From positions 897,358-961,357 of the forward strand of contig KE159636.1 in assembly GCA_000403315.2 (NCBI GenBank): DNA of 64,000 nucleotides, read 5' to 3'. The notes below the pieces were generated by a model. The model ran no database searches. It was not told the origin of the DNA and worked only from the letters and a program-made list of their open reading frames with translations. The stretch comes from Lachnospiraceae bacterium A2 (lineage in GTDB: Bacteria > Bacillota > Clostridia > Lachnospirales > Lachnospiraceae). Shown piece by piece: positions 1 to 64,000 of this stretch (position 1 is the stretch's first letter; each line of letters begins with the position of its first letter). The translations under genes were made by a program, and so were the position numbers.

Positions 1-1
1 T

Positions 2-718
2 GGGCTGGATACAAGGGTATCACTGAAACAGGCGTTAGCGGCGCAGGGATTCAAAGGCGGCTCCCGTGGCGATACGGAGTGGAGCCAGTGGGTACAGTCC
101 GAAAAAGAGAGTCTTGCCGCTGTGATGGGGCGGCATGGCATTGAATGGGAGCATAAAGGGACACATGAGAAACATTTGTCTGTCCTTGATTATAAAAAGC
201 AGGAGCGGGAAAAAGAGGTCGTCCAGCTTGAGGGGCAGATTTCGGAGAAAAAAGAGGAATTTCAAGCATTGTCGAATAGGGTGGCGAATTACGACAAAGG
301 TATGAATAACCTAAAAACACTGGAACAGGCGTTTGACACTTCTCCAGAGTACCAGTTGGCAGAGCCGCAGGGATTCATGTCTGCGAAGTCATATAGAAAC
401 AAAGTGGCAGAGCCTTTGGTGCAAAAGCTGAAATCACTTGTTAGAACGGCTCTTATAAGGTGCTTTGAAGCGTGGGACAGCTACTATCGGCTGAACGTCA
501 CAAACAGCAACCTCCACCGTGAAAATGAGGGGTTAAGGAAAACCAATGAGAAACTGGCAGGGGAAAATGAATACCTCCGTGCGGAAAACAAAGGTTATAA
601 GCTGCTCCGCAAGGCATTTGGAAGTAAGCAGATAGACAATCTTTTAGAGCAGGCAAAAGTAGCACAAAAATCAAAACAGCGTGGGAATCACTTTAAAAAC
701 AACAAAGAGGAAAGGTAG
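2..718 (+). CDS. mob: MobV/Pre-type mobilisation relaxase, C-terminal part (5' end outside window)
   Basis: The frame is open from base 2, so the N-terminal catalytic relaxase domain lies upstream of the window. About 238 residues are visible. The first of them (GLDTRVSLKQALAAQGF) match the stretch that follows the Mob/Pre relaxase fold in small Firmicutes plasmids and integrated mobilisable elements. The rest is a charged coiled coil (roughly residues 65-215), with a heptad-like ENEGLRKTNEKLAGENEYL stretch. Family knowledge: these proteins nick at oriT and lead plasmid transfer. The stop is followed 8 nt later by the tnpV-like gene, so the two are probably co-transcribed. The identification rests on the C-terminal half only. 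Whether the gene is intact cannot be judged from this window. Confidence 0.75.
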   Translation, partial: GLDTRVSLKQALAAQGFKGGSRGDTEWSQWVQSEKESLAAVMGRHGIEWEHKGTHEKHLSVLDYKKQEREKEVVQLEGQISEKKEEFQALSNRVANYDKGMNNLKTLEQAFDTSPEYQLAEPQGFMSAKSYRNKVAEPLVQKLKSLVRTALIRCFEAWDSYYRLNVTNSNLHRENEGLRKTNEKLAGENEYLRAENKGYKLLRKAFGSKQIDNLLEQAKVAQKSKQRGNHFKNNKEER

Positions 719-726
719 GAAACACT

Positions 727-1104
727 ATGGAAAACAGGATTTATGACGAAAATAACGGTCTCTGGTATGCAAAGCAAGGCGACTATTACCTCCCAGAGCT
801 TGCATTACCTCCCGAAGAAGAAAAGCCGATTGGCATATGGGGGCAACATCATTTGCAGTACCTTAAAGAGCATAAACAGTTCGTTTATCTCAATCTGTTG
901 ACGAGCGGCAGGCTGAATGAATACCTTGCAAGCGTAGATGAACAGGCAGAGGATATGTTTTTTCGGCTGGTAAAGGAATATGCCAACAGGCAGGGAGTGA
1001 CGGAAAGGTTAAAAGAGGAAAATCAGCTTTTATGGGTTCAAAAAATGAATAATATTCGGGCTTGTGTGAGGGAGGTTGTGGAGGGCGAGTGTATCTATTC
1101 GTAG
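727..1104 (+). CDS. tnpV: TnpV-like transposon-encoded protein
   Basis: 125 residues. The pattern IYDENNGLWY, LPELALPPEEE, then QYLKEHKQFVYLNLLTSGR and a C-terminal helical segment is that of the TnpV family found in Clostridial mobilisable transposons. The molecular role of that family is not established. The gene starts 8 nt after the mob stop. A ribosome site (aggaaaggtagga) overlaps the mob stop. A decayed second copy, missing its N-terminus and frameshifted, lies at 19570-19917. Similarity between the copies continues about 130 bp past the stop, showing that this whole module was duplicated. Confidence 0.75.
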   Translation: MENRIYDENNGLWYAKQGDYYLPELALPPEEEKPIGIWGQHHLQYLKEHKQFVYLNLLTSGRLNEYLASVDEQAEDMFFRLVKEYANRQGVTERLKEENQLLWVQKMNNIRACVREVVEGECIYS

Positions 1105-1112
1105 TGACAAGT

Positions 1113-1139
1113 GGCACTCCTGCGATATGTGGGAGTGCC
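1113..1139 (+). terminator. Hairpin after tnpV
   Basis: ggcactcc and ggagtgcc form an 8-bp stem around a loop of about 11 nt. There is no good T-run, so termination is only probable. The same hairpin follows the tnpV remnant at 19927-19953. Confidence 0.5.
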
Positions 1140-1238
1140 GTTCAATTAAGCAAAAGTAGTTCGGGGAATTGAAAAATCTCATAAATTCGTGTATACTTAA
1201 AAAAATTAGACTGAGAAATCGGAATTTGGGGAAATGAC

Positions 1239-1844
1239 ATGGATAAGAAAACAGAAGAATCAAGAATTGCGTACAATAAAATAGCATTTGAATATGATAC
1301 ATCAAGAGAAGGACAATATACCAGTTTTCACATTAACGAACTATCTAATATAATAGATTTGAGCGAAGGTGATATTGTTCTTGATGTTGCATGTGGAAAT
1401 GGAACTCTTTTGAGGGAATTATCGAAAAAAGCAAAAATACAAGCAAATGGAATAGATGTATCAGAAAACATGATTCATGCCGCAAAAATGCGTTATCCTA
1501 ATATGAATTTTGAGGTAAAGTCTTGTTATCCACTTGAATGGAAAGATGAAAGTATTGATATTATAACGATATGTTGCGCATTTCATCATTTTGATAATCC
1601 GCAAGGATTTGTAAATGAATGTAAAAGAGTCTTAAAGAGGAATGGTACAGTGTATATAGCTGACCCTAACTTTGGAGCAGTACTTAGATTTCTCGCAAAT
1701 AAATTTTGGTTGCCTTTTTCAAAAAGTGGAGATGTGAGGATATATAGCAAAAAAGAGTTAGAGGTTATTTTTTATAATTCTGAATTTAAAACCGTACAGG
1801 TTTATAGAAAGGATAGAGGGGTGTTTCTTAAAGCTAAAAAGTAG
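1239..1844 (+). CDS. Class I SAM-dependent methyltransferase (UbiE-like)
   Basis: 201 residues. Motif I (VLDVACGNGTLLRELSKKA, residues ~47-65) is the SAM-binding GxGxG-type loop. An acidic motif II (GIDVSENMIHAAKMRYP) and motif IV (IDIITICCAFHHFDNP) follow. This is the Methyltransf_11/UbiE pattern of small-molecule methyltransferases. The substrate is unknown. The start at 1239 follows a weak purine stretch (ggggaaatgac). The gene is AT-rich, like the following genes to 5565 and unlike the mob gene, suggesting separate ancestry. It has no counterpart in the second copy of the module, where a group II intron and a GNAT gene occupy the position. Confidence 0.85.
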   Translation: MDKKTEESRIAYNKIAFEYDTSREGQYTSFHINELSNIIDLSEGDIVLDVACGNGTLLRELSKKAKIQANGIDVSENMIHAAKMRYPNMNFEVKSCYPLEWKDESIDIITICCAFHHFDNPQGFVNECKRVLKRNGTVYIADPNFGAVLRFLANKFWLPFSKSGDVRIYSKKELEVIFYNSEFKTVQVYRKDRGVFLKAKK

Positions 1845-1876
1845 CAATAAATTCCGAATTTGTAAAGGAGCAAACT

Positions 1877-2326
1877 ATGTCAGTCAATATAGCAGAAACA
1901 TTTGAGTTATTGCTAGATAAAAATAATAATGTTGCATACAAGGCATTACAGTTGTTACAAAAAGAAAGTGAAGAAAGAAATTGTGTTTATCCTTACATGC
2001 ACAGGTTGAGTGATATGCTTGATAGTGAAAATTCCTATATTCGCACAAGAGGTCTTACATTACTTGCCTATAATGCAAAATGGGATAAAGATAACAAAAT
2101 TGATGAAATCATTGATAAATATTTAAAACACATAACAGATATTAAGCCTATTACAGCAAGACAATGTATTAAATTGTTGCCAATTATTGCGGAATATAAG
2201 CCAGAATTGAAGAATGATATTCTTTCTGCACTTCATAAGGCAAATATATCTATTTATGGCGATAGTATGCAATCGTTGGTTCATAAGGATATTCAAAAGG
2301 TATTGAATGAAATACAAAATTTGTAA
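1877..2326 (+). CDS. HEAT-like helical repeat protein
   Basis: 149 residues, almost entirely alpha-helical by composition, with HEAT-like helix pairs such as VAYKALQLLQKESEERN and YIRTRGLTLLAYNAKWD. It resembles short proteins annotated as SufBD-like in Firmicutes. No catalytic motif is visible. It lies 32 nt after the methyltransferase with a clear ribosome site (aaaggag), so the two probably form an operon. The helical-repeat class is reasonably supported; no function is claimed. Confidence 0.6.
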   Translation: MSVNIAETFELLLDKNNNVAYKALQLLQKESEERNCVYPYMHRLSDMLDSENSYIRTRGLTLLAYNAKWDKDNKIDEIIDKYLKHITDIKPITARQCIKLLPIIAEYKPELKNDILSALHKANISIYGDSMQSLVHKDIQKVLNEIQNL

Positions 2327-2392
2327 AAACGTAACTTTTTGTTTATCGGTAAGTTGCATACGAAGAAAAGTCGGGATTGAGGAACGTATGAT

Positions 2393-3178
2393 ATGAAGAT
2401 AATAAACAGAGACATAGATAGCGGAAAACCCTTTGACTGGGGGAAAACATCTTTTGATTATGCGAAATTCCGTGACATTTATCCGCAGGAGTTTTATCAA
2501 AAAATTGTTGGTCGTAAATTATGCTTAGATGGACAATCTATCCTTGATATCGGAACAGGGACGGGGGTTCTTCCTAGAAATATGTACCAGTATGGGGCGA
2601 AGTGGACAGCTGCGGATATTTCGGAAAACCAAATCGAACAAGCGAAAATTCTTTCAAAGGGTATGGATATAAATTATCATGTTGTATCAACAGAGGATAT
2701 CAGTTTTTCGGACAACTCTTTTGATGTAATTACAGCGTGCCAGTGCTTTTGGTATTTCGACCATGAGACTGTTATGCCTAAGTTTTATCGTATGCTGAAA
2801 CAAGGGGGAAGTATTCTTGTATTATATATGGCATGGCTGCCATTTGAGGATGAAATTGCAGGAGCCAGTGAAAAACTTGTTTTAAAATATAATCCAAAGT
2901 GGAGTGGCGCAGGGGAAACGAAACATCCGATAGACATACCAGATTGTTATAAAGAAAACTTTGAGCTTGTATATCATGAAGAATTTACTCTGGAAATACT
3001 ATTTACCCGTGAAAGCTGGAATGGGAGAATGAAGGCTTGCCGTGGAATTGGTGCTTCGCTTACCGAGAAAGAGATTTCGATGTGGGAGCAAGAGCATATG
3101 ACACTCCTTGAACAAATTGCGCCGAATGAATTTGATATTTTGCATTATATTGCTATTGCAGAACTTAAAAAGCATTAA
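2393..3178 (+). CDS. Class I SAM-dependent methyltransferase, copy 1
   Basis: 261 residues. SAM-binding motif ILDIGTGTGVLPRNMYQYG (~residues 44-62), then WTAADISENQIEQAK (motif II) and FDVITACQCFWYFDHE (motif IV). This is the Methyltransf_11 architecture with a longer C-terminal lid of about 110 residues. The substrate is unknown. A paralogue of identical length and roughly 90 percent identity by eye lies at 22473-23258, with matching upstream leader DNA (the gttgcatac...aagaaaa...ggattgagg segment). The pair marks a duplicated module on either side of the CpG-poor island. The start has an ATG with ggattgagga about 10 nt upstream. Confidence 0.85.
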   Translation: MKIINRDIDSGKPFDWGKTSFDYAKFRDIYPQEFYQKIVGRKLCLDGQSILDIGTGTGVLPRNMYQYGAKWTAADISENQIEQAKILSKGMDINYHVVSTEDISFSDNSFDVITACQCFWYFDHETVMPKFYRMLKQGGSILVLYMAWLPFEDEIAGASEKLVLKYNPKWSGAGETKHPIDIPDCYKENFELVYHEEFTLEILFTRESWNGRMKACRGIGASLTEKEISMWEQEHMTLLEQIAPNEFDILHYIAIAELKKH

Positions 3179-3220
3179 ATTTCGTTTGTTGAATTGATAT
3201 ATATGAGGTTTTATATAAAC

Positions 3221-3691
3221 ATGGATTATAAAATTCGAGAAATTAGAAAAAATGAATATCCAATATTATCTGATTTTCTGCACGAAGCAATTTTTATTCC
3301 AGAGGGCATGGACAAGCCGCCAAAATCTATTATCGAACGGCCAGAGCTGCAAGTATATATTAAGGATTTTGGAAAAGCGGATGATTGGTGTTTCGTTGTG
3401 GAAATAAAAGAGAAGATTGTAGGCGCAGTATGGGTTCGTATTATGAATGATTATGGGCATATTGATGATGAAACGCCCTCATTTGCTATTTCACTGTATG
3501 AGGAATATAGGAATATGGGCATTGGTACAGCACTTATGAGAGATATGCTTGAATTTTTAAAGAATAAAGGCTATAAGCGGACGTCTCTTTCTGTACAGAA
3601 GGTAAATTATGCAGTTCGTATGTATCAGAAAGTAGGTTTTGAAGTCATTGACGAAAATGAAGAAGAATGCATCATGGTTTGTCGGTTGTGA
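3221..3691 (+). CDS. GNAT-family N-acetyltransferase
   Basis: 156 residues from the ATG at 3221 (MDYKIREIRKNEY). An in-frame ATG at 3203 is possible but adds an unusual hydrophobic leader. Motif A is clear: EEYRNMGIGTALMRDMLEFL (acetyl-CoA pyrophosphate loop of the R/Q-x-x-G-x-G/A type), followed by the beta-bulge LSVQKVNYAVRMYQKVGFEV. The substrate is unknown. It lies 42 nt after the methyltransferase. The same methyltransferase-GNAT order occurs at 22473-23477, where the GNAT is reduced to its first codons by an IS1380 insertion. Confidence 0.85.
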   Translation: MDYKIREIRKNEYPILSDFLHEAIFIPEGMDKPPKSIIERPELQVYIKDFGKADDWCFVVEIKEKIVGAVWVRIMNDYGHIDDETPSFAISLYEEYRNMGIGTALMRDMLEFLKNKGYKRTSLSVQKVNYAVRMYQKVGFEVIDENEEECIMVCRL

Positions 3692-3713
3692 TGGGGAGGG
3701 AGGGTATGTGTAA

Positions 3714-3890
3714 ATGACTGGTAATTTAGATGAAAAAGCGGTAAAGGAAGTTTTAAAAAGGATTATTAAGAATAATAACAACATTCCGTATAAGGCTAAA
3801 GCAGAGATAAAAGCGATAATAGAATTGGAACACAATCCAGAAAAATTGCTGCAAGAGTGCCTGCTGTATATGCTGTCATATAAGGGATAA
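3714..3890 (+). CDS. Small hypothetical protein (58 aa)
   Basis: ATG at 3714 preceded by a purine-rich ggggagggaggg 12-20 nt upstream. The product begins MTGNLDEKAVKEVLKR, is lysine-rich, has no cysteine-rich or membrane segment except a short C-terminal LLQECLLYMLSYKG, and looks helical. No family was recognised. It sits between the GNAT and the KilA-N gene in the same direction with short spacing, which favours a real gene. Confidence 0.45.
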   Translation: MTGNLDEKAVKEVLKRIIKNNNNIPYKAKAEIKAIIELEHNPEKLLQECLLYMLSYKG

Positions 3891-4078
3891 TCTGTGTTAA
3901 AGGAAGTAGTTGGAGATAATGAAGAATATGAAAATAGATGCCAATGGAACAGAAATCAGAGTAATGGGTGATGTCGTAAATGAAGAAGCTTATATTTCTT
4001 TAACGGATATTGCCAAATATAAAAATCCAGACAATGCTTTTATCGTGGTTGCGAACTGGATGCGTAATCATTCCACAA

Positions 4079-4862
4079 TCTCATTTCTCCCTTTTCGGAA
4101 TTGTGTACCCAGATAATATGAGCCTATAAATATACATTACGGGTGGCAGGCAAATATTTTATATTCAAAATATTAAATTAGGTTTTGGGGAGGTGTGACC
4201 ATGATTTTACAAAATGAAATATGTCACATTGAAATCAATATTGACGAAACATATACTGTTGACTCGGTAGATAATCGCCATTACGATGTAACATTGAATC
4301 CAGAAAATTATCGGCACAACGATTTGTCAAAAACACTGTCAATTCATATTGGCTTATATGCAAGAGAATTTCAAGTAGCGCTGATCGGACCGTATCATTC
4401 ATATGATTTGGATTGTGCCGTTCTGCAAGATGACATTCTTACAGTTCTACAAGACAACATGATAACGCAGATAAAGATTACCGATGCCTATATAATTCGC
4501 CATGTTGTGCTGGACTGTTTGGGTTGTAACTTTGCAATTTATAAAGTTGAAAAGGGATATATTGTCTATGGAGAAATTGAAATAACGATGTTGGACTTGG
4601 ATTTTAAGAAACAATGGTCATTTTCTGGAAAAGATATATTTGTTTCTATTTCAAACAGAGAACCATTTACAATACGTGAAAACTTGATTTGCTTGTACGA
4701 TTTTGAGAATAACTACTATGAAATAGATTTTGATGGAAAGCAAATCATATAGCTTCCGTGAGTTGTTAAGCGGATGCAAAAACAGTAATTATATGCACGA
4801 ATATGTACTATATTTCAAGCTTTGTGCAGTAGGAACACTTTTCCGAAAAGGGAGTCTCATTT
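4079..4862. mobile_element. 768-bp non-autonomous insertion with 8-bp target duplication and one cargo gene
   Basis: Element 4087-4854 is flanked by perfect direct repeats TCTCATTT (4079-4086 and 4855-4862). Its ends are inverted repeats: CTCCCTTTTCGGAA at the left and its complement TTCCGAAAAGGGAG at the right, with further similarity inward (gtgt, cc). The insertion interrupts a KilA-N reading frame that is restored exactly when one repeat plus the element is removed. The only gene inside (4201-4752) does not resemble a transposase. Eight-bp duplications are known for ISL3, IS256 and IS6 families among others, so the helper transposase cannot be named from this window. Confidence 0.9.
4201..4752 (+). 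CDS. Cargo protein of the small insertion element, unknown function
   Basis: 183 residues from ATG 4201 with GGGGAGG 7 nt upstream; an in-frame GTG two codons earlier overlaps the ribosome site and is less likely. The protein is rich in beta-strand-like alternation, acidic, without signal peptide or membrane segment. It contains LDCLGCNFAIYKVEKGYIVY and ends LYDFENNYYEIDFDGKQII. No HTH, DDE triad, nuclease or acetyltransferase motif was seen. It is the sole gene between the inverted repeats, so it is either passenger or beneficial cargo such as an immunity or regulatory protein; that is inference. I did not recognise the family. Confidence 0.7.
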   Translation: MILQNEICHIEINIDETYTVDSVDNRHYDVTLNPENYRHNDLSKTLSIHIGLYAREFQVALIGPYHSYDLDCAVLQDDILTVLQDNMITQIKITDAYIIRHVVLDCLGCNFAIYKVEKGYIVYGEIEITMLDLDFKKQWSFSGKDIFVSISNREPFTIRENLICLYDFENNYYEIDFDGKQII

Positions 4863-5596
4863 TTGGGTTTGTGGGAACAGATTCATAATCCCAATTTTAA
4901 ACCTATCGAATTCGATAGGTTTAAAGCGGAGTCGGGAGATAATGCATTTACATTGACGCCGCAACAGTGGATAAAAGCAACAGACGCAATCGGTATTATA
5001 TCAAAATCAGGACGATACGGAGGTACATATGCCCATACAGATATAGCCTTTGAATTTGCGTCTTGGATTTCACCAGAATTTAAACTCTATATTATCAAGG
5101 ACTACCAGCGGTTAAAGAAAGAAGAATCAAACCGATTAGCGATTGGGTGGGATGCCAAGAGGGAACTATCAAAAATAAATTACCGTATTCATACAGATGC
5201 AGTAAAGGAATTTCTGATAACACCGACACTATCCCCGCAGGAAATGGCATATACATACGCATCCGAAGCAGATATTCTTAATATGGCGTTGTTTGGCAAG
5301 ACAGCGGCACAATGGAGAAACGAAAAGGGGATAAGCGGAAAAACACCTAATATAAGAGATTTTGCTTCGGCAGAGGAATTAGTTGTACTTATCAATTTGG
5401 AAGATACCAATGCTGATTTGATAAGACAAGGGTTATCTAACATTGAACGATTAAAGATATTAAGGGAAAAGGCATATCGGCAACTTGAAATTTTGAGAAA
5501 AAATAAAGATACTATTGAAACATTGAAGAAAAATCTTGTTGAAGATGTGACAAAAGAAAGTTGATTTTTATAATTGTTGTAAAAAATAGTAATTAA

Positions 5597-7251
5597 CCTA
5601 GATTATTCACGGCACAGCCGTGAAAATTGTTGAAAGCTACATAGTTTCTGTGTTTTAACTGAAAATTGCTTTTCACCTATTAAGTGAATGAAAAAAGAGC
5701 ATCCATTTATGGTAAAATTAAGGTGTCGAATCTTAAATAATTACCCTAAAAGGAGCCCTTTATGAGTATTGTAAACACCTTATCACCAGAAAGCAATAGA
5801 CAGATTAAAATAAATTTCAACGGAGGTGATTTATCCTCCGATGCAGGCTTACTTCTTATCAAAGAATTTGTAAACAAACTTGGTATTGATAAGCTTTTGA
5901 GCAGTGTTTCCAAAACCAATGACCCTGCTTTGTTTCGATACCACACGGATCAGGAAAACCTGCTCCAGATGATATATATGATCATTGCAGGCTACTTTGA
6001 AGATGATGCTTCCGGTGAACTTACAAATGATCCTGTATTCAAGTCTGTACTTGAAAAAGATGCCCTTGCATCACAGCCTACTGTATCAAGATTTTTTAAC
6101 CGTACGGATGAAGATACCTTAAACCAGTCCCTTACGATTGGCAGAATGCTGCGGAAGAAAATTTACAGCATCCAGGTACCGCAGGCTGTTATTCTGGATC
6201 TTGATTCCACTCTCCTTGATGCATATGGCAGACAGGAAGGCAGAGCCTCCAACTTCCATTATCAGAGCAATGGCTATCATCCACTTGTATGTTATGATGG
6301 AATGACAGGGGAACTGGTAAAAATCCAGCTTCGTGATGGAACACAGTATTCCTGTACCGGAGTGGCTGACTTCCTGCATCCGATACTTGATGAATACCTG
6401 AATGTTTATCCGGCAATCCGTATTCTGCTCCGTGGTGACAGCGGTTTCGCTACGCCTGATCTTTATAAGCAGTGTGAGGAAAACTGCACAAGCTATGTCA
6501 TCCGGCTGAAGGAGAATGGAATTCTCCGTGAAAAAGCACCCCACCTTTTGGATGGGCTTGATGAGATCACCCAAAAAAACAAAGTCGATTATGCGGTAGT
6601 TTATGGTGAATTCATGTACAAAGCAGGTTCATGGCCTTATGAAAGACGCGTGGTATGCAAGGTTGAAAAGCCGGAAAACCAGATGGTTTACATGTACACA
6701 TTTGTTGTCACAAACATGGATTCTTCACCAGAATATCCCATCAAATTTTACTACAAGCGAGGACTGATGGAAAACTTCATTAAAGAAAGCAAATCCGGTT
6801 TTGGTTTCGCATCCGTAAGCAGCCATGCCAGAATGGTAAATGCCAACAGGCTTCAGGTACATGCCCTTGCGTATAACATATTTAATTGGTTTAGACGGTT
6901 GGCGTTACCAGCAAACATGAGGAAGCAGCGCATTGATACCGTCCGTTTAAAACTGATGAAGATTGCTGTAAAAGCAGTTCGTTCTGCAAGATATACCACA
7001 TTCAAACTGTGCAGCAGCTGCCCATATAAGAAAGAATTCTATGAGACACTTTCAAATATCGGTAAGCTGAATGTACAGTTAGAATAGCAGCTATTAACGA
7101 ACCTTGAGAGCTTAACAACTGCTCTGAACTTTGCCACAGGGATTTTATACCCTTTTGACAGGTTAATTGAGTGATGTTATGTCTGCATGGATAAATTTTT
7201 AGATTCATGGCACAGTTATCAGTTCAAATACTGGTCCGTGAATAATTCAGG
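5597..7251. mobile_element. IS1380-family insertion sequence, copy A
   Basis: Terminal inverted repeats CCTAGATTATTCAC (left) and GTGAATAATTCAGG (right), differing at one position. The 4-bp direct repeats TTAA at 5593-5596 and 7252-7255 fit the IS1380 4-bp duplication. One transposase gene lies inside. The left flank is CpG-normal accessory DNA and the right flank begins the CpG-poor island, so the element sits exactly on that junction. A related element (copy B) is at 23478-25110. Confidence 0.9.
5762..7087 (+). CDS. IS1380-family transposase
   Basis: 441 residues, full length for the family. The N-terminus (SNRQIKINFNGGDLSSDAG) and the catalytic core are those of IS1380 DDE transposases. 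AVILDLDSTLLDAYG holds the first Asp, RILLRGDSGFATPDLY the second, and the YYKRGLMENFIKESKSGF region the Glu. Start ATG 5762 follows aaaggagccctt. Copy B at 23641 is clearly homologous but divergent (roughly two thirds identical by eye), so the two insertions are not a recent duplication. The gene appears intact and may be active. Confidence 0.9.
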   Translation: MSIVNTLSPESNRQIKINFNGGDLSSDAGLLLIKEFVNKLGIDKLLSSVSKTNDPALFRYHTDQENLLQMIYMIIAGYFEDDASGELTNDPVFKSVLEKDALASQPTVSRFFNRTDEDTLNQSLTIGRMLRKKIYSIQVPQAVILDLDSTLLDAYGRQEGRASNFHYQSNGYHPLVCYDGMTGELVKIQLRDGTQYSCTGVADFLHPILDEYLNVYPAIRILLRGDSGFATPDLYKQCEENCTSYVIRLKENGILREKAPHLLDGLDEITQKNKVDYAVVYGEFMYKAGSWPYERRVVCKVEKPENQMVYMYTFVVTNMDSSPEYPIKFYYKRGLMENFIKESKSGFGFASVSSHARMVNANRLQVHALAYNIFNWFRRLALPANMRKQRIDTVRLKLMKIAVKAVRSARYTTFKLCSSCPYKKEFYETLSNIGKLNVQLE

Positions 7252-7265
7252 TTAATTTTTATCAT

Positions 7266-7324
7266 CAGCTAAAGGTGGTGTATAAAATGCCTGCCCTGTG
7301 GAATTTTAATGCCAGCTAAAGGTG
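7266..7324. repeat. Short direct repeat at the island's left edge
   Basis: The 12-mer cagctaaaggtg occurs at 7266-7277 and 7313-7324. The rest of 7256-7466 has no gene; a possible -10 (ctataata at 7421-7428) precedes the first island gene. Confidence 0.5.
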
Positions 7325-7466
7325 ATGCATGGCAATCCATCCATCTTTTTCCCCTGCTGCATCCATCCCTCATCCTAATTTCTGCAAATTTTCCCCCCAT
7401 TCATAACTTGCTATAATATACCTGTAAACAAAACAGATTTAGGAGAAAGTAAAGGAGGAATGCAAC

Positions 7467-7745
7467 TTGGAAAGAAATTTGGAGAACTATTTAACAGCAC
7501 AGGAAAAGAAAAAGATGGATGAGATCATATCCAGGGCAATGAAGAGGAGGGAGGAAAATGGATGGAAAGAAGATGGGATGCAGCCATTTGAGTTTGTAGT
7601 TGTTAACTGTCAGTGCCAGGAAGCAGAGGAAGAACAGGAGGTACAGGATGAAAAAGATAATATTGATCAAATGCTTGGCAGGATGTGCAAATGCATCAGG
7701 GCCTGTGGGCGCTGCCCCAGAGAGGACGAGTCCCTGCCCTTTTAG
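7467..7745 (+). CDS. Hypothetical acidic protein with C-terminal cysteines
   Basis: 92 residues from TTG 7467, with AAAGGAGG 8 nt upstream. The ATG at 7460 opens a different, 20-codon frame. The N-terminal half is helical and charged (NYLTAQEKKKMDEIISRAM). The C-terminal part, CKCIRACGRCPRE, carries four cysteines, suggesting metal binding, though that is weak. Its one CGC arginine codon is the exception to AGA/AGG use in the island. The last third overlaps the start of the next reading frame. No family recognised. Confidence 0.6.
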   Translation: MERNLENYLTAQEKKKMDEIISRAMKRREENGWKEDGMQPFEFVVVNCQCQEAEEEQEVQDEKDNIDQMLGRMCKCIRACGRCPREDESLPF

Positions 7746-7962
7746 GGATATGCAGGATGGATATGACCCAGAGGAGGATAAGAGGGAGACAGAGCTTAAG
7801 ATTTCTTACCAGAAGGGCAGGAAGGATGCCCTGCTCCAGTTAGTGATGGATGAAGCCATCACACTGGATGGGGTCCATCCCTATATAGAAAGAGTAATTG
7901 AGGAGCTGAATGAATTACAAAAATATCAATACAGTTTGATGTTTGGGCTGGAAGAAATTTAG
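7648..7962 (+). CDS. Hypothetical protein, start overlapping the preceding gene
   Basis: 104 residues if the ATG at 7648 is used; that start has a strong AGGAGG 6 nt upstream inside the preceding gene. An alternative ATG at 7750, just after the upstream stop, gives 70 residues but has only a weak site. The longer form begins with a hydrophobic segment, MKKIILIKCLAGCANASG. The remainder is acidic and helical (ETELKISYQKGRKDALLQLV). If the long form is real, 7648-7745 is read in two frames. Two of the five CpGs in the island lie in exactly that overlap. No family recognised. Confidence 0.5.
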   Translation: MKKIILIKCLAGCANASGPVGAAPERTSPCPFRDMQDGYDPEEDKRETELKISYQKGRKDALLQLVMDEAITLDGVHPYIERVIEELNELQKYQYSLMFGLEEI

Positions 7963-7993
7963 GGGGATGTTTCTGGAAAAGAATGGGATGTTT

Positions 7994-8018
7994 CCCAGGA
8001 GTGCCCTGCACTCCTGGG
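7994..8018 (+). promoter_or_regulatory. GC-rich perfect hairpin
   Basis: cccaggagtg and cactcctggg form a perfect 10-bp stem around ccctg. No T-run follows, so it is more likely a structured leader or protein-binding site for the XRE gene 100 nt downstream than an intrinsic terminator. Confidence 0.45.
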
Positions 8019-8114
8019 GAGCAGGTACATAGTGTTGGTGTTCCCACATTTCCTTCCAGAAATGCAAAATCCCATATTTATAGTAGGAATTTACAATAAG
8101 GAAGGGGTTTGCTT

Positions 8115-8519
8115 ATGGAAGAAAAAGGCATTAGAATTTGCCAGATGCTGGAGGAAATGCTGGAAAACCAGGAAATATCCCAGGAAGAGGAAAGGAAAAT
8201 CAGGGGATTATTTGAGGAGAGGGAGCATAGAAGGGCTGAAATCAGGATTGCTTATGATTTGTTAGTCATGCTCCAAAAGGAAGTCAGATATGAAAATAAT
8301 TTTAAATCAAATAGCCTTGATATTTCAGGTGGATTTGGTGCTGCATTGTATCAGGCAAGGATGAGGAATGGGATTACCCAACAGCAATTAGCAGGACTGA
8401 CTGGGATAAACCAAGCTGACATCAGTAGGTTTGAGAGAGGCTTTTCAAACCCATCTTTAGCCACTATTAAAAGATTAGCAGATGGGCTGGGCATGGGTCT
8501 GAGCATTGATTTTATATAA
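8115..8519 (+). CDS. XRE-family regulator with an N-terminal helical extension
   Basis: 134 residues from ATG 8115; ribosome site aaggaagggg. Residues ~1-60 are a charged helical segment (ICQMLEEMLENQEISQEEE). Residues ~70-134 are a lambda-repressor-type HTH: ALYQARMRNGITQQQLAGLTGINQADISRFERG, then NPSLATIKRLADGLGM. The order, extension then HTH with a short strand-like IDFI end, resembles HigA-type antitoxins. No adjacent HigB-like toxin was seen, so a plain transcriptional role is equally possible. The gene contains no CpG. A bidirectional terminator separates it from the convergent recombinase gene. Confidence 0.8.
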   Translation: MEEKGIRICQMLEEMLENQEISQEEERKIRGLFEEREHRRAEIRIAYDLLVMLQKEVRYENNFKSNSLDISGGFGAALYQARMRNGITQQQLAGLTGINQADISRFERGFSNPSLATIKRLADGLGMGLSIDFI

Positions 8520-8529
8520 GGAATAACAA

Positions 8530-8551
8530 GGCACTGCCTTATGGCAGTGCC
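8530..8551. terminator. Bidirectional intrinsic terminator
   Basis: ggcactgcc / ggcagtgcc form a perfect 9-bp stem with loop ttat. It lies between the XRE stop (8519) and the convergent recombinase stop (8557). Confidence 0.7.
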
Positions 8552-8556
8552 TATGT

Positions 8557-9249
8557 TTATGTGTGGATGGCTTGCTGATTTTCATATTTATGTGCCAGCT
8601 TATAAAATGAATTTGGTTTCAGCCCCAAGGATTTCATGGCAGCAGTGGCAGTGATTTCCTTTAGTTTCCATTTTTGGTAGTATTCCTCAAAATTATCAGG
8701 GAATTGTATTGATGGTCTTCCAATGTATCTTCCAGTCCTCTTACTGATTCTCCTCCCAGTTTCCACATCTACAGGCATAGCTGCCAGACCTTCAGCTTGT
8801 CTGGCATGGATTGTCAGCCTTTCATTTTCAGCTATTGATGTCAGGACTTCTATTAAGATATTATTTATCATGTCCAGAATCCATTCCTGCCCTGCTGCAA
8901 CCTCAGCCATAGTGGAAGGGATGTCAAGGATTTTTACCCTGACCCCAATCCCTGAAAAGTACTGTAGTTCCTTTTTGGCATCTTCCTTATTCCTGCTAAA
9001 CCTGTCCAAAGACATGATATACAATGTGTCCCCTTTCACCAGTTTCCCAATCCCAACTTTCAATGACTGGTATCCAGCCCTGTTGAAGTCCTTGCCACTT
9101 GCCTTGTCAGCCACTATCATCTCCTCAGGGACAAACTGCCTCAGTGCCACAATCTGCCTGTCCAGGTTCTGCTCCCTGGAGCTTACCCTGGCATATCCTA
9201 CTGTTTTTCCTATTTTTCTTCCTCCTCCCTTTTTAAAACTTTCCTGCAT
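8557..9249 (-). CDS. Serine recombinase (resolvase family)
   Basis: About 230 residues from the ATG at 9249; an ATG at 9312 extends the frame but runs through the repeated upstream motif. The N-terminal catalytic domain is recognisable: TVGYARVSSREQNLDRQ with the nucleophilic serine in ARVS, then YIMSLDRFSRNKED (the conserved arginines), the AGQEWILDMINN core and IAENERLTIHARQAEG at the E-helix. The C-terminal ~50 residues, GRPSIQFPDNFEEYY ... ATAAMKSLGLKPNSFYKL, are the HTH. Small serine recombinases of this size resolve cointegrates or invert segments. It is a candidate for the enzyme that moved this island, which is inference. A perfect inverted repeat lies upstream. Confidence 0.85.
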   Translation of the reverse strand: MQESFKKGGGRKIGKTVGYARVSSREQNLDRQIVALRQFVPEEMIVADKASGKDFNRAGYQSLKVGIGKLVKGDTLYIMSLDRFSRNKEDAKKELQYFSGIGVRVKILDIPSTMAEVAAGQEWILDMINNILIEVLTSIAENERLTIHARQAEGLAAMPVDVETGRRISKRTGRYIGRPSIQFPDNFEEYYQKWKLKEITATAAMKSLGLKPNSFYKLAHKYENQQAIHT

Positions 9250-9252
9250 ATG

Positions 9253-9349
9253 GGAAATATTTACAAACATTTGCAAACCCTGCACATGGTATTTTACAAA
9301 CACTTTTCCCATGGCATTTCAGTTATTTGTAAAAGTATGCTTTTACAAA
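9253..9349. promoter_or_regulatory. Repeated tttacaaaca motifs and perfect inverted repeat upstream of the recombinase
   Basis: tttgtaaaag-tatg-cttttacaaa (9326-9349, one half slightly offset) is a perfect 10-bp inverted repeat. Two further copies of tttacaaaca occur near 9260 and 9293. Clusters like this upstream of a resolvase gene are typical of res subsites or of autoregulatory operators. Which one applies cannot be decided from sequence. Confidence 0.5.
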
Positions 9350-9380
9350 GAGTATAGCAGTGGGATGCCTGGGAAAACTT

Positions 9381-9410
9381 TTGCAGAAACAGGAAGTGGC
9401 ATGGTATAAT
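9381..9410 (+). promoter_or_regulatory. Sigma-A-type promoter
   Basis: TTGCAG at 9381-9386, an 18-nt spacer and TATAAT at 9405-9410 preceded by TGG (extended -10). It faces the gene at 9443. Confidence 0.6.
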
Positions 9411-9442
9411 GGTGATAAATATTAACAAAGGAGGAAAGGGTA

Positions 9443-9733
9443 ATGGAGTGCATTATATCAAGGGCATCTACCATAAACAGGTGCAATAGGGATGGGAAAC
9501 TGCATTTGTTTTTCACAGAAAAAGAGAGACCCTGTGGGAAGGCATATTTGAAAGAAATCTTAGACAGTGGTGGCAATAAGTGCAGCAGGTACTTCATTGA
9601 CTTGGGAACAGTCAGTGAGGTGGATAGGCTTGGCGAGGAATATGGGGTGGATGTCCTGGTGACAAGGAACCTGGATTTCCCACAGTGCATTGCCCTTGTC
9701 CTGTATGATGAGGAAATAAAGCAGGGCAGGTAA
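9443..9733 (+). CDS. Hypothetical protein (96 aa)
   Basis: ATG 9443 with AAAGGAGG ideally placed and a good promoter 33 nt upstream. The product, MECIISRASTINRCNRDGKL ..., has scattered cysteines, a central YFIDLGTVSEVDRLGEEYGV and ends DEEIKQGR. No membrane segment. The only CpG is at 9634 in GGCGAG. It is monocistronic: the next 500 bp contain no gene. No family recognised. Confidence 0.6.
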   Translation: MECIISRASTINRCNRDGKLHLFFTEKERPCGKAYLKEILDSGGNKCSRYFIDLGTVSEVDRLGEEYGVDVLVTRNLDFPQCIALVLYDEEIKQGR

Positions 9734-10248
9734 TGCATCAAGGTGTGCTGGGGCCATTTGCTGGGGATTCCCACAACTCAAGGGCTGTCTTTGTCCCCTT
9801 CCATGAAATCCACTAAAATTTTATTTTTTGGAATCCCCCATATTTATTGTGTAATGAAAATGAAGAAGGGGAGGGAAGGCATGGGGTTTGAAATTTAATT
9901 GGGGAAAGCATCCATATTTAATGTGTACAAAATAAAGAAGAGGAGGGAAGACAGAGGCAGCAGTAAATAGGGACACCCTGGGATGTAGGTTCTTGGAAAA
10001 GAGAGGGGGGGGGGGTGGGAAGAAGGGAAAATAATTCTTATAGTTAATGTATGATAACTATTGGGTCCAGTGTCCACACTATTCCATTAATGACATAAAG
10101 TATTTAGTTCCACATAACCTTCTATGTATTATAAATCAGCCATGGCAGTCCTTGGGGATTGCTGTGGCTGTTTTTTGTGAAAAAATTCTTTTATTGGGAA
10201 AATCCATTTTGAATATGTAAAAAATTCAAAAAAGGAGGGCTACATAAG
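9734..10248. repeat. Gene-free spacer with degenerate repeat and a G11 tract
   Basis: No convincing gene on either strand. Two similar segments, ccatatttattgtgtaatga (from 9838) and ccatatttaatgtgtacaaa (from 9910), are each followed by a gaagaaggggaggg / gaagaggaggg purine stretch, so they look like duplicated promoter/leader DNA. A run of 11 G lies at 10005-10015. A hairpin (cagccatggcag ... ctgtggctg, 10137-10171) followed by a T6 run precedes mazF. Confidence 0.6.
10137..10177 (+). terminator. Terminator or attenuator hairpin in the mazF leader
   Basis: cagccatggcag pairs imperfectly with ttgctgtggctg and is followed by TTTTTTGTG. It belongs to the same hairpin-plus-TTTTTTGTG design seen at 16899 and 17547 ahead of other island genes. 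Confidence 0.55.
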
Positions 10249-10587
10249 ATGTGCAGGAGAGGAGACATATTTTGGGCAGAATTGGGAAGGGATGCTGATG
10301 GCAGTTTGCAGGCAGGTGGAAGGCCTGTGCTTGTCATTTCCAATGACAAAGCAAATGAGTATTCACCAATTATTACTATTATACCCATTACCAGCAAAAT
10401 GAATAAGGCAAAACTGCCAACCCATGTCCTGATTGAAGCATGTGGTCTCACAAGGCTCAGCATTGCCTTGGCAGAGCAGATAACTTCTATTAATAAGGGA
10501 AGGCTGGGGAGGAAGATTGGGAGCATACAGCAGACTGCCTATGTTGGGCTTATAAAAAGGGCAATAGGGATTCAACTGTGCTTATAA
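10249..10587 (+). CDS. mazF: MazF/PemK-family endoribonuclease toxin
   Basis: 112 residues, standard length. The N-terminus CRRGDIFWAELG, then GGRPVLVISNDKANEYSP (the conserved GxRPVxVxxN core), PITSKMNKAKLPTHV and the C-terminal LAEQITSINKGRLGRKIG carry the family signature. Family members are sequence-specific mRNA interferases neutralised by a small antitoxin. Start ATG has AAAGGAGGG upstream. No antitoxin gene is visible directly upstream; the nearest upstream gene ends 515 bp away. Some Firmicutes MazF genes have antitoxins so short they are missed, but none was found here. No CpG in the gene. Confidence 0.88.
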   Translation: MCRRGDIFWAELGRDADGSLQAGGRPVLVISNDKANEYSPIITIIPITSKMNKAKLPTHVLIEACGLTRLSIALAEQITSINKGRLGRKIGSIQQTAYVGLIKRAIGIQLCL

Positions 10588-10608
10588 AAAGGGCACATTT
10601 AATAGGAA

Positions 10609-10640
10609 AAGCCTTGGCAGATGCCCTGCCAGGGCTTTTT
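10609..10640. terminator. Intrinsic terminator after mazF
   Basis: aagccttggcag / ctgccagggctt form a 12-bp stem with one mismatch, followed by TTT. It lies between mazF and the convergent gene at 10739. Confidence 0.75.
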
Positions 10641-10738
10641 CCATTTCACAAAGGCTGTCTGCTGGTATCCATGGCTTTTCCCTGAATGCAAAAATGGAAC
10701 CTGCCCATGGCAGATTCCAATTTTTCCTGTGTCATTTT

Positions 10739-11236
10739 TTACTGGGCCATCAGCCCCTCCAGCCATGCTTTTTCCTGCCTTGGCAGCTCTTCCAGGACAA
10801 CAACCTGGAAATCAAGCATGTATTGGAAGTGGTAAATTCCCTGCCCCTCTTTCACCACAGCAATCTCTGAGTCATCCAACTGCTGCATCAGCCCTTTGGG
10901 TTTCTTCCCTGAAACCAGGGAGACTGTGGTATTCCCTGGCTTGGCTGTGGCAATGCCATCCCTGCAAAGGCAGGCATAGCCATTCAGTAAGAATACCACA
11001 TCAATGTTCAGGGATGCATCTGTGAATCCATATGAAATGATATTGTACCCCCTGAAGAAACCACCAAGCCTGTTCCTAATTTCTATGTCAATGGGTTTTA
11101 TGACTGCAACTGTTTTGATGGGTGCCCTCCTGCATTCATGCCTAGTGCCAGTTTCCCCATCCATCCAGCAGCTTGACAAATCTAATCCAATATTTTCTGT
11201 AGTGCAGCATGACAGTTTTCTATTCCCTTTTCCCAT
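10739..11236 (-). CDS. PD-(D/E)XK/Rpn-related protein, probably catalytically altered
   Basis: 165 residues from ATG 11236 (AAAGGAAGG upstream). The central block IDIEIRNRLGGFFRGYNIISY, LNIDVVFLLNGYACLCRDG and the GIYHFQYMLDFQVVVLEELP end match a large Lachnospiraceae family usually about twice as long. Those members read FRxxNIIEYKSPxDxLNID at the nuclease site. Here the ExK is replaced by ISYGFTDAS, so the nuclease chemistry is probably lost. It may be a degraded or repurposed copy. No CpG inside. Family placement is from memory of the motif. Confidence 0.5.
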   Translation of the reverse strand: MGKGNRKLSCCTTENIGLDLSSCWMDGETGTRHECRRAPIKTVAVIKPIDIEIRNRLGGFFRGYNIISYGFTDASLNIDVVFLLNGYACLCRDGIATAKPGNTTVSLVSGKKPKGLMQQLDDSEIAVVKEGQGIYHFQYMLDFQVVVLEELPRQEKAWLEGLMAQ

Positions 11237-11358
11237 TCTTATACTTCCTTCCTTTCTGTCCTCCAATGGTTTTCTTTTACATTTACATTATTAAATATGG
11301 TAGGAAGGGCATATAGAAATTTTAACTGCCCCATAGGGAACCTCCCTATATTAATAAT

Positions 11359-13153
11359 AACTTCTCGGAATCTTCAGCCCTTATTTTATATGACTTTCAG
11401 ACCCTCTCTCAAAAAAATCACCCACTTTTTTCCACTAAGCACTTGACAAATCGTTCAAAATTTGCGTTACTGCCTATTGATCTTCTTTTATTTCTTTCGA
11501 CTGGAGGCGATTTCTTTGTTACCTTTCAATCCTGGCGGACATGCCGCCTATCAGGATACTTTTGTATCCAATTTCCTTAAATTTTATCCTGATCCCTTTG
11601 TACTTCCTAAAAGCACTTGGGATTATATCGTACAGTTTTGGTTTCTTGATCTTTCCCAGACCGATTCCATAATGCAGGAATGCTATTCTGTTTTTGGGCC
11701 TGTTCCACGGCTCCCTTCCTGTATGCTGCGTTCCTTTCTGCTTGCTTTGAAATTGAAGGTAACTTCCATCACTCTCTGGTGCCGTATGCTCAGAGAAACT
11801 CCTCTTTATGCCCTCCTCAGTGGTTTTTCTTCCGGCGATACCCCTGGGGTAGGCACTTTTTATGACTTCTTTTCCCGTATTTGGCAAAATGACTCCAATA
11901 ACCTCTCTCCAAAAGACCGTTTTCCCAAGATTAAGCCGCCTAAGGGTAAAAAGAAAGGCGATAAGACTCCCTGCGATTCTTCCAGCATCGCTTCTAAGCT
12001 TCTTCCTTTGTTGGAACGCTGCCATTTAAAACCGAAAAATCCGTTCTCTCTCATTTTCCGTCTTTATAAACAGCAGTTCCTAGATCTTTCCATTCATAAG
12101 GGCTTGATCTCCCCTGACCATCTGGCTCTTGCCGGGGATGGAACTCCTGTCCGCACCGCTGCACAGCAGCGCAAAAAGCGGATCTGCGATTGCAGGGAGC
12201 GTGGCTGTTATTCCTGTAACTGTAAACGCCGCTATTCCCAGCCAGACTGTAACTGGGGGTGGGACTCCCACCGGGACTGCTATTTCTTTGGCTACCACCT
12301 CTACATGTATGTGGCTTCCGATTCGCACAGTGACCTTCCCGTTTTTCCTATTTTAGAGCGCGCTTCCCGCCATGACATGCTTTCTTTTCTCCATTCCTTT
12401 TTCACCATGAAAGCATATCTTCCGCAGCTGCGCATCGAAAAACTTCTTCTGGATTCTGCCCACGATGCTTATGCTGTCTATGAATACTGCAAACGGAAAA
12501 ATATCTCGCCTTTTATCGACTTGAATCCCGGACATACTGGGCATTTCACTTACAAGGACGATTTCACCATTGATGACGATGGCGTCCCAGTCTGTAAGCT
12601 GGGCTTACGTATGCATAAAGATGGATACGAGGCTGCCAGATACCGAGCAAAATACCGGTGCCCGAAATCAAACCGGAAATGTGGCTGCTTCTGTGAACAG
12701 CCCTGTTCACCAGCTAAATACGGCAGGACTGTGCACATTTTTACAGATGATAATCCAAGGTTATTTAACATACCGCCAAGGGATTCTAAAGCATGGAAAA
12801 AGGAATATGACAGAAGGACCTGCGTGGAACGCTCCAACAAGCGTGAGAAAGAGGACTATAAATTGGAAGGCGGCAGGCACCGCTCTACGAAGATGTGGTA
12901 CTGCCGCCTCTACGGCATCATGATGCTCCAACACCTTGATGCATGGGAAATGCCATCAACTGAGGCATTTCAACAATCATTATTAGGATTCGCCGCCTAA
13001 TAATGATATATTAAGCCATTCCAAAAGATTTTTCAAGGCATAGTACCCGCTATGTCCAATGTTTATGTCCATTTTTCGCAAATTTCTTTTTCTGCACGAT
13101 ATTCAGTTGTCAATTTTCTGTTGGTACCTCATTTATTGAGATTCCGAGAAGTT
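11359..13153. mobile_element. 1.8-kb insertion sequence, copy 1, with 5-bp target duplication
   Basis: Inverted repeats AACTTCTCGGAATC (left) and GATTCCGAGAAGTT (right), flanked by direct repeats ATAAT (11354-11358 and 13154-13158). It contains one long transposase gene and has ordinary CpG content, in sharp contrast to the DNA on both sides. A near-identical inverted copy is at 41295-43089. Confidence 0.9.
11462..13000 (+). CDS. Cysteine-rich DDE transposase (IS1182/IS4-like)
   Basis: About 512 residues from a TTG at 11462; an alternative start inside is possible. The N-terminal ~120 residues (TWDYIVQFWFLDLSQTD ... GTFYDFFSRIW) resemble the InsH/DUF772 N-terminal domain. The central part has LALAGDGTPVRTAAQ as a likely first catalytic Asp, LLLDSAHDAYAVY as a second, and ERSNKREKEDYKLEGGRHRS as the Glu region. 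Between them lie two unusual cysteine clusters (CDCRERGCYSCNC and CGCFCEQPC) that could bind zinc. Family assignment is tentative. Copy 2 differs by one visible residue (K versus E in LALKLKVT). Confidence 0.8.
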   Translation: MRYCLLIFFYFFRLEAISLLPFNPGGHAAYQDTFVSNFLKFYPDPFVLPKSTWDYIVQFWFLDLSQTDSIMQECYSVFGPVPRLPSCMLRSFLLALKLKVTSITLWCRMLRETPLYALLSGFSSGDTPGVGTFYDFFSRIWQNDSNNLSPKDRFPKIKPPKGKKKGDKTPCDSSSIASKLLPLLERCHLKPKNPFSLIFRLYKQQFLDLSIHKGLISPDHLALAGDGTPVRTAAQQRKKRICDCRERGCYSCNCKRRYSQPDCNWGWDSHRDCYFFGYHLYMYVASDSHSDLPVFPILERASRHDMLSFLHSFFTMKAYLPQLRIEKLLLDSAHDAYAVYEYCKRKNISPFIDLNPGHTGHFTYKDDFTIDDDGVPVCKLGLRMHKDGYEAARYRAKYRCPKSNRKCGCFCEQPCSPAKYGRTVHIFTDDNPRLFNIPPRDSKAWKKEYDRRTCVERSNKREKEDYKLEGGRHRSTKMWYCRLYGIMMLQHLDAWEMPSTEAFQQSLLGFAA

Positions 13154-13256
13154 ATAATAGAAGGGACACCCAAATGGTTTAATGGTCTCTGCAAAAATTT
13201 TCCAGGGATGGTTAGTGGTAGGATGGAGGGGAGGAAAAAGAAAGGAGGAAGCAGAT

Positions 13257-13781
13257 TTGAAAGAGAAGAAGATGACAAGGAAGATGAAGGGGTGGGGTAT
13301 CTATATAGGGGTCCTGATTATAGTGTTCACTGCCTGCAACCACTTTTTTATGTTCAGTGAAGTGCCAACAGACAGCATGGCAGGGACCATTGAGCCTGGG
13401 GACACCCTGGCATGCACTAGGTTTGGAATTGGGGAGGGGGAGGTTGGGAGGTATGATATTTTAATCTTCACCCCACCTGATGAGCCAGGGATGCTTTATG
13501 TAAAAAGGGTGGTTGGGCTTCCAGGGGAAACCATAGAGGTAAAGGATGGCAAAGTGTATGCTGATGGTGCTGAGCTGGATAATTCTTTTACCAAGGCTCC
13601 CCAGAACAGGAGGGGGGATGGGGTTTATAAGGTCCCAGAAGGGCATTATTTTTTCCTTGGGGACAACAGGAACAATTCAAATGACAGCAGGTTCTGGAAA
13701 CAAAAATATGTGCCTGCTGCAAACCTTAAGGCAAAGGCAAGGCTGATAACCTTCCCATTCACAAGGATTGGCTGGCTGTGA
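13257..13781 (+). CDS. lepB: Signal peptidase I
   Basis: 174 residues from TTG 13257, chosen because GGAGG lies 8 nt upstream; a longer frame has no site. One N-terminal membrane segment (WGIYIGVLIIVFTACNHFF, ~10-28) is followed by the catalytic serine in VPTDSMAGTI, the substrate-binding YDILIF box and the catalytic lysine in YVKRVVGLPGE. The C-terminal box E, FFLGDNRNNSNDSRFW, is complete. It is a Bacillus-type (SipS) enzyme that cleaves signal peptides outside the membrane. No substrate-like secreted gene sits beside it. No CpG in 525 bases although the enzyme is well conserved, which argues for mutation across silent sites and not for random or non-coding origin. Confidence 0.92.
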   Translation: MKEKKMTRKMKGWGIYIGVLIIVFTACNHFFMFSEVPTDSMAGTIEPGDTLACTRFGIGEGEVGRYDILIFTPPDEPGMLYVKRVVGLPGETIEVKDGKVYADGAELDNSFTKAPQNRRGDGVYKVPEGHYFFLGDNRNNSNDSRFWKQKYVPAANLKAKARLITFPFTRIGWL

Positions 13782-13838
13782 TATTGCATGCAGGGACAGA
13801 AAAATATTTGAAGAGATGGAGAAAAGGGGGAGGAAGGC

Positions 13839-14162
13839 TTGGACAAACTGATAGATGATTTGCTGAAAAAAGGCTTGGGAAACTTTATTGGCAGAAGCAG
13901 GGATGCCCTTATTTGGGATGATGAGGTTTACCAGAAATGCAGCAGGGAAGAGGATAGGGCAGAAGAGGAGTTCCTGGGGCTTGGGCTGACAGTGGGGCAG
14001 GTAAAAATTATAAACAATTATGTTTCAGATGTCAGGGCTACAAACCATAGATACTCAGACCTGTCTTATCTGGCAGGGGTGAAAGACACAGTGGGGATGT
14101 TGGTTTCCCTGGATATGGTTAAAGGTGTGGAGCTGGGAGAAGGGGAGGATATGGGGAAATAA
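13839..14162 (+). CDS. Hypothetical protein, DUF6809-like
   Basis: 107 residues from TTG 13839 with gggggagg upstream. Helical and acidic: LIDDLLKKGLGNFIG at the start, EEEFLGLGLTVGQVKIINN in the middle and YLAGVKDTVGMLVSL near the end. The middle and end resemble small Lachnospiraceae proteins of the DUF6809 type, a weak resemblance. It starts 57 nt after signal peptidase I in the same direction. No CpG. Confidence 0.5.
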   Translation: MDKLIDDLLKKGLGNFIGRSRDALIWDDEVYQKCSREEDRAEEEFLGLGLTVGQVKIINNYVSDVRATNHRYSDLSYLAGVKDTVGMLVSLDMVKGVELGEGEDMGK

Positions 14163-14192
14163 TTGGTAAAAGCAGGGATATGGAAAAATGAT

Positions 14193-14218
14193 GGGAAGGG
14201 GAAGGAAAACCCCTTCCC
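14193..14218 (+). terminator. Hairpin downstream of 14162
   Basis: gggaagggg / ccccttccc, a perfect 9-bp stem with loop aaggaaaa, followed by tttcctt. Probably ends the signal-peptidase transcript. Confidence 0.5.
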
Positions 14219-14410
14219 TTTCCTTCCTTGTCTGGAAGGATGGAAAGGGAATGTTCCCACACTTAGAAAACTGCTGTGCAGCAGGGATGGGGCAGGTGAC
14301 AGGCATATTATTTTTGGGGTTGAAAAAGCCCTGATGGGTGGTGCCCACCAGAGCCTGTATCAATGATCTTATGTTCAATATCTCATGTTTGGGACTGCCT
14401 GATGCCAGTG

Positions 14411-15055
14411 CTATTTAATGGCTGTTTTGATGGCATCCTCTTTGGAATTGATAGTTTCAATTTCTGCTAACAGGGCGGCCATGTCAACACAGCCAAAGGT
14501 TGGGAGGAATGGCTTGCCCTCTGAGCTGTCAATGGTATAGAGGACATTCCCAATGGCTTTCCTGATGGCAAAATACCCACATTCCTCACAGGTTTCCTTA
14601 TGATAGAGATAGGTCTGCGCAATGGCATTGTGCTGGGGTTCCCCATTCCCCCCTGCTGTCCTTGTGGCTGCAAGGTAACATCCCTCACTGTATGCCTGGG
14701 TATTTTCCTGGCAGTCCACCACAGCATAATGGAAACCAGCATCCCCAAGTCTTTCCTCCATTTTTCCATAAGTGTCAGAGTGGAGGAGATAGGCTGCCCA
14801 CCCCATGGCCTTCTCCTTCCCCAATGTGGATTCCATGCTGTGAAAGTTTGAAAATTCCAGGTGGTGCAGCTTCAGGTATGAGAATATCACATCTGGGGTT
14901 TTTCCATACAGGCAGTTTTGCAGGGAGCAAACCATGCCCCTTAATTCTGGCTGTGGGATTTTCCCATGGAAGATGGTGGTGTACAGCTTGCCATCTGCAC
15001 CAAAATCAAACCTGTACTTCTGTGTTTTCATAAATTGGGTTACTTTGCCTGACAT
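14411..15055 (-). CDS. Hypothetical protein (214 aa)
   Basis: Start ATG 15055 is preceded on the minus strand by AAAGGAGG at good distance, which favours it over the longer frame from 15130. The protein reads MSGKVTQFMKTQKYRFDFG ... and contains HSDTYGKMEERLGDAGFHY, a CEECGYFAIRKAIGNVLY segment with a CxxC, and ends with a helical LAEIETINSKEDAIKTAIK. No membrane segment and no family recognised. Two of the five CpGs in the island (14476, 14618) fall here. It is divergent from the XRE gene at 15256 across a spacer with a paired operator-like repeat. Confidence 0.65.
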   Translation of the reverse strand: MSGKVTQFMKTQKYRFDFGADGKLYTTIFHGKIPQPELRGMVCSLQNCLYGKTPDVIFSYLKLHHLEFSNFHSMESTLGKEKAMGWAAYLLHSDTYGKMEERLGDAGFHYAVVDCQENTQAYSEGCYLAATRTAGGNGEPQHNAIAQTYLYHKETCEECGYFAIRKAIGNVLYTIDSSEGKPFLPTFGCVDMAALLAEIETINSKEDAIKTAIK

Positions 15056-15173
15056 AAAATCAGCCTCCTTTTCATTTGATATGCCAAGCATATACCATCC
15101 ATGCCTTTGGGCTTTCTGGCAAAAATGCATTGGGCAGTGGGAATGGCTGTATCCATAAATGATAGCATATAGT

Positions 15174-15229
15174 TGAAATTTATCAACAGACCAATATTAC
15201 ATTTTATTTCCCTTGTTGATAGAATTTCA
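15174..15229. promoter_or_regulatory. Inverted operator-like pair between divergent genes
   Basis: tgaaatttatcaaca (15174-15188) and tgttgatagaatttca (15214-15229) are inverted copies, differing by one inserted base, with centres about 40 bp apart. They lie in the spacer between the gene at 15055 (minus) and the XRE gene at 15256 (plus), a usual place for autoregulation by the XRE protein. Confidence 0.6.
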
Positions 15230-15255
15230 CAATAATAAGAAAGGTGGAAGGAAAA

Positions 15256-15591
15256 ATGAATGTGGAACTGTACCTGAAGGAAATGGGGGAAAGAATTATG
15301 CAGAGGAGGAAGAAACTGGGACTGACCCAGGAGGCTCTGGCTGAACTGAGTGAGCTTACCACTCAATTTGTCAGCTATGCTGAGGCTGGAAAGAGGGGGA
15401 TGAGGCCAGAGAACCTGATGAAAGTGGCTGCTGCATTAGGGGTAAGCACAGACTATTTGCTTACAGGGGACATCATTGACAAGGATAAGCTGTTGCTCTC
15501 AGAGAAACTGGACAAGCTGACTCCCCAACAGGTGAGAATTGTGGAAAACATCATTGATGAATGCATTGCTCTCTATAACAACAATAAGTAG
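15256..15591 (+). CDS. XRE-family transcriptional regulator
   Basis: 111 residues from ATG 15256 (ggtggaagg upstream). Classic HTH: MGERIMQRRKKLGLTQEALAEL ... TTQFVSYAEAGKRGMRPENL, then KVAAALGVSTDYLLTGD, which is the usual end of the HTH_3 domain. The ~45-residue tail, KLTPQQVRIVENIIDECIAL, is a common dimerisation or ligand helix in Lachnospiraceae XRE proteins. It probably controls the divergent gene and itself through the repeat at 15174-15229. No CpG. Confidence 0.88.
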   Translation: MNVELYLKEMGERIMQRRKKLGLTQEALAELSELTTQFVSYAEAGKRGMRPENLMKVAAALGVSTDYLLTGDIIDKDKLLLSEKLDKLTPQQVRIVENIIDECIALYNNNK

Positions 15592-15834
15592 CCTTTGAAA
15601 AAGCCACTGGGAAAATGAGGGGGATGGGAGGAGGCATATTGGCTTAGTTTTTCCCCTCCCCACTTTCCCAATTTCATAATCTTACATTCCATGATAAAAT
15701 GTATATAAACTTTATGGGGAAAAGAAGGGGGAGGGAAGCATGCCTGCCTTATCCATGCAGCAGGCTGATTTTGAAATTGAAAATAAACATGATCCATGTT
15801 AATATTATATATAAGGAAGAGAATCATACAGGAG

Positions 15835-16710
15835 ATGAGTGGTTTGGGAGAGGAAAAAGAGAAAAGGATGGGGGAAGGAGTGGCAAAACATACTGTAAAG
15901 GACAGTGTGTTCACTTCCCTGTTCAAAGAAAAGAAATATTTGATAGAACTGTATAGGGCAATCCATCCAGAGGACAGGGAGGCCACAGAAGATGACTTGC
16001 AGGATGTCACCATCAGCAATGTGCTTGTGAATGACCTTTATAATGACATTGGGTTCAGGGTTGGGTCAACTTTACTGATTCTGATTGAGAGCCAGTCCAC
16101 ATGGACTGTGAATATTATTTTCAGGGCACTGATGTATCTGGTGCAGACATACAGGGAATATTTTAAAGAGACAAAGCAGGATATATACAAAAGCAGGAAA
16201 TTAAAGATGCCAGCCCCAGAGTTGTATGTGATTTACACTGGTGCAAGGAAAAGCAGGCCAGGGGAGATTTCATTGTCAGAGGAATTTTTTGATGGGAAGG
16301 AAACCTGCCTGGATGTCAAAGTAAAGATGATATATGATGGCAAAGAGGGGGACATCATAAACCAGTATGTGAGGTTTACTAAGGTATGCAATGAGCAGGT
16401 GTCACTTTATGGGAGGACCAGGAAGGCAATCAAAGAAACTATCAGGATATGTAAAGACAGTGATGTATTGAGGGAATATTTGGAGAATAAAGAGCAGGAG
16501 GTGTTGGATATGTTGATGGAGCTGTATGATCAGGAAGAAGTACTGAAATCATATGTTCAAAGTGAGAAATATGAGGCAGTGGAAGAAGCAGCAAAGGAAA
16601 CAGCAAAAAGAATGTTGAAAGATGGTACATTTTCTATAGATAAAATAGCTGAGTTTGTCAGTCTGCCAATAGAAGTCATTCAGGAGATAGCAGCTTTACA
16701 ATCAGTATAA
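15835..16710 (+). CDS. Rpn-family PD-(D/E)XK nuclease/transposase-like protein
   Basis: About 291 residues from ATG 15835; ATG 15868 is also possible. The N-terminal half has the Rpn signature: DSVFTSLFKEKKYLIELYRA, NDIGFRVGSTLLILIESQS (the E-x-Q of the nuclease core) and TWTVNIIFRALMYLVQTYR. PAPELYVIYTGARKSRPGE and LDVKVKMIYDGKEGD follow, as in family members. The C-terminal part is helical and ends IAEFVSLPIEVIQEIAAL, a short HTH-like tail typical of these proteins. Family members promote recombination or act as nucleases in vitro; the role here is unknown. No CpG in 876 bases. Confidence 0.8.
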   Translation: MSGLGEEKEKRMGEGVAKHTVKDSVFTSLFKEKKYLIELYRAIHPEDREATEDDLQDVTISNVLVNDLYNDIGFRVGSTLLILIESQSTWTVNIIFRALMYLVQTYREYFKETKQDIYKSRKLKMPAPELYVIYTGARKSRPGEISLSEEFFDGKETCLDVKVKMIYDGKEGDIINQYVRFTKVCNEQVSLYGRTRKAIKETIRICKDSDVLREYLENKEQEVLDMLMELYDQEEVLKSYVQSEKYEAVEEAAKETAKRMLKDGTFSIDKIAEFVSLPIEVIQEIAALQSV

Positions 16711-17042
16711 AGAAAGCATTGCTGCCAAAAACAGAAATAAAAAATGCAGGAAGGCAGGAGCCAGAAGGGAGTCTGCCAATCAAAGAAACCATCAGGATAT
16801 GGCAAAGATAAAAGAGTTACAGATGGCAACATAATTTTTGGCAGGTTCCATTATCTATATTGCAAGGGTTCTTAATAGAAGCATAAGAGAAGCAGGGTTC
16901 ACAGTGATGTGCTGTCCTGCTTTTTTTGTGGATTTTTAAAGGGAAGGGCTGGTTGTTGCAGGGTTTATAGGGAGATTTCTTATGGTATGCTTATAGGGCA
17001 GTGATGAAATGCAAGGATTAGACTGGGAAAAGGAGGAGGAAG
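16711..17042 (+). repeat. Spacer with a scrap of the upstream gene and a structured leader
   Basis: No gene. At 16771-16806 gtctgccaat and caaagaaaccatcaggatat repeat two separated pieces of the preceding gene (16659 and 16432), a small duplicated relic. From 16899 a hairpin (gcagg ... cctgc) is followed by T7 and GTGGATTTTTAAAGGG, matching the leader at 17547. A TGGTATGCT extended -10 lies at 16983. Confidence 0.6.
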
Positions 17043-17420
17043 ATGGGAAAAGTAGAACTGTTAGGCTACAAGATCAGCAGGCTGGAGCTGCTGAATGGAC
17101 TGGAAGAGTCTGGGGAGGTCAGTCTGTCAGACCATATGGAATTTTCTGTCAGATTTGAACCAGGAGAAGACATGGCAGTGGCAGTGCTGGAACAATATTT
17201 GGGGATGGAAGATTCCAGTAAATTCTGCCTTAAGCTGGTTTGGGAGGGGATTTTCCATGTGGATGGCATTAGGAATGGCAAATTTCCAAAAGAGGAACAG
17301 TTGAAGTGCTATGACAGCCTGTCCCCTTATGCAGACCAGATTATAAGGATGCTCTCAATAGAAAGTGGCTTGATGGAGGTTGCAGTGGAGAAAAAAGACC
17401 TGGAGCCTGTATGTGGGTGA
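17043..17420 (+). CDS. Hypothetical protein, possible SecB-like fold
   Basis: 125 residues from ATG 17043 with AAAGGAGG 8 nt upstream. The alternation VSLSDHMEFSVRFEPGEDM ... FCLKLVWEGIFHVDG ... LSPYADQIIRMLSIESG resembles SecB-like chaperones. In those a strand-rich half ends in a yFPyxrxixxxlt helix. The resemblance is by pattern only and no SecB-type motif is diagnostic, so function is not claimed. It is monocistronic, behind the repeated leader. No CpG. Confidence 0.45.
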   Translation: MGKVELLGYKISRLELLNGLEESGEVSLSDHMEFSVRFEPGEDMAVAVLEQYLGMEDSSKFCLKLVWEGIFHVDGIRNGKFPKEEQLKCYDSLSPYADQIIRMLSIESGLMEVAVEKKDLEPVCG

Positions 17421-17530
17421 TAAAAAGTTGGCAGGCTTCCAGCCAGACAGAGACAGTTAAGGGGACATTGGGATAGGGGGAGGACAGGGATAAGGGGCAA
17501 AAGCCTGCTGCATTTTTATAGGTGCAAAAT

Positions 17531-17668
17531 ATAAGGGAAAGAGAAAAACAGGATTCACAGGAGTGTGTCCTGTTTTTTGTGGTTTTTTAAAGGGCAAGGG
17601 CTGGCTTTCTATAGTATTTTCTCTAAATTTTACAGAAATCCCCCTGTGGTATGCTGAAAAAGGAACAG
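17531..17668 (+). promoter_or_regulatory. Repeated terminator-like leader, second copy
   Basis: acaggattcacaggagtg then tgtcctgttttttgtgg forms a cagga/tcctg hairpin with a T6 run. It is followed by aaagggcaagggctgg and a TGGTATGCT extended -10. It closely matches the leader before 17043. The remaining part of the 17421-17696 spacer holds nothing else I can see. Confidence 0.6.
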
Positions 17669-17696
17669 GAAAGCAAAGCAGGGGAAGGAGGAATCT

Positions 17697-18422
17697 GTGG
17701 AGAAGTATTATTTTGAGGAAGAATGGAAGGAGGCTGTCTTATTAACCAAAGAAAACAAGTCAACAGTTTTGGTTCTGGATGGGGAGGAGGTGGAAATCTG
17801 CTGCCCTGAAACTGTCAGGGGGAATGTCAGTGAGTGTGGGACACCATGCCTTGTCCTGGAAAGTAAATATCCAAAGGATGGAAACTATGAGGCAATGGCT
17901 TTCTCTTTAGATAACCCATACAGGGAGAATAAGGACTGGATCTGTATGAACCCAATTATTATTGAAGATGCAGTTGGGTATTTCCTTGCCAGCCACCACA
18001 TGGAAGAAATGGTTAGTGGTAGCATGGTTAGCAGGAAAATAGAAAGCAGGGAGGGGGCAGGACCAGATTTCATATTAGGGGATGCCTATATTGAAATCAA
18101 TGTGCCAGATGCCATCCTGAATGCAGCAGGGAATGGCTGGATGCAGGCAAAGTCCCTGATGCTGACTGATGGGAAGGCTGTAAGGTATAGGGATATGGTT
18201 TCAGGGATGGAGAATGGAAATAAGAGGTTTATTCTCCTGACAGTGTTCCAGCATGGGCTGAATGACAAGATGAAGGGTTTCCTGTGCAGGGAACTGAGCA
18301 GGCTCTTTGGGGCAGATTTGCAGGAGAACACTGAATTCTGGGTTATTGACCTAAGGTTAGAACCAGATGGGATCACCCTTTTGTCATGCCAGAACATCAC
18401 AGACATGGTTTTATTAAGCTGA
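17697..18422 (+). CDS. SfsA-like protein with altered active-site motif
   Basis: 241 residues from GTG 17697, with GGAAGGAGG upstream. The order of blocks matches SfsA: a strand-rich N-terminal domain with GEEVEICCPETVRGNVSECG, then the PD-(D/E)XK half PDFILGDAYIEINVPDAIL, then NKRFILLTVFQHGLNDKMK and FWVIDLRLEPDGITLL. SfsA proteins are nucleic-acid binding nuclease-like proteins tied to sugar metabolism. Their core reads DFLL...YVEVK; here it reads YIEIN, so the expected lysine is replaced by asparagine. This suggests changed or lost catalysis. The assignment is by motif order and moderate in strength. No CpG. Confidence 0.5.
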   Translation: MEKYYFEEEWKEAVLLTKENKSTVLVLDGEEVEICCPETVRGNVSECGTPCLVLESKYPKDGNYEAMAFSLDNPYRENKDWICMNPIIIEDAVGYFLASHHMEEMVSGSMVSRKIESREGAGPDFILGDAYIEINVPDAILNAAGNGWMQAKSLMLTDGKAVRYRDMVSGMENGNKRFILLTVFQHGLNDKMKGFLCRELSRLFGADLQENTEFWVIDLRLEPDGITLLSCQNITDMVLLS

Positions 18423-18519
18423 AGGGTGCAGAAGCAGGATGGGTAGAGAAAGTGCATTTTTGCAAGAAATTGAAAGAGGGAAAGGAAGGTACAATGGAGG
18501 AGGAAAGGAGGAGAAGAAG

Positions 18520-19230
18520 ATGGATGAAACATTAAAAAACATCATTTCCAGTCTTGGGGGCAAGGAGATTGGCATTGATGGGACATTCAAATTCCATTGT
18601 ATATGCTGTGGAAAATGCTGCACCCATAGGGAAGACATTTTGTTGAACCCCAGGGATGTCTACAATGTGTCCAGGGAACTGGGCATGTCCCCAGAAAAGT
18701 TGGTAAAAAAGTATTGTGAGGTTTATGCAGGGGAAGACTCAAGGGTCCCCATTGTGAGGGTCAAACCCAAGGGGCATGTGAAAAGATGCCCCCTGCTGAA
18801 AGACAGGAAATGCATGGTCCATAAATCCAAGCCATCTGTCTGTGCCCTGTTCCCCATAGGAAGATTCTTGCAGGCTGGGGATGCAGAAGGGAACATCAAG
18901 GATATTTCTGTGGAAGATGTCCAGTATATTTTTAGCAGGCCTGGATGTGGTGACAATGCAGAATCCCATACTGTGGGGGAATGGCTGGGGCATTGTGGGA
19001 TTCCCATTGAGGATGAATTTTTTATCAAATGGCAGAAGGTTATCATTGAGACAAGCATAATTTTCAGGAAGATGGAAAAGAAATTCAGGCCACATGTAAT
19101 GGAATTGGTATGGACAGCAGCCTTTGTAGTTCTTTATCTGCATTATGACACTGGGGAAGACTTCCTGCCCCAATTTGAAGAAAATGCACAGAGTTTCCAA
19201 GAGCTGCTGCATAAAATCCAGAAAGATTAG
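18520..19230 (+). CDS. YkgJ-family cysteine-cluster protein
   Basis: 236 residues from ATG 18520 (AAAGGAGG 9 nt upstream); the frame is open earlier but without a ribosome site. The cysteine pattern FHCICCGKCCTH then RCPLLKDRKCMVHKSKPSVC and a later CG at GCGDNAES is the CxxCxxCC...C-x4-C-x8-C array of the YkgJ/zinc- or iron-sulphur-chelate family (PF03692). Such proteins bind metal, and some are thought to act in flagellin lysine methylation or as oxidoreductase partners. Nothing nearby specifies the role. The C-terminal ~70 residues are helical. Last gene of the CpG-poor island; no CpG. Confidence 0.8.
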   Translation: MDETLKNIISSLGGKEIGIDGTFKFHCICCGKCCTHREDILLNPRDVYNVSRELGMSPEKLVKKYCEVYAGEDSRVPIVRVKPKGHVKRCPLLKDRKCMVHKSKPSVCALFPIGRFLQAGDAEGNIKDISVEDVQYIFSRPGCGDNAESHTVGEWLGHCGIPIEDEFFIKWQKVIIETSIIFRKMEKKFRPHVMELVWTAAFVVLYLHYDTGEDFLPQFEENAQSFQELLHKIQKD

Positions 19231-19395
19231 AGGATTCCATCCATATCAGGAAGGGGAGGATGCCTAAAAAAATACTATGTCACAGCAGAAGCCCCATATC
19301 CTGCTGGCAGATTATAATTTAGCCTGACAGGGCAACAAAAAACAGAATAAAAGAGTAAACAGAGAACCTTGTGAGACACCCATCTTGCAAGAGAG

Positions 19396-19566
19396 TGTCA
19401 TATAATCTGTGTAAATTGTCCAGACTGCAATTCTGATTTTATCGAATTGTCAAAATCCTGTAAAGGCGAAAACCCTTGCCTTGACAGGATTCTGGCAATT
19501 CGAGTTATATTAATCAAGCAGTCAATGAGAATATTCAGACAATTTACTTACACAGTTTAGATGACA
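19396..19566. mobile_element. MITE-like element with nested hairpin
   Basis: Outer imperfect inverted repeats: tgtcatataatctgtgtaaa at the left and tttacttacacagtttagat(gaca) at the right, each continuing to attgtc/gacaat. Inside is a nearly perfect long hairpin, 19443-19502 (cgaattg ... caattcg, aatcctgt ... acaggatt, aaggc ... gcctt). No gene. The first CpGs after the island lie in this element, and its right end abuts the broken tnpV copy, so it probably inserted there. The sequence 19231-19395 before it holds nothing recognisable and is CpG-free. Confidence 0.7.
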
Positions 19567-19569
19567 AAG

Positions 19570-19917
19570 CCGTCTTTGGTATGCAAGGCGAGGCGACTAT
19601 TACCTCCCAGAGCTTGCATTACCTCCCGAAGAAGAAAAGCCAATTGGTATTTGGGGACAGCGACATTTGCAATATCTCAAAGAGTATAAGCAGTTTGTTT
19701 ATATTAATCTGCTGACAAGCGGCAGGCTGAATGAATACTTCGCAAGCGTAGATGAACAGGAAGAGGATATGTTTTCTCGGCTGGTAAAGGAATATGCCGA
19801 CAGGCAGGGGGGATGGAATAATTAAAGGCAGAAAACCAGATTTTATGGGTTCAAAAAATGAATAATATTCGGGCTTGTGTGAGGGAAGTTGTGGAAAACG
19901 AGGTAATCTATTTATAA
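19570..19917 (+). pseudogene. tnpV remnant, second copy
   Basis: From gtctttggtatgcaaggcga onward this matches bases ~767-1104 of the tnpV gene at high identity. The first ~14 codons are missing at the MITE-like element, and a frameshift lies in the caggggggatgg stretch (19804-19815), where the first copy reads cagggagtgacgg. The reading frame is therefore dead. Similarity continues through the hairpin at 19927-19953 and the aattgaaaaatcttataaattc leader to about 20044, where a group II intron begins. Confidence 0.85.
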
Positions 19918-20044
19918 GTGATAGGCGGCACTTCTGCGGTATGTGGAAGTGCCTCTCAATTAAGCAAAAATAGTTCGGGGAATTGAAAAATCTTATAAAT
20001 TCATGTATACTGAGAAAAATAAATTAGACTGTGAAATCGGGATT

Positions 20045-21916
20045 GTGCGCCCAGACGAAGGGCGGGTAGTCTAGCAGGTGAGAAGCCTGTCTGCGAAGGT
20101 CTAACCAACCAGCAGTAGCGAGTCTTGGGTGGGCTGCAGTAATGTTGCCTGCTAAGCGTAGACAGCGAGAAAATAGGGAAAGTGATTGAGCCCCGAAATT
20201 TTGACATTCGGAGGGCTGACGCTCTAATTTCGGCGGAAAGCAACACAGGCGGCATTGCTATGGTGAGATGCAGCCTGCTTCTGCGGGGTCAAAGAGCTTT
20301 TCATGTTTTACATTGCGACTATCCAGCCAACTGGGGAGAGCCTGATGTCCCTTGTTTTTCAAGTATGGCGGACAACGCTGAAACGGAGGATGCCAAACGG
20401 ATGTCAGGCAGTCGGATAGCTTCATAGTACCGAAGAAGCCGGGTAATTCCGGTGGAGGGAAGGGGGCTACATAATAACGGTCTCTCTGGGGGCACATCAG
20501 CCGTACTCAGGGGCGGAGGTACTGATGGAAACGAAATTGGAGAGAATAGCAGACAAATCGGCTCATGAGCCGAAACCGGAATTCACATCTTTGTACCATC
20601 TGATAAATAAAGAACTGCTAATGCAATGCCACAGGGAACTGGATGGCAGCAAGGCAGTGGGGATTGATGAAGTGACGAAGAAAGAATACGGGGAGAACCT
20701 GGAACAGAACATCGAGGGGCTTGTAGAAAGGCTGAAAAGGAAGTCATATAAGCCACAGCCATCGCTCCGGGTATGCATTCCGAAAAGCAATGGGAAACTG
20801 CGTCCGCTGGGGATTGCAAGTTACGAGGACAAAATAGTCCAGCTGGCTTTGAAGAAGGTACTTGAAGCAATTTATGAGCCGAGATTTCTAAACTGTATGT
20901 ACGGATTCAGACCAAACAGGGGATGCCATGGGGCAGTGAAGGAACTGTATAAGAGGCTGAATTTCACGAAGATATGCTATATCGTGGATGCAGACATTAA
21001 AGGTTTCTTTGACCATATGAAGCACGACTGGATAATGAAATTCCTGAATCTATACATCAAAGACCCGAATATCCTCTGGCTGGTGAACAAATACCTGAAA
21101 GCCGGGGTGATGGATGAGGGAAAGCTGGTAGAAAACGAGGAAGGTTCAGCACAGGGAAACATCATCAGTCCAATCCTTGCGAACATCTATATGCACAATG
21201 TCCTTACACTATGGTACAAGTTTATCATAGCCAAAGAGAGCAGGGGCGAGAACTTCCTGATTGTCTATGCAGATGATTTCATTGCGGGATTCCAGTACAA
21301 ATGGGAAGCGGAGAAATATTATAAGCTTCTTAAGGAACGAATGGAAAAGTTCGGACTGGAACTGGAGGAAAGCAAGAGCAGGATGCTGGAAAGCGGAGGA
21401 TATCTGGCAAAATCGAAGCAGAAACGCGGAGGATCAACAAGGCTGGAAACCTTCGACTTTCTGGGATTTACATTTTACTGTGGACAGACAAGGAAAGGAA
21501 CCGCATGGATGATGCCGAAAACGGGCAGTAAGAAATTCCGGCAGAAACTGAAGGACATAAAAGTCTGGCTGTACGCTAACCGAGACCAGAAACTAAAGAA
21601 ACTGATGGGAATGCTCAATCTGAAACTGACAGGGCACTACAGGTATTATGGTGTCAGCTTCAACGGAAGGATGATAAGCAACTTCAAACAGCAGGTAAGA
21701 GAAATGCTGTTCAAGGTTCTGAACCGAAGGAGCAACAGGAAGAGCTATACACGGGAAGGATTCATAGAAATGCTGGAATATTATCCACTGGTAATGCCGA
21801 AGATATATGTCAGCTTATTCTGAAACTGTAAATGTTATTATGAAGAGCCGTGTGCGGGAAAGCCGCACGCACGGATCTGTGAGGGGCTGGCATCGTGAGG
21901 TGCCTGTCTACTCGAC
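20045..21916 (+). mobile_element. Group II intron
   Basis: The 5' end GTGCGCCCAGACGAAGGGCG is a canonical group II start. Domain V is recognisable at 21845-21878 (GAGCCGTGTGCGGGAAAGCC ... GCACGGATCT), followed by a domain VI hairpin and the 3' end CTACTCGAC. The internal reverse transcriptase is intact. By comparison with the first module copy, the target was the leader ...gaaatcgggatt / ttttggaggtaat. The intron thus sits between the old promoter region and the ribosome site of the GNAT gene at 21936. Excision would restore a leader with ggaggt about 10 nt before ATG. Ends are assigned by motif. Confidence 0.88.
20525..21823 (+). CDS. ltrA: Group II intron reverse transcriptase/maturase
   Basis: 432 residues. 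RT blocks: [99 protein letters not shown] and the catalytic YADDFIAGF (YADD). A maturase X domain follows ([12 protein letters not shown] ... [17 protein letters not shown]). There is no HNH endonuclease domain after it, so target cleavage of the second strand would be absent, as in endonuclease-minus introns. It lies within the intron RNA (domain IV). The gene looks intact. Confidence 0.95.
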
Positions 21917-21935
21917 TTTTGGAGGTAATATAAAG

Positions 21936-22397
21936 ATGAGCGAAATTATATTTTTAAGATGCGATGGAAATAACAAAGATTTTATAGAAAATTGCAGGTT
22001 ACTTGACGAGGATTTAGATTTGCGAGTTGGAAAAATAATTAAACGAGATAAGTACGCTCAATATAACCTAATTGATAAAAAAAACGAAGCGATAGTTGTT
22101 TATCGAGGCAATAATCCGATTGGTGGTGGTTCGATACGTCCTTATGATGAAAATACAGTAGAGCTAAAAAGAGTGTTTGTCATACCAACTGAACAAGGAA
22201 AGGGCATAGGAACAGAGTTGGTTTCTAAACTAATAGAGTGGGCGAAAGAACTGGGATATAAGAAAATGATTCTGGAAACAGGAGAACTTTTAGCGGAATC
22301 CTGTCATATATATTCAAAGTTAGGATTTAAGCAAATTTCTAATTATGGTGCGTACGTAGATATGCCAGAATCTCTTTGTATGGGAAAAGAATTGTAA
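21936..22397 (+). CDS. GNAT-family N-acetyltransferase
   Basis: 153 residues from ATG 21936, with TTGGAGGT 7 nt upstream; the longer open frame upstream is intron sequence. Acetyl-CoA motif: [21 protein letters not shown] (Q-x-x-G-x-G), then [26 protein letters not shown]. The substrate is unknown. It is a different GNAT from that at 3221. A group II intron lies 19 nt upstream of the start, so expression depends on intron splicing or on transcription from inside the intron. Confidence 0.88.
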
Positions 22398-22472
22398 ATC
22401 GAAACAGCCAAATAAGAAAATTTCTCACTATGTTGCATACAAAGAAAAATTAGGATTGAGGAAGATAATCAT

Positions 22473-23258
22473 ATGAAGATAATAAACAAAGATATAGATA
22501 GCGGAAAACCCTTTGACTGGGGGAAAACATCTTTAGATTATGCGAAATTCCGTGACATTTATCCACAAGAGTTTTATCACAGAATTATTGACCGTAAATT
22601 ATGCTTGGACGGACAATCTGTCCTTGATATTGGAACAGGAACAGGTGTTCTACCTAGAAATATGTATCAGTACGGAGCAAAATGGACAGCTGCGGATATT
22701 TCGGAAAACCAAATCGAACAAGCGAAAATTCTTTCAAAGGGTATGGATATAGATTATCATGTTGTATCAATAGAGGATATAAGTTTTCCGGATAATTCTT
22801 TTGATGTAATTACAGCATGCCAGTGTTTTTGGTATTTCAACCATGAAACTGTTATGCCTAAGTTTTACCATATGCTTAGACCAAGGGGAAGTATTCTTGT
22901 TTTATATATGGCATGGCTGCCGTTTGAGGATGAGATTGCAGGAGCCAGTGAAAAACTCGTATTGAAATATAATCCAAATTGGAGTGGCGCAGGAGAAACG
23001 AAACACCAAATAGACATACCAGATTGCTACAAAGAAAACTTTGAGCTTGCATATCATGAAGAATATACTTTAAGAATACCATTTACCCGTGAAAGCTGGA
23101 ATGGGAGAATGAAGGTTTGCCGTGGAATTGGAGCTTCACTTACCAAGAAAGAAATTTCGATGTGGGAACGAGAGCATATGACGATCCTTGAACGAATTGC
23201 GCCGAACGAGTTTGACATTCTGCATTATGCTGCTATTGCAGAGCTTAAAAAGCATTAA
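22473..23258 (+). CDS. Class I SAM-dependent methyltransferase, copy 2
   Basis: 261 residues, paralogue of the gene at 2393-3178 at about 90 percent identity by eye and without gaps. The SAM motif VLDIGTGTGVLPRNMYQYG and the motif IV block ITACQCFWYF are unchanged. Differences are scattered and mostly conservative, and both copies are open, so both may be functional. The leader (gttgcatacaaagaaaaatt) is also shared. The substrate is unknown. Confidence 0.85.
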   Translation: MKIINKDIDSGKPFDWGKTSLDYAKFRDIYPQEFYHRIIDRKLCLDGQSVLDIGTGTGVLPRNMYQYGAKWTAADISENQIEQAKILSKGMDIDYHVVSIEDISFPDNSFDVITACQCFWYFNHETVMPKFYHMLRPRGSILVLYMAWLPFEDEIAGASEKLVLKYNPNWSGAGETKHQIDIPDCYKENFELAYHEEYTLRIPFTRESWNGRMKVCRGIGASLTKKEISMWEREHMTILERIAPNEFDILHYAAIAELKKH

Positions 23259-23270
23259 ATTCCATTTATT

Positions 23271-23405
23271 CCCGCGAGCAATGAGCCAAGCAGCCGCGCT
23301 TGCGCGGATATTTGGCGAATGCCGCGAGGGTTGAATACCCCGCCCCTTGGGCCGGAAAGAACAAACCAGGTCATGCCCCGTAGATTGCTGCGGGGTATTT
23401 GACTG
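23271..23405. repeat. 135-bp GC-rich insertion with palindromes
   Basis: Absent from the corresponding spacer after the first methyltransferase copy. Contains the palindrome ccgcgcttgcgcgg (23294-23307) and a long-range pair ataccccg / cggggtat (23335 and 23391). No gene. The composition is far more GC-rich than either neighbour, suggesting a mobile palindromic repeat. Confidence 0.65.
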
Positions 23406-23434
23406 GATTGATAGATGTGAGGTTTTATATAGGT

Positions 23435-23477
23435 ATGGATTATAAAATTGGAGAAATTAGAAAAAATGAATATTCAA
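23435..23477 (+). pseudogene. GNAT remnant cut by IS1380
   Basis: ATGGATTATAAAATTGGAGA ... aatgaatatt encodes MDYKIGEIRKNEY, the start of the GNAT found complete at 3221. It stops at the left end of IS1380 copy B. The DNA after that IS (25111-25178) does not continue the gene clearly. Confidence 0.85.
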
Positions 23478-25110
23478 CCTGAATTATTCACCGTTGTACA
23501 GTGAAAGTAGCTGAAAGCCACATAGTTACTGTATTTAAGCTGTTTATTGCATTTCATCTATTAAGTGAATAAAAAAGAGCATCCAGTTGTGGTAAAATTA
23601 AGGTGTTCAAAGTCTTAATGATCACACAAAGGAGCCCTTTATGGATATTTTAAACAGCTTAACACTTAAAAGCAATAGGCAGATTAAAATAAATTTTGAC
23701 GGAGGCGGTTTATCCTCCGATGCAGGACTTCTTCTTATAAAAGATTTCGCTGCAAAGATCGGCTTTTCAAAGCTGGTCAAAAAGAAATTTAAAACCAATG
23801 ATACGTCGGTTCGCTTCCACAAAGATGACGAAAACCTTATGCAAATGATTTATCAGATTATCTCTGCATATTTTGCAGATGACTGTGCTGACGAGCTGAC
23901 CCTGGATCCTGTTTTCCACGCCATCCTTGAGAAAGACGGCCTGGCTTCACAGCCTACGTTGTCAAGGTTTTTCAACCGTATGGGCGGGGATACCCTCATA
24001 CAGTTCGATGACATTGATAAATGCCTCAGGAATATCATCTATTCCATAAAGCGTCTGGAGCATATGTTCTTGGATCTGGACAGCACTTTGTGTGGCACTT
24101 ACGGTAATCAGGAAGGCGAAGGCTTCAACTTCCATTATCAGGCACATGGATATCATCCGTTACTGTGCTATGACGGATTGACCGGGGACCTGCTCAAAGC
24201 AGACCTGCATGACGGAACGCTCCACTGCAGCAATGATGCGGATAAATTTATGGAATCCCTCTTTCAGGAATACATGGAAAGAGGAATGAAAACTTATCTT
24301 CGTGATGACAGCGGATTTTCATCCCCCAAGCTTTATAAAGCCTGTGAGGTGAATGGCTGTTCCTATGCCATCCGCTTAAAACAGAATTCTTCACTCATTG
24401 CCCTTGCTTCGGATAAAGATGAAGATTTGTACAAAGCAAGCAAAGAGGAGCAAATCAGTTATGCGGTAACTTATGGTGAATTCATGTATCAGGCTGGTTC
24501 ATGGGAATATCCAAGACGTGTGGTTTTCAAAATCGAGAAACCATACGGCCAGCTGACACACATGCACACCTTTATTGTTACAAACATGGATATGGAGTCC
24601 TATCAGATCATTAAGTTCTACCGTAATCGTGGCAAGGTGGAAAACTTTATCAAGGAAGGCAAAACCGGATTTGACTTTGCGGCCATGAGCAGCCATTCCA
24701 AAATAGTGAATGCCAACCGAATGCGGATACACATGCTTGCGTACAACTTATTCAATTGGTTCAGGCGACTGGTACTTCCAGAAAATATGCGAAAGCAGCA
24801 GGTAGATACCATTCGTTTAAAGCTGATAAAAATAGCAGCAAGAGCAGTCCGTTCAGCAAGATATATAACATTCAAACTGTGCAGTAGTTGTCCTTATAAA
24901 AAAGAATTCCACATGACACTGGAGAACATCCAGCGACTGACTGTACAGTTGGAATAGCAGCGCTTGATGTACCTTGACAGTTCAAAATGAATCAGTCAGA
25001 TTCCACAGGGATAGTTTGCCCATTTTTGTGGATAGCCCGATTGATTTCAGGAAAACTGGAATAAGGTTTTGCAGTTCGGAACATTTCTATATGTTCATGA
25101 ATAATTCAGG
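23478..25110. mobile_element. IS1380-family insertion sequence, copy B
   Basis: Ends CCTGAATTATTCAC and (G/C)TGAATAATTCAGG (right end reads atgaataattcagg). Flanking tetramers are tcaa on the left and atta on the right, which do not match, so one flank has been rearranged since insertion. This agrees with the loss of the rest of the interrupted GNAT gene. 25111-25178 holds no recognisable gene. Confidence 0.85.
23641..24957 (+). CDS. IS1380-family transposase
   Basis: 438 residues, full length. Same catalytic landmarks as copy A: HMFLDLDSTLCGTYG, TYLRDDSGFSSPKLY and FYRNRGKVENFIKEGKTGF. Start ATG 23641 follows aaaggagcccttt. Divergence from the protein at 5762 is spread over the whole length, so these are two distinct IS1380 species and not one duplicated element. 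Confidence 0.9.
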   Translation: MDILNSLTLKSNRQIKINFDGGGLSSDAGLLLIKDFAAKIGFSKLVKKKFKTNDTSVRFHKDDENLMQMIYQIISAYFADDCADELTLDPVFHAILEKDGLASQPTLSRFFNRMGGDTLIQFDDIDKCLRNIIYSIKRLEHMFLDLDSTLCGTYGNQEGEGFNFHYQAHGYHPLLCYDGLTGDLLKADLHDGTLHCSNDADKFMESLFQEYMERGMKTYLRDDSGFSSPKLYKACEVNGCSYAIRLKQNSSLIALASDKDEDLYKASKEEQISYAVTYGEFMYQAGSWEYPRRVVFKIEKPYGQLTHMHTFIVTNMDMESYQIIKFYRNRGKVENFIKEGKTGFDFAAMSSHSKIVNANRMRIHMLAYNLFNWFRRLVLPENMRKQQVDTIRLKLIKIAARAVRSARYITFKLCSSCPYKKEFHMTLENIQRLTVQLE

Positions 25111-25178
25111 ATTAATAATGCTTTTCAGGAAGCAATAGGTGAACCGGGAACACCCGGAAATGCTGAATATATAATTTA

Positions 25179-26294
25179 ACCTGTTGTGCTATTTTATTTT
25201 GAAACGCTTGAAATGTCTAAAAACGCAAAGAATCCCTGTACCTTCTGTTTTTCCCTTTTGGATATATCAGAAAATCAGACGCTTTATTTGAGCAAGTTCG
25301 CAGGTTTCATGAAAAATGCTGTTTAATGCCAGGCAAAGGTTATATGCCAGGATCTTATTCGTGATCCTGGTACACAGCCCTTGAAAACTCCGGGCAAGTA
25401 CTCTTTCTGCATTTAACTGCCCGCTTAACTGTGAAAATACAGTTTCCACACGGCGCCTCTGCTTGAATATCATCTGGCGAACTTCCCTGGGCCAATCCGT
25501 TTTGCTGTTGGAGCGTTTTAAGGCCATCAGGCAGACCCCGTGGCTGTTTAGGTCCTGTGTGGGCGTTTCCCCTACATAGCCTTTGTCGCCAAGGGCCACA
25601 AACCCTTCCTTTCCTTGCACAAGGTCGCGCAGGCCTTCTCTGTCGTCTGTGGATGCTGCCGTGATTTCAAATGCAGTGATGTATCCTTCTAGGGTGATCA
25701 AGGCATGCACTTTGTAGCCAAAATAGGTTTCTTTTTTGGAAGGGCATTTTCCGTAATCTGCACCATATCCGCGGAAAGAACGGCAATAACCCGCCCTTCC
25801 AAACTTGCAGACAGCAAGCGGAAAGCTATCCACTATCAAATACCTGCTGGCAGGGATGGGAAATACGCAGGACAACTTCTGCCTGGGCAACTCCGTTGTC
25901 TTTAGGAGAGCCCGTCTTGTCCGATTAAAACGGCTCCGGCTACAAAGGGTTGGAAACAGATGCCGGTAATTGCGTTTTATAAAGGAATACCATGCGTTTT
26001 CGGAATCAATACCAGCTAATTCACCACAAATGCTGATCGTGATGATCTCAGAGTCAGACAACTTGGCGTGTAGGGCATGGCGTCTTGTGACGACTTCTGG
26101 CGGCGCGAAACATCGATACAGATCATCAATAATGACATAAACTGTTAAAATAAAATCTTCAAAAGTAGCTATGAGTGTGGTATTATTATCGTAGAACTTC
26201 AACATAATGATGCCTCCTTTCAGAAATTGTATCACTACAAATAGGATAGCATATTTTGTGAAGTTCTTTTAATTTTTTATCTAGCACAACAGGT
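25179..26294. mobile_element. IS982-family insertion sequence
   Basis: Perfect 12-bp terminal inverted repeats ACCTGTTGTGCT and AGCACAACAGGT enclose one transposase gene on the minus strand. The flanks (ataattta and aaatttat) are alike but not a clean direct repeat. Both neighbours are broken genes or gene-free. Confidence 0.9.
25267..26205 (-). CDS. IS982-family transposase
   Basis: 312 residues from ATG 26205, preceded on the minus strand by AAAGGAGG; a longer frame to 26235 lacks a ribosome site. The N-terminal AKLSDSEIITISICGELAGID and the DDE core are typical of IS982: SRYLIVDSFPLAVC with the first Asp, FVALGDKGYVGE with the second, and RRRVETVFSQLSGQL with the Glu. Length is normal for the family, so the element may be autonomous. 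Confidence 0.9.
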   Translation of the reverse strand: MLKFYDNNTTLIATFEDFILTVYVIIDDLYRCFAPPEVVTRRHALHAKLSDSEIITISICGELAGIDSENAWYSFIKRNYRHLFPTLCSRSRFNRTRRALLKTTELPRQKLSCVFPIPASRYLIVDSFPLAVCKFGRAGYCRSFRGYGADYGKCPSKKETYFGYKVHALITLEGYITAFEITAASTDDREGLRDLVQGKEGFVALGDKGYVGETPTQDLNSHGVCLMALKRSNSKTDWPREVRQMIFKQRRRVETVFSQLSGQLNAERVLARSFQGLCTRITNKILAYNLCLALNSIFHETCELAQIKRLIF

Positions 26295-26603
26295 AAATTT
26301 ATGTCGCAGAGAAATTGGTTGAGGTATATAAAAGTGTTCATGAGTGGTCATTAGAGTTTAGAAGCATTATAGTTCCGGATGAATTTCAAAATTTATTATT
26401 ATGTGCATCGCAGTTTAGTCAATCCTGTGATTGAAGATATTGAAAATTTTATTTCAAATTATGATAAAAGAATAAATGAAGCGGTTTTAGGTGTAGGTGA
26501 AGAGTCAGAAAAGAAAACATTATCTTTTTCGCTTACATTAAGAGGTTTTGATGTTACAAAACTTGAATTTGAACTTAAAAATATAAGGAACTTGCTATTA
26601 TGA
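26295..26603 (+). pseudogene. Gene remnant beside IS982, 5'-truncated and frameshifted
   Basis: Immediately after the IS end a frame encodes IYVAEKLVEVYKSVHEWSLE ... IIVPDEFQNLLLCAS and then stops. A second frame continues VNPVIEDIENFISNYDKRIN to the stop at 26603. Joined by a one-base shift near 26405, they make one helical protein. An ATG at 26379 would allow a 74-residue product, but it looks like the tail of the older gene. Function unknown. Confidence 0.6.
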
Positions 26604-27016
26604 AAAAGAGAAAAGGCAAAGCAGCTAAAAAAGCAATGAAATTTGCAGAACGCAAAGCAAAAGCAGAAAAGTGGGTAGTAGAATATGACGGTACACCTTA
26701 TGGCGGAGATATAATAAAGGCATATAGGAAAAAATTTGCTGTAGACCGCATGAAAGCCGTTGCTGAATTGCAGTTATTAGGCGTATCCTTGACGAACGAG
26801 CAGATTGACAGAGAAAAGGAAGCGGTAAAAGCATATCAGGAATTGCAGAGGGTTAAAAAGGCAAAAAGGAAGAGGATTCGTGAACAGAAGAGAATGAAGA
26901 AGGATAATCCGGTATTTCATGAAGAACAGGATGATACTTTTTATTATATAGCGGGTTATACCTCTGGTGGTGCGCCTTACGGAGTCACTTGGGAAGAAAT
27001 GGGGTTTAAAAGCTGA
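26600..27016 (+). CDS. Hypothetical basic protein
   Basis: 138 residues starting at an ATG that overlaps the preceding stop (ATGA). The N-terminal ~40 residues are very lysine-rich (KKRKGKAAKKAMKFAERKAK) and the middle is a charged helix. The end, DTFYYIAGYTSGGAPYGVTWEEMGF, looks like a conserved short domain of Firmicutes proteins of unknown role. A nucleic-acid-binding function would fit the charge but is only a guess. Confidence 0.6.
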   Translation: MKKRKGKAAKKAMKFAERKAKAEKWVVEYDGTPYGGDIIKAYRKKFAVDRMKAVAELQLLGVSLTNEQIDREKEAVKAYQELQRVKKAKRKRIREQKRMKKDNPVFHEEQDDTFYYIAGYTSGGAPYGVTWEEMGFKS

Positions 27017-27054
27017 TATGGGAGGGATTGATGATTAAGGAGAGTGTTAATTGA

Positions 27055-27522
27055 ATGAGAATATATGTAGACGCAGATGCCTGTCCAGTAATTTCTATTG
27101 TAGAACAGGTAGCAGAAAAAAATAATATTGCAGTTACGCTTTTATGTGATACGAACCATGTACTGGATTCTGATTACAGTGAAGTAAAGGTTATCGGAGC
27201 AGGGGCAGATGCCGTTGATTTTGCACTTGTAAATCTTTGCAGAAGAAATGATATTGTTGTAACGCAGGATTATGGTGTGGCTGCAATGGCTCTTGGAAAA
27301 GGAGCATATGCGATACATCAGTCTGGGAAATGGTATACAGATGAGAATATAGACCAGATGCTTATGGAACGGCATTTGGGTAACAAAACAAGAAGGGCTT
27401 CAGGGAAGAATCATTTGAAAGGACCGAAAAAAAGAACAGAGGAAGATGATGTGAGATTTCAAAAGTCCTTTGAGAGATTAATTATGATGAAACAAGATCA
27501 AATAGATGTATGTAAAAAATAG
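27055..27522 (+). CDS. yaiI: YaiI/YqxD family protein (UPF0178)
   Basis: 155 residues with the conserved N-terminus MRIYVDADACPVISIVE and VVTQDYGVAAMALGKGA, the two acidic patches of this PIN-like family (DUF188). The tail ends MLMERHLGNKTRRASGKNHL, also typical. The cellular role of the family is not established; a nuclease-like fold is predicted. Start ATG 27055 lies 38 nt after the previous gene with aggagag upstream. Intact. Confidence 0.88.
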   Translation: MRIYVDADACPVISIVEQVAEKNNIAVTLLCDTNHVLDSDYSEVKVIGAGADAVDFALVNLCRRNDIVVTQDYGVAAMALGKGAYAIHQSGKWYTDENIDQMLMERHLGNKTRRASGKNHLKGPKKRTEEDDVRFQKSFERLIMMKQDQIDVCKK

Positions 27523-27845
27523 GAAATATGGTCAGGACAAACGCATCATTGTGTTTTTGCACAAAAATCCAGCTACCAACTGCTCCGAACTCCAGAACAT
27601 GTATTTTTTATAAAGTTTCGAGCAAAAGTATTATAGAAACTGACGCAGCCGTCCAAACGGGCCATCCTTGGCCCGGGTTGGACTCTCCCGGACATCCATG
27701 TCCGGGAGCTGCTGATTTGCTTTGGTAATAAATGTTTTTTCAGAAAGATGATGAATATATCCCGGTAGAAGATTTGGATTTTAATGCGGTAGAATGGTGA
27801 TGTACCGGACAGACATATGGCAAGGCGGAGATTTGAGGTGTGTTT
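27523..27845. repeat. Gene-free spacer with two strong GC-rich hairpins
   Basis: 27651-27683 (gtccaa ... ggcc ... ggcc ... ttggac) and 27685-27708 (ctcccggaca tcca tgtccgggag, perfect 10-bp stem) sit side by side in otherwise AT-rich DNA, like a mobile palindromic unit or a double terminator. A 22-codon frame (27732-27800, MFFQKDDEYIPVEDLDF...) looks like the tail of a lost gene. Confidence 0.6.
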
Positions 27846-29090
27846 ATGAAGAAAAGAGAGATTCTGTTAATCATTATGCTGCTATGCTGTGTTTCATTTT
27901 GTGCCTGTAAAAACGGCGAGGAAAGAACGGAAATTATATCTGACAGTGGAGTCAAAGAAGATATAACAGAAGAAAGTACAGAAACGGACAGAGTAGCAAA
28001 GGGTTATGATCTTACGGTAAGTGACAGTGAACGGAAAGAGGCAGAAGATGATTGCAAAGAAATGATGGGGCTTATATCAGAACTATACAAAAACGCAGAT
28101 AAAGGCTGTGCGTCCAATGTTGTCATTGCAGATGAGGTTATAGATCAGATGGTGGAAAAGCTGAAAAGTGCTGGATGCCCGGTTACAGTAACGGCAGCAT
28201 ATTCTAATATGGAAAACTACAAAGCATTGGAAAATTTCTTAAATGCAGCCATAAAAGGCAGCAGCGGTTCATCAGTTGTTTATGAAATACATTTGGATGG
28301 CGGCATTGGGAGATATAAATATTCTTATGATGGGAAGGATATGTATGTTTTATCCGCAAAAGCAACATGGAGTGATGATGATAAGCCTGTGATAACATAT
28401 ATTTCATATACCCGGATTAAAGAGTGGAGATATACGGAGAAAGGATGGTTCTGTTATGAGTTATGCGTACCGGAGTATCCGGAAGTGACTGAAATAGTGG
28501 ATGGGAGCTGTATGGTCAGGGTAAAGCCAATCACAGAAGAAAACAGAGAAATGTCCGAAAAATGTGTGCTTGGATTAGCCTATCAGGGAAACAATCTTTT
28601 ATGCTCCGACTGGGATGCGGATCATATGGAAAGTCTGGATTATAATGGGATGTATGAATACTTATATGCAATGAAGTATCAGGAGAAGTTTCCTTCAGAG
28701 AATTATCCGGACGGAATACCAAAAGATAAGTTTGAAAGCCTGATTATGGAATATCTTCCTATAACGGCAGAAGATATACAGGACTATGCAGTATTTGACC
28801 AAGAAAAACAGACTTATTCATGGGTAAGGCTGGGCTGTTTAAATTATGCCCCTACCTATTTTGGAACATCTTTTCCAGAGGTTACGGATATTAGGGAAAA
28901 TGATGATGGAACGCTCACTTTAACGGTGGATGCAGTGTGCAGCATGATTTTATGTGATGATGCAGTGATGTCACATGAGCTTATCGTACAATTTGCAGAA
29001 GATGGCAGTTTTCAGTATTTGGGAAATAAAATTTTGGATGATGGGATTTCAAATATACCGGATTACCAATACCGGATGATTGGAGAGTAA
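27846..29090 (+). CDS. Lipoprotein of unknown function
   Basis: 414 residues from ATG 27846, with GAGGTG upstream. A signal peptide, KKREILLIIMLLCCVSFCAC, ends in an SFCA-C lipobox, so the mature protein would be lipid-anchored outside the membrane. The next ~40 residues are an acidic linker. The rest is strand-rich, with repeated tyrosine-aspartate motifs and SNMENYKALENFLNAAIKG ... VVYEIHLDGGIGRYKYSYDG. No enzyme motif recognised. It precedes another surface-type protein in the same direction, 44 nt away. Confidence 0.7.
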   Translation: MKKREILLIIMLLCCVSFCACKNGEERTEIISDSGVKEDITEESTETDRVAKGYDLTVSDSERKEAEDDCKEMMGLISELYKNADKGCASNVVIADEVIDQMVEKLKSAGCPVTVTAAYSNMENYKALENFLNAAIKGSSGSSVVYEIHLDGGIGRYKYSYDGKDMYVLSAKATWSDDDKPVITYISYTRIKEWRYTEKGWFCYELCVPEYPEVTEIVDGSCMVRVKPITEENREMSEKCVLGLAYQGNNLLCSDWDADHMESLDYNGMYEYLYAMKYQEKFPSENYPDGIPKDKFESLIMEYLPITAEDIQDYAVFDQEKQTYSWVRLGCLNYAPTYFGTSFPEVTDIRENDDGTLTLTVDAVCSMILCDDAVMSHELIVQFAEDGSFQYLGNKILDDGISNIPDYQYRMIGE

Positions 29091-29106
29091 ATATGGGGGT
29101 CACATA

Positions 29107-29140
29107 GCGTTGAAAGAAGAAAGGATACGGAACAATGAAA
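29107..29140 (+). repeat. Leader repeat, first copy
   Basis: gcgttgaaagaagaaaggat acggaacaatgaaaa includes the ribosome site and start codon of the gene at 29135. It recurs nearly unchanged at 31268-31301. Confidence 0.8.
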
Positions 29141-30814
29141 AGGATAATGAAGATTATATTAGGATTTGTTGTTTTTATCATAATCGTTGTGTTGTGGGGA
29201 AGTTTTGCCTATGTGTCAGATTACAAAATAACAAATGTAGATACTTCTGTTTCACCAGATGAAACTTACGAACTGGTTCTACAGGATGTCGGAGAGGCAG
29301 ATTTCCCGTTTGGTTCGGCTTCAGGAAGGCTGGTTCTTTATGAGGGCAAAAGAAGAATATCCAAAGCAGACTTTGAGCTGTTTGATGACGGCGGGTGCAT
29401 ACGCAGTGGTATATGGGAAGTTACATGGCATGAGGATTATGTGGAAGTTATCATTTCTGGGGATGAACAGTTCGACGAGCAGATTATTTTATACTTTGAC
29501 GGTAAGAAAGAGAGGAAACAATTAACAGATAAGGATGAATATACAGAAGCAGGGAACATTACCTTTGCAGAGTATAGTGGTTATTGGTCTTATGAAGGAA
29601 AAACACATGAACAGATTTTAGCAGAGGGAGGAATTGAATTATCCTGTACGATTACAGAAGATAATCAATTTTCGGGAACACTTTTTTCACAACAGGAAAT
29701 GATGGAACGGTTTGCATTGATTGAGAATATTAGTGGAAAAATAGAACAGTCAAAATTATATTTTGATTATGCTGATGACGAATGGGGAAACAGTGGAACA
29801 TTACATATTCAGTTTTTGAGTGACAGCATATATGTAGAAATACTGAATTATAAGAAGGCAGACAATGGCAGTGATTACGGTATCAATGGTTCTTTTGAGT
29901 TGATAAGAGAAAAAGAAGATATTGAAGATAAAGAGAATATACCGGAGGAAAATTCCAGTGATCATGTGCAGGACAAATTGGATGAGGAAAGAATCATAGA
30001 GGAACAATCTTTCCAGATAGAGTTAAATGACTGGGGAGAAGTGAGGTTTGTGCCATACGAGCCTACTCCTTCGGAAAGAGTGCATGAGGATGTAACTTTC
30101 TATCTATTAAAAGATGATGAAATACTTTATCAGTTTCCGTATATCAGTAAACGTCCTACCAATGGTATGGGGTATTTTTGGGACGTGAAGTTTGTCATGT
30201 TCACGGATACGAATGCTGATGGGAAAGAGGACGTGGTCATAGGGGCAGAGTATATGACGGGTGCTGGACCGCAGGGGGCGGTACCACATGTAGCAGTGCG
30301 GATTTATGAAGACTGTGGTGACTATTTTACTTATAATGAGGAACTCAGCGATAAGATCAACAATTATCTTCCGTGGGAAAGCAATGTGCTGGCGAAAGAT
30401 ATCAAACGACTGATTCAATTGACAAATGGAAATGAACCACTTACAAATTATGAAAGCTATTCGGGAAAATGGACTGTAAGCCCTGGATATGTTGCTGCAT
30501 ATGAGAATCCTATGCCAGAAAGCGGAAACGAGCTGACATGCAGCATCAGCAATGGCAACGAATTTTACGGAAATCTTTTTATAGAACAGGAAATGACAGA
30601 GCGGATTGCGTCAGTGGAGGATATTGTCGGTACAATTCAGAATGGTGAATTGTTTTTTGACTTTGCAGATGATGGCTGGGGCGGTGCGGGAACGCTTCAT
30701 ATTATGTTTCTACCTAATCAGATCAATGTGGAAGTCCTAAATCATAAGATTGCGGAAGAAAATGTAATTGGATATGGAGTATCTGGAAACTATGAGATGA
30801 CCATAAGAGAGTGA
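29135..30814 (+). CDS. Membrane-anchored protein with two copies of an unknown domain
   Basis: 559 residues. One N-terminal membrane segment (IILGFVVFIIIVVLWGSFAY), then an ~95-residue domain. Next comes repeat A (~145-255: SGYWSYEGKTHEQI ... ELSCTITEDNQFSGTLF ... LYFDYADDEWGNSGTLHI). A central region carries DTNADGKEDVVIGAEY, a calcium-loop-like DxNxDGxxD motif. Repeat B (~445-555: SGKWTVSPGY ... ELTCSISNGNEFYGNLF ... LFFDFADDGWGGAGTLHI) ends the protein. A and B are clearly homologous, so a domain was duplicated within the gene. It probably faces outside; no enzymatic role recognised. Confidence 0.75.
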   Translation: MKRIMKIILGFVVFIIIVVLWGSFAYVSDYKITNVDTSVSPDETYELVLQDVGEADFPFGSASGRLVLYEGKRRISKADFELFDDGGCIRSGIWEVTWHEDYVEVIISGDEQFDEQIILYFDGKKERKQLTDKDEYTEAGNITFAEYSGYWSYEGKTHEQILAEGGIELSCTITEDNQFSGTLFSQQEMMERFALIENISGKIEQSKLYFDYADDEWGNSGTLHIQFLSDSIYVEILNYKKADNGSDYGINGSFELIREKEDIEDKENIPEENSSDHVQDKLDEERIIEEQSFQIELNDWGEVRFVPYEPTPSERVHEDVTFYLLKDDEILYQFPYISKRPTNGMGYFWDVKFVMFTDTNADGKEDVVIGAEYMTGAGPQGAVPHVAVRIYEDCGDYFTYNEELSDKINNYLPWESNVLAKDIKRLIQLTNGNEPLTNYESYSGKWTVSPGYVAAYENPMPESGNELTCSISNGNEFYGNLFIEQEMTERIASVEDIVGTIQNGELFFDFADDGWGGAGTLHIMFLPNQINVEVLNHKIAEENVIGYGVSGNYEMTIRE

Positions 30815-30845
30815 GAATTAGCAGTTATCAGTATTTTAACACTAT

Positions 30846-31190
30846 TTGGATGGATTGGATATTGATTATCAAATAGTGGGTGGAATTTCAGAAGAAAAGG
30901 TATATGAAATTGTAACAGAAGACCAGTATTTTACATTTTACTTTAATGAAAAGCACGAACTAACTTCTATTTATTATAGTGCGTATGGAACCAGAAATGG
31001 TCAGAATACTATTGGAATGACGAGGGAAGAGGTTGAAGCTACTCTCAACCAATCCTGCTTTGATGAGATTTATGGGGAGAATAATAGATACATAACTGCT
31101 TTTTATCAAGACGATAATATCTATGAAGTTGGATATTTTGATGGGATAGTTTATTACATTGAAGAAAGCATGATAGAGAATACGCCATAG
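30846..31190 (+). CDS. Hypothetical protein fragment
   Basis: 114 residues from a TTG with no ribosome site, directly after an in-frame stop. The sequence (YFTFYFNEKHELTSIYYSAY, EVGYFDGIVYYIEESM) looks like the C-terminal domain of a larger surface protein. Probably a truncated relic of the 27846-30814 cluster. Weakly supported as a separate gene. Confidence 0.4.
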   Translation: MDGLDIDYQIVGGISEEKVYEIVTEDQYFTFYFNEKHELTSIYYSAYGTRNGQNTIGMTREEVEATLNQSCFDEIYGENNRYITAFYQDDNIYEVGYFDGIVYYIEESMIENTP

Positions 31191-31500
31191 GATAATATGA
31201 TTGGAGCAGGGCAGAAAAATGCTTAACACGGAAGCAAAAGCCGAATATATGAAAAGCGGTTTGCTTGGCGTTGAAAGAAGAAGGAATACGGAACAATGAA
31301 AAAACAATGCTCCCTTTTAAATAACGGCATTTTCATGGGTTACATGATCTCTCGGAATTCTGATTGATCCTGTCAGCGAAACTCTGGCATTGGACTTTGA
31401 CAAGTAAATATTATTCGAAATTGAAAAATAGGTACAAAAAATAGACATAGTACTGTTGCTATGCCGGAAAATAAGGTATACTATTTATAGGATTATGCTA
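31191..31500 (+). repeat. Spacer with a relic start of a paralogue
   Basis: 31268-31301 repeats the leader and first codons of the gene at 29135 (ttgaaagaagaaggaatacg gaacaatgaaa). The frame after it stops after about two dozen codons, so a paralogue was lost up to its start. The remainder to the IS630 end shows no gene. Confidence 0.7.
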
Positions 31501-31520
31501 GTACTCCATCCGGACAGTTT

Positions 31521-32197
31521 TTAGAGTACTATCGGGTATAATTTTGCCAGTTTTATTCTTGCATCTGTTGTTTTAAATTGCCAGTTTATTTTTTTACATT
31601 CTGCATTTCGTTTGATTGTCCAGATGCGGACCTGTTCCTGAAAGCTTTCCATATCCGGAAGCGGTTTTGCAAGCGCCTGGCGGCCCATAATACCGATCTC
31701 AATTTCTGCCATGTCCAGCCAGCCCCCATGTTTCGGGGTATAGTGCCATTCAAACCGCTCCGCCAGCCGGCGTGCTTCTTCCGGCTTGAATGCTTTATAT
31801 AGGGATGCTTCTGCATGGATGTTCAGGTTGCCTGTTACAAGCACGACCTTTTCCGCCCTTGGATACAGGATATCGGACGTATATTTTAGTATTTGTGCAA
31901 AATCCACGGCATTCCGTGTTTCTGTGACAACCGTTTCACGCCAGCCGGCAAGCGGTTCTGCAATCATGAATACATTCGCAACCCCATTCCGGACATATAC
32001 GGAATCGACTTTTTCAGGGTTCCCCGGCTCACAGGGGATGCGTCCTTCCTTTATAAGCTGTTTGCTTGTTTCATCAATACAGACCACCGGGCGGAGTGGA
32101 TCATATGAACGTTGGTATACTTCAAGGATGCCTTCCATAGCGGCCACAAATTCCGCCCCTGCTTTTGGGATGCACCATTCCTTTACAAGCCATGGTT
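31521..32197 (-). CDS. IS630 transposase, catalytic frame reached by -1 frameshift
   Basis: Reading on from the A7 run (plus-strand T7 at 32206-32212) in the -1 frame gives KKNELKPWLVKEWCIPKAGA, the normal IS630 junction, and then the DDE core. That core comprises RPVVCIDETSKQLIKEGR (first Asp), VVLVTGNLNIHAEASLYKA (here GN in place of the usual DN before LN) and GGWLDMAEIEIGIM (Glu). Whether the shift is programmed or a mutation cannot be told; A-run frameshifting is known in this family. The second Asp position reads N. Confidence 0.8.
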
Positions 32198-32635
32198 TCA
32201 GTTCATTTTTTTCATTACATCACAGACAGTGCTGTCTGTGATGTAATCCACTACTTCCAGGCGGATCAGTCCATCTGCGATTGCCTGCACCGTCCAGCCT
32301 GAACGGCCTTCCGGGGCATCTGGGCAGGCAATGGTACAGATTTTGGCCTCGGCATCCCCAGTCACTTTACGGTATCTGTTCTGCTGCTTTTTCCGGCCAA
32401 GCGCCGCCTCCATGCCTTCTGTGACAAAGCGTTTTGCAATGCCTGCTATCGTTCCGTTGCTGGTTCCGTAGGCTTGCTTCATACGCTCATATGTCCAGCC
32501 TGCATTACTGGGCTTTTGATCCAGTTTTAGGAGTATCTGGGCGTGTTTTATGCGGTAGCCTTTCCCACCTTTCTGTATCAATCCTTTCAGTTCCTGTACT
32601 TTATCATCTGTTAAAGTTACAATATAACGTGCCAT
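32198..32635 (-). CDS. IS630 transposase, N-terminal frame (HTH)
   Basis: 146 residues from ATG 32635 with GGAGG upstream on the minus strand. MARYIVTLTDDKVQELKGLI, then a winged-HTH-like region (YERMKQAYGTSNGTIAGIAK) typical of IS630 N-termini, ending ...VCDVMKKMN and a stop. The stop lies just after a run of seven A, where a -1 shift leads into the catalytic frame. The upstream half alone should bind DNA but not transpose. Confidence 0.85.
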   Translation of the reverse strand: MARYIVTLTDDKVQELKGLIQKGGKGYRIKHAQILLKLDQKPSNAGWTYERMKQAYGTSNGTIAGIAKRFVTEGMEAALGRKKQQNRYRKVTGDAEAKICTIACPDAPEGRSGWTVQAIADGLIRLEVVDYITDSTVCDVMKKMN

Positions 32636-32754
32636 AACCTGCATCCTCCAAATACCTTTTTTCATAAAATATAACAATATTTGACAGGAATGTAAACTCT
32701 AAAAACTGTCCGGATGGAGTACTAGAGCATGTTTGAAAATACACGTTTCGATTT

Positions 32755-33633
32755 CTATTCTGACAATTCAGATTTCAATTTTTCAAGCAATCGTTCGGCA
32801 ATAGGGGTAAAGATTTGGTATTTTTTCCAAATTAAATATATCTTTGTTTCAAGCTTCGGCGTGAGGGGACGAAAAACAAGTCCGCTTTCAGGGTTTGTGT
32901 CAATCAAATGTTCAAAAGTCAAAAGATAGCCGAGTCCTTCTTTCACAAAAAGCGATCCGTTATATGATAGCCGAAACGACCCTTCAAGGTGTAATTTATC
33001 CATGCTGTTGCCACACCATTTGGAAATATCATTGCTCCATCCCTGTTCGGAACAAAAAAGAGGGAGCCCAAATAAGTCATCCGCGCAGATGGCTTCTTTT
33101 TCCGCCAATGGACAGTTCTCTGGCATGACAACACCCCATAGATCAGCATGGGGAAAGGTTAAATAATGATATTTTGCAGTATTGGGTTCCTGCGCCAGTA
33201 CGGCAAAGTCAATGATACCTTTATCCAGTTTTTCGGTAACCTGTTCCGTGTCACCACTGGTAATATGATAATGCAGATCAGGGTAAGACTCTTTGAATCT
33301 TCTGATTGTGGCGGCGAGGCATCTGATCTGGTAAGATTCCGCCAGGCCGAAGTAAACATCGCCGCCCAAGATATCGTCTAAAGCAAGAAATTCAGTTGTG
33401 ATTTTGTCAGCCATTTTTATCAAATCTTCCGCCCGTTTCCGCAGTAAAATCCCTTCTTCCGTAAGCTGTATGCTAAAACTGTGGCGCATAAACAGTTTTT
33501 TCCCGAGCTCGTCTTCAAGTGCTTTTAACTGCTTGGAGAGAGTAGGCTGGGTGACGTGAAGCAGTTCTGCCGCGCGGGTTATATTTTCTTCCCTTGCCAC
33601 AGCAAGAAAATATCTCATAGTTCGCAGCTCCAT
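32755..33633 (-). CDS. LysR-family transcriptional regulator
   Basis: 292 residues. N-terminal winged HTH MELRTMRYFLAVAREENITR AAELLHVTQPTLSKQ, followed by the usual linker helix and a periplasmic-binding-like effector domain (GDVYFGLAESYQIRCLA ... IIDFAVLAQEP ... CPLAEKEAICADDLFGLP). It is divergent from the small gene and hydrolase at 33755-34997. A perfect 12-bp palindrome with a T-N11-A look lies in the spacer, so it likely controls that pair. The stop is 33 bp from the IS630 end; the gene is complete. Confidence 0.93.
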   Translation of the reverse strand: MELRTMRYFLAVAREENITRAAELLHVTQPTLSKQLKALEDELGKKLFMRHSFSIQLTEEGILLRKRAEDLIKMADKITTEFLALDDILGGDVYFGLAESYQIRCLAATIRRFKESYPDLHYHITSGDTEQVTEKLDKGIIDFAVLAQEPNTAKYHYLTFPHADLWGVVMPENCPLAEKEAICADDLFGLPLFCSEQGWSNDISKWCGNSMDKLHLEGSFRLSYNGSLFVKEGLGYLLTFEHLIDTNPESGLVFRPLTPKLETKIYLIWKKYQIFTPIAERLLEKLKSELSE

Positions 33634-33662
33634 ATTGCCCTCCTATGATATTCCAAAAATTC

Positions 33663-33674
33663 ATATCATGATAT
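33663..33674. promoter_or_regulatory. Probable LysR operator palindrome
   Basis: atatcatgatat, a perfect 12-bp palindrome 30 bp upstream of the LysR start and 80 bp before the divergent gene. Position fits a LysR box. Confidence 0.5.
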
Positions 33675-33754
33675 AAATTATAGCCATTAGCAAAATAAAA
33701 GTCAAGGAGATATAATACAGACATAGCAGGAAGGGAGGCGGTCATACGGATGAT

Positions 33755-33958
33755 TTGGTTCAGAATCTAAAGGATGCAGGCTGTAGCGCCCAGACCATTG
33801 AGAAGGTTTGCAGACTGTATGGTAACGGTCAGGTTCAGGATGTGATTAAAACACTGCGGAAACACCGTTGCGGCCTGATGGACAGCCTGCATGAAAGTCA
33901 GGAAAGGGTTGACTGTCTTGATTTTTTAGTATGGCAGATGGAAAAGGAAAAGCAATAA
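33755..33958 (+). CDS. Small conserved helical protein
   Basis: 67 residues from TTG 33755; an upstream ATG at 33750 is out of frame and encodes only six residues. GGGAGGCGG lies about 15 nt before the TTG, which is long, so the exact start is uncertain. AGCSAQTIEKVCRLYGNGQV ... RKHRCGLMDSLHESQERVDC LDFLVWQMEKE is a pattern seen in small Firmicutes proteins that accompany LysR-linked hydrolases and oxidoreductases. The role is unknown. Confidence 0.65.
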   Translation: MVQNLKDAGCSAQTIEKVCRLYGNGQVQDVIKTLRKHRCGLMDSLHESQERVDCLDFLVWQMEKEKQ

Positions 33959-33995
33959 TTAAAAAACAACAAAAAAGAAAGAGAGGCATTACAAA

Positions 33996-34997
33996 ATGGA
34001 AAATGCTATAAAACTGGAATTAACAAAGGAATGGGATAAGACTTTCCCGAAAAGTGAAAAGGTGAACCATTGCAAGGTGACATTCCCTAACCGTTACGGG
34101 ATCACACTGGCGGCAGATCTTTATGAGCCGAAAGGAGTGGTAGGGAAGCTGGCTGCAATTGCGGTATGCGGGCCGTTTGGCGCGGTAAAGGAGCAGGCAT
34201 CCGGACTGTATGCACAGACGATGGCGGAGCGTGGTTTCCTCACAATGGCATTTGATCCTTCCTTCACCGGTGAAAGCGGCGGCACACCCAGGTACATGGC
34301 TTCACCAGACATCAATACAGAGGATTTTCAGGCGGCTGTGGATTTCCTTTCTGTACGGGAGAATGTTGACCCTGAACGTATCGGAATTATCGGAATCTGT
34401 GGCTGGGGCGGTCTGGCACTCAATGCGGCGGCGCTGGATACCCGCATTAAGGCGACGGCTGCGTCCACCATGTATGATATGGCCCGCGTCAATGCCAACG
34501 GGTACTTTGATGCAGAGGACTCTGCGGATGCGCGATATGCAAAGAAAGAGGCCATGAACGCCCAGAGAATTGTGGATTATAAAAACGGCAGCTATGCGCC
34601 GGGCGGCGGGGTTGTCGATCCGCTTCCGGAAGATGCGCCTTTCTTTGTGGCAGATTATCATGATTACTATAAAACGGACCGAGGTTATCATAAACGTTCC
34701 CTGAACTCAAACGGCGGCTGGAATGTGGTCGGCTGCATGTCCTTTATGAACCAGCCAATCCTGCAGTACAGCAATGAGATCCGCAGCGCAGCCCTTATTA
34801 TGCACGGGGAGAAGGCGCATTCTTGTTATTTCAGCCGCGACGCCTATGCCGCAATGGTGAAGGATAACCCTTATGCAGACAATAAGGAGCTGCTGATTAT
34901 TCCGGATGCAGTCCACACAGATCTGTATGACGGCGGCGGGAGGGACGCCATCCCGTTCGATAAGCTAGAGCAGTTTTTTTCGGAAAATATGAGATGA
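33996..34997 (+). CDS. Alpha/beta hydrolase (dienelactone-hydrolase-like)
   Basis: 333 residues. KVTFPNRYGITLAADLYEPK at the start of the fold, an oxyanion-type AVCGPFGAVKEQASG, the nucleophile elbow GIIGICGWGGLALNAAAL (G-x-C-x-G: cysteine in place of the usual serine), and a late acidic and histidine region ending IPDAVHTDLYDGGG (H likely catalytic). Cys nucleophiles occur in dienelactone hydrolases. The substrate is unknown. It lies 37 nt after the small gene under probable LysR control and next to Hsp20. Confidence 0.85.
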   Translation: MENAIKLELTKEWDKTFPKSEKVNHCKVTFPNRYGITLAADLYEPKGVVGKLAAIAVCGPFGAVKEQASGLYAQTMAERGFLTMAFDPSFTGESGGTPRYMASPDINTEDFQAAVDFLSVRENVDPERIGIIGICGWGGLALNAAALDTRIKATAASTMYDMARVNANGYFDAEDSADARYAKKEAMNAQRIVDYKNGSYAPGGGVVDPLPEDAPFFVADYHDYYKTDRGYHKRSLNSNGGWNVVGCMSFMNQPILQYSNEIRSAALIMHGEKAHSCYFSRDAYAAMVKDNPYADNKELLIIPDAVHTDLYDGGGRDAIPFDKLEQFFSENMR

Positions 34998-35032
34998 CAT
35001 TTATAAACTTAAAATACGAGGAGCGATGAACT

Positions 35033-35464
35033 ATGTTATTACCGAGTATCTTTACAGAAAACCTGTTGGACGACTTTTTTGATCACCCACATCACAGCAA
35101 CCATCTCCGTTCGTATGCTTCTGAAATGATGCGGACAGACATCAAGGATCTGGGAAATGTCTATGAAATGACAATGAATCTTCCGGGTGTGAAAAAGGAA
35201 AACGTAAAAGCAGAACTGAAAGACGGCTATTTGACGATCAGTGCTGTATCCGCTGCCCAGAATGATGAAAAAAACAGTGACGGAGTGTACATCAGGCGGG
35301 AACGTTATGCAGGTTCCAGCAGCAGAAGTTTTTATGTGGGAGAAGATGTAAAACAGGAGGATATCAAAGCAAAATTTGAAGATGGCGCTCTGAAGCTGCA
35401 GGTTCCGAAGAAAAATCCAGAGACTGTTGCAGAGAATACAAATTATATCCAGATTGAGGGCTGA
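35033..35464 (+). CDS. hsp20: Small heat-shock protein Hsp20 (alpha-crystallin)
   Basis: 143 residues. The alpha-crystallin domain spans ~35-130: DIKDLGNVYEMTMNLPGVKK ENVKAELKDGYLTISA, SRSFYVGEDVKQEDIKAKFE DGALKLQVPKKNP (the GxLxLxVPK box). This ATP-independent holdase keeps unfolding proteins soluble. Start ATG 35033 with GAGG. A terminator follows. Neighbouring groESL and clpB suggest a shared stress role. No CIRCE is seen in front of this gene; it is 36 nt behind the hydrolase. Confidence 0.93.
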   Translation: MLLPSIFTENLLDDFFDHPHHSNHLRSYASEMMRTDIKDLGNVYEMTMNLPGVKKENVKAELKDGYLTISAVSAAQNDEKNSDGVYIRRERYAGSSSRSFYVGEDVKQEDIKAKFEDGALKLQVPKKNPETVAENTNYIQIEG

Positions 35465-35510
35465 CTGAGGCTGGTTATAAAATATTAAAGCAATTGCACA
35501 CCTGATAAAA

Positions 35511-35548
35511 AGAGGCGATGTGGGTGATTTCATACCTGTACCGCCTCT
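35511..35548. terminator. Bidirectional terminator between hsp20 and LysR
   Basis: agaggcg / cgcctct stem, 24-nt loop, flanked by A5 and T4 runs, suiting both convergent genes. Confidence 0.7.
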
Positions 35549-35551
35549 TTT

Positions 35552-36439
35552 CTATTGGAAAGAAGTTGTGGCCATGATAGAGATAAACTTTTTCAACAGA
35601 GGGCTTACCGCGTTTTTTCGATAGAAAATACCATAAGACAAAGGCTCATTGCCGGTGATTGGAATGATGCGGATGTCCGAACTGATGAAATTCATCTGCG
35701 GCAGGATGGAACAGCCATAACCGGCTCTTACCAGAGTAAGGAGAGCCTGCAGGTTATCGCAGATATAGGTGGACTCCGGAGGGATATGCTGCGCGATGCG
35801 GTTCTGCATTTCTGCCGCCTTGAATGGAATGGCATAGGAATTGCAGACCACGATATTCTCCAGATACAATTCTTCTGTTGCCAGCTCTGTCCTGCCAGCG
35901 TAAGGGTGGGTATCCGGAACAATGCAGCACAGCGGGATCCGGAACAGCTCCTGATAGATGATGTCGTTTTTTAACGGAATATCATCCTGAAATCCAAACA
36001 GCAGATCAATCTCTCCTTGGTAAAACAGCCCCAGAATGGAACGGTGAGGTATCACCTTTAAAAACGGATACAGCTCCGGGATCTGCGCCCGGCATGATTT
36101 GAGGACTTTGCAGAGCAGGTTCAGGATTGCCTCGTCCGTGCAGCCGATGGTCAGGATCTGGATACTGGAGGACTGGTGCCTCTGAATTTTCCGCGATGCA
36201 GCGTCCAGTCTTCCGACTACGTTTTTCGCGTCCTCCAGAAAGCTGATGCCTGCCGGAGTAAGGGTCACCGTCCGGGTGGTACGGTGCAGAAGCCTGGTTC
36301 CAAGCTCCTCCTCCAAAGAATGGATTTGCCTGGATACCGCGGACTGGGTAATGTTCAAAATTTCTGCCGCTCTGGCGAAATTCAGATTTTCCGCAACCTG
36401 TATAAAACTCTTTAATTGGTCAGTATTCATGGCGTCCAC
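35552..36439 (-). CDS. LysR-family transcriptional regulator
   Basis: 295 residues. HTH MNTDQLKSFIQVAENLNFAR AAEILNITQSAVSRQIHSLE, then the effector domain (QILTIGCTDEAILNLLCKVL ... GEIDLLFGFQDDIPLKN ... IPLCCIVPDTHPYAG). The start may be the ATG at 36430 (MNTDQ), three codons inside. Divergent from groES with a 140-bp spacer that also holds the CIRCE element, so its own promoter may feel heat-shock regulation; that is inference. Confidence 0.93.
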   Translation of the reverse strand: MDAMNTDQLKSFIQVAENLNFARAAEILNITQSAVSRQIHSLEEELGTRLLHRTTRTVTLTPAGISFLEDAKNVVGRLDAASRKIQRHQSSSIQILTIGCTDEAILNLLCKVLKSCRAQIPELYPFLKVIPHRSILGLFYQGEIDLLFGFQDDIPLKNDIIYQELFRIPLCCIVPDTHPYAGRTELATEELYLENIVVCNSYAIPFKAAEMQNRIAQHIPPESTYICDNLQALLTLVRAGYGCSILPQMNFISSDIRIIPITGNEPLSYGIFYRKNAVSPLLKKFISIMATTSFQ

Positions 36440-36525
36440 CTCGATTATTGCATTTTCGTCATTGATAATACCATATTGTCAATTCACTTTCAAGAGGGAA
36501 TGTGGTTTAATAGGTATTGCAAAGG

Positions 36526-36552
36526 TTAGCACTCAAAAAAAGAGAGTGCTAA
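36526..36552. promoter_or_regulatory. CIRCE operator (HrcA site) of groESL
   Basis: TTAGCACTC-N9-GAGTGCTAA, a perfect consensus CIRCE. HrcA repressor binds it and is released on heat shock. It lies 27 bp before the groES start, so also within the transcript. hrcA itself is not in the window. Confidence 0.97.
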
Positions 36553-36579
36553 CAGTAAGGAGAAAGGCAGGTAATAGGA

Positions 36580-36864
36580 ATGAAATTAAGGCCGTTAGGC
36601 GACAGAGTTATCTTAAAGTATCAGGAAGCGGAAGAAAAGACACAGCCGGGCATTATCTTGCCAGACAGTGCGAAAGAAAAGCCGCAGGAAGCCATGGTTG
36701 TGGCAGTGGGGAACGGAATGAGCCGCGAAGGGAAGAACATACAGATACAGGTTAAGGAAGGAGACAGGGTAATCTTTTCCAAGTATGCCGGGACAGAGGT
36801 AAAAATGGATGAGGAGGAGTATACCATCGTTTCCCAGAAGGACATTATGGCGGTTGTGGAATAG
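36580..36864 (+). CDS. groES: Co-chaperonin GroES
   Basis: 94 residues, standard length. MKLRPLGDRVILKYQEAEEK TQPGIILPDSAKEKPQ contains the mobile loop (TQPGIILP), then VKEGDRVIFSKYAGTEVKMD EEEYTIVSQKDIMAV. It caps the GroEL ring. GGAGAAAGG upstream. Under the CIRCE element, 46 nt before groEL. Confidence 0.97.
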   Translation: MKLRPLGDRVILKYQEAEEKTQPGIILPDSAKEKPQEAMVVAVGNGMSREGKNIQIQVKEGDRVIFSKYAGTEVKMDEEEYTIVSQKDIMAVVE

Positions 36865-36907
36865 CAGGCAGAAGGCGGATGAAATTTTAAAAGAAAGAAG
36901 GAATTGA

Positions 36908-38533
<1,626 letters not shown>

Positions 38534-38554
38534 ACGGAATACTCAAATATACAT

Positions 38555-38580
38555 CGGGGCAGGGCGGCAGGACTGCCCCG
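38555..38580 (+). terminator. groESL terminator
   Basis: cggggcag / ctgccccg, 8-bp stem, then gtttataaaattt. Confidence 0.75.
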
Positions 38581-38622
38581 GTTTATAAAATTTCCCGTAT
38601 TGATTTAAAGGAGGTAAGAAGA

Positions 38623-39981
38623 TTGGATACAACGGTAACAAAAACAAATCCGCTTGGTACGGAACGGATTGGAAAGCTGGTCCTTATGTTTGCGGTTCCA
38701 AGCATCATTTCCATGGTAGTCAACGCCTTGTACAACATTGTTGACCAGATTTTTATCGGTCAGGGGATAGGGTATCTTGGCAATGGCGCCACCAATGTGG
38801 TAATGCCCATGACGGTGATTGCGATCGCTTTAAGCCTGCTGATTGGTGACGGCGCCGCGGCATACCTGAGCCTGAAGCTTGGCGAGGGAGATGAAAAATC
38901 AGCGGCCAGGGGCGTGGGCTGCTCCATATCGGTTATGGTGATCGTAGGGGTGATCCTCTGTATTCTGTTCCAGCTGTTTCTTGAGCCTCTGTGCATCCTG
39001 TTCGGCGCGACGGAAGACATCCTGCCTTATGCCATGGATTACGGACGGATCATTTCCTATGGGATCCTATTTTCTTCCATTGATTCCGGAATGGCGGGCA
39101 TGATCCGTGCGGACGGCAGCCCCAAATACAGCATGGCAGGACTTCTTTTGGGATGTATCACCAATATCATTCTTGACCCGATCTTCATCTTTGTGTTCCG
39201 TTGGGGCGTGAAAGGAGCAGCCTGGGCAACGATTGCTGGACAGATACTGAATGCTTTCCTGTATCTCGCTTATATCTGGAAATTCAAGAGCATCAAACTG
39301 GATAAGGAATGTTTCCGTATTTCCGGAAAGGTTATGGCGAAGGTCAGCAGCCTGGGCATATCCAGTTTTATCACGCAGATTGCCATCGTCCTGGTCATGG
39401 CAGTTACAAATAACATACTGGTGTCCTATGGTGCAGAATCGAAATATGGCGCAGAAATCCCGCTGACGACGATTGGCATTACTATGAAAGTAAATCAAAT
39501 TGTTTCTGCCGTCCTGCTCGGACTGGAGACCGGGGCGCAGCCCATCTTTGGCTACAATTACGGAAGTGGGCAGAAGGACAGGGTAAAGCAGGCATACCGC
39601 ATTATCCTGACCGTATCTACCATCGTTTTGGTCCTGGCATTTCTGGTATTCCAGTTCGCGCCTATGAGCATAGTCCGGCTGTTTGGTTCCGAGTCGGAAC
39701 TGTACAATGAGTTTGCGGTGAAATGCTTCCGGATCTTCCTTCTGGCATGCCCGATCAACGGACTGCAGATGGCGACAGGCATTTTCTTTCAGGCAATCGG
39801 AAAACCGACACAGGCAACCGTCCTGTCCCTGTCCCGCCAGATTGTTTATCTGCTCCCGGCGACCTTATTGCTGCCGCTGGTATTAGGGGTAGAAGGGGCA
39901 TTGTGGGCAGGCCCGCTGGCAGATGCGCTTGCGTTTATCACAACTCTGATCATGTTGAAATTATATTGGAAAAAGATTTAA
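38623..39981 (+). CDS. MATE-family multidrug exporter
   Basis: 452 residues from TTG 38623 (AGGAGGTAAGAAGA upstream). Twelve predicted membrane helices in two bundles. MATE landmarks: VPSIISMVVNALYNIVDQIF IG at the N-terminal helix and GLETGAQPIFGYNYGSGQKD in the second half. Likely exports cationic compounds with Na+ or H+ coupling. First gene of a run with the kinase-like protein (14 nt) and the ABC transporter fragment, so an efflux-type operon. Confidence 0.92.
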   Translation: MDTTVTKTNPLGTERIGKLVLMFAVPSIISMVVNALYNIVDQIFIGQGIGYLGNGATNVVMPMTVIAIALSLLIGDGAAAYLSLKLGEGDEKSAARGVGCSISVMVIVGVILCILFQLFLEPLCILFGATEDILPYAMDYGRIISYGILFSSIDSGMAGMIRADGSPKYSMAGLLLGCITNIILDPIFIFVFRWGVKGAAWATIAGQILNAFLYLAYIWKFKSIKLDKECFRISGKVMAKVSSLGISSFITQIAIVLVMAVTNNILVSYGAESKYGAEIPLTTIGITMKVNQIVSAVLLGLETGAQPIFGYNYGSGQKDRVKQAYRIILTVSTIVLVLAFLVFQFAPMSIVRLFGSESELYNEFAVKCFRIFLLACPINGLQMATGIFFQAIGKPTQATVLSLSRQIVYLLPATLLLPLVLGVEGALWAGPLADALAFITTLIMLKLYWKKI

Positions 39982-39995
39982 GGAGGCAGTCATCT

Positions 39996-40631
39996 ATGCA
40001 GGAAAAAATTATTACAATCAGCAGGCAGTGCGGAAGCGGCGGGCACAGCATTGGGAGCGAACTGGCCAATAGGCTGGATGTGCCGTTCTATGACAAGGAG
40101 ATCATTGAAATGGCGGCAAAGGAAAGCGGATTCCACAAGGAATTTATTGAGGAAAAAGGGGAGCATATGAACAACAGCCTGCTTTTTAATATCGCCCGTT
40201 ACGCGTCATATGGGGGAAGAGGGCGCTATGAGGAGTATCAGCCCCTGCAGGATCAGATTTATTTCGCACAGGTAAAGATCATTAAGGAACTTGCGGGGAA
40301 AGGACCCTGTGTCATAGTGGGCAGGTGCGCGGATTATGTCCTGCGGGACAGGAACGATGTGCTGAATGTCTTCATCCATGCAGATATGGCGTTTAAAAAG
40401 AAGCGCTGTATGGAGAGGGGGCAGTTTTCGGACGAAAAAGCGGATGATATGATCCGCAGGAGGGATAAACTGCGGGCAGACCATTACCAATACTACACAG
40501 ACCAGAAATGGGGGGATTCCTTAAACTACCATTTATGTCTGGACAGCGGCATATTCGGTATTGAGAAATGCGTCTCCATGATCGAAGACGCCAGTAAAGG
40601 GATGGGTTCCCCTTTCTGGAAACAGGAATGA
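39996..40631 (+). CDS. Cytidylate-kinase-like protein
   Basis: 211 residues from ATG 39996 with AAGGAGG 6 nt upstream. P-loop-like ITISRQCGSGGHSIGSELAN, then LDVPFYDKEIIEMAAKESGF, VGRCADYVLRDRNDVLNVFI and a charged lid. It belongs to the cytidylate kinase-like family (AAK-type P-loop kinases common in Clostridia); real substrate unknown. Co-transcribed with the exporter. Confidence 0.88.
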   Translation: MQEKIITISRQCGSGGHSIGSELANRLDVPFYDKEIIEMAAKESGFHKEFIEEKGEHMNNSLLFNIARYASYGGRGRYEEYQPLQDQIYFAQVKIIKELAGKGPCVIVGRCADYVLRDRNDVLNVFIHADMAFKKKRCMERGQFSDEKADDMIRRRDKLRADHYQYYTDQKWGDSLNYHLCLDSGIFGIEKCVSMIEDASKGMGSPFWKQE

Positions 40632-40667
40632 TGTTTGAAAGATGATTGGAAGAAACAGGAGGCATTT

Positions 40668-41294
40668 ATGTTTAAGACACTTTTGGAACAGATCGGAGAT
40701 TACAAAAAAGATGCCATCCTCACGCCGGTATTCGTTGTCCTGGAGGTCATCATGGAGGTCGTTATCCCCATTATGATGGCCGCCATCATTGATTACGGCC
40801 TGGCGGACCAGAGCATTGGAAGGGTGGTGATGATTGGCCTTGCCATGATCGGGGCGGCCATGCTGGCTCTATGGTTCGGGGTAGAATCCGGCAGGACGGC
40901 ATCCAGTGCCAGTTCTGGTTTTGCCATGAATCTGAGACAGGCCATGTATGAAAAGATACAGACATTTTCCTTCTCCAATATAGACAAGTTTTCTACGGCA
41001 GGGCTTGTGACCAGGATGACCACAGACGTGATGAATGTACAGCAGGCATTCCAGATGTCAATCCGTATCTGCGTCAGGGCTCCGATCATGCTGGTCAGCG
41101 CCATGGTGATGACCTTCCTGATCCATCCACGCTTTGCGCTGATCTTTTTGATCGTGATTATCTGCCTGGCAGCCGTGCTTGCCCTGATTTCATCCAAGGC
41201 AAACCCGACTTTAAGAAAAGTTTTCCATGAATATGATGAATTAAATGCGAAAGTGCAGGAAAACGTGAACGGGATGCGGGTAGTGAAATCTTAT
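40668..41294 (+). pseudogene. ABC exporter, N-terminal half only, truncated by an IS
   Basis: From ATG 40668 (AGGAGGC upstream) about 209 residues of an ABC exporter membrane domain remain: five predicted helices and the TAGLVTRMTTDVMNVQQAFQ segment, ending NVNGMRVVKSY. IS copy 2 begins at 41295 and adds a few foreign codons to a stop at 41315. The nucleotide-binding domain is absent and is not found after the IS, so DNA was lost on that side. Non-functional. Confidence 0.92.
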
Positions 41295-43089
41295 AACTTC
41301 TCGGAATCTCAATAAATGAGGTACCAACAGAAAATTGACAACTGAATATCGTGCAGAAAAAGAAATTTGCGAAAAATGGACATAAACATTGGACATAGCG
41401 GGTACTATGCCTTGAAAAATCTTTTGGAATGGCTTAATATATCATTATTAGGCGGCGAATCCTAATAATGATTGTTGAAATGCCTCAGTTGATGGCATTT
41501 CCCATGCATCAAGGTGTTGGAGCATCATGATGCCGTAGAGGCGGCAGTACCACATCTTCGTAGAGCGGTGCCTGCCGCCTTCCAATTTATAGTCCTCTTT
41601 CTCACGCTTGTTGGAGCGTTCCACGCAGGTCCTTCTGTCATATTCCTTTTTCCATGCTTTAGAATCCCTTGGCGGTATGTTAAATAACCTTGGATTATCA
41701 TCTGTAAAAATGTGCACAGTCCTGCCGTATTTAGCTGGTGAACAGGGCTGTTCACAGAAGCAGCCACATTTCCGGTTTGATTTCGGGCACCGGTATTTTG
41801 CTCGGTATCTGGCAGCCTCGTATCCATCTTTATGCATACGTAAGCCCAGCTTACAGACTGGGACGCCATCGTCATCAATGGTGAAATCGTCCTTGTAAGT
41901 GAAATGCCCAGTATGTCCGGGATTCAAGTCGATAAAAGGCGAGATATTTTTCCGTTTGCAGTATTCATAGACAGCATAAGCATCGTGGGCAGAATCCAGA
42001 AGAAGTTTTTCGATGCGCAGCTGCGGAAGATATGCTTTCATGGTGAAAAAGGAATGGAGAAAAGAAAGCATGTCATGGCGGGAAGCGCGCTCTAAAATAG
42101 GAAAAACGGGAAGGTCACTGTGCGAATCGGAAGCCACATACATGTAGAGGTGGTAGCCAAAGAAATAGCAGTCCCGGTGGGAGTCCCACCCCCAGTTACA
42201 GTCTGGCTGGGAATAGCGGCGTTTACAGTTACAGGAATAACAGCCACGCTCCCTGCAATCGCAGATCCGCTTTTTGCGCTGCTGTGCAGCGGTGCGGACA
42301 GGAGTTCCATCCCCGGCAAGAGCCAGATGGTCAGGGGAGATCAAGCCCTTATGAATGGAAAGATCTAGGAACTGCTGTTTATAAAGACGGAAAATGAGAG
42401 AGAACGGATTTTTCGGTTTTAAATGGCAGCGTTCCAACAAAGGAAGAAGCTTAGAAGCGATGCTGGAAGAATCGCAGGGAGTCTTATCGCCTTTCTTTTT
42501 ACCCTTAGGCGGCTTAATCTTGGGAAAACGGTCTTTTGGAGAGAGGTTATTGGAGTCATTTTGCCAAATACGGGAAAAGAAGTCATAAAAAGTGCCTACC
42601 CCAGGGGTATCGCCGGAAGAAAAACCACTGAGGAGGGCATAAAGAGGAGTTTCTCTGAGCATACGGCACCAGAGAGTGATGGAAGTTACCTTCAATTCCA
42701 AAGCAAGCAGAAAGGAACGCAGCATACAGGAAGGGAGCCGTGGAACAGGCCCAAAAACAGAATAGCATTCCTGCATTATGGAATCGGTCTGGGAAAGATC
42801 AAGAAACCAAAACTGTACGATATAATCCCAAGTGCTTTTAGGAAGTACAAAGGGATCAGGATAAAATTTAAGGAAATTGGATACAAAAGTATCCTGATAG
42901 GCGGCATGTCCGCCAGGATTGAAAGGTAACAAAGAAATCGCCTCCAGTCGAAAGAAATAAAAGAAGATCAATAGGCAGTAACGCAAATTTTGAACGATTT
43001 GTCAAGTGCTTAGTGGAAAAAAGTGGGTGATTTTTTTGAGAGAGGGTCTGAAAGTCATATAAAATAAGGGCTGAAGATTCCGAGAAGTT
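41295..43089. mobile_element. 1.8-kb insertion sequence, copy 2 (inverted)
   Basis: Same termini as copy 1 (AACTTCTCGGAATC ... GATTCCGAGAAGTT) in opposite orientation. Flanks cttat and atata do not form a duplication. Copy 1 has clean duplications, so here one flank was replaced by deletion or recombination after insertion. The two copies form 1.8-kb inverted repeats 28 kb apart. Confidence 0.9.
41448..42986 (-). CDS. Cysteine-rich DDE transposase (IS1182/IS4-like), copy 2
   Basis: 512 residues, identical by eye to the copy-1 protein except for one residue (LALELKVT in place of LALKLKVT). The catalytic and cysteine-cluster segments are unchanged, so both copies may be active. The near-identity shows recent movement. 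Confidence 0.82.
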   Translation of the reverse strand: MRYCLLIFFYFFRLEAISLLPFNPGGHAAYQDTFVSNFLKFYPDPFVLPKSTWDYIVQFWFLDLSQTDSIMQECYSVFGPVPRLPSCMLRSFLLALELKVTSITLWCRMLRETPLYALLSGFSSGDTPGVGTFYDFFSRIWQNDSNNLSPKDRFPKIKPPKGKKKGDKTPCDSSSIASKLLPLLERCHLKPKNPFSLIFRLYKQQFLDLSIHKGLISPDHLALAGDGTPVRTAAQQRKKRICDCRERGCYSCNCKRRYSQPDCNWGWDSHRDCYFFGYHLYMYVASDSHSDLPVFPILERASRHDMLSFLHSFFTMKAYLPQLRIEKLLLDSAHDAYAVYEYCKRKNISPFIDLNPGHTGHFTYKDDFTIDDDGVPVCKLGLRMHKDGYEAARYRAKYRCPKSNRKCGCFCEQPCSPAKYGRTVHIFTDDNPRLFNIPPRDSKAWKKEYDRRTCVERSNKREKEDYKLEGGRHRSTKMWYCRLYGIMMLQHLDAWEMPSTEAFQQSLLGFAA

Positions 43090-43294
43090 ATATAATTATG
43101 TGGGAGGAAATATTTCTGATCTTTTTGGCATAGAAGCCTCAAACTCCCAGGCATGGCTTAGTGCCATGAGCATGGAAATCTCTAAGCCAACGAGAATGTT
43201 GGACGGTAATTCAAAGCAGGATACTAACAATATGCCTACGGCTGAAAACAATATGCTATCAGATGGAATGCCACTTATTTCCAATGAGGATTAG
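43090..43294 (+). pseudogene. C-terminal fragment of an unknown gene
   Basis: A frame open from the IS end encodes LYNYVGGNISDLFGIEASNS QAWLSAMSMEISKPTRMLDG ... LISNED and stops. It reads like the tail of a longer protein whose start was removed when the IS flank was rearranged. Family not recognised. Confidence 0.5.
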
Positions 43295-43436
43295 AAAATA
43301 GCGTGTGCTGATATGTAAAATTTGGGTGCCGCATAAGCTGAAACAAAAGGAGCCGGAGGAACTGAAATAGACAATGGCTTTGTGTATAATTGGGACATAA
43401 AACTAGAATGTGAAATGGTTTACAGGAGGAAAAACA

Positions 43437-43795
43437 TGAGATATGTATCAGCAGCTTCGGGCATGTTGGATGGGATTTACAATGTTTTGCATACAGCGAT
43501 TAAAACAATATATCCCCAATATTATCCGAAAGAAGTAGTGTGTTTTTTTGCAAACACCATAGCAAAGAACATATTTTAGAAGGAATAGCGTCTGGGAATA
43601 TGGGGGTATTGGTGCATCACGGTGTGATTGCTTGGAAACAGAAATTGCAAAAATGCATGATACGGTTATCTTAGACGCTTCGCTGCCAGCAGTGTGCCTA
43701 TACGGGCATCGGGGTTATAAAACGGTGGGGCATGGGATATATGAATTGGAACACAATGTAAAGCTGGTTTATGAAATTATGGAGAAAAAATTGGG
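43437..43795 (+). pseudogene. Decayed GNAT acetyltransferase
   Basis: MRYVSAASGMLDGIYNVLHT AIKTIYPQYYPKEVVCFF, then frame breaks, then ILEGIASGNMGVLVHHGVI-like residues and, in another frame, CLETEIAKMHDTVILDASLP AVCLYGHRGYKTVGHGIYEL. Together these are one GNAT of about 150 residues with an internal deletion (motif A region lost) and frameshifts. Confidence 0.75.
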
Positions 43796-44094
43796 AGCGG
43801 ATGGGTCACGGCGCAGTTCAAGGGATATTGGAACATGAAATAATAAAGGGGTAAAGCCAGTGCTGAAAGATTATAAGATGAGTTTTAATGGTTTGCTGTC
43901 CCAGCCCCAAATGACGTGCTAAGGGCGGATTCCGTTACAGGAACGGCTGATGCCATAGCTTCAGCCTGCCAGATATGGATGGCTGCTGCCCTGTGCTTTT
44001 TTATGAACAGAAAAAGCCATAAATTCCGTATTACCCCTTTGGTTATTACTCCGGCGGTTAAATATCGCTGTGATTGTATTGAAGAATAAAAGCA

Positions 44095-44280
44095 ACCAGT
44101 TATGAGGATGAACTTTATATTTTGGGAATTTACCACGATGAAACCATGGCTGGTTTTGTGCTTTATGACTACGGTAATACTTTTCCTGGTTGGTCTATGA
44201 GCGGTTTTATGATTGGTAAGCAGTTTCAAAGAAAGGGTTATGGAAAAATTGAATATACATTTTTAGATATGAAGATATAA
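44095..44280 (+). pseudogene. Second GNAT remnant
   Basis: YEDELYILGIYHDETMAGFV LYDYGNTFPGWSMSGFMIGK QFQRKGYGKIEYTFLDMKI: the strand-turn-strand and motif A (QRKGYGK) of a spermidine-acetyltransferase-type GNAT, cut at both ends. 43796-44094 between the two remnants is gene-free, with a GC-rich patch at 43900-44000. Confidence 0.75.
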
Positions 44281-44401
44281 TAATGGAAGCGTATAACCAT
44301 ATCGGAGAGCTGGCAAGGATTGAAAATGAGACCACAACTTCAAAAGAAATAAGGGCTGCAAACCATTGATTTAAAAGGGTTTGCAAAAAACAACAAAAAT
44401 A

Positions 44402-44444
44402 TTAGCACTCAACCCTTGACGTGGCTAACAAAGCGTGGTATTGT
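44402..44444 (+). promoter_or_regulatory. clpB promoter overlapping a half CIRCE
   Basis: -35 TTGACG (44416), 17-nt spacer, -10 TATTGT (44439). TTAGCACTC-N9-CGTGGCTAA (44402-44428) has a perfect left CIRCE arm and a degraded right arm (GCTAA kept) overlapping the -35. HrcA control may be weak or lost. Confidence 0.55.
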
Positions 44445-44551
44445 TATAGCAGACATAGAACAGAAAAGGAAATAGCAAAGGGCCTGCATGGAGTTTTGGC
44501 TATTTACCAATACTATGGTTTGGCAGCAATCCAAGGGAAGGAGGAACCCTT

Positions 44552-47137
44552 ATGAATATCCAGAAATTTACACAGAAATCTATTGAAGCAGTTAACGGCT
44601 GCGAGAAGCTGGCATACGAATATGGAAACCAGGAGATTGAGCAGGAACACCTGCTGGTATCGCTGCTCCTGCAGGAAGACGGCTTAATCCCTAAATTAAT
44701 TGAAAAAATGGAAATCAACCTAGAGCATTTTACCGGGAATGCCCAAAACCATCTTGCTAAGCGGGTAAAGGTTTCCGGCGGCCAGATCTATATGGGGCAG
44801 AGCCTGAACAAAGTCTTAGTCAGCGCCGAAGATGAGGCCAAGAAAATGGGGGATGAGTATGTGTCCGTGGAGCACCTGTTCCTGACGCTTTTAAAATACC
44901 CCAATCAGGCCATGAAGGAAATGTTCAAGGAATATGGCATTACAAGGGAGCGGTTCCTGCAGGCCCTTGCTACTGTACGGGGCAACCAGAAGGTAGTTTC
45001 CGACAATCCAGAAGCCACCTATGATACTCTGGCAAAATATGGCTATGACATGGTGGAGCGGGCAAGGGAGCAAAAAATTGACCCTGTAATTGGCCGGGAC
45101 AATGAAATCCGCAACGTTGTCCGCATCCTTTCCCGGAAAACCAAGAATAACCCCGTCCTGATTGGGGAGCCGGGTGTGGGGAAAACGGCGGTGGTGGAAG
45201 GGCTTGCCCAGCGGATTGTCCGTGGGGACGTGCCGGAAGGCCTGAAAGACAAGCGGCTCTTTGCGCTGGATATGGGCGCGCTGGTGGCCGGGGCAAAGTA
45301 CCGGGGGGAATTTGAGGAGCGGCTGAAGGCAGTGCTGGATGAAATCAAAAGCAGCGATGGCCAGATTATCCTGTTCATTGACGAGCTCCATACCATTGTG
45401 GGCGCAGGGAAGACCGATGGCGCCATGGATGCTGGGCAGCTCCTGAAGCCCATGCTGGCAAGAGGGGAGCTGCACTGCATTGGCGCAACCACCTTAGATG
45501 AATACCGGGAATATATTGAAAAGGACGCCGCGCTGGAGCGGAGGTTCCAGCCTGTGCTGGTGGCAGAACCCACCGTAGAGGACACCATTTCTATTTTAAG
45601 GGGCTTAAAAGACCGCTATGAAGTGTTCCATGGGGTGAAAATTACAGATTCTGCCCTAGTGTCAGCGGCTACCTTATCCAACCGTTACATCAGCGACCGG
45701 TTCCTGCCGGATAAGGCCATTGACTTAGTGGACGAGGCCTGTGCGCTGATTAAGACAGAGCTGGATTCCATGCCTACGGAACTAGACGAACTCCAGCGCA
45801 AGGTCATGCAGATGGAAATTGAGGAAGCCGCATTGAAAAAGGAAGAGGATCGCTTAAGCAAGGACCGCCTTGGAGCCTTGCAAAAGGAACTTGCCGACCT
45901 GAAAAATGAGTTCCAGTCCCGGAAAGCCCAGTGGGACAATGAAAAAAGTTCCGTAGAGCGGGTGCAGAAGCTGCGGGAAGAGCTGGAAGCCCTGAACAAA
46001 GAAATCGCCATGGCCCAGCAAAAGTATGATTTGGAAAAAGCGGCAGAGCTCCAATATGGGAAGAAGCCAGAGCTGCAGCGTCAATTAGAACTGGAAGAAG
46101 AACAGGTGAAAAAGAAAGATTTAAGCCTTGTGCATGAAAATGTAAGCGAGGAGGAAATCGCCAAAATCATTTCCCGCTGGACGGGAATCCCAGTGGCAAA
46201 GCTGACGGAAAGCGAACGGAACAAGACGCTGCATTTGGATGAGGAACTCCACAAGCGTGTCATCGGCCAAGAGGAAGGCGTTACGAAGGTGACAGAAGCA
46301 ATTATCCGCTCCAAGGCAGGGATTAAAGACCCTACCAAGCCCATTGGTTCCTTCCTGTTCTTAGGCCCCACCGGGGTGGGCAAGACAGAACTGGCGAAAG
46401 CGTTGGCAGCCAGCCTGTTCGATGATGAAAACAACATGGTAAGGCTAGACATGAGCGAATATATGGAAAAATATTCCGTATCCCGCCTGATTGGGGCGCC
46501 TCCCGGATATGTAGGCTACGAGGAAGGGGGACAGCTTACCGAAGCTGTGCGGCGCAAGCCTTATTCCGTGGTGCTGTTTGACGAGGTGGAAAAAGCCCAT
46601 CCAGATGTATTTAACGTGCTGCTCCAAGTCTTGGATGACGGGCGCATAACCGACTCCCAAGGGCGCACGGTGGATTTTAAAAATACGATCTTAATCATGA
46701 CCTCCAACTTAGGCTCCTCCTATCTGTTGGAAGGCATAGGGGAGGATGGCAGCATCAAGCCGGAATGTGAAGCAGCCGTTATGGCGGAACTGCAAAATAA
46801 TTTCCGCCCAGAATTCCTAAACCGCCTGGATGAGGTAATCCTCTTTAAGCCCTTAAGCAAAACTGATATCGGCTCCATCATCCACCTCCTGCTGGCAGAC
46901 TTGAACAAACGCTTGGCAGACCGGGAAGTGTCCGTGGAACTGACGCAGGCCGCGCAGGAATTTGCCGTAGCCCATGGCTACGACCCAGTATATGGCGCAA
47001 GGCCCCTGAAACGATACCTCCAGAAAACAGTGGAAACACTTGCCGCAAAGCTTATCCTTTCTGACGGCGTGGGGGCTGGCAGCACAATCCTGATTGATGT
47101 GGAAAATGGCAGCCTGGCTGCTAAATGTAAAATGTAA
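44552..47137 (+). CDS. clpB: ATP-dependent disaggregase ClpB
   Basis: 861 residues, full length. N-terminal Clp_N domain ([20 protein letters not shown]), AAA-1 with Walker [12 protein letters not shown] and Walker [15 protein letters not shown]. The long coiled-coil middle domain (~405-525) distinguishes ClpB from ClpC/A. AAA-2 has [11 protein letters not shown] and [14 protein letters not shown], then the C-terminal D2 small domain. It extracts proteins from aggregates with DnaK help. AAGGAGG precedes the ATG. Terminator at 47167. Its closeness to hsp20 and groESL makes this a chaperone neighbourhood. Confidence 0.97.
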
Positions 47138-47166
47138 ATATGGCGCCATGAGGTAATGGCTTATCT

Positions 47167-47196
47167 GCAAGGTATGGAAACATACCTTGCATTTTT
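47167..47196 (+). terminator. clpB terminator
   Basis: gcaaggtatg-gaaa-cataccttgc, perfect 10-bp stem followed by ATTTTT. Confidence 0.9.
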
Positions 47197-47233
47197 GCCT
47201 TATTTGTAGTATTATATATAATATAAATAAGGC
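47197..47233. promoter_or_regulatory. Inverted repeat operator before the GntR gene
   Basis: gccttattt-N19-aaataaggc, perfect 9-bp arms around an AT-rich promoter-like core (tattatatataatat). Probably the autoregulatory site of the GntR protein. Confidence 0.6.
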
Positions 47234-47261
47234 AAAGCATACAAGGAAAGGAATACCGCTT

Positions 47262-47636
47262 ATGGTAATGAAACTGGATTTTGCCAGCGCCACTCCCATC
47301 TACCAGCAAATCCGGGACCAAATCGTACAGGCAGTGGCAGATGGCGCTTTCACAGACGGGGATAGGCTTCCCACCATACGCGCCCTTGCCAGCGAGGCTG
47401 GCATTAATACAATGACGGTAAATAAGGCATACCAGCTTTTGAAGCAGGAAGGGTACATTATCACGGACAGGCGCAACGGGGCAATTGTCCAATGTGCTAG
47501 TGGGAAGAAAAAAGCAGTGGAACGGAAGGTAGGGAAGGAACTGGAGCTGTTGGCCGCGGAAGCGAAAATTGCAGGGATTTCCCAAGAAGAATTTTTGCAG
47601 ATGTGTAGGAAAGCCTACGGAGGGCATCAGGCATGA
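47262..47636 (+). CDS. GntR-family regulator, YtrA subfamily
   Basis: 124 residues from ATG 47262. Winged HTH: SATPIYQQIRDQIVQAVADG AFTDGDRLPTIRALASEAGI NTMTVNKAYQLLKQEGYI. Only a short ~45-residue tail follows (YtrA type, no large ligand domain). Such regulators usually repress an adjacent membrane or ABC operon; here the downstream membrane protein begins 33 nt later. Confidence 0.92.
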   Translation: MVMKLDFASATPIYQQIRDQIVQAVADGAFTDGDRLPTIRALASEAGINTMTVNKAYQLLKQEGYIITDRRNGAIVQCASGKKKAVERKVGKELELLAAEAKIAGISQEEFLQMCRKAYGGHQA

Positions 47637-47668
47637 ACATCCACGGGAATTCCAGAAAGGAGGAAATT

Positions 47669-49099
47669 ATGGCTCTGAGAATTATTATGGCAGTCTTCAT
47701 GCTGCCGATCTTGCCTATTTGTTTTGGGGCATTTTGGTTTTTGGCAGGGGAAAAGCGTGGGACGCAGTTTGGGGTGGCTTTGTGGGAAGGGGCTAGGGAG
47801 CAGACGCAGGTACAGGAAATCAAAAAGCGTTATAAACGGGAACTGAAGCTTTACGCCCTGATCTGCTTGCTGGTATTTTTCCTGACATTGCTGCCAAAAC
47901 ATGAATCTTTGCTGGTTACTGGGATGGTGGCGTGGGCGTTTTTTGCCTTCGTGTTCCTGCTCCTTCCATTCCGCAGGGCAAATCAAAGGATGCGGGGGCA
48001 GAAACAGGAATACCTTGCTTCCCTGCCCAAAGAGGGGAAACCGGAAAGCCGGGAGGAAATCTTGGTTGACGTGACGGCAGCAGGTGCGCCAAAACAGAAA
48101 TCGCCCAGGAAAGCCATTTATGCAGGCTGTGCCTTTGCAATGCTTGCGCCAATTGCCGAGCTGCTGTTCTACCGCATTTGGTACCGCCCATGGCTGCCGG
48201 GGCTGTTGGCTGTGGAATCCACGCTGCTGGCTACGGCGTGTGCCGCCTGGTGCTTTCTGGCATACGTAAGGTTTTACGATAAGCAGAGGGTCAATGTGTT
48301 TACTTATAACAGCCAGGTGAATATGCAGCTTGCAGGAATCCGGAGGTACCATTTGGGCAGGTTCTGCACAATTATGGCTTGGCTGACAGGAGCCTTTAAC
48401 TGGGGGATGCTGCTGGCGTTCCACTTCCCGCCTAATATGTTCCTGTGGCTGGTTTTTATCCTTAGCTTTCTGTTTGGTTCCATAAGCATAGCCCTGATGT
48501 TTTATTGCTGGAGGCAGATCGGGAAGGGCAGCCAGAAGTATCTGGACGGGGAGCCGCTGGCTGAGGAAGATGGTGATAAATATTGGATTTGGGGAATGGT
48601 TTACTATAATAAAAATGACAGCCGTTCCTTTGTAGAAGCCCGGGCTGGCCTGGGCGTCACCTCAAATATGGCAAAGCCTGCCATGAAATATACGGTAATC
48701 CTTGCGCTGCTTGTGCTATTCCTTACCATTGCTTTGGTATGTGGGGAAAGTGTTTTGGAGGATTTCACCCCTGTTTCCCTTTCCTATAAAACGGGGACGC
48801 TGACGGCAGAACACTGGAAAAAGGAATACCAAATTCCGCAGGAGGAGATTAAGCAGGCAGCCCTTCTGGAAGAACTGCCGGACATCAGGAGAAAAAGCGG
48901 GACTTCCATGGAGCATGTGTTAAAAGGAAACTATTACTGCGAAACGGACCGGCGGGATTTCAAGGTCTGCCTAAATCCCAAGGAACCGCCCTTTTTGATG
49001 GTGGAATGTTCGGATGGCAGATGGTACCTGCTTGGGGGCAGTGATGGGGAGGAAACGAGGCAGGTATATACCCACTTAGGGAATGCTATGGTGCGATAG
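47669..49099 (+). CDS. Membrane protein with DUF5808 domain
   Basis: 476 residues from ATG 47669 (AAAGGAGG upstream); a start at 47633 overlapping the GntR stop is less likely. About eight predicted membrane helices. The segment GDKYWIWGMVYYNKNDSRSF VEARAGLGVTSNMA is the DUF5808 motif found in YtrA-linked membrane proteins. A soluble PH-like C-terminal domain (~390-470) follows. The physiological role is unknown. In an operon with the GntR gene. Confidence 0.85.
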   Translation: MALRIIMAVFMLPILPICFGAFWFLAGEKRGTQFGVALWEGAREQTQVQEIKKRYKRELKLYALICLLVFFLTLLPKHESLLVTGMVAWAFFAFVFLLLPFRRANQRMRGQKQEYLASLPKEGKPESREEILVDVTAAGAPKQKSPRKAIYAGCAFAMLAPIAELLFYRIWYRPWLPGLLAVESTLLATACAAWCFLAYVRFYDKQRVNVFTYNSQVNMQLAGIRRYHLGRFCTIMAWLTGAFNWGMLLAFHFPPNMFLWLVFILSFLFGSISIALMFYCWRQIGKGSQKYLDGEPLAEEDGDKYWIWGMVYYNKNDSRSFVEARAGLGVTSNMAKPAMKYTVILALLVLFLTIALVCGESVLEDFTPVSLSYKTGTLTAEHWKKEYQIPQEEIKQAALLEELPDIRRKSGTSMEHVLKGNYYCETDRRDFKVCLNPKEPPFLMVECSDGRWYLLGGSDGEETRQVYTHLGNAMVR

Positions 49100-49195
49100 G
49101 TTAGGCAGCGATGGGAAGGGAATATGGTAGGCGTATGATTTGCATTATAATATTCACAGAACGAATGTATTTAAAGAAATAAATCTTGAAAAGTA

Positions 49196-49247
49196 TTGAA
49201 TATTTTCCTTATATATGTTATAAAATATAACATATATAAGGAAAATA
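49196..49247. promoter_or_regulatory. Promoter with a 47-bp palindrome centred on its -10
   Basis: Two perfect 22-bp inverted arms, 49201-49222 and 49226-49247, surround aaa. TTGAAT (49196-49201), a 17-nt spacer and TATAAA (49219-49224) place the -10 at the centre of symmetry. AGGAG of the first gene follows 4 nt after the right arm. A strong operator is likely. Confidence 0.7.
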
Positions 49248-49262
49248 ATAAGGAGAAAAGAT

Positions 49263-50579
49263 ATGTTTACGAAAGTAAAGCTGAAGAATTACAAATCACT
49301 GGTTGATTTGGAAGTTGATTTGAAAGGAACCAAAAACCAGCCAAAGCCCCTTATCATCATATATGGAGAAAATGGTGTGGGGAAGTCCAACTTTGCAGCA
49401 TCTTTTCTTACTTTAAGCGAATCCCTGCAAACAATGTCGCTTAGGAAAGTAATACAGCAATTTATGGAAGAAACGATGGACGGGATTCCCAAAGAATTTG
49501 TCGTGAAAATGATTTCCCAGAACCTACGCGATACCGAAACCATCATCAAGAATTGCAAAACCATAAATTCTAAGGGGAATATGTTGCTTGAATTTGGATT
49601 TATCATTGGTAGGAAGCATGGGAATTACATTCTGGAATATGATGATACCAAATTAGTGCATGAGAGGCTGGACTATGCCTTGAATAAAAACAAAACCAAT
49701 TTATATGATATCACATTAGAAAATATCAAGATAAACGATAAGCTTTTTTTGGACAGTGAATATGCAAAAGAATTGAAAGAGCTATTGGTAAAATACAGGG
49801 GAAAACATAGTTTCCTCTCTATTTTGCTTTCAGAAAAAGAGGAGAAAGCGGATGGATATGTGGAAGAAAAAGTGTCAGGCAGCTTGTTTGATGTAATTAA
49901 CCGTTTCCGGGGTATGTCATTAAGGGTGAAAACAGGAAATAAAGGAGAGCGGGGCAGGATTGGCGTCCCACATAAAATACTAGGCGAGCTGATTGAGGGG
50001 GAAATTGATGTTTCCGAAGAGGCAGAATTGGATCAGGCACAGGAGCTGCTGAATGAGTTCTTTTCACAGGCCTATTCCGATATCAAAGGGGCATATTACA
50101 GAAAAGAATATAGGGAACATAGAATTGAGTACGAATTGGTGTTCCGGAAATTGATCTATGGGAAAGTCGTGGACATTGCAGCAGAATCTGAGTCTACAGG
50201 GACGTTGCATCTGTTGGATATTCTGCCATTTTTATTGATGGGAGTGAAAGGGAAGGCAGTTGTAATCGACGAGCTGGATACAGGGATACATGATTTGTTA
50301 GTCAATAGTATCTTAAGCAATGTGCTGGATTCCATCCGCGGGCAATTAATCATAACAACGCATAATACCATGCTGTTGGAAACAGAAATAGACCCTTCTT
50401 GCATTTATACTTTCTATGTAGACAAGGATGCCAATAAATATTTGGAACCAATTGTAGCATATGAGGGTAGGGCACATCCGAACCTGAATTATCGGAACCG
50501 GTACCTGAAAGGGATGTATGGGGGCATTCCAATGGTCCGGGATATAGATTTTGATGAATTATGGGACATTTTCGATTAG
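49263..50579 (+). CDS. AAA/ABC-type ATPase of a putative defence module
   Basis: 438 residues. Walker A IIYGENGVGKSNFAASF near the start, preceded by the typical FTKVKLKNYKSLVDLEVDL strand. Walker B-like AVVIDELDTGIHDLLVNSIL and a late H-loop (LIITTHNTMLLE). This is the AAA_15/AAA_21 type of SMC-like ATPase found in RloA, OLD, AbiL and PARIS systems. The following gene (14 nt away) is TOPRIM/RloB-like. The pair reads as a two-component, possibly anti-phage, ATPase-nuclease system; that is inference from the arrangement. Confidence 0.85.
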   Translation: MFTKVKLKNYKSLVDLEVDLKGTKNQPKPLIIIYGENGVGKSNFAASFLTLSESLQTMSLRKVIQQFMEETMDGIPKEFVVKMISQNLRDTETIIKNCKTINSKGNMLLEFGFIIGRKHGNYILEYDDTKLVHERLDYALNKNKTNLYDITLENIKINDKLFLDSEYAKELKELLVKYRGKHSFLSILLSEKEEKADGYVEEKVSGSLFDVINRFRGMSLRVKTGNKGERGRIGVPHKILGELIEGEIDVSEEAELDQAQELLNEFFSQAYSDIKGAYYRKEYREHRIEYELVFRKLIYGKVVDIAAESESTGTLHLLDILPFLLMGVKGKAVVIDELDTGIHDLLVNSILSNVLDSIRGQLIITTHNTMLLETEIDPSCIYTFYVDKDANKYLEPIVAYEGRAHPNLNYRNRYLKGMYGGIPMVRDIDFDELWDIFD

Positions 50580-50592
50580 GGGAGGTAACTGT

Positions 50593-51192
50593 ATGCAAAA
50601 GCGGAAACCATGTTACCTGAAATCTGTTGTGATTGTCCATGGGAAATCAGAAAAACAAATCTGTGATTACATCAAGTCTAATCTGCGGCTGAAAATGGAA
50701 GTGATAAGCGAGAAAAAGGGGGAGAAATCCATCCAGATTAATGGGCTAGGACATTTGCTGAAGGATAAACGGTTTTCTTCGTTCAGGCAATTTATCAAAT
50801 TTTTCGACGATGTTGAGGTTGTTGGGGAGAAGACAAAGAAAAAACTGGCTCCATATTTTAAAATCTTCATCATCATGGACACGGACGATTGCGCAGAAGA
50901 ACAAAAGAGGAGATATATTACAAAAGAAATGTTCCAAGGCCATTGGGCGTATGATTATATTATTCCTATTTTCAATTCACCGGATTTAGAATCGGTTTTG
51001 GTAAAGGCAGGCATAAAGTTTGAGAAAAAGGGAGCAGACAGGAAGAAAGAGTACATAAAGATATTTCCGACCGACACAAAATACTCCCATCGGGAGGGAG
51101 TGGAGCTGCAAACATTTGCCAATAACCTAAAGAATGTAGAAGACAGCAATTTGCACCAGTTTATACAGCACTGTTTAGAAAGCGCTGAATAA
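50593..51192 (+). CDS. RloB/TOPRIM-like partner of the ATPase
   Basis: 199 residues from ATG 50593 with GGGGAGG. SVVIVHGKSEKQICDYIKSN matches a TOPRIM first motif (G-x-x-E) and YFKIFIIMDTDDCAEEQKRR matches the D-x-D motif. NSPDLESVLVKAGIK and the helical end fit RloB-like proteins. Such partners are thought to act as nucleases released or activated by the ATPase. Exact family (RloB, AriB or other) was not determined. Confidence 0.72.
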   Translation: MQKRKPCYLKSVVIVHGKSEKQICDYIKSNLRLKMEVISEKKGEKSIQINGLGHLLKDKRFSSFRQFIKFFDDVEVVGEKTKKKLAPYFKIFIIMDTDDCAEEQKRRYITKEMFQGHWAYDYIIPIFNSPDLESVLVKAGIKFEKKGADRKKEYIKIFPTDTKYSHREGVELQTFANNLKNVEDSNLHQFIQHCLESAE

Positions 51193-51245
51193 AGGACATC
51201 CCTCCCTCATATATTTTAGGGAAACACCTATGGAGCATTCAGTGG

Positions 51246-51992
51246 ATGAAAGGAAAGAAAATCTGGAAAAAATGCCTGATCTTCGACGTCTGCTGCATCT
51301 GCCTGCTGCTGGCCCTTACCATCACCGGGACAGGGAGAGGGGCGGAGGTGAAACAAGGGTTCCTGGCAGCGGCCGGGTATGTGGAAAAAATACGGCAGGC
51401 GTCCAGCGCAGCCCCCAAAGACGCCGCATCTGCAGAGAAGAAAAGGATAGCCCTTACCTTTGACGATGGGCCGAACCCTCAATATACCCCAGAAATGCTT
51501 GCAGCGCTTAAGGAACGGAATGTGAAGGCGACTTTTTTCCTATTGGGGCAGGAGGTGGAGAAATACCCCGAAATTGTAAAGCAAATCCAGGCAGACGGCC
51601 ACTTAATCGGGAACCATTCCTATAAGCATGAACAGCTCAGCAAGCTGCCTATGGAGCAGGCCTGCAGCCAGGTCAGCCGCACCAATGAACTGATTTACGG
51701 AATTACCGGGGTATACCCCTCTTACCTGCGCCCGCCTTTTGGGGACTGGCATGAGAAGCTGGACGGGGAAGTAAATATGGTGGAGGTGCTCTGGGACGTG
51801 GACACTCTGGACTGGTCCAGCCAGGACCATGCAAAAATTGTGGAGAAAGTTGTAAAAAATGTGGAGGAAGATGATATAATCCTGATGCATGACGGCTATG
51901 AAACCTCTGTCACCGCGGCAATGGAAATTATTGACACATTGCAGAAACAGGGGTATGAGTTTGTCACAGTAGACCAGCTTTTGTTTGAGTGA
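51246..51992 (+). CDS. Polysaccharide deacetylase (NodB domain)
   Basis: 248 residues. N-terminal membrane anchor or signal (IFDVCCICLLLALTITGTG). NodB motifs: ALTFDDGPNPQYT (catalytic Asp, metal Asp), GNHSYKH (metal His pair), LRPPFGDWH, WDVDTLDWSS and IILMHDGY. A metal-dependent esterase that removes acetyl groups from peptidoglycan or other amino sugars outside the cell. The start is uncertain: no strong ribosome site, but the signal-like sequence supports 51246. Confidence 0.92.
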   Translation: MKGKKIWKKCLIFDVCCICLLLALTITGTGRGAEVKQGFLAAAGYVEKIRQASSAAPKDAASAEKKRIALTFDDGPNPQYTPEMLAALKERNVKATFFLLGQEVEKYPEIVKQIQADGHLIGNHSYKHEQLSKLPMEQACSQVSRTNELIYGITGVYPSYLRPPFGDWHEKLDGEVNMVEVLWDVDTLDWSSQDHAKIVEKVVKNVEEDDIILMHDGYETSVTAAMEIIDTLQKQGYEFVTVDQLLFE

Positions 51993-52193
51993 GCAGCTGC
52001 CTGCCAAAATTAACCTTATTTCCAACAAAAATACATAGTTCCCACCCGGCGGGTTATAGTATAATAATAACAGCTATGTTCACATCGGCGCGTGTACGGC
52101 TTACCATGCCAAAACGGCTATGGCATAGGAGCTGGGAGGAAGATATAGCAGGGGCACAGTACATAGAAGAAAACGAGCGAGGTTAAAGGACTT

Positions 52194-52892
52194 ATGAAAA
52201 TTGCAATCTGTGACGACTGCCGTCAGGACGCCTTACGGCTGAAAGCACTGCTGAATGGAAACCATGATGCAGTGCTTTATTCTGGCGCAAAACAGCTTTT
52301 AGAGGACGTGAAGGGACGGGGGAAACGTTATGGCCTGTACCTGATTGACATTTACATGGACACTGTAAGCGGCATTGAGCTGGCAGGGCAGCTTAGGGAA
52401 GAAGTGGAGGACGCGGCTATCTGCTTCATTTCCACAAGCGACGCCTTTTACCGTGAAGCATATGACCTGTATGCAGTGCAGTACCTGATTAAGCCCGTGA
52501 AGCAAGAGGACCTGGACTGTTTGCTGGAACGGCTTTCCCGCCATATGGAGAAAGAAAAGGAGAATTCCCTGTGGTTCCGCTGGCGCGGGCAGGCCGGGGC
52601 GATCCCCTATGGGAAAATCCTGTATGTCAGCAGCAGGGAGCACACTATCTTTATCCACTGCCGGGATGGGCGGATTCAGGAGTGCACCGGGAAATTAAGC
52701 GAAATGGCAGGGCAGATTTGCGGGGACGTGTTTTCCAGATGCCACCAGAGCTTTATTGTCAATATGTACCAGGTGGACAGGATGAATGGGAATGAGCTGA
52801 TTGTCCACGGCCAAAGGGTTCCTGTTTCACGGCGTTACCTTGCCGGCATCAGGAAACGTTACCGGGAAATCCTCTTTGATGAAACATCTTAA
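52194..52892 (+). CDS. LytTR-family response regulator
   Basis: 232 residues. Receiver domain: AICDDCRQDALRLKAL (acidic pair), LYLIDIYMDTVSGIELA (phospho-acceptor Asp), FISTSDAF, YLIKPVKQEDL (Lys). LytTR DNA-binding domain: GKILYVSSREHTIFIHCRDG ... FSRCHQSFIVNMYQVDRMN. No sensor kinase is adjacent, so the partner is elsewhere. An ATG 52194 start follows gaggttaaagg. The spacer 51993-52193 holds no gene. Confidence 0.94.
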   Translation: MKIAICDDCRQDALRLKALLNGNHDAVLYSGAKQLLEDVKGRGKRYGLYLIDIYMDTVSGIELAGQLREEVEDAAICFISTSDAFYREAYDLYAVQYLIKPVKQEDLDCLLERLSRHMEKEKENSLWFRWRGQAGAIPYGKILYVSSREHTIFIHCRDGRIQECTGKLSEMAGQICGDVFSRCHQSFIVNMYQVDRMNGNELIVHGQRVPVSRRYLAGIRKRYREILFDETS

Positions 52893-53020
52893 AAAACAGG
52901 TGACGGATGGGGCGGCGTATGGTATGATTGGTTGGAAAGAATGTGTAGGGAAAAAACAAAGAAACCTTATATGAAATGGAAAGGAATCTATCCAACCAGT
53001 GTAAAGGAGGACCAGTCCCC

Positions 53021-54340
53021 ATGGATTTATTTGATTATATGAGGGAACAGAACCAGGAAAAAGAAGCTCCCTTAGCCAGCCGCCTGCGCCCCTCTGTTTT
53101 AGAGGAGGTCGCAGGCCAGCAGCATATCATAGGGAAGGATAAGCTGCTGTACCGCGCCATCCAAGCCGACAAGCTCAGCTCTGTCATTTTCTACGGCCCG
53201 CCGGGCACAGGCAAAACCACTCTGGCAAAAGTCATTGCCAATACTACCAGCGCAGAATTTACCCAAATCAACGCCACGTCCGCCGGAAAGAAGGACATGG
53301 AAGAAGTCGTCCGTCAGGCAAAAGACAGCCGGGGGATGTATGGGAAAAAGACCATACTGTTTATTGATGAGATCCACCGTTTTAATAAATCCCAGCAGGA
53401 TTACCTGCTGCCCTTTGTAGAGGACGGCACAGTGATTTTGGTTGGCGCCACAACGGAAAACCCATATTTTGAAGTAAACGGGGCGCTGCTGTCCCGTTCT
53501 GTTATTTTTGAATTAAAGCCTTTGGAAAAGGAAGATATCAAAACCATCCTGAAACGGGCGGTTACCGACCAGGAAAAAGGGATGGGCAGCTTCCATGCCG
53601 TGGTTGCAGAGGATGCCATGGAATTTTTGGCCGATGTGGCAAACGGGGATGCAAGGGCTGCACTGACAGCCATAGAGCTGGGGATCCTGACGACGCCCAG
53701 AAGCGACGATGGGAAGATCCATATTACCCTTGAAGTGGCTTCGGAGTGTATCCAGAAAAGGGTGGTGCAGTATGATAAAACAGGGGATAACCATTACGAT
53801 ACGGTTTCGGCGTTTATCAAGAGCATGAGGGGATCCGACCCGGACGCAGCCGTCTATTACCTTGCAAAAATGCTGTATGCCGGGGAGGATATTAAGTTTA
53901 TTGCAAGGCGGATTATGATCTGCGCTTCGGAGGACGTGGGGAATGCAGACCCTAACGCACTGGTGCTTGCCGCCAGCGCCGCCCAGGCGGTGGAGCGGGT
54001 GGGGATGCCGGAAGCCCAGATTATCCTTTCACAGGCAGCAGCCTATGTGGCAAGCGCGCCCAAGAGCAACGCCGCTTGCCTGGCAATCAGCCGCGCCATG
54101 GAAATAGTCCGGACGACCAAGACTGCCCCTGTCCCTGTGCATCTGCAGGATTCCCATTACAGGGGGGCAAAAAAACTGGGACATGGGCAGGGCTACCTTT
54201 ATGCCCACGATTATCCCAACCATTATGTCAGGCAGCAATACCTCCCAGACGGGCTTACAGATGTGAAATTTTATGAGCCAACGGAAAATGGCTATGAGAA
54301 GCAGATAAAAGCCCATTTAAAATTCCTGAAGGAAACGTAA
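53021..54340 (+). CDS. rarA: Replication-associated recombination protein RarA (MgsA)
   Basis: 439 residues from ATG 53021, with AAAGGAGG 10 nt upstream; the longer frame is less likely. ASRLRPSVLEEVAGQQHI, Walker A FYGPPGTGKTTLAKVIA, Walker B ILFIDEIHRFNKSQQDYLLP, sensor GATTENPYFEVNGALLSRS, then the family-specific C-terminus with AAAYVASAPKSNAACLAI and YLPDGLTDVKFYEP. An AAA+ clamp-loader-like ATPase acting at stalled replication forks. Confidence 0.96.
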   Translation: MDLFDYMREQNQEKEAPLASRLRPSVLEEVAGQQHIIGKDKLLYRAIQADKLSSVIFYGPPGTGKTTLAKVIANTTSAEFTQINATSAGKKDMEEVVRQAKDSRGMYGKKTILFIDEIHRFNKSQQDYLLPFVEDGTVILVGATTENPYFEVNGALLSRSVIFELKPLEKEDIKTILKRAVTDQEKGMGSFHAVVAEDAMEFLADVANGDARAALTAIELGILTTPRSDDGKIHITLEVASECIQKRVVQYDKTGDNHYDTVSAFIKSMRGSDPDAAVYYLAKMLYAGEDIKFIARRIMICASEDVGNADPNALVLAASAAQAVERVGMPEAQIILSQAAAYVASAPKSNAACLAISRAMEIVRTTKTAPVPVHLQDSHYRGAKKLGHGQGYLYAHDYPNHYVRQQYLPDGLTDVKFYEPTENGYEKQIKAHLKFLKET

Positions 54341-54498
54341 TAGCTGCACAAGGGCTAATCCAGCGGGAGTCTTTCTGGAGCGGACAGATGTAAATTTCTG
54401 AAAGAAAATGCTTTACAACTCCGCCGGAATAGTGCATAATAGGAAAGGTTGAAAAAAGAGAAGAAAGCCCGAAAAAGGAAATTCAGGAGGAATGAAAC

Positions 54499-55794
54499 AT
54501 GCAGCCATATCAGGAAATGAGCAGGGAAGAATTATTGAAGGAAAAGACAGCATTAGAAGCTGCTTACAGGAAATATGCGAAAAGCGGATTGAAACTTGAT
54601 ATGTCCAGGGGGAAGCCCTCTGCAGAGCAGCTAGATTTGTCCATGGGAATGATGGATGCCCTTAGCAATGGCGCGGACTTAAGCTGTGAGGACGGGACGG
54701 ACTGCCGGAATTACGGCGTGCTGGATGGGATTTGGGAAGCAAAAGTGCTGTTAGGGGACATGATTGAGTGCCACCCGGACAACATTATTATTTATGGAAA
54801 TTCCAGCCTGAATATTATGTATGATACAGTTTCAAGGTCCATGACCCATGGCGTGATGGGCAATACCCCGTGGTGCAGGCTGGATAAGGTGAAATTCCTG
54901 TGCCCTGTGCCGGGGTATGACAGGCATTTTACCATAACGGAGTATTTTGGGATTGAAATGATTAATATCCCCATGCTCCCTACGGGGCCGGATATGGATA
55001 TGGTAGAGGATTTAGTCAGCAAGGATGATTCCATCAAGGCAATCTGGTGCGTGCCGAAATACTCTAACCCCCAGGGCATTACGTATTCGGATGAAACTGT
55101 CCGCCGTTTTGCAAGGCTTAAGCCTGCGGCAAAGGATTTCCGCATTTACTGGGACAATGCCTATGGGGTGCACCACCTTTATGATATCGACCAGGATAAC
55201 CTTGTGGAGATTTTGGCAGAATGCAAACGTGCTGGGAACCCGGATATGGTGTATAAATTCTGTTCCACATCTAAAATCAGTTTCCCAGGCTCAGGTGTTG
55301 CGGCCATTGCTGCTTCCGCCAATAACTTAGTGGAAATCAAGAAGCAGATGCAGGTGGCTACCATCGGCCATGATAAGGTGAACCAGCTCCGCCATGTGCG
55401 GTTTTTCAAAGATATTTACGGCATGACCGAGCATATGCGCAAACATGCGGATATCCTGCGCCCTAAGTTTGAAATGATTATTGACACCTTTGAACGTGAA
55501 CTGCAAGGCAGGGAGGCAGGGAGCTGGATTGCGCCGAAAGGCGGGTATTTTATCGCGTTTGAAGCTATGGAAGGCTGTGCGAAAGCCATTGTGGCAAAGG
55601 CAAAGAAAGCTGGCGTAACCATGACCCCGGCAGGCGCCCCATACCCGTATGGGAAAGACCCTAAGGACACCACCATCCGTATTGCGCCGACTTACCCGAC
55701 CTTGGAAGACCTAAAGATTGCAACGGACATTTTTGTTATCTGCGTAAAATTAGTAACTATTGAAAAAATTCTGGAACAAAAACCAGCCTCCTGA
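54499..55794 (+). CDS. MocR-type class I aminotransferase (aspartate aminotransferase-like)
   Basis: 431 residues. PLP-dependent type I fold: YGNSSLNIMYDTVSRSMTHG, CVPKYSNPQGITYSDETVRR, YWDNAYGVHHL (Asp on PLP nitrogen), and the Schiff-base lysine in KFCSTSKISFPGSG. The C-terminus (ATDIFVICVKLVTIEKILE) is typical of the Aminotran_MocR group (PF12897) of aspartate aminotransferases without a GntR domain. GGAGGAATG upstream. Confidence 0.93.
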   Translation: MQPYQEMSREELLKEKTALEAAYRKYAKSGLKLDMSRGKPSAEQLDLSMGMMDALSNGADLSCEDGTDCRNYGVLDGIWEAKVLLGDMIECHPDNIIIYGNSSLNIMYDTVSRSMTHGVMGNTPWCRLDKVKFLCPVPGYDRHFTITEYFGIEMINIPMLPTGPDMDMVEDLVSKDDSIKAIWCVPKYSNPQGITYSDETVRRFARLKPAAKDFRIYWDNAYGVHHLYDIDQDNLVEILAECKRAGNPDMVYKFCSTSKISFPGSGVAAIAASANNLVEIKKQMQVATIGHDKVNQLRHVRFFKDIYGMTEHMRKHADILRPKFEMIIDTFERELQGREAGSWIAPKGGYFIAFEAMEGCAKAIVAKAKKAGVTMTPAGAPYPYGKDPKDTTIRIAPTYPTLEDLKIATDIFVICVKLVTIEKILEQKPAS

Positions 55795-55965
55795 CAGCAA
55801 ATATGTGTTTAGGCCTATACCGGCTTCCGAACTGTTACCCATGAAGGGCTTGGGCACATTGTACGCAGGGCACGGACATTTATGCGTATTTTTTGGAGAA
55901 TCCTTGCAGCAGGGTTTTTCCCTTAGGGCTGGCATAAACTGAGAAAGGATGGAAAATAAGAGGAA

Positions 55966-56619
55966 ATGCAAGTACCCGAAAAATTTAATGAGGGCGTAAC
56001 CAGTTGGGAAACCGTTATTTTCTTATTTAATTCGGCGTTGAAGGAAGTGGGTACCAAAGTCGATATTTTAAATGATGAATTCCGGCATGTACATAAGTAC
56101 AACCCCATTGAATATGTAAAATCCAGAATCAAGTCCCCGGAAAGCATTGTGAAGAAATTAAAGCGCCATGGATATGAGAGCACAATTGACAATATGGTAA
56201 AGCATATCAACGACATTGCAGGGATCCGGGTAGTGTGCTCCTTCACTTCCGACATTTACCGGCTGGCGGAAATGATTGGCAGGCAGAATGATTTAACTGT
56301 AGTTTCCATTAAAGACTACATTAAGAATCCCAAAGACAGCGGCTATAAAAGTTACCATATGCTGGTGACTGTCCCAATTTTCCTGACAGACGGCGTGGTA
56401 GACACCAAGGTGGAAATCCAAATCAGGACGATTGCCATGGATTTTTGGGCAAGCCTGGAACATAAAATTTACTATAAATTTGAAGGGAATGCCCCGGAAT
56501 ATATCAGCCGGGACCTGCAGGAGTGCGCCGGGATTGTGTCCATGCTGGATGCAAAAATGCTTTCCCTGAATGAAGCCATTATACAGGCAAAGGAGCAGCA
56601 GAGGGCAGGGAAAGCCTGA
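55966..56619 (+). CDS. relQ: Small alarmone synthetase RelQ (GTP pyrophosphokinase)
   Basis: 217 residues. RelA/SpoT synthetase domain without hydrolase: YNPIEYVKSRIKSPESIVKK, INDIAGIRVVCSFTSDIYRL (metal Asp/Glu region), IKDYIKNPKDSGYKSYHMLV, KVEIQIRTIAMDFWASLEHK (the conserved E-x-Q-I-R-T). Makes (p)ppGpp under stress. Length matches RelQ/YjbM. Separate from neighbours by over 100 bp upstream. Confidence 0.95.
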   Translation: MQVPEKFNEGVTSWETVIFLFNSALKEVGTKVDILNDEFRHVHKYNPIEYVKSRIKSPESIVKKLKRHGYESTIDNMVKHINDIAGIRVVCSFTSDIYRLAEMIGRQNDLTVVSIKDYIKNPKDSGYKSYHMLVTVPIFLTDGVVDTKVEIQIRTIAMDFWASLEHKIYYKFEGNAPEYISRDLQECAGIVSMLDAKMLSLNEAIIQAKEQQRAGKA

Positions 56620-56691
56620 AAGCTGTGTTTTCCAGATACGCTCTGGGGATGGCGCTATAATATTAGGAAAGAGCGGCAGGGACAGAAGGGC

Positions 56692-57726
56692 ATGCAAGTA
56701 ACAGTTTTAACAGAAAATACAGTCTATAAACGGGGGCTTTTCGGGGAGCATGGGCTGTCCATGCTGCTGGAAACAGGCGGAAAACGGTATCTGTTTGATA
56801 CAGGCCAGACGGATGTCTTTCTGCGGAATGCAGACAAGATGAAGCTGGATTTGGAACGGCTGGACGGAATTATTTTGAGCCATGGCCATTATGACCATTG
56901 CGGCGGCATGGAGTACTGGGCAAGGAAACAAAACGCCGCCCAGAATGGTTCGCCGGGCATCCCTATTTATATAAACCGGAAAGCATTTGACAAAAAGTTT
57001 TCTGGGCATCCCAAAACAGGGGAATTGCTGTTTGGCGGAATCCATCCAGAGGCAGAAGCATGGATGAAGCAGAGCGGGAACATAAAATATACAGAAGAAG
57101 GGTGTATGGCAATAGCAGAGGATGTTTACCTCCTGTCACGGGTTCCGTTTGTGACAGGCTTTGAATCCGTGCCTGCCCGGTTCTGGAAAGAAGCCCATAC
57201 AAGGGACGGGGAAGATGCTGAAACAGGAAAGGCTGCAAGAGATAGCCTGGAAGCGGGAAACCAAATAAGCGGCGGTGAAGTAGCAGAAAGCCATCTGGGA
57301 AACAGTTCTGGGAATGCAAGCCAAACAAGTAATGGTGATTTAACAAAAAGCTATTTGGGAAACATTCATAAAACAGGTTTGCTGGGTTTAGTGGCAGACC
57401 ACATGGAAGATGAACAGCTTCTTGCCATACGGGAGGAACAGGGGTTGTGTGTATTTGCAGGATGCGCCCATCCGGGCATTGTCAATTGCCTGAAGTATGT
57501 ACAGTCTTTTTTCCCGGGAGAGCATATCCATGCTATTGTGGCGGGGATGCATTTAAAAGGATGTTCCCCACAGCAGCTCCAAAAGACCATCCAAGCCCTC
57601 CGGGAATTTGGGGCTGACAGCGTTGTCCCCCTGCACTGCACAGGCCTTCTTGCGATTGCAGCTATAAAAGAAGCTTTGGGGGAACGGTGCCTGCTGGCAG
57701 AAGTTGGGAAGAAAATCCTGCTTTAA
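56692..57726 (+). CDS. MBL-fold metallo-hydrolase with a low-complexity insert
   Basis: 344 residues. Metal-binding ILSHGHYDHCGGMEYW (HxHxDH), later FAGCAHPGIVNCL and AGMHLKGCSP, and HCTG near the end: the pattern of MBL proteins related to the dihydropterin-phosphate-type group. An inserted stretch (~170-230) carries two degenerate repeats (GGEVAESHLGNSSGNAS and NGDLTKSYLGNIHKTG) and is absent from usual members. Substrate unknown. Intrinsic terminator at 57744. Confidence 0.88.
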   Translation: MQVTVLTENTVYKRGLFGEHGLSMLLETGGKRYLFDTGQTDVFLRNADKMKLDLERLDGIILSHGHYDHCGGMEYWARKQNAAQNGSPGIPIYINRKAFDKKFSGHPKTGELLFGGIHPEAEAWMKQSGNIKYTEEGCMAIAEDVYLLSRVPFVTGFESVPARFWKEAHTRDGEDAETGKAARDSLEAGNQISGGEVAESHLGNSSGNASQTSNGDLTKSYLGNIHKTGLLGLVADHMEDEQLLAIREEQGLCVFAGCAHPGIVNCLKYVQSFFPGEHIHAIVAGMHLKGCSPQQLQKTIQALREFGADSVVPLHCTGLLAIAAIKEALGERCLLAEVGKKILL

Positions 57727-57743
57727 TTATTAAGATAGGTTAT

Positions 57744-57772
57744 TTGGCGGCTGGAAAGCTGCCAATTTTTTT
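57744..57772 (+). terminator. Terminator after the MBL gene
   Basis: ttggcggct-ggaa-agctgccaa, 9-bp stem with one mismatch, then T7. Confidence 0.85.
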
Positions 57773-57856
57773 GAATTGACATGTGTAATGAATAATGCTA
57801 TAATATTACAATATCAAACATTGCCTTCATGGCAGGAGAAATAGGCGGAGGAGATT

Positions 57857-58438
57857 ATGAGAAATAGTACTTACCACAGGTTAGAAAATTTATACAAGAA
57901 ATGCAAAGGATATATCAGCACAAGGGAATTGCTGGATGAAGGCTTTTCCAACCGGCAGATTGCTGTGCTGGCAGAAGAAAAATATTTGGAAAAAGTATGT
58001 TATGGCTATTATTGGCTGCTGCAGTGCGGCCGTAAGAAGCCTGCGGACTATAAATGCATCGAGGCGTCTTTAAGCAACCCCAGGGCTGTCATAGCCATGG
58101 AAAGCGCATGTTTTTATCAAGGCATGCTTAAGGAAGAACCGCCGTTTCTGGCAGTTGCGACAGAACGGGCAGACCGCAGCGCAATGAAAATGAATTTCCC
58201 GGTAAAAAGGCATTATTTTTCAAACCCTAAATTCCAAGTTGGGATGCAGGAGGTGCAGACGGAATTTGGCAGTTACCATATGTATGATGTGGAACGCAGC
58301 TTCTGCGATATGGCACGTCTGGGCGGTAAGCAGAAGGAGGACAGGCTTGCAGCAGAGGTTTTGAAAGCCCTGAAAGCAAATGAAAAACAATATGGACGTG
58401 TGCTACGGTATGCAGAAATGTTCCGGTTAAAGCTATGA
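57857..58438 (+). CDS. AbiEi-like antitoxin-domain protein, apparently without toxin
   Basis: 193 residues from ATG 57857 (GGCGGAGGAG upstream). N-terminal winged HTH (KKCKGYISTRELLDEGFSNR QIAVLAEEKYLEKV) and the following ALSNPRAVIAMESACFYQG block resemble AbiEi (type IV toxin-antitoxin antitoxin/regulator). No AbiEii nucleotidyltransferase follows; the next gene is on the other strand. So it is an orphan regulator or a decayed pair. Confidence 0.7.
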   Translation: MRNSTYHRLENLYKKCKGYISTRELLDEGFSNRQIAVLAEEKYLEKVCYGYYWLLQCGRKKPADYKCIEASLSNPRAVIAMESACFYQGMLKEEPPFLAVATERADRSAMKMNFPVKRHYFSNPKFQVGMQEVQTEFGSYHMYDVERSFCDMARLGGKQKEDRLAAEVLKALKANEKQYGRVLRYAEMFRLKL

Positions 58439-58565
58439 CGGCAGCTTCCCGGAAAGCGAGGTATAGCAAGTAATATTTGAAGGATAGTGAGCAGGAAAAG
58501 CGGTTTGGGCTGTTATGCAGGTGATTGGAAAATCATAGGCATAGCAGCCCCTTTGTGCAGCTGTG

Positions 58566-59555
58566 TCAATTTTTTCCATGTTTCGCTTCAAGTTCAGCAA
58601 CCCGTTTCTGTAATTTTAATATCTCGTCTGCATATCTTGTGATTTCATCTGCATATTTTGCATTTTCGTCTGCATATCTTGCATTTTCTTTTTCCAGTTC
58701 GTCAATCCGGAAACGGTACTTATCATTTGGGAGTTCAAGTGCCCCTGGGAGTAAAGGTTTCATATATTCGCTCGCTCCTTCCAGTTTCATGCTAAGTTCA
58801 CTGCGTAAATGTTCATCCAGAAAGCCGGCCAGTTCGTAAAGCTGTTTGGCGTCATCTGGGGTAAGGTATCCCATCTGGAGGCTGGTTTCTATAGTCCCAA
58901 TTATATCATGGCGGATTTCATCCTGCAACCGTGAGAATTCCTCAGGGGAAAAAGTTGGTTTGCAGCTGCTGCCCATACAGGGGGTTGCTGTTTTCCGTTG
59001 GCTGCCTTTGGCAGGGGCTTTTGCTTTCAGGAGTTCACGGAAGCGGAGTACCTGGAAGGGGATAAGTGCAGCCAGTTTCTTCCGGTTCAGCTCTTTTGGG
59101 CTGTGCGCCAGATAAAGGAAGTTCTTTATCCGGTAGGTGAACCCCTTCCCCTGCCCGCTGAAGGAAATATGCAGGGGGCTTTCGTCTGGCATAGTTTTTG
59201 CCTGGGTAAAGTAGATTACCATAGGTTCCGGGAACAGCAGGGAATCTGCTTCCGTTTGTGTGGACATGGCATAATGGAAACCGTATTCAAAGGCACGGGG
59301 GGGAATCAGTCTGTCGGCAGACGTCTGTGCTTCCAAATGGAACGTATGCTGCCCTGCAATGGTTATGAAAACATCGGAATACCTGCCCTTCAGGTCAAGG
59401 CGGATGAAATCGCCATTTGGGCGGGAAGTGTGGGATTCTGGCGGGAAGTCCCTGCCGAACAGCCCGTTGATAAGGTTGGTAATGGCAGTATCGGATAGGG
59501 AAAAGATGCGTTTGAAAGCCCTGTCGTAAACCTGCCTGTTTGGGTTCCGGTTGAT
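58566..59555 (-). CDS. Rpn/PD-(D/E)XK-family protein with heptad-repeat tail
   Basis: About 329 residues. Core: NRQVYDRAFKRIFSLSDTAI TNLINGLFGRDF and GRYSDVFITIAGQHTFHLEA QTS (D ... E-x-Q of the nuclease core), EYGFHYAMSTQTE, then a middle with FRIKNFLYL-like helices. The end is a coiled coil with tandem heptads (RYADENA, KYADEIT, RYADEIL). The best ribosome site (GGAGGG, plus strand 59563-59567) lies 7 nt before an ATC at 59555, not before any ATG/GTG/TTG; ATC may be the start. Confidence 0.75.
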   Translation of the reverse strand: MNRNPNRQVYDRAFKRIFSLSDTAITNLINGLFGRDFPPESHTSRPNGDFIRLDLKGRYSDVFITIAGQHTFHLEAQTSADRLIPPRAFEYGFHYAMSTQTEADSLLFPEPMVIYFTQAKTMPDESPLHISFSGQGKGFTYRIKNFLYLAHSPKELNRKKLAALIPFQVLRFRELLKAKAPAKGSQRKTATPCMGSSCKPTFSPEEFSRLQDEIRHDIIGTIETSLQMGYLTPDDAKQLYELAGFLDEHLRSELSMKLEGASEYMKPLLPGALELPNDKYRFRIDELEKENARYADENAKYADEITRYADEILKLQKRVAELEAKHGKN

Positions 59556-60154
59556 AAAAAGCCCTCCTTTTTGTAAAGATTTAGAAAAATGGGAATAAAT
59601 CCTGCCTGAGATGGGAATACAAAATTTTTTAAGCGAGAATGGAACAGAATTTTGAAGGGCTAAATTATGGAAAAATATAAGGAAACAAAAGGCAGGCAAA
59701 AGTGAGGTTATAAATGATGGGAAAATAGTATTCTGACTTTTAGATAGTAAAACATATAAAAACTGAACTGTATATACTAAGAATATAAGCCAATATAAAA
59801 TACTCTTGACAAATATTACTACGGACGATTAAAACTATGACTCTTATAAACAGATAGGCCAATAGCCAAGGACAAAATATTTTGAAAAATACTGAGTATA
59901 TTTGAAAATTATCATAGAGCATATTTTCATCGTTGTCAACTATTTTTTGGAAATAATTTGTAATATCTGGAATTTTAAGGCTTTTCGGAGAAAAAATAGG
60001 CATATGGCAGAAATATCCATGAAAAAAGTTGCTCTTTCGGGTATATTAATCTGTCCTATGGAATTGACAAACCGAAAAAAAAGTGGTATGTTAGTAGACA
60101 AGACAGAAAACGAAGGATGTCTGAGAAACAAAAAAATTTTAAGGAGGATTTGTA
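59556..60154. promoter_or_regulatory. AT-rich spacer with promoter of the surface protein
   Basis: No gene is supported. At its right end TTGACA (60064-60069), 17-nt spacer and TATGTT (60087-60092) form a good promoter for the gene at 60155, which also has AAGGAGG. Its left part may hold the true start of the Rpn gene if that is further upstream. Confidence 0.7.
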
Positions 60155-61744
60155 ATGACAGAATTACAGGTGAAAACCAAAAAGGGAAGCTTGAAAAAGT
60201 TTTTCGCAATGTTTCTGGCAGTGTGTGTATGCTTGACAACCATTCAGGTAAATGCTGCTTTCACAGAAACTACAGATGGCGAAACAACAGTTTCGGTAAG
60301 CAAAAAGACGATGGAGTTGGATGTAGCTGGTAAGAAAACTGATGAAATAACAATCACATCTAACAAAAAGCAAACAGTTACTGAGTGGAAGGTAAGCCCA
60401 GATAATGCAAATGCAGACGTTATTGAAGGCCCAAATGGTAAACCTATGGTAACGCCGGAGGGAGCTGGGGAAGCAGTTGTTTCTTCTAGTAACACACAGA
60501 CTGTACCAGTAAAGGTAGATGTGACTGTTACAGGTGATAAGGATGCTATTACCTATAAGGTTGATGGAGCAAAGATAACTGTAGAAGCAAAGAAAGCAGG
60601 AAAAGCAACTGTAGTTGTGACGGATCCAGTGACAAAGAACTCTGATAGCTGTGCAGTTAATGTTAAGGATACAACTAAAAAAGTAATTAATCCAACAGGT
60701 GTAACTCTTGATAAGAAGACATTAACATTGGATTTAAATGGAACAAAGACAGGGACTCTTAAGGCAACAGTAGCACCTGCAGGTGCAAACCAGACAGTTA
60801 CATGGCAGAGCAGTGATGCAAACGTAGCAACAGTAGCAGGCGGAACTGTAACAGCAAAAAAAGTTGGTAAGACAACAATCACAGCAACTGTACCTGGTAC
60901 AAAATTAACAGCAACTTGTGCAGTAGAAGTAAAAGATTCAACACCAGCAAAAGATAATAATACAAACAAACCTAATAAAACTGTAAAAGTTAAAAAGGTT
61001 GTAGCTAGTGCAAAAACTGTATATGTAGTAGCTGGTAAGAAAGTAACTTTAGGCGCAACAGTAGAACCTGCTAATGCAACCAATAAGAAAATTACATGGT
61101 CTACTGCTAAAAAGAGCGTGGCATCTGTAAAAGCTGCAAAGAATGGTGCAAGCGTTACTATTACCGCAGGTAAAAAAGCAGCAGGTAAGAAAACAACTGT
61201 TACAGCAAAAGCAAGCGGCAAATCTGCAAAAGTAACAGTAAATGTAGTAAAGAAAGCTAAAAAAGCAACAAGCGTTAAACTGAGCAAGAAAACTGCAAAA
61301 ATGAATACAGGCGACAAACTCGCTTTGACAGCAACGCTTAACAAAGGCGCTACAAGCACAATTAAATGGAGTGTTTCCAAGAATAAGGGTGTTGCAACTG
61401 TTAAGAATGGTGTTGTAACAGCAGGCAAGAATGCAGGTGTAGTTACCATTACTGCAAAAGCTGATAAGAAATCTGCTAAGTGTGTGATTACTGTTACCAA
61501 GAAAGGCGCTAAAGTAACACTTAACCCAACAAAGAAAACAATTAAGGTTAAAAAGAGCTTCACTATCAAACTTAAGAAAAAAGCATCCGGTGATGCGATT
61601 AAGAGCTGTACTTCTTCCAACAAGAAAGTTGCAACCGTAACCAATAAGGGTAAAGTAACAGGGAAGAAAGCAGGAAAAGCAGACATCACAGTAATTACCA
61701 AGAAAGGTGCAGTTGCAACCTGTAAAGTAACAGTAAAGAAATAG
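60155..61744 (+). CDS. Secreted Big2/Ig-like repeat surface protein
   Basis: 529 residues. Signal peptide KKFFAMFLAVCVCLTTIQVN A (cut near AFTET). Then about five tandem Big2 (bacterial Ig-like) domains with the usual VTWQSSDANVATVAGGTVTAK and KKVGKTTITATVPGTKLTA motifs (repeated as WSTAKKSVASVKAAKNGA, WSVSKNKGVATVKNGVV, CTSSNKKVATVTNKG). It ends on the last repeat with no LPxTG anchor or membrane tail, so probably secreted or bound through the domains. Extreme lysine and alanine content. A surface adhesion or wall role is likely. Confidence 0.92.
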   Translation: MTELQVKTKKGSLKKFFAMFLAVCVCLTTIQVNAAFTETTDGETTVSVSKKTMELDVAGKKTDEITITSNKKQTVTEWKVSPDNANADVIEGPNGKPMVTPEGAGEAVVSSSNTQTVPVKVDVTVTGDKDAITYKVDGAKITVEAKKAGKATVVVTDPVTKNSDSCAVNVKDTTKKVINPTGVTLDKKTLTLDLNGTKTGTLKATVAPAGANQTVTWQSSDANVATVAGGTVTAKKVGKTTITATVPGTKLTATCAVEVKDSTPAKDNNTNKPNKTVKVKKVVASAKTVYVVAGKKVTLGATVEPANATNKKITWSTAKKSVASVKAAKNGASVTITAGKKAAGKKTTVTAKASGKSAKVTVNVVKKAKKATSVKLSKKTAKMNTGDKLALTATLNKGATSTIKWSVSKNKGVATVKNGVVTAGKNAGVVTITAKADKKSAKCVITVTKKGAKVTLNPTKKTIKVKKSFTIKLKKKASGDAIKSCTSSNKKVATVTNKGKVTGKKAGKADITVITKKGAVATCKVTVKK

Positions 61745-61792
61745 TGAATTAACAACTTACATATCAAGACCCCAAAAGTATGAATTTTTTTG

Positions 61793-61830
61793 TAATAGCA
61801 TCTGGACAGGAAACTGCCCAGATGCTATTA
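61793..61830 (+). terminator. Terminator after the surface protein
   Basis: taatagcatctgg / (c)cagatgctatta, 12-bp stem around acaggaaactgc. Confidence 0.8.
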
Positions 61831-61912
61831 TACATTTGGGAAAAGCAAAAGAAGTACATCAAATAAAAATATGGATATATGTTCTTGCTTACCCAGAAAA
61901 GGATGACAAAAA

Positions 61913-63532
61913 ATGAAACAAAAATTAAAACAGAATAAAAAAAATGTCATGTATGAACTGGAAGGAACAGCCGCAAGCCTTTTTGTAATTCTAATGTTAG
62001 GATTCTTTCCCCTGTTTTATCAGGACAGTTACTTTAATATTACAGATGCAAAACGGATGTTTTTCTATTTCTGCGGGGCGGGGCTGTTAGTGCTCACTGT
62101 CCTATTGGCAGGGGCAGGGTATTTACAGGATTGGAGGGCAACTGGGAATAAGGAATTGCAAGGCTCCAAAAAGAAAGGAAAAGAAATTTTAAAGAATATA
62201 CCAATCACTTCTTGGTTTGCATACGGCTTTGCAGTGGCTGTATTGATTGCTACTGTATTTTCAGTGAATCCCTTTGAATCTTTTTATGGGACAGACGGAA
62301 GGAAATTAGGGGCAATTGCATTTTTGCTTTGTATTGCAGTATATTTGATTCTTGGAAAATTTTTGAAGCCAGGAATTTGGATGGCATGGATTTTTCTGAT
62401 TTCTAATGGTATTGTATGTTTTTTGCTCCTTCTGCAATTTTGGGGGATAGATATTTTGCATATGTGGGATGGCATTATACCTACAGAAGTCGGTATGTTT
62501 GCCAGTACGATTGGAAATGTAAATGCATGTGCTACTTATTTTTGTATGGCTGTGCCAGTGGGGATGGTGCTTTTTTATCTTTCGGATGCGCTGCTTTCGG
62601 AAATTCTCTATGGGTTGCTTTTGCTCCTTGGATTTTTTGGCATGTATGCGACAATATCTGATAGTTGGATTTTAGGAATTGGGGCAGCATTTCTTGTATT
62701 ATTCTGCTTTTCCATAAAAAACCACGATTATATGGAACGCTTTTTAGGTATTTGCCTGATGTTCTGGGCATCCAGTTTAGTTGTGCGGTTGGCCTTGACG
62801 GCGGGGGCTGAGAATACATCTGTAATGAGCCAGAGATTCCGTACACTGCCTTTGCAGAATTTTATAACAGGGAAGAAGGTGCTTTTGGCAGAGGGGATAA
62901 TTTTATGCCTTGGGATGGTTTTGATAAAAATTGCAAAAAAGAAGGATATTCAAATACCATATGATAAAATTAGGAAAGTTTTTGTTGGTGTTGTAGTCAC
63001 GGTTTTGTCGCTGGCAGTAACAGCAGTGTTGGTTGTTAATCTGTCACCAGAAAAACAATGGGAAGGCGGGTTGCAGTGGATGAACCTGCTGAAACTGCAG
63101 GATAATTTTGGGAGCAGCCGTGGCATTATATGGAAGCAGACGTGGATTGCATGGCAGAAGCTGCCCATTGGCAGGAAGTTTTTTGGTTATGGGATCAATT
63201 GTTTTTACCAGTTCTTATACCAGTATCAGGCTTCGGAATTGACAATGTATACAGCGCGGATTGTAGACCCCCACAACGAATTACTGCAGTTCATGTCTAT
63301 GACAGGAATTTTCGGGGCAGTCTGTTACTTTGGCTTCTTAATCAGCACCGCAGTATCCGCGGCAAAACAGTCACGCCACTACCCAGTCATGATGATGGGG
63401 ACAGTTGTGATTTGCAGTTATCTGGCACAGAGCATGGTAAATAACCCGACTGTGTTCCTTACCCCCACGCTGTTCCTTTATCTTGGGATCTTAAAGAGTT
63501 TGGAGCGGCATTATAAAGAAAAAGAGTGCTAA
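61913..63532 (+). CDS. O-antigen ligase/polymerase-like membrane protein
   Basis: 539 residues with about 11 predicted membrane helices. The Wzy_C/O-antigen-ligase signature is near the end: a large loop with RIVDPHNELLQFMSMTGIFG AVCYFGFL (DPHNE-x-LQ) and a preceding GYGINCFYQFLYQYQAS. Such enzymes join polysaccharide units or attach them to carriers. It follows the surface protein by 168 bp in the same direction. AT-rich leader, start ATG 61913 with aaggatga upstream. Confidence 0.88.
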   Translation: MKQKLKQNKKNVMYELEGTAASLFVILMLGFFPLFYQDSYFNITDAKRMFFYFCGAGLLVLTVLLAGAGYLQDWRATGNKELQGSKKKGKEILKNIPITSWFAYGFAVAVLIATVFSVNPFESFYGTDGRKLGAIAFLLCIAVYLILGKFLKPGIWMAWIFLISNGIVCFLLLLQFWGIDILHMWDGIIPTEVGMFASTIGNVNACATYFCMAVPVGMVLFYLSDALLSEILYGLLLLLGFFGMYATISDSWILGIGAAFLVLFCFSIKNHDYMERFLGICLMFWASSLVVRLALTAGAENTSVMSQRFRTLPLQNFITGKKVLLAEGIILCLGMVLIKIAKKKDIQIPYDKIRKVFVGVVVTVLSLAVTAVLVVNLSPEKQWEGGLQWMNLLKLQDNFGSSRGIIWKQTWIAWQKLPIGRKFFGYGINCFYQFLYQYQASELTMYTARIVDPHNELLQFMSMTGIFGAVCYFGFLISTAVSAAKQSRHYPVMMMGTVVICSYLAQSMVNNPTVFLTPTLFLYLGILKSLERHYKEKEC

Positions 63533-63569
63533 ACCTGTATGGAAAAGAGTAACCTTAGAAGAAAAAAGA

Positions 63570-63613
63570 AGATGCCGCAAAACCATCTAATTAGATGGCT
63601 GAGCGGCATCTTT
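63570..63613. terminator. Terminator after the ligase-like gene
   Basis: agatgccgc / gcggcatct outer stem with an inner ccatct-aatt-agatgg stem, then TTTCTGT. It can serve the convergent small gene too. Confidence 0.75.
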
Positions 63614-63626
63614 CTGTCAATAGAAT

Positions 63627-63803
63627 TTAGCTTTGCTGTAATGGTGGCTGCTGGTAAAGCTTGCGTTCCACCTGTTTTCTTTTTTTTTCCAGAATAGCCA
63701 ATGTTTCCGTTGCATGTTCCTTTTCTGCTACTTCTGTTATTTCTTCAATTAAGGATAATTGGTCGAATAAATAACCATTATATTCTTTTTCATCTGATAG
63801 CAT
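63627..63803 (-). CDS. Small helical protein (58 aa)
   Basis: ATG 63803 with gggag 12 nt upstream on the minus strand. MLSDEKEYNGYLFDQLSLIE EITEVAEKEHATETLAILEK KRKQVERKLYQQPPLQQS: strongly helical, charged. An in-frame stop upstream bounds it. No family recognised, so it may be a remnant. Confidence 0.4.
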   Translation of the reverse strand: MLSDEKEYNGYLFDQLSLIEEITEVAEKEHATETLAILEKKRKQVERKLYQQPPLQQS

Positions 63804-63867
63804 ATTATTTTCATCTCCCAGTTCTGATAAAACGCTTATCTAGTACAATGAAAATTAAGTTTTGGAT

Positions 63868-63978
63868 AGTTTGACGCAGAATATTTTTCTGAGAGTGCTG
63901 CTTCACAAACGCAGGCGTAGCGGTGGCTACGTCGAGGCTTGGGGAGTAGTGCTATCAGGAAAATAGGCAAGTCAAACT
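63868..63978. repeat. Structured palindromic repeat near the window end
   Basis: agtttgac ... gtcaaact ends enclose a second pair (ttttctga / tcaggaaaa) and an inner gtagc-ggtg-gctac hairpin. No gene; looks like a folded repeat or small RNA gene. Confidence 0.5.
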
Positions 63979-64000
63979 GCCAATTACTTAATATTCGTTG

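Follow-up and report, generated by a model that had tools for sequence, protein, structure and literature searches.

Why should some 10 kb of gene-bearing bacterial DNA be almost without the dinucleotide CpG when the DNA on either side is not? The question is raised by an island at positions 7252–19440 of the window, the 64,000-nucleotide stretch of a Lachnospiraceae genome that was analysed as a whole. An earlier note, made from the letters alone, had counted five CpGs in the island outside an inner insertion sequence (IS), and the recount agrees: with the IS set aside, five are observed (at 7710, 7727, 9634, 14476, and 14618) versus 467 expected from base composition. Scaled to the observed-to-expected ratio (O/E) found elsewhere in the window, 0.77, the expectation is 359 (log10 P ~ −145). 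Ten 1-kb windows (7001–11000 and 13001–19000) hold 0–5 CpGs each, with 35–56 expected, and the remaining 54 show an O/E of 0.37–1.13, three of them overlapping the island's IS or edge, which bears out the description of the neighbouring DNA as CpG-normal. The island's CpG-free runs of 4,825, 1,907, 1,732, 1,331, and 473 bp are the longest in the window; outside it, the longest is 336 bp.

As had been claimed, it is the dinucleotide itself that is depleted, whichever the strand and in genes and spacers alike. When 12 island proteins were recoded with background codon usage, a mean of 304 CpGs was obtained (263–346 over 500 draws) versus the 2 actually present, and codon bias is ruled out as the cause. 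Low GC content is also ruled out, at 43% in the islands versus 46% in the background. In the pooled islands of the family described below, GpC is normal (1.04) and TpG/CpA is raised to 1.35, versus 1.12 in sampled chromosome, matching the abundance of TG and CA noticed earlier. The chromosomal background consists of samples rather than whole-genome scans, namely 602,886 bases from five genomes of the genus, read in 1,074 windows of 2 kb, with known island and relic stretches excluded (e.g., L065–L067, L071–L082, and L138). The CpG depletion is confined to this element family within the sampled DNA and is not chromosome-wide. The earlier note had named two contrary outcomes, an ordinary windowed ratio and depletion throughout the chromosome; neither was seen, nor was the chromosome-wide depletion expected of M.SssI-type methylation, the lowest of the 1,074 sampled windows standing at 0.32.

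By its homology, the island belongs to a family of Tn7-like transposons, as a copy cut down to the cargo half. Complete relatives carry a core in the order TnsA, TnsB, TnsC, TniQ. For example, in locus L073, TnsB (13738–15603) matches Tn7 TnsB at E 5.6e-39 and TnsC (15607–16851) matches Tn7 TnsC at E 2.9e-22 (Pfam TniB, 2.2e-10), and the full elements encode a TniQ/TnsD target selector (Pfam TniQ, 1.4e-16; PADLOC TniQ, 1.6e-19). TnsA was recognized by fold alone: the ORF preceding tnsB has no sequence match to solved structures, and its model (pLDDT 75.8) has TnsA (1t0f; E 9.3e-6, TMq 0.67) as its best match. As for tns genes of its own, no TnsB match was found in G000 at E<=1e-20 or at E<=1e-10, and the membership of the window's island follows from its cargo being colinear with G017:C33.

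The features of the island are given in Table 1. Nucleotide homology (~72–94% identity among the matches listed) is colinear with G008:C37, G008:C38, G017:C33, and G026:C64; it stops at ~19391, and the CpG-free run stops at 19442. The CATCACMTTTA-type repeat forms an array of 7–10 units in five related contigs. Six genus copies of the serine resolvase at >=78% identity (own copy counted) all lie within CpG-free DNA. The Rpn/PDDEXK_2-like protein has a dN/dS of 0.10 at a dS of 1.67, and the 241-aa protein looks SfsA-like. A structure model of the 239-aa protein was unusable. The 92-aa ORF is overlapped by ORF 7600–7962 in another frame and contains the CpGs at 7710 and 7727, the former common to related islands. 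The IS is CpG-normal, and its three other copies in the genome, shown as 100% identical, indicate a recent arrival in the island. With respect to repeated copies as a trigger like that of repeat-induced point mutation (RIP), all four identical copies are CpG-normal, yet the IS is too young for this to be a strong test.

Table 1. Features of the CpG-free island, in window coordinates.
Feature	Position	Strand	Basis
CpG-free island, the cargo half left of a truncated Tn7-like element, split by one CpG-normal IS	7252..19391	.	CpG counts and colinear nucleotide homology
Two repeat copies, CATCACMTTTA-type units ~47 bp apart	7257..7330	-	Repeat search
92-aa ORF	7467..7745	+	Family in 6 loci, window included
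HTH_3 regulator, 136 aa	8109..8519	+	Pfam 4.9e-12; dN/dS 0.11
Serine resolvase, 251 aa	8557..9312	-	Pfam Resolvase 2.1e-19
MazF/PemK-like protein, 112 aa	10249..10587	+	Pfam PemK_toxin 7.5e-26
175-aa protein	10739..11266	-	Family in 6 loci; nothing in Pfam above cut-off
IS with DDE transposase (ORF 11462-13000)	11340..13160	+	Weak DDE_Tnp_1 match 0.004; 20-bp inverted repeats, 95%
Signal peptidase I, LepB, 199 aa	13182..13781	+	Pfam Peptidase_S26 1.1e-36
Conserved 107-aa ORF	13839..14162	+	Family in 7 loci
239-aa protein	14411..15130	-	Family in 9 loci; contains CpGs 14476 and 14618
HTH_3 regulator, 115 aa	15244..15591	+	Pfam 2.3e-13
Rpn/PDDEXK_2-like protein, 304 aa	15796..16710	+	Weak Pfam PDDEXK_2 0.0063, under cut-off
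125-aa protein	17043..17420	+	Weak SecB similarity, under cut-off
241-aa protein	17697..18422	+	No Pfam family
CxxCxxCC zinc/iron-chelating protein, 263 aa	18439..19230	+	Pfam 1.4e-08
Outer edge of element	19331..19391	.	Sequence common to first bases of G017:C33 and G008:C38

CpG-free copies of the element occur in five of the 29 genomes of the genus, with a fragment in a sixth. G017:C33 and G008:C28, C37, and C38 are CpG-free contigs without chromosomal flanks; junctions to CpG-normal DNA are seen in the window, L065, L075, and L079, and the depletion stops at the element edges. As regards the defined ends of Tn7-like transposons, with TnsB sites and a 5-bp target duplication, outer edges are common to copies, and none of the copies seen combines both ends with clean flanking DNA. 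For several island contigs the sequence stops at a repeat, and some relatives come from metagenome assemblies. These last two features are what an artefact might produce, whether from assembly, from masking, or from contaminating eukaryotic DNA, but the chance of one is negligible given bacterial genes with a dN/dS of 0.06–0.45 in 13 of 14 gene pairs, recurrence in five genomes, the junctions to CpG-normal DNA, and an inner IS with 100%-identical copies elsewhere in its own genome.

Pooled, the main copies hold 82 CpGs in 152 kb versus 6,916 expected, the smaller fragments L016, L065, and L082 being omitted from the pool. The lowest contig, G008:C37, has 1 CpG of 495 expected, and G008:C28 has 19 of 901. 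Element copies have diverged by a dS of up to 1.7, and there is no CpG in either copy of an HTH pair at dS 1.44 or of the Rpn-like pair at dS 1.67. Private CpG-making transitions on single copies number 6 versus ~158 expected from other T>C and A>G changes (summed over alignment blocks b1, b2, and b4); the window copy shows 1 versus 25, and a second island in that genome 2 versus 14 (block b3). On this comparison, CpG exclusion evidently continued while the copies diverged. A frozen ancient event is ruled out by the relatives' homology and the near absence of such transitions. Ongoing exclusion, the Tn7-like identity, and the recurrence in relatives had all escaped the sequence-only reading.

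Related elements whose TnsB is 52–58% identical have a CpG O/E of 0.61–1.07, so lack of CpG is not a trait of the entire family. In other genera, the relatives of TnsB show normal CpG or partial depletion only, and two further Tn7-like lineages there (the G247 and G103 elements) are CpG-depleted, with CpG-normal sister elements. The depleted TnsB genes are found on three separate branches of the Tn7-like family. This recurrence, and the end of depletion at element edges, would suit a form of self-marking in which lack of CpG helps the transposon, e.g., through a preference of TnsC/TniQ for CpG-bearing DNA that avoids self-insertion. Such a benefit is very improbable: one CpG in 35 kb could hardly affect a preference, CpG-normal relatives do without exclusion, and truncated copies without tns genes still exclude CpG on their own branch.

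It is also unlikely that the elements bear the signature of a donor, an organism or replicon with an entirely CpG-free genome whose copies are recent arrivals. The contigs without chromosomal flanks would be in keeping with a donor, and features such as the repeat array, the resolvase, and the DnaD-like gene may stem from a plasmid-like stage. However, sampled host chromosomes have normal CpG levels within the genus and moderately low ones in two others, which speaks against the CpG-avoiding donor lineage raised in the earlier note, as does the CpG state of the TnsB relatives elsewhere. Viral, plasmid, and phage collections gave distant relatives only, and CpG computed for one of these has an O/E of 0.95. 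TnsB had no match in viral contigs; in plasmids it matched 637 records, all at <60% identity (28–30% among the 15 matches listed); the Rpn-like protein gave 3 weak phage records only.

What replaced CpG bears on how it was lost. A substantial possibility, if short of a probable one, is counter-selection, in which the element would frequently enter cells whose CpG-specific nuclease or CpG-reading defence destroys DNA at CpG; copies free of CpG alone would be handed on, with TG and CA as the easiest replacements. A per-site cost accounts for both the near-zero CpG and the scarcity of CGN arginine codons (3 of 1,046 codons), and a host methyltransferase is not required. Under-use of CTAG (0.19), GATC (0.27), and GGCC (0.39) in the islands goes beyond that of the chromosomes (0.42, 0.56, and 0.54), a mark of an element under restriction. 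Many replacements are also transversions: at sites homologous to the CpGs of CpG-bearing relatives, TG/CA account for 401 of 999 and single transversions for 460 of 999, the transitions being twofold over the GpC control but not exclusive. Against counter-selection, all 16 NCGN contexts are depleted, and GCGC (50 vs. 10.9) and TCGA (18 vs. 3.8), two palindromes of the restriction-site type, are over-represented among surviving CpGs (strand counts; related copies counted apart). The same two results rule out palindrome avoidance alone. We know of no nuclease with a bare CpG site.

By our own reasoning, pure counter-selection at equilibrium should leave T:A:G proportions unchanged; in the genus, base proportions fit transition replacement better than proportional loss. 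Before G, islands have a third-base T/A ratio of 2.60 at GTN/GGN/CTN, compared with 1.40 for chromosomes, a figure that becomes 2.15 if all chromosomal C there is counted as T. Likewise, A/T at NCN codons is 3.17 in islands; the chromosomal value is 1.48, rising to 2.20 when every NCG is taken as NCA. A>T changes before G occur at 0.0154 per site versus 0.0061 elsewhere, near the sum of A>T and A>C (0.0119), and the excess looks as though A>C changes had gone on to C>T. By our own arithmetic, the 21 A/G>T changes seen before G at four-fold sites compare with ~12 under selection and ~27 under decay; T>A before G is also raised, though not at four-fold sites. Minus-strand genes do not show the NCG-to-NCA half of the signature (A/T 2.53 vs. 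a baseline of 2.78), an ambiguous outcome for a strand test of single-strand editing, and in the depleted G247 and G103 elements the T/A half is absent (1.68 vs. 1.66 in CpG-normal elements). Among the three causes first proposed, the base-change pattern leans overall to methylation-type decay over restriction escape, while the transversions and the strand and T/A results count against decay.

Captured cargo in G008:C30 still bears CpG (O/E 0.56–0.57, with 107 CpGs in two captured genes) between nearly CpG-free flanks, which counts against counter-selection and for a mutational process. One 680-base part of this cargo has a CpG level as in homologues; for polarised decay, homologues 70–82% identical left zero usable sites.

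Of the two readings, we favour mutation aimed at CpG during the element's mobile life over restriction at CpG; the mechanism is unproven. At just under an even chance, we hold that CpG was removed and kept out of this Tn7-like lineage by a CpG-directed C-to-T process operating in its mobile life. Whether by direct deamination or by methylation followed by deamination, this process would affect the element while mobile and spare the chromosome carrying it, and the loss would be mainly mutational. Its tie to mobility may lie in transfer, transposition, or an extrachromosomal phase, as suggested by the resolvase, repeat array, and DnaD-like gene, and the acting enzyme would be a host or donor factor. 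An element would take up CpG-bearing cargo whose CpGs turn to TpG or CpA; purifying selection would preserve the proteins, with arginine (unchanged in content, 4.5% vs. 4.7%) moving to AGG/AGA codons; and copies stranded in the chromosome would persist as CpG-free relics. Two further points count against such a process: the near-total CGN arginine loss needs very strong mutation or selection, and CpG methylation in one Mollicute goes with a depletion ~forty times milder (PMC9465063). The broader claim, that Lachnospiraceae possess CpG-directed editing of mobile DNA that spares the chromosome and made the Tn7-like elements under it CpG-free, in parallel to RIP or to transposon methylation in eukaryotes, is put forward tentatively and with less than even confidence.

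In the element ORFs scanned with Pfam, NCBIfam, PADLOC, and PHROGs, no CpG methyltransferase or deaminase was recognized, barring a partial C-terminal stretch of PF00145 (E 7.9e-5) in one captured gene; for the island, where none had been noticed earlier, the Pfam scan likewise recognized no CpG methyltransferase. PF00145 occurs in 24 of the 29 genomes, and G008 has 0 C5-methyltransferase matches at E<=1e-10, which makes methylation in that host doubtful. No gene was found that is common to all depleted elements and absent from normal ones. One family, cluster 11 (118–168 aa), is carried by the five genus copies that have tns genes and by the two in G247; it had no match in the G103 stretches searched and is therefore not a common cause.

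One dinucleotide at ~1% of expectation in otherwise ordinary chromosomes implies that something recognizes bare CpG, and a class of mobile DNA is apparently treated unlike the chromosome. A mutational cause would make this a new kind of genome defence or of editing specific to elements, and a selective one would mean that gene transfer in the gut meets a barrier that reads CpG. The absence of CpG also offers a composition tag for finding other elements under the same pressure. To our knowledge, no bacterial system treats one class of mobile DNA by bare CpG. In the open-licence literature searched no CpG-free bacterial island is described, as the earlier note had supposed, nor is a turning of CG into TG or CA reported there for a bacterial DNA element.

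Several known systems invite comparison. In fungi and other eukaryotes, RIP and the CpG methylation of transposons bring about a context-specific C-to-T change confined to mobile DNA, as is proposed for these elements, but here the genes are intact under purifying selection; no bacterial counterpart of RIP was found in the literature searched. Phages and plasmids avoid restriction sites by under-using short palindromes, as is seen here for CTAG, GATC, and GGCC, whereas the word missing here is a two-base step, in every context and to near zero. Tn7 and Tn7-like elements have the same TnsA, TnsB, TnsC, TniQ order, TnsA-like fold, and large variable cargo, but the present family differs in being almost without CpG for as much as 35 kb, in its short TnsA (~145 aa), in its serine resolvase, and in its array of 47-bp-spaced repeats. 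A survey bounding 6,549 Tn7-like elements has neither the word CpG nor the word dinucleotide in its main text (PMC8649781). Finally, in the Mollicute M. agalactiae, CpG methylation goes with a CpG O/E of 0.46–0.5 (PMC9465063). Methylation of that M.SssI/M.MpeI type resembles the present case in being CpG-specific, in affecting both strands, and in its under-represented CpG, but it is genome-wide at that ratio, whereas the depletion described here is confined to the element at an O/E of ~0.01.

The earlier note counted five CpG dinucleotides in the island when its inner insertion sequence (IS) is set aside, and that count is exact (7710, 7727, 9634, 14476 and 14618). Base composition predicts 467 CpGs for the same DNA, and 359 are predicted at the observed/expected ratio (O/E) of the remaining window (0.77; log10 P about -145). 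When 12 island proteins were recoded with background codon usage, a mean of 304 CpGs resulted (263–346 in 500 draws) versus 2 observed. The edges of the island are abrupt, with the nearest outer CpGs at 7237 and 19443. The IS is CpG-normal and has three further, 100%-identical copies in this genome (G000), and is thus a late arrival.

Features of the window and of related loci
Feature	Sequence	Coordinates	Remarks
Island	Window	7252–19440	Nearly without CpG
Inner IS	Window	11340–13160	
Another copy of the island's IS	Window	41291–43107	G000:C1:938648–940464
Group II intron reverse transcriptase	Window	20525–21823	Just outside island
Second, far milder CpG-poor stretch	Window	60001–63000	O/E 0.37–0.48 per 1-kb window; GpC ≤1.8
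CpG-poor fragment, less strict	G000:C1 (L065)	~2551.4–2555.1 kb	
CpG-poor fragment, less strict	G027:C2 (L082)		
CpG-poor fragment, less strict	G008:C3 (within L074)		
Repeat array	L080	10026–10407	Also in L071, L072, L077, L078
Giant surface protein gene	L073	4438–11757	Second signal peptidase gene nearby
Giant surface protein gene	L081	2979–10250	Second signal peptidase gene nearby
ClpX-like gene, 403 aa	L075	6086–7297	1 CpG vs 57 expected
Two captured CpG-bearing genes	L138 (G008:C30)	12297–16325	Inside CpG-free element
CpG-poor Tn7-like element	G103:C5 (L145/L171)	~118–144 kb	Different genus; encodes helicase, primase-like and GmrSD N-terminal domain proteins

Complete relatives of the island are Tn7-like transposons. 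They carry, in order, a TnsA-like endonuclease (a predicted fold match to Tn7 TnsA, E 9.3e-6), TnsB (E 5.6e-39 against Tn7 TnsB), TnsC (E 2.9e-22 against Tn7 TnsC) and TniQ. The longest relative is a 35-kb contig, G017:C33, with 25 CpGs versus ~1,620 expected, and its non-tns half is colinear with the window island. The shared order is: repeat array, two small ORFs, HTH, serine resolvase, MazF, a 175-aa protein, LepB, proteins of 99–107 and 215–239 aa, HTH, Rpn-like, 125 aa, 240 aa and a CxxCxxCC protein. In the window copy only two repeats of the array are left and the tns half is absent, as a search of G000 for TnsB confirmed; the island is the truncated cargo half of a Tn7-like element. In five contigs the array is regular, with 7–10 units spaced by 40–49 bp (about 47 bp). 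It may serve in replication origin, partition or resolution, and in G017 it adjoins a DnaD-like winged-helix gene; together with the resolvase, these features may reflect a plasmid-like phase. Further cargo includes surface proteins of ~2,430 aa with 7–8 T-Q ester bond domains, an LPD24 protein, and the ClpX-like protein, which shares 44–52% identity with the other ClpX-type genes, recovered from five genomes. The differing neighbors of the copies suggest that the element is mobile; none of the copies found has both ends together with a target duplication.

Nucleotide and protein searches turned up relatives, and in the genus, where 29 genomes were searched, the close ones have lost CpG. All five TnsB genes of at least 87% identity, from four genomes (G008 twice, G017, G026 and G031), lie in CpG-free DNA; locus L106 has an overall O/E of 0.16 because it extends into captured cargo. 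A sixth TnsB, 54% identical (G031:C100), is CpG-normal (0.67). Likewise, all six copies of the resolvase with 78% identity or more (five genomes) lie in CpG-free DNA, and the next (55%, G011) is CpG-normal (0.67). A 404-bp piece of G000:C4 (L005) that matches part of the island at 77% identity is also CpG-normal; it may be an ancient relic or just a homologue of the ordinary sort. Pooled without L016, L065 and L082, the main copies hold 82 CpGs in 152,078 bases versus 6,916 expected (O/E 0.012), with GpC normal and TpG/CpA raised. Chromosomal DNA totaling 602,886 bases was sampled from five genomes, excluding loci known to contain islands or relics, and the lowest O/E in its 1,074 two-kb windows was 0.32; further CpG-free regions may exist elsewhere in these sampled genomes. 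CTAG, GATC and GGCC are avoided in the pooled islands beyond the level of the chromosomes.

The island copies are ~70–99.7% identical in aligned parts, and CpG was excluded as they diverged. Among the pairwise alignments listed, pyrimidine differences number 0–4 per block before G and reach 0.2–23% before other bases. On branches private to single copies, CpG-making T>C/A>G changes total six, versus ~158 predicted by their frequency in other contexts (blocks b1, b2 and b4); non-element bases at contig tails in L016 and L075 may account for some of these six. The window copy alone shows one versus 25 expected, and the second G000 fragment two versus 14 (block b3). Values of dS reach 1.44 for the HTH pair (8109–8519) and 1.67 for the Rpn-like pair; dN/dS is 0.06–0.45 in 13 of 14 pairs, the 175-aa gene giving 0.90 at a dS of just 0.03. 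With the divergence, these ratios indicate proteins under selection, and the branch counts and high dS rule out a frozen relic as the source of the CpG-free state. The purge may take place in the chromosomes where the copies now sit, or may have preceded their arrival.

Across the family, TnsB matched at E≤1e-20 in 16 of 397 genomes; of the 18 loci retrieved, three are depleted (0.09, 0.21 and 0.21) and the others range from 0.61 to 1.07. At E≤1e-60, six of 392 genomes of the order matched, and four new loci had O/E of 0.57–0.90. In G103, ~26 kb at 0.03–0.39 lies inside 120 kb mostly at 0.4–0.9, with single-kb dips to 0.16. In G247, ~7 kb of contig C44 is at 0.03–0.24 and contig C137 is mostly low too, against a background of 0.42–0.50. 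In a midpoint-rooted TnsB tree of 21 rows, with several forks open, the genus clade, the pair of G247 copies and the G103 copy each have a branch of their own, interspersed with CpG-normal elements (e.g., G137 1.07, G146 0.93 and G194 0.95). By this tree, the transposon family became CpG-depleted more than once, and to differing degrees. Separately, 15 kb of Lachnoclostridium sp. UBA7122 (L011) with a 75%-identical resolvase has an O/E of 0.25.

A CpG-directed C-to-T process, which would act on the element during its mobile life, is tentatively favored over a barrier to transfer that reads CpG, itself rather doubtful; a mixture of both is possible. Several patterns are what CpG decay to TpG/CpA under purifying selection should leave. 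Third positions before G have a T/A ratio of 2.60 in islands and 1.40 in chromosomes (2.15 with every C as T), and NCN codons an A/T ratio of 3.17 versus 1.48 (2.20 with NCG counted as NCA). A>T before G is 0.0154 versus 0.0061 elsewhere, close to what A>T and A>C give together; arginine stays at 4.5%, with CGN at 3 of 1,046 codons. At four-fold sites, NCA changed to T before G in 13 of 252 cases and elsewhere in 8 of 381. The depleted G247 and G103 elements share the NCN shift (3.80 versus 1.58 in CpG-normal elements). Against decay, however, they lack the T/A shift (1.68 versus 1.66), the NCA half of the signature is missing in minus-strand genes, and CpGs of CpG-bearing relatives correspond to TG/CA in 401 of 999 cases and to single transversions in 460. 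Residual CpGs are non-random, with GCGC and TCGA four- to fivefold over-represented and CCGG under-represented (related copies counted apart).

The captured L138 genes, for a 531-aa protein and a 727-aa repeat-rich surface-type protein, have O/E of 0.57 and 0.56, and the DNA on either side is nearly CpG-free; over 680 bases of the latter gene the value (0.50) falls within the range of its seven homologues (0.37–0.79). Such cargo therefore contained CpG when it was acquired, and its purging is not immediate. Methyltransferase and deaminase families had no match in the element ORFs scanned, save a partial, C-terminal PF00145 stretch just above the family cut-off (E 7.9e-5) in the 531-aa gene, which also has a weak DUF3102 match. 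Of the 29 genomes, 24 have C5-methyltransferases (G000 with 11 matches, G031 with 10, G017 with 8 and G026 with 6), and G008, holder of the lowest-CpG contig, has none at E≤1e-10.

As for known systems, PMC9465063 describes prokaryotic CpG methylation as confined to Mollicutes and gives M. agalactiae an O/E of 0.46–0.5. The searched open-licence literature yielded no CpG-free bacterial island or element, and the words CpG and dinucleotide are absent from the main text of a large survey of Tn7-like transposons (PMC8649781). Within that literature, removal of a dinucleotide to ~1%, confined to an element, matches no described bacterial kind; the element in itself is of a known kind, a Tn7-like transposon.
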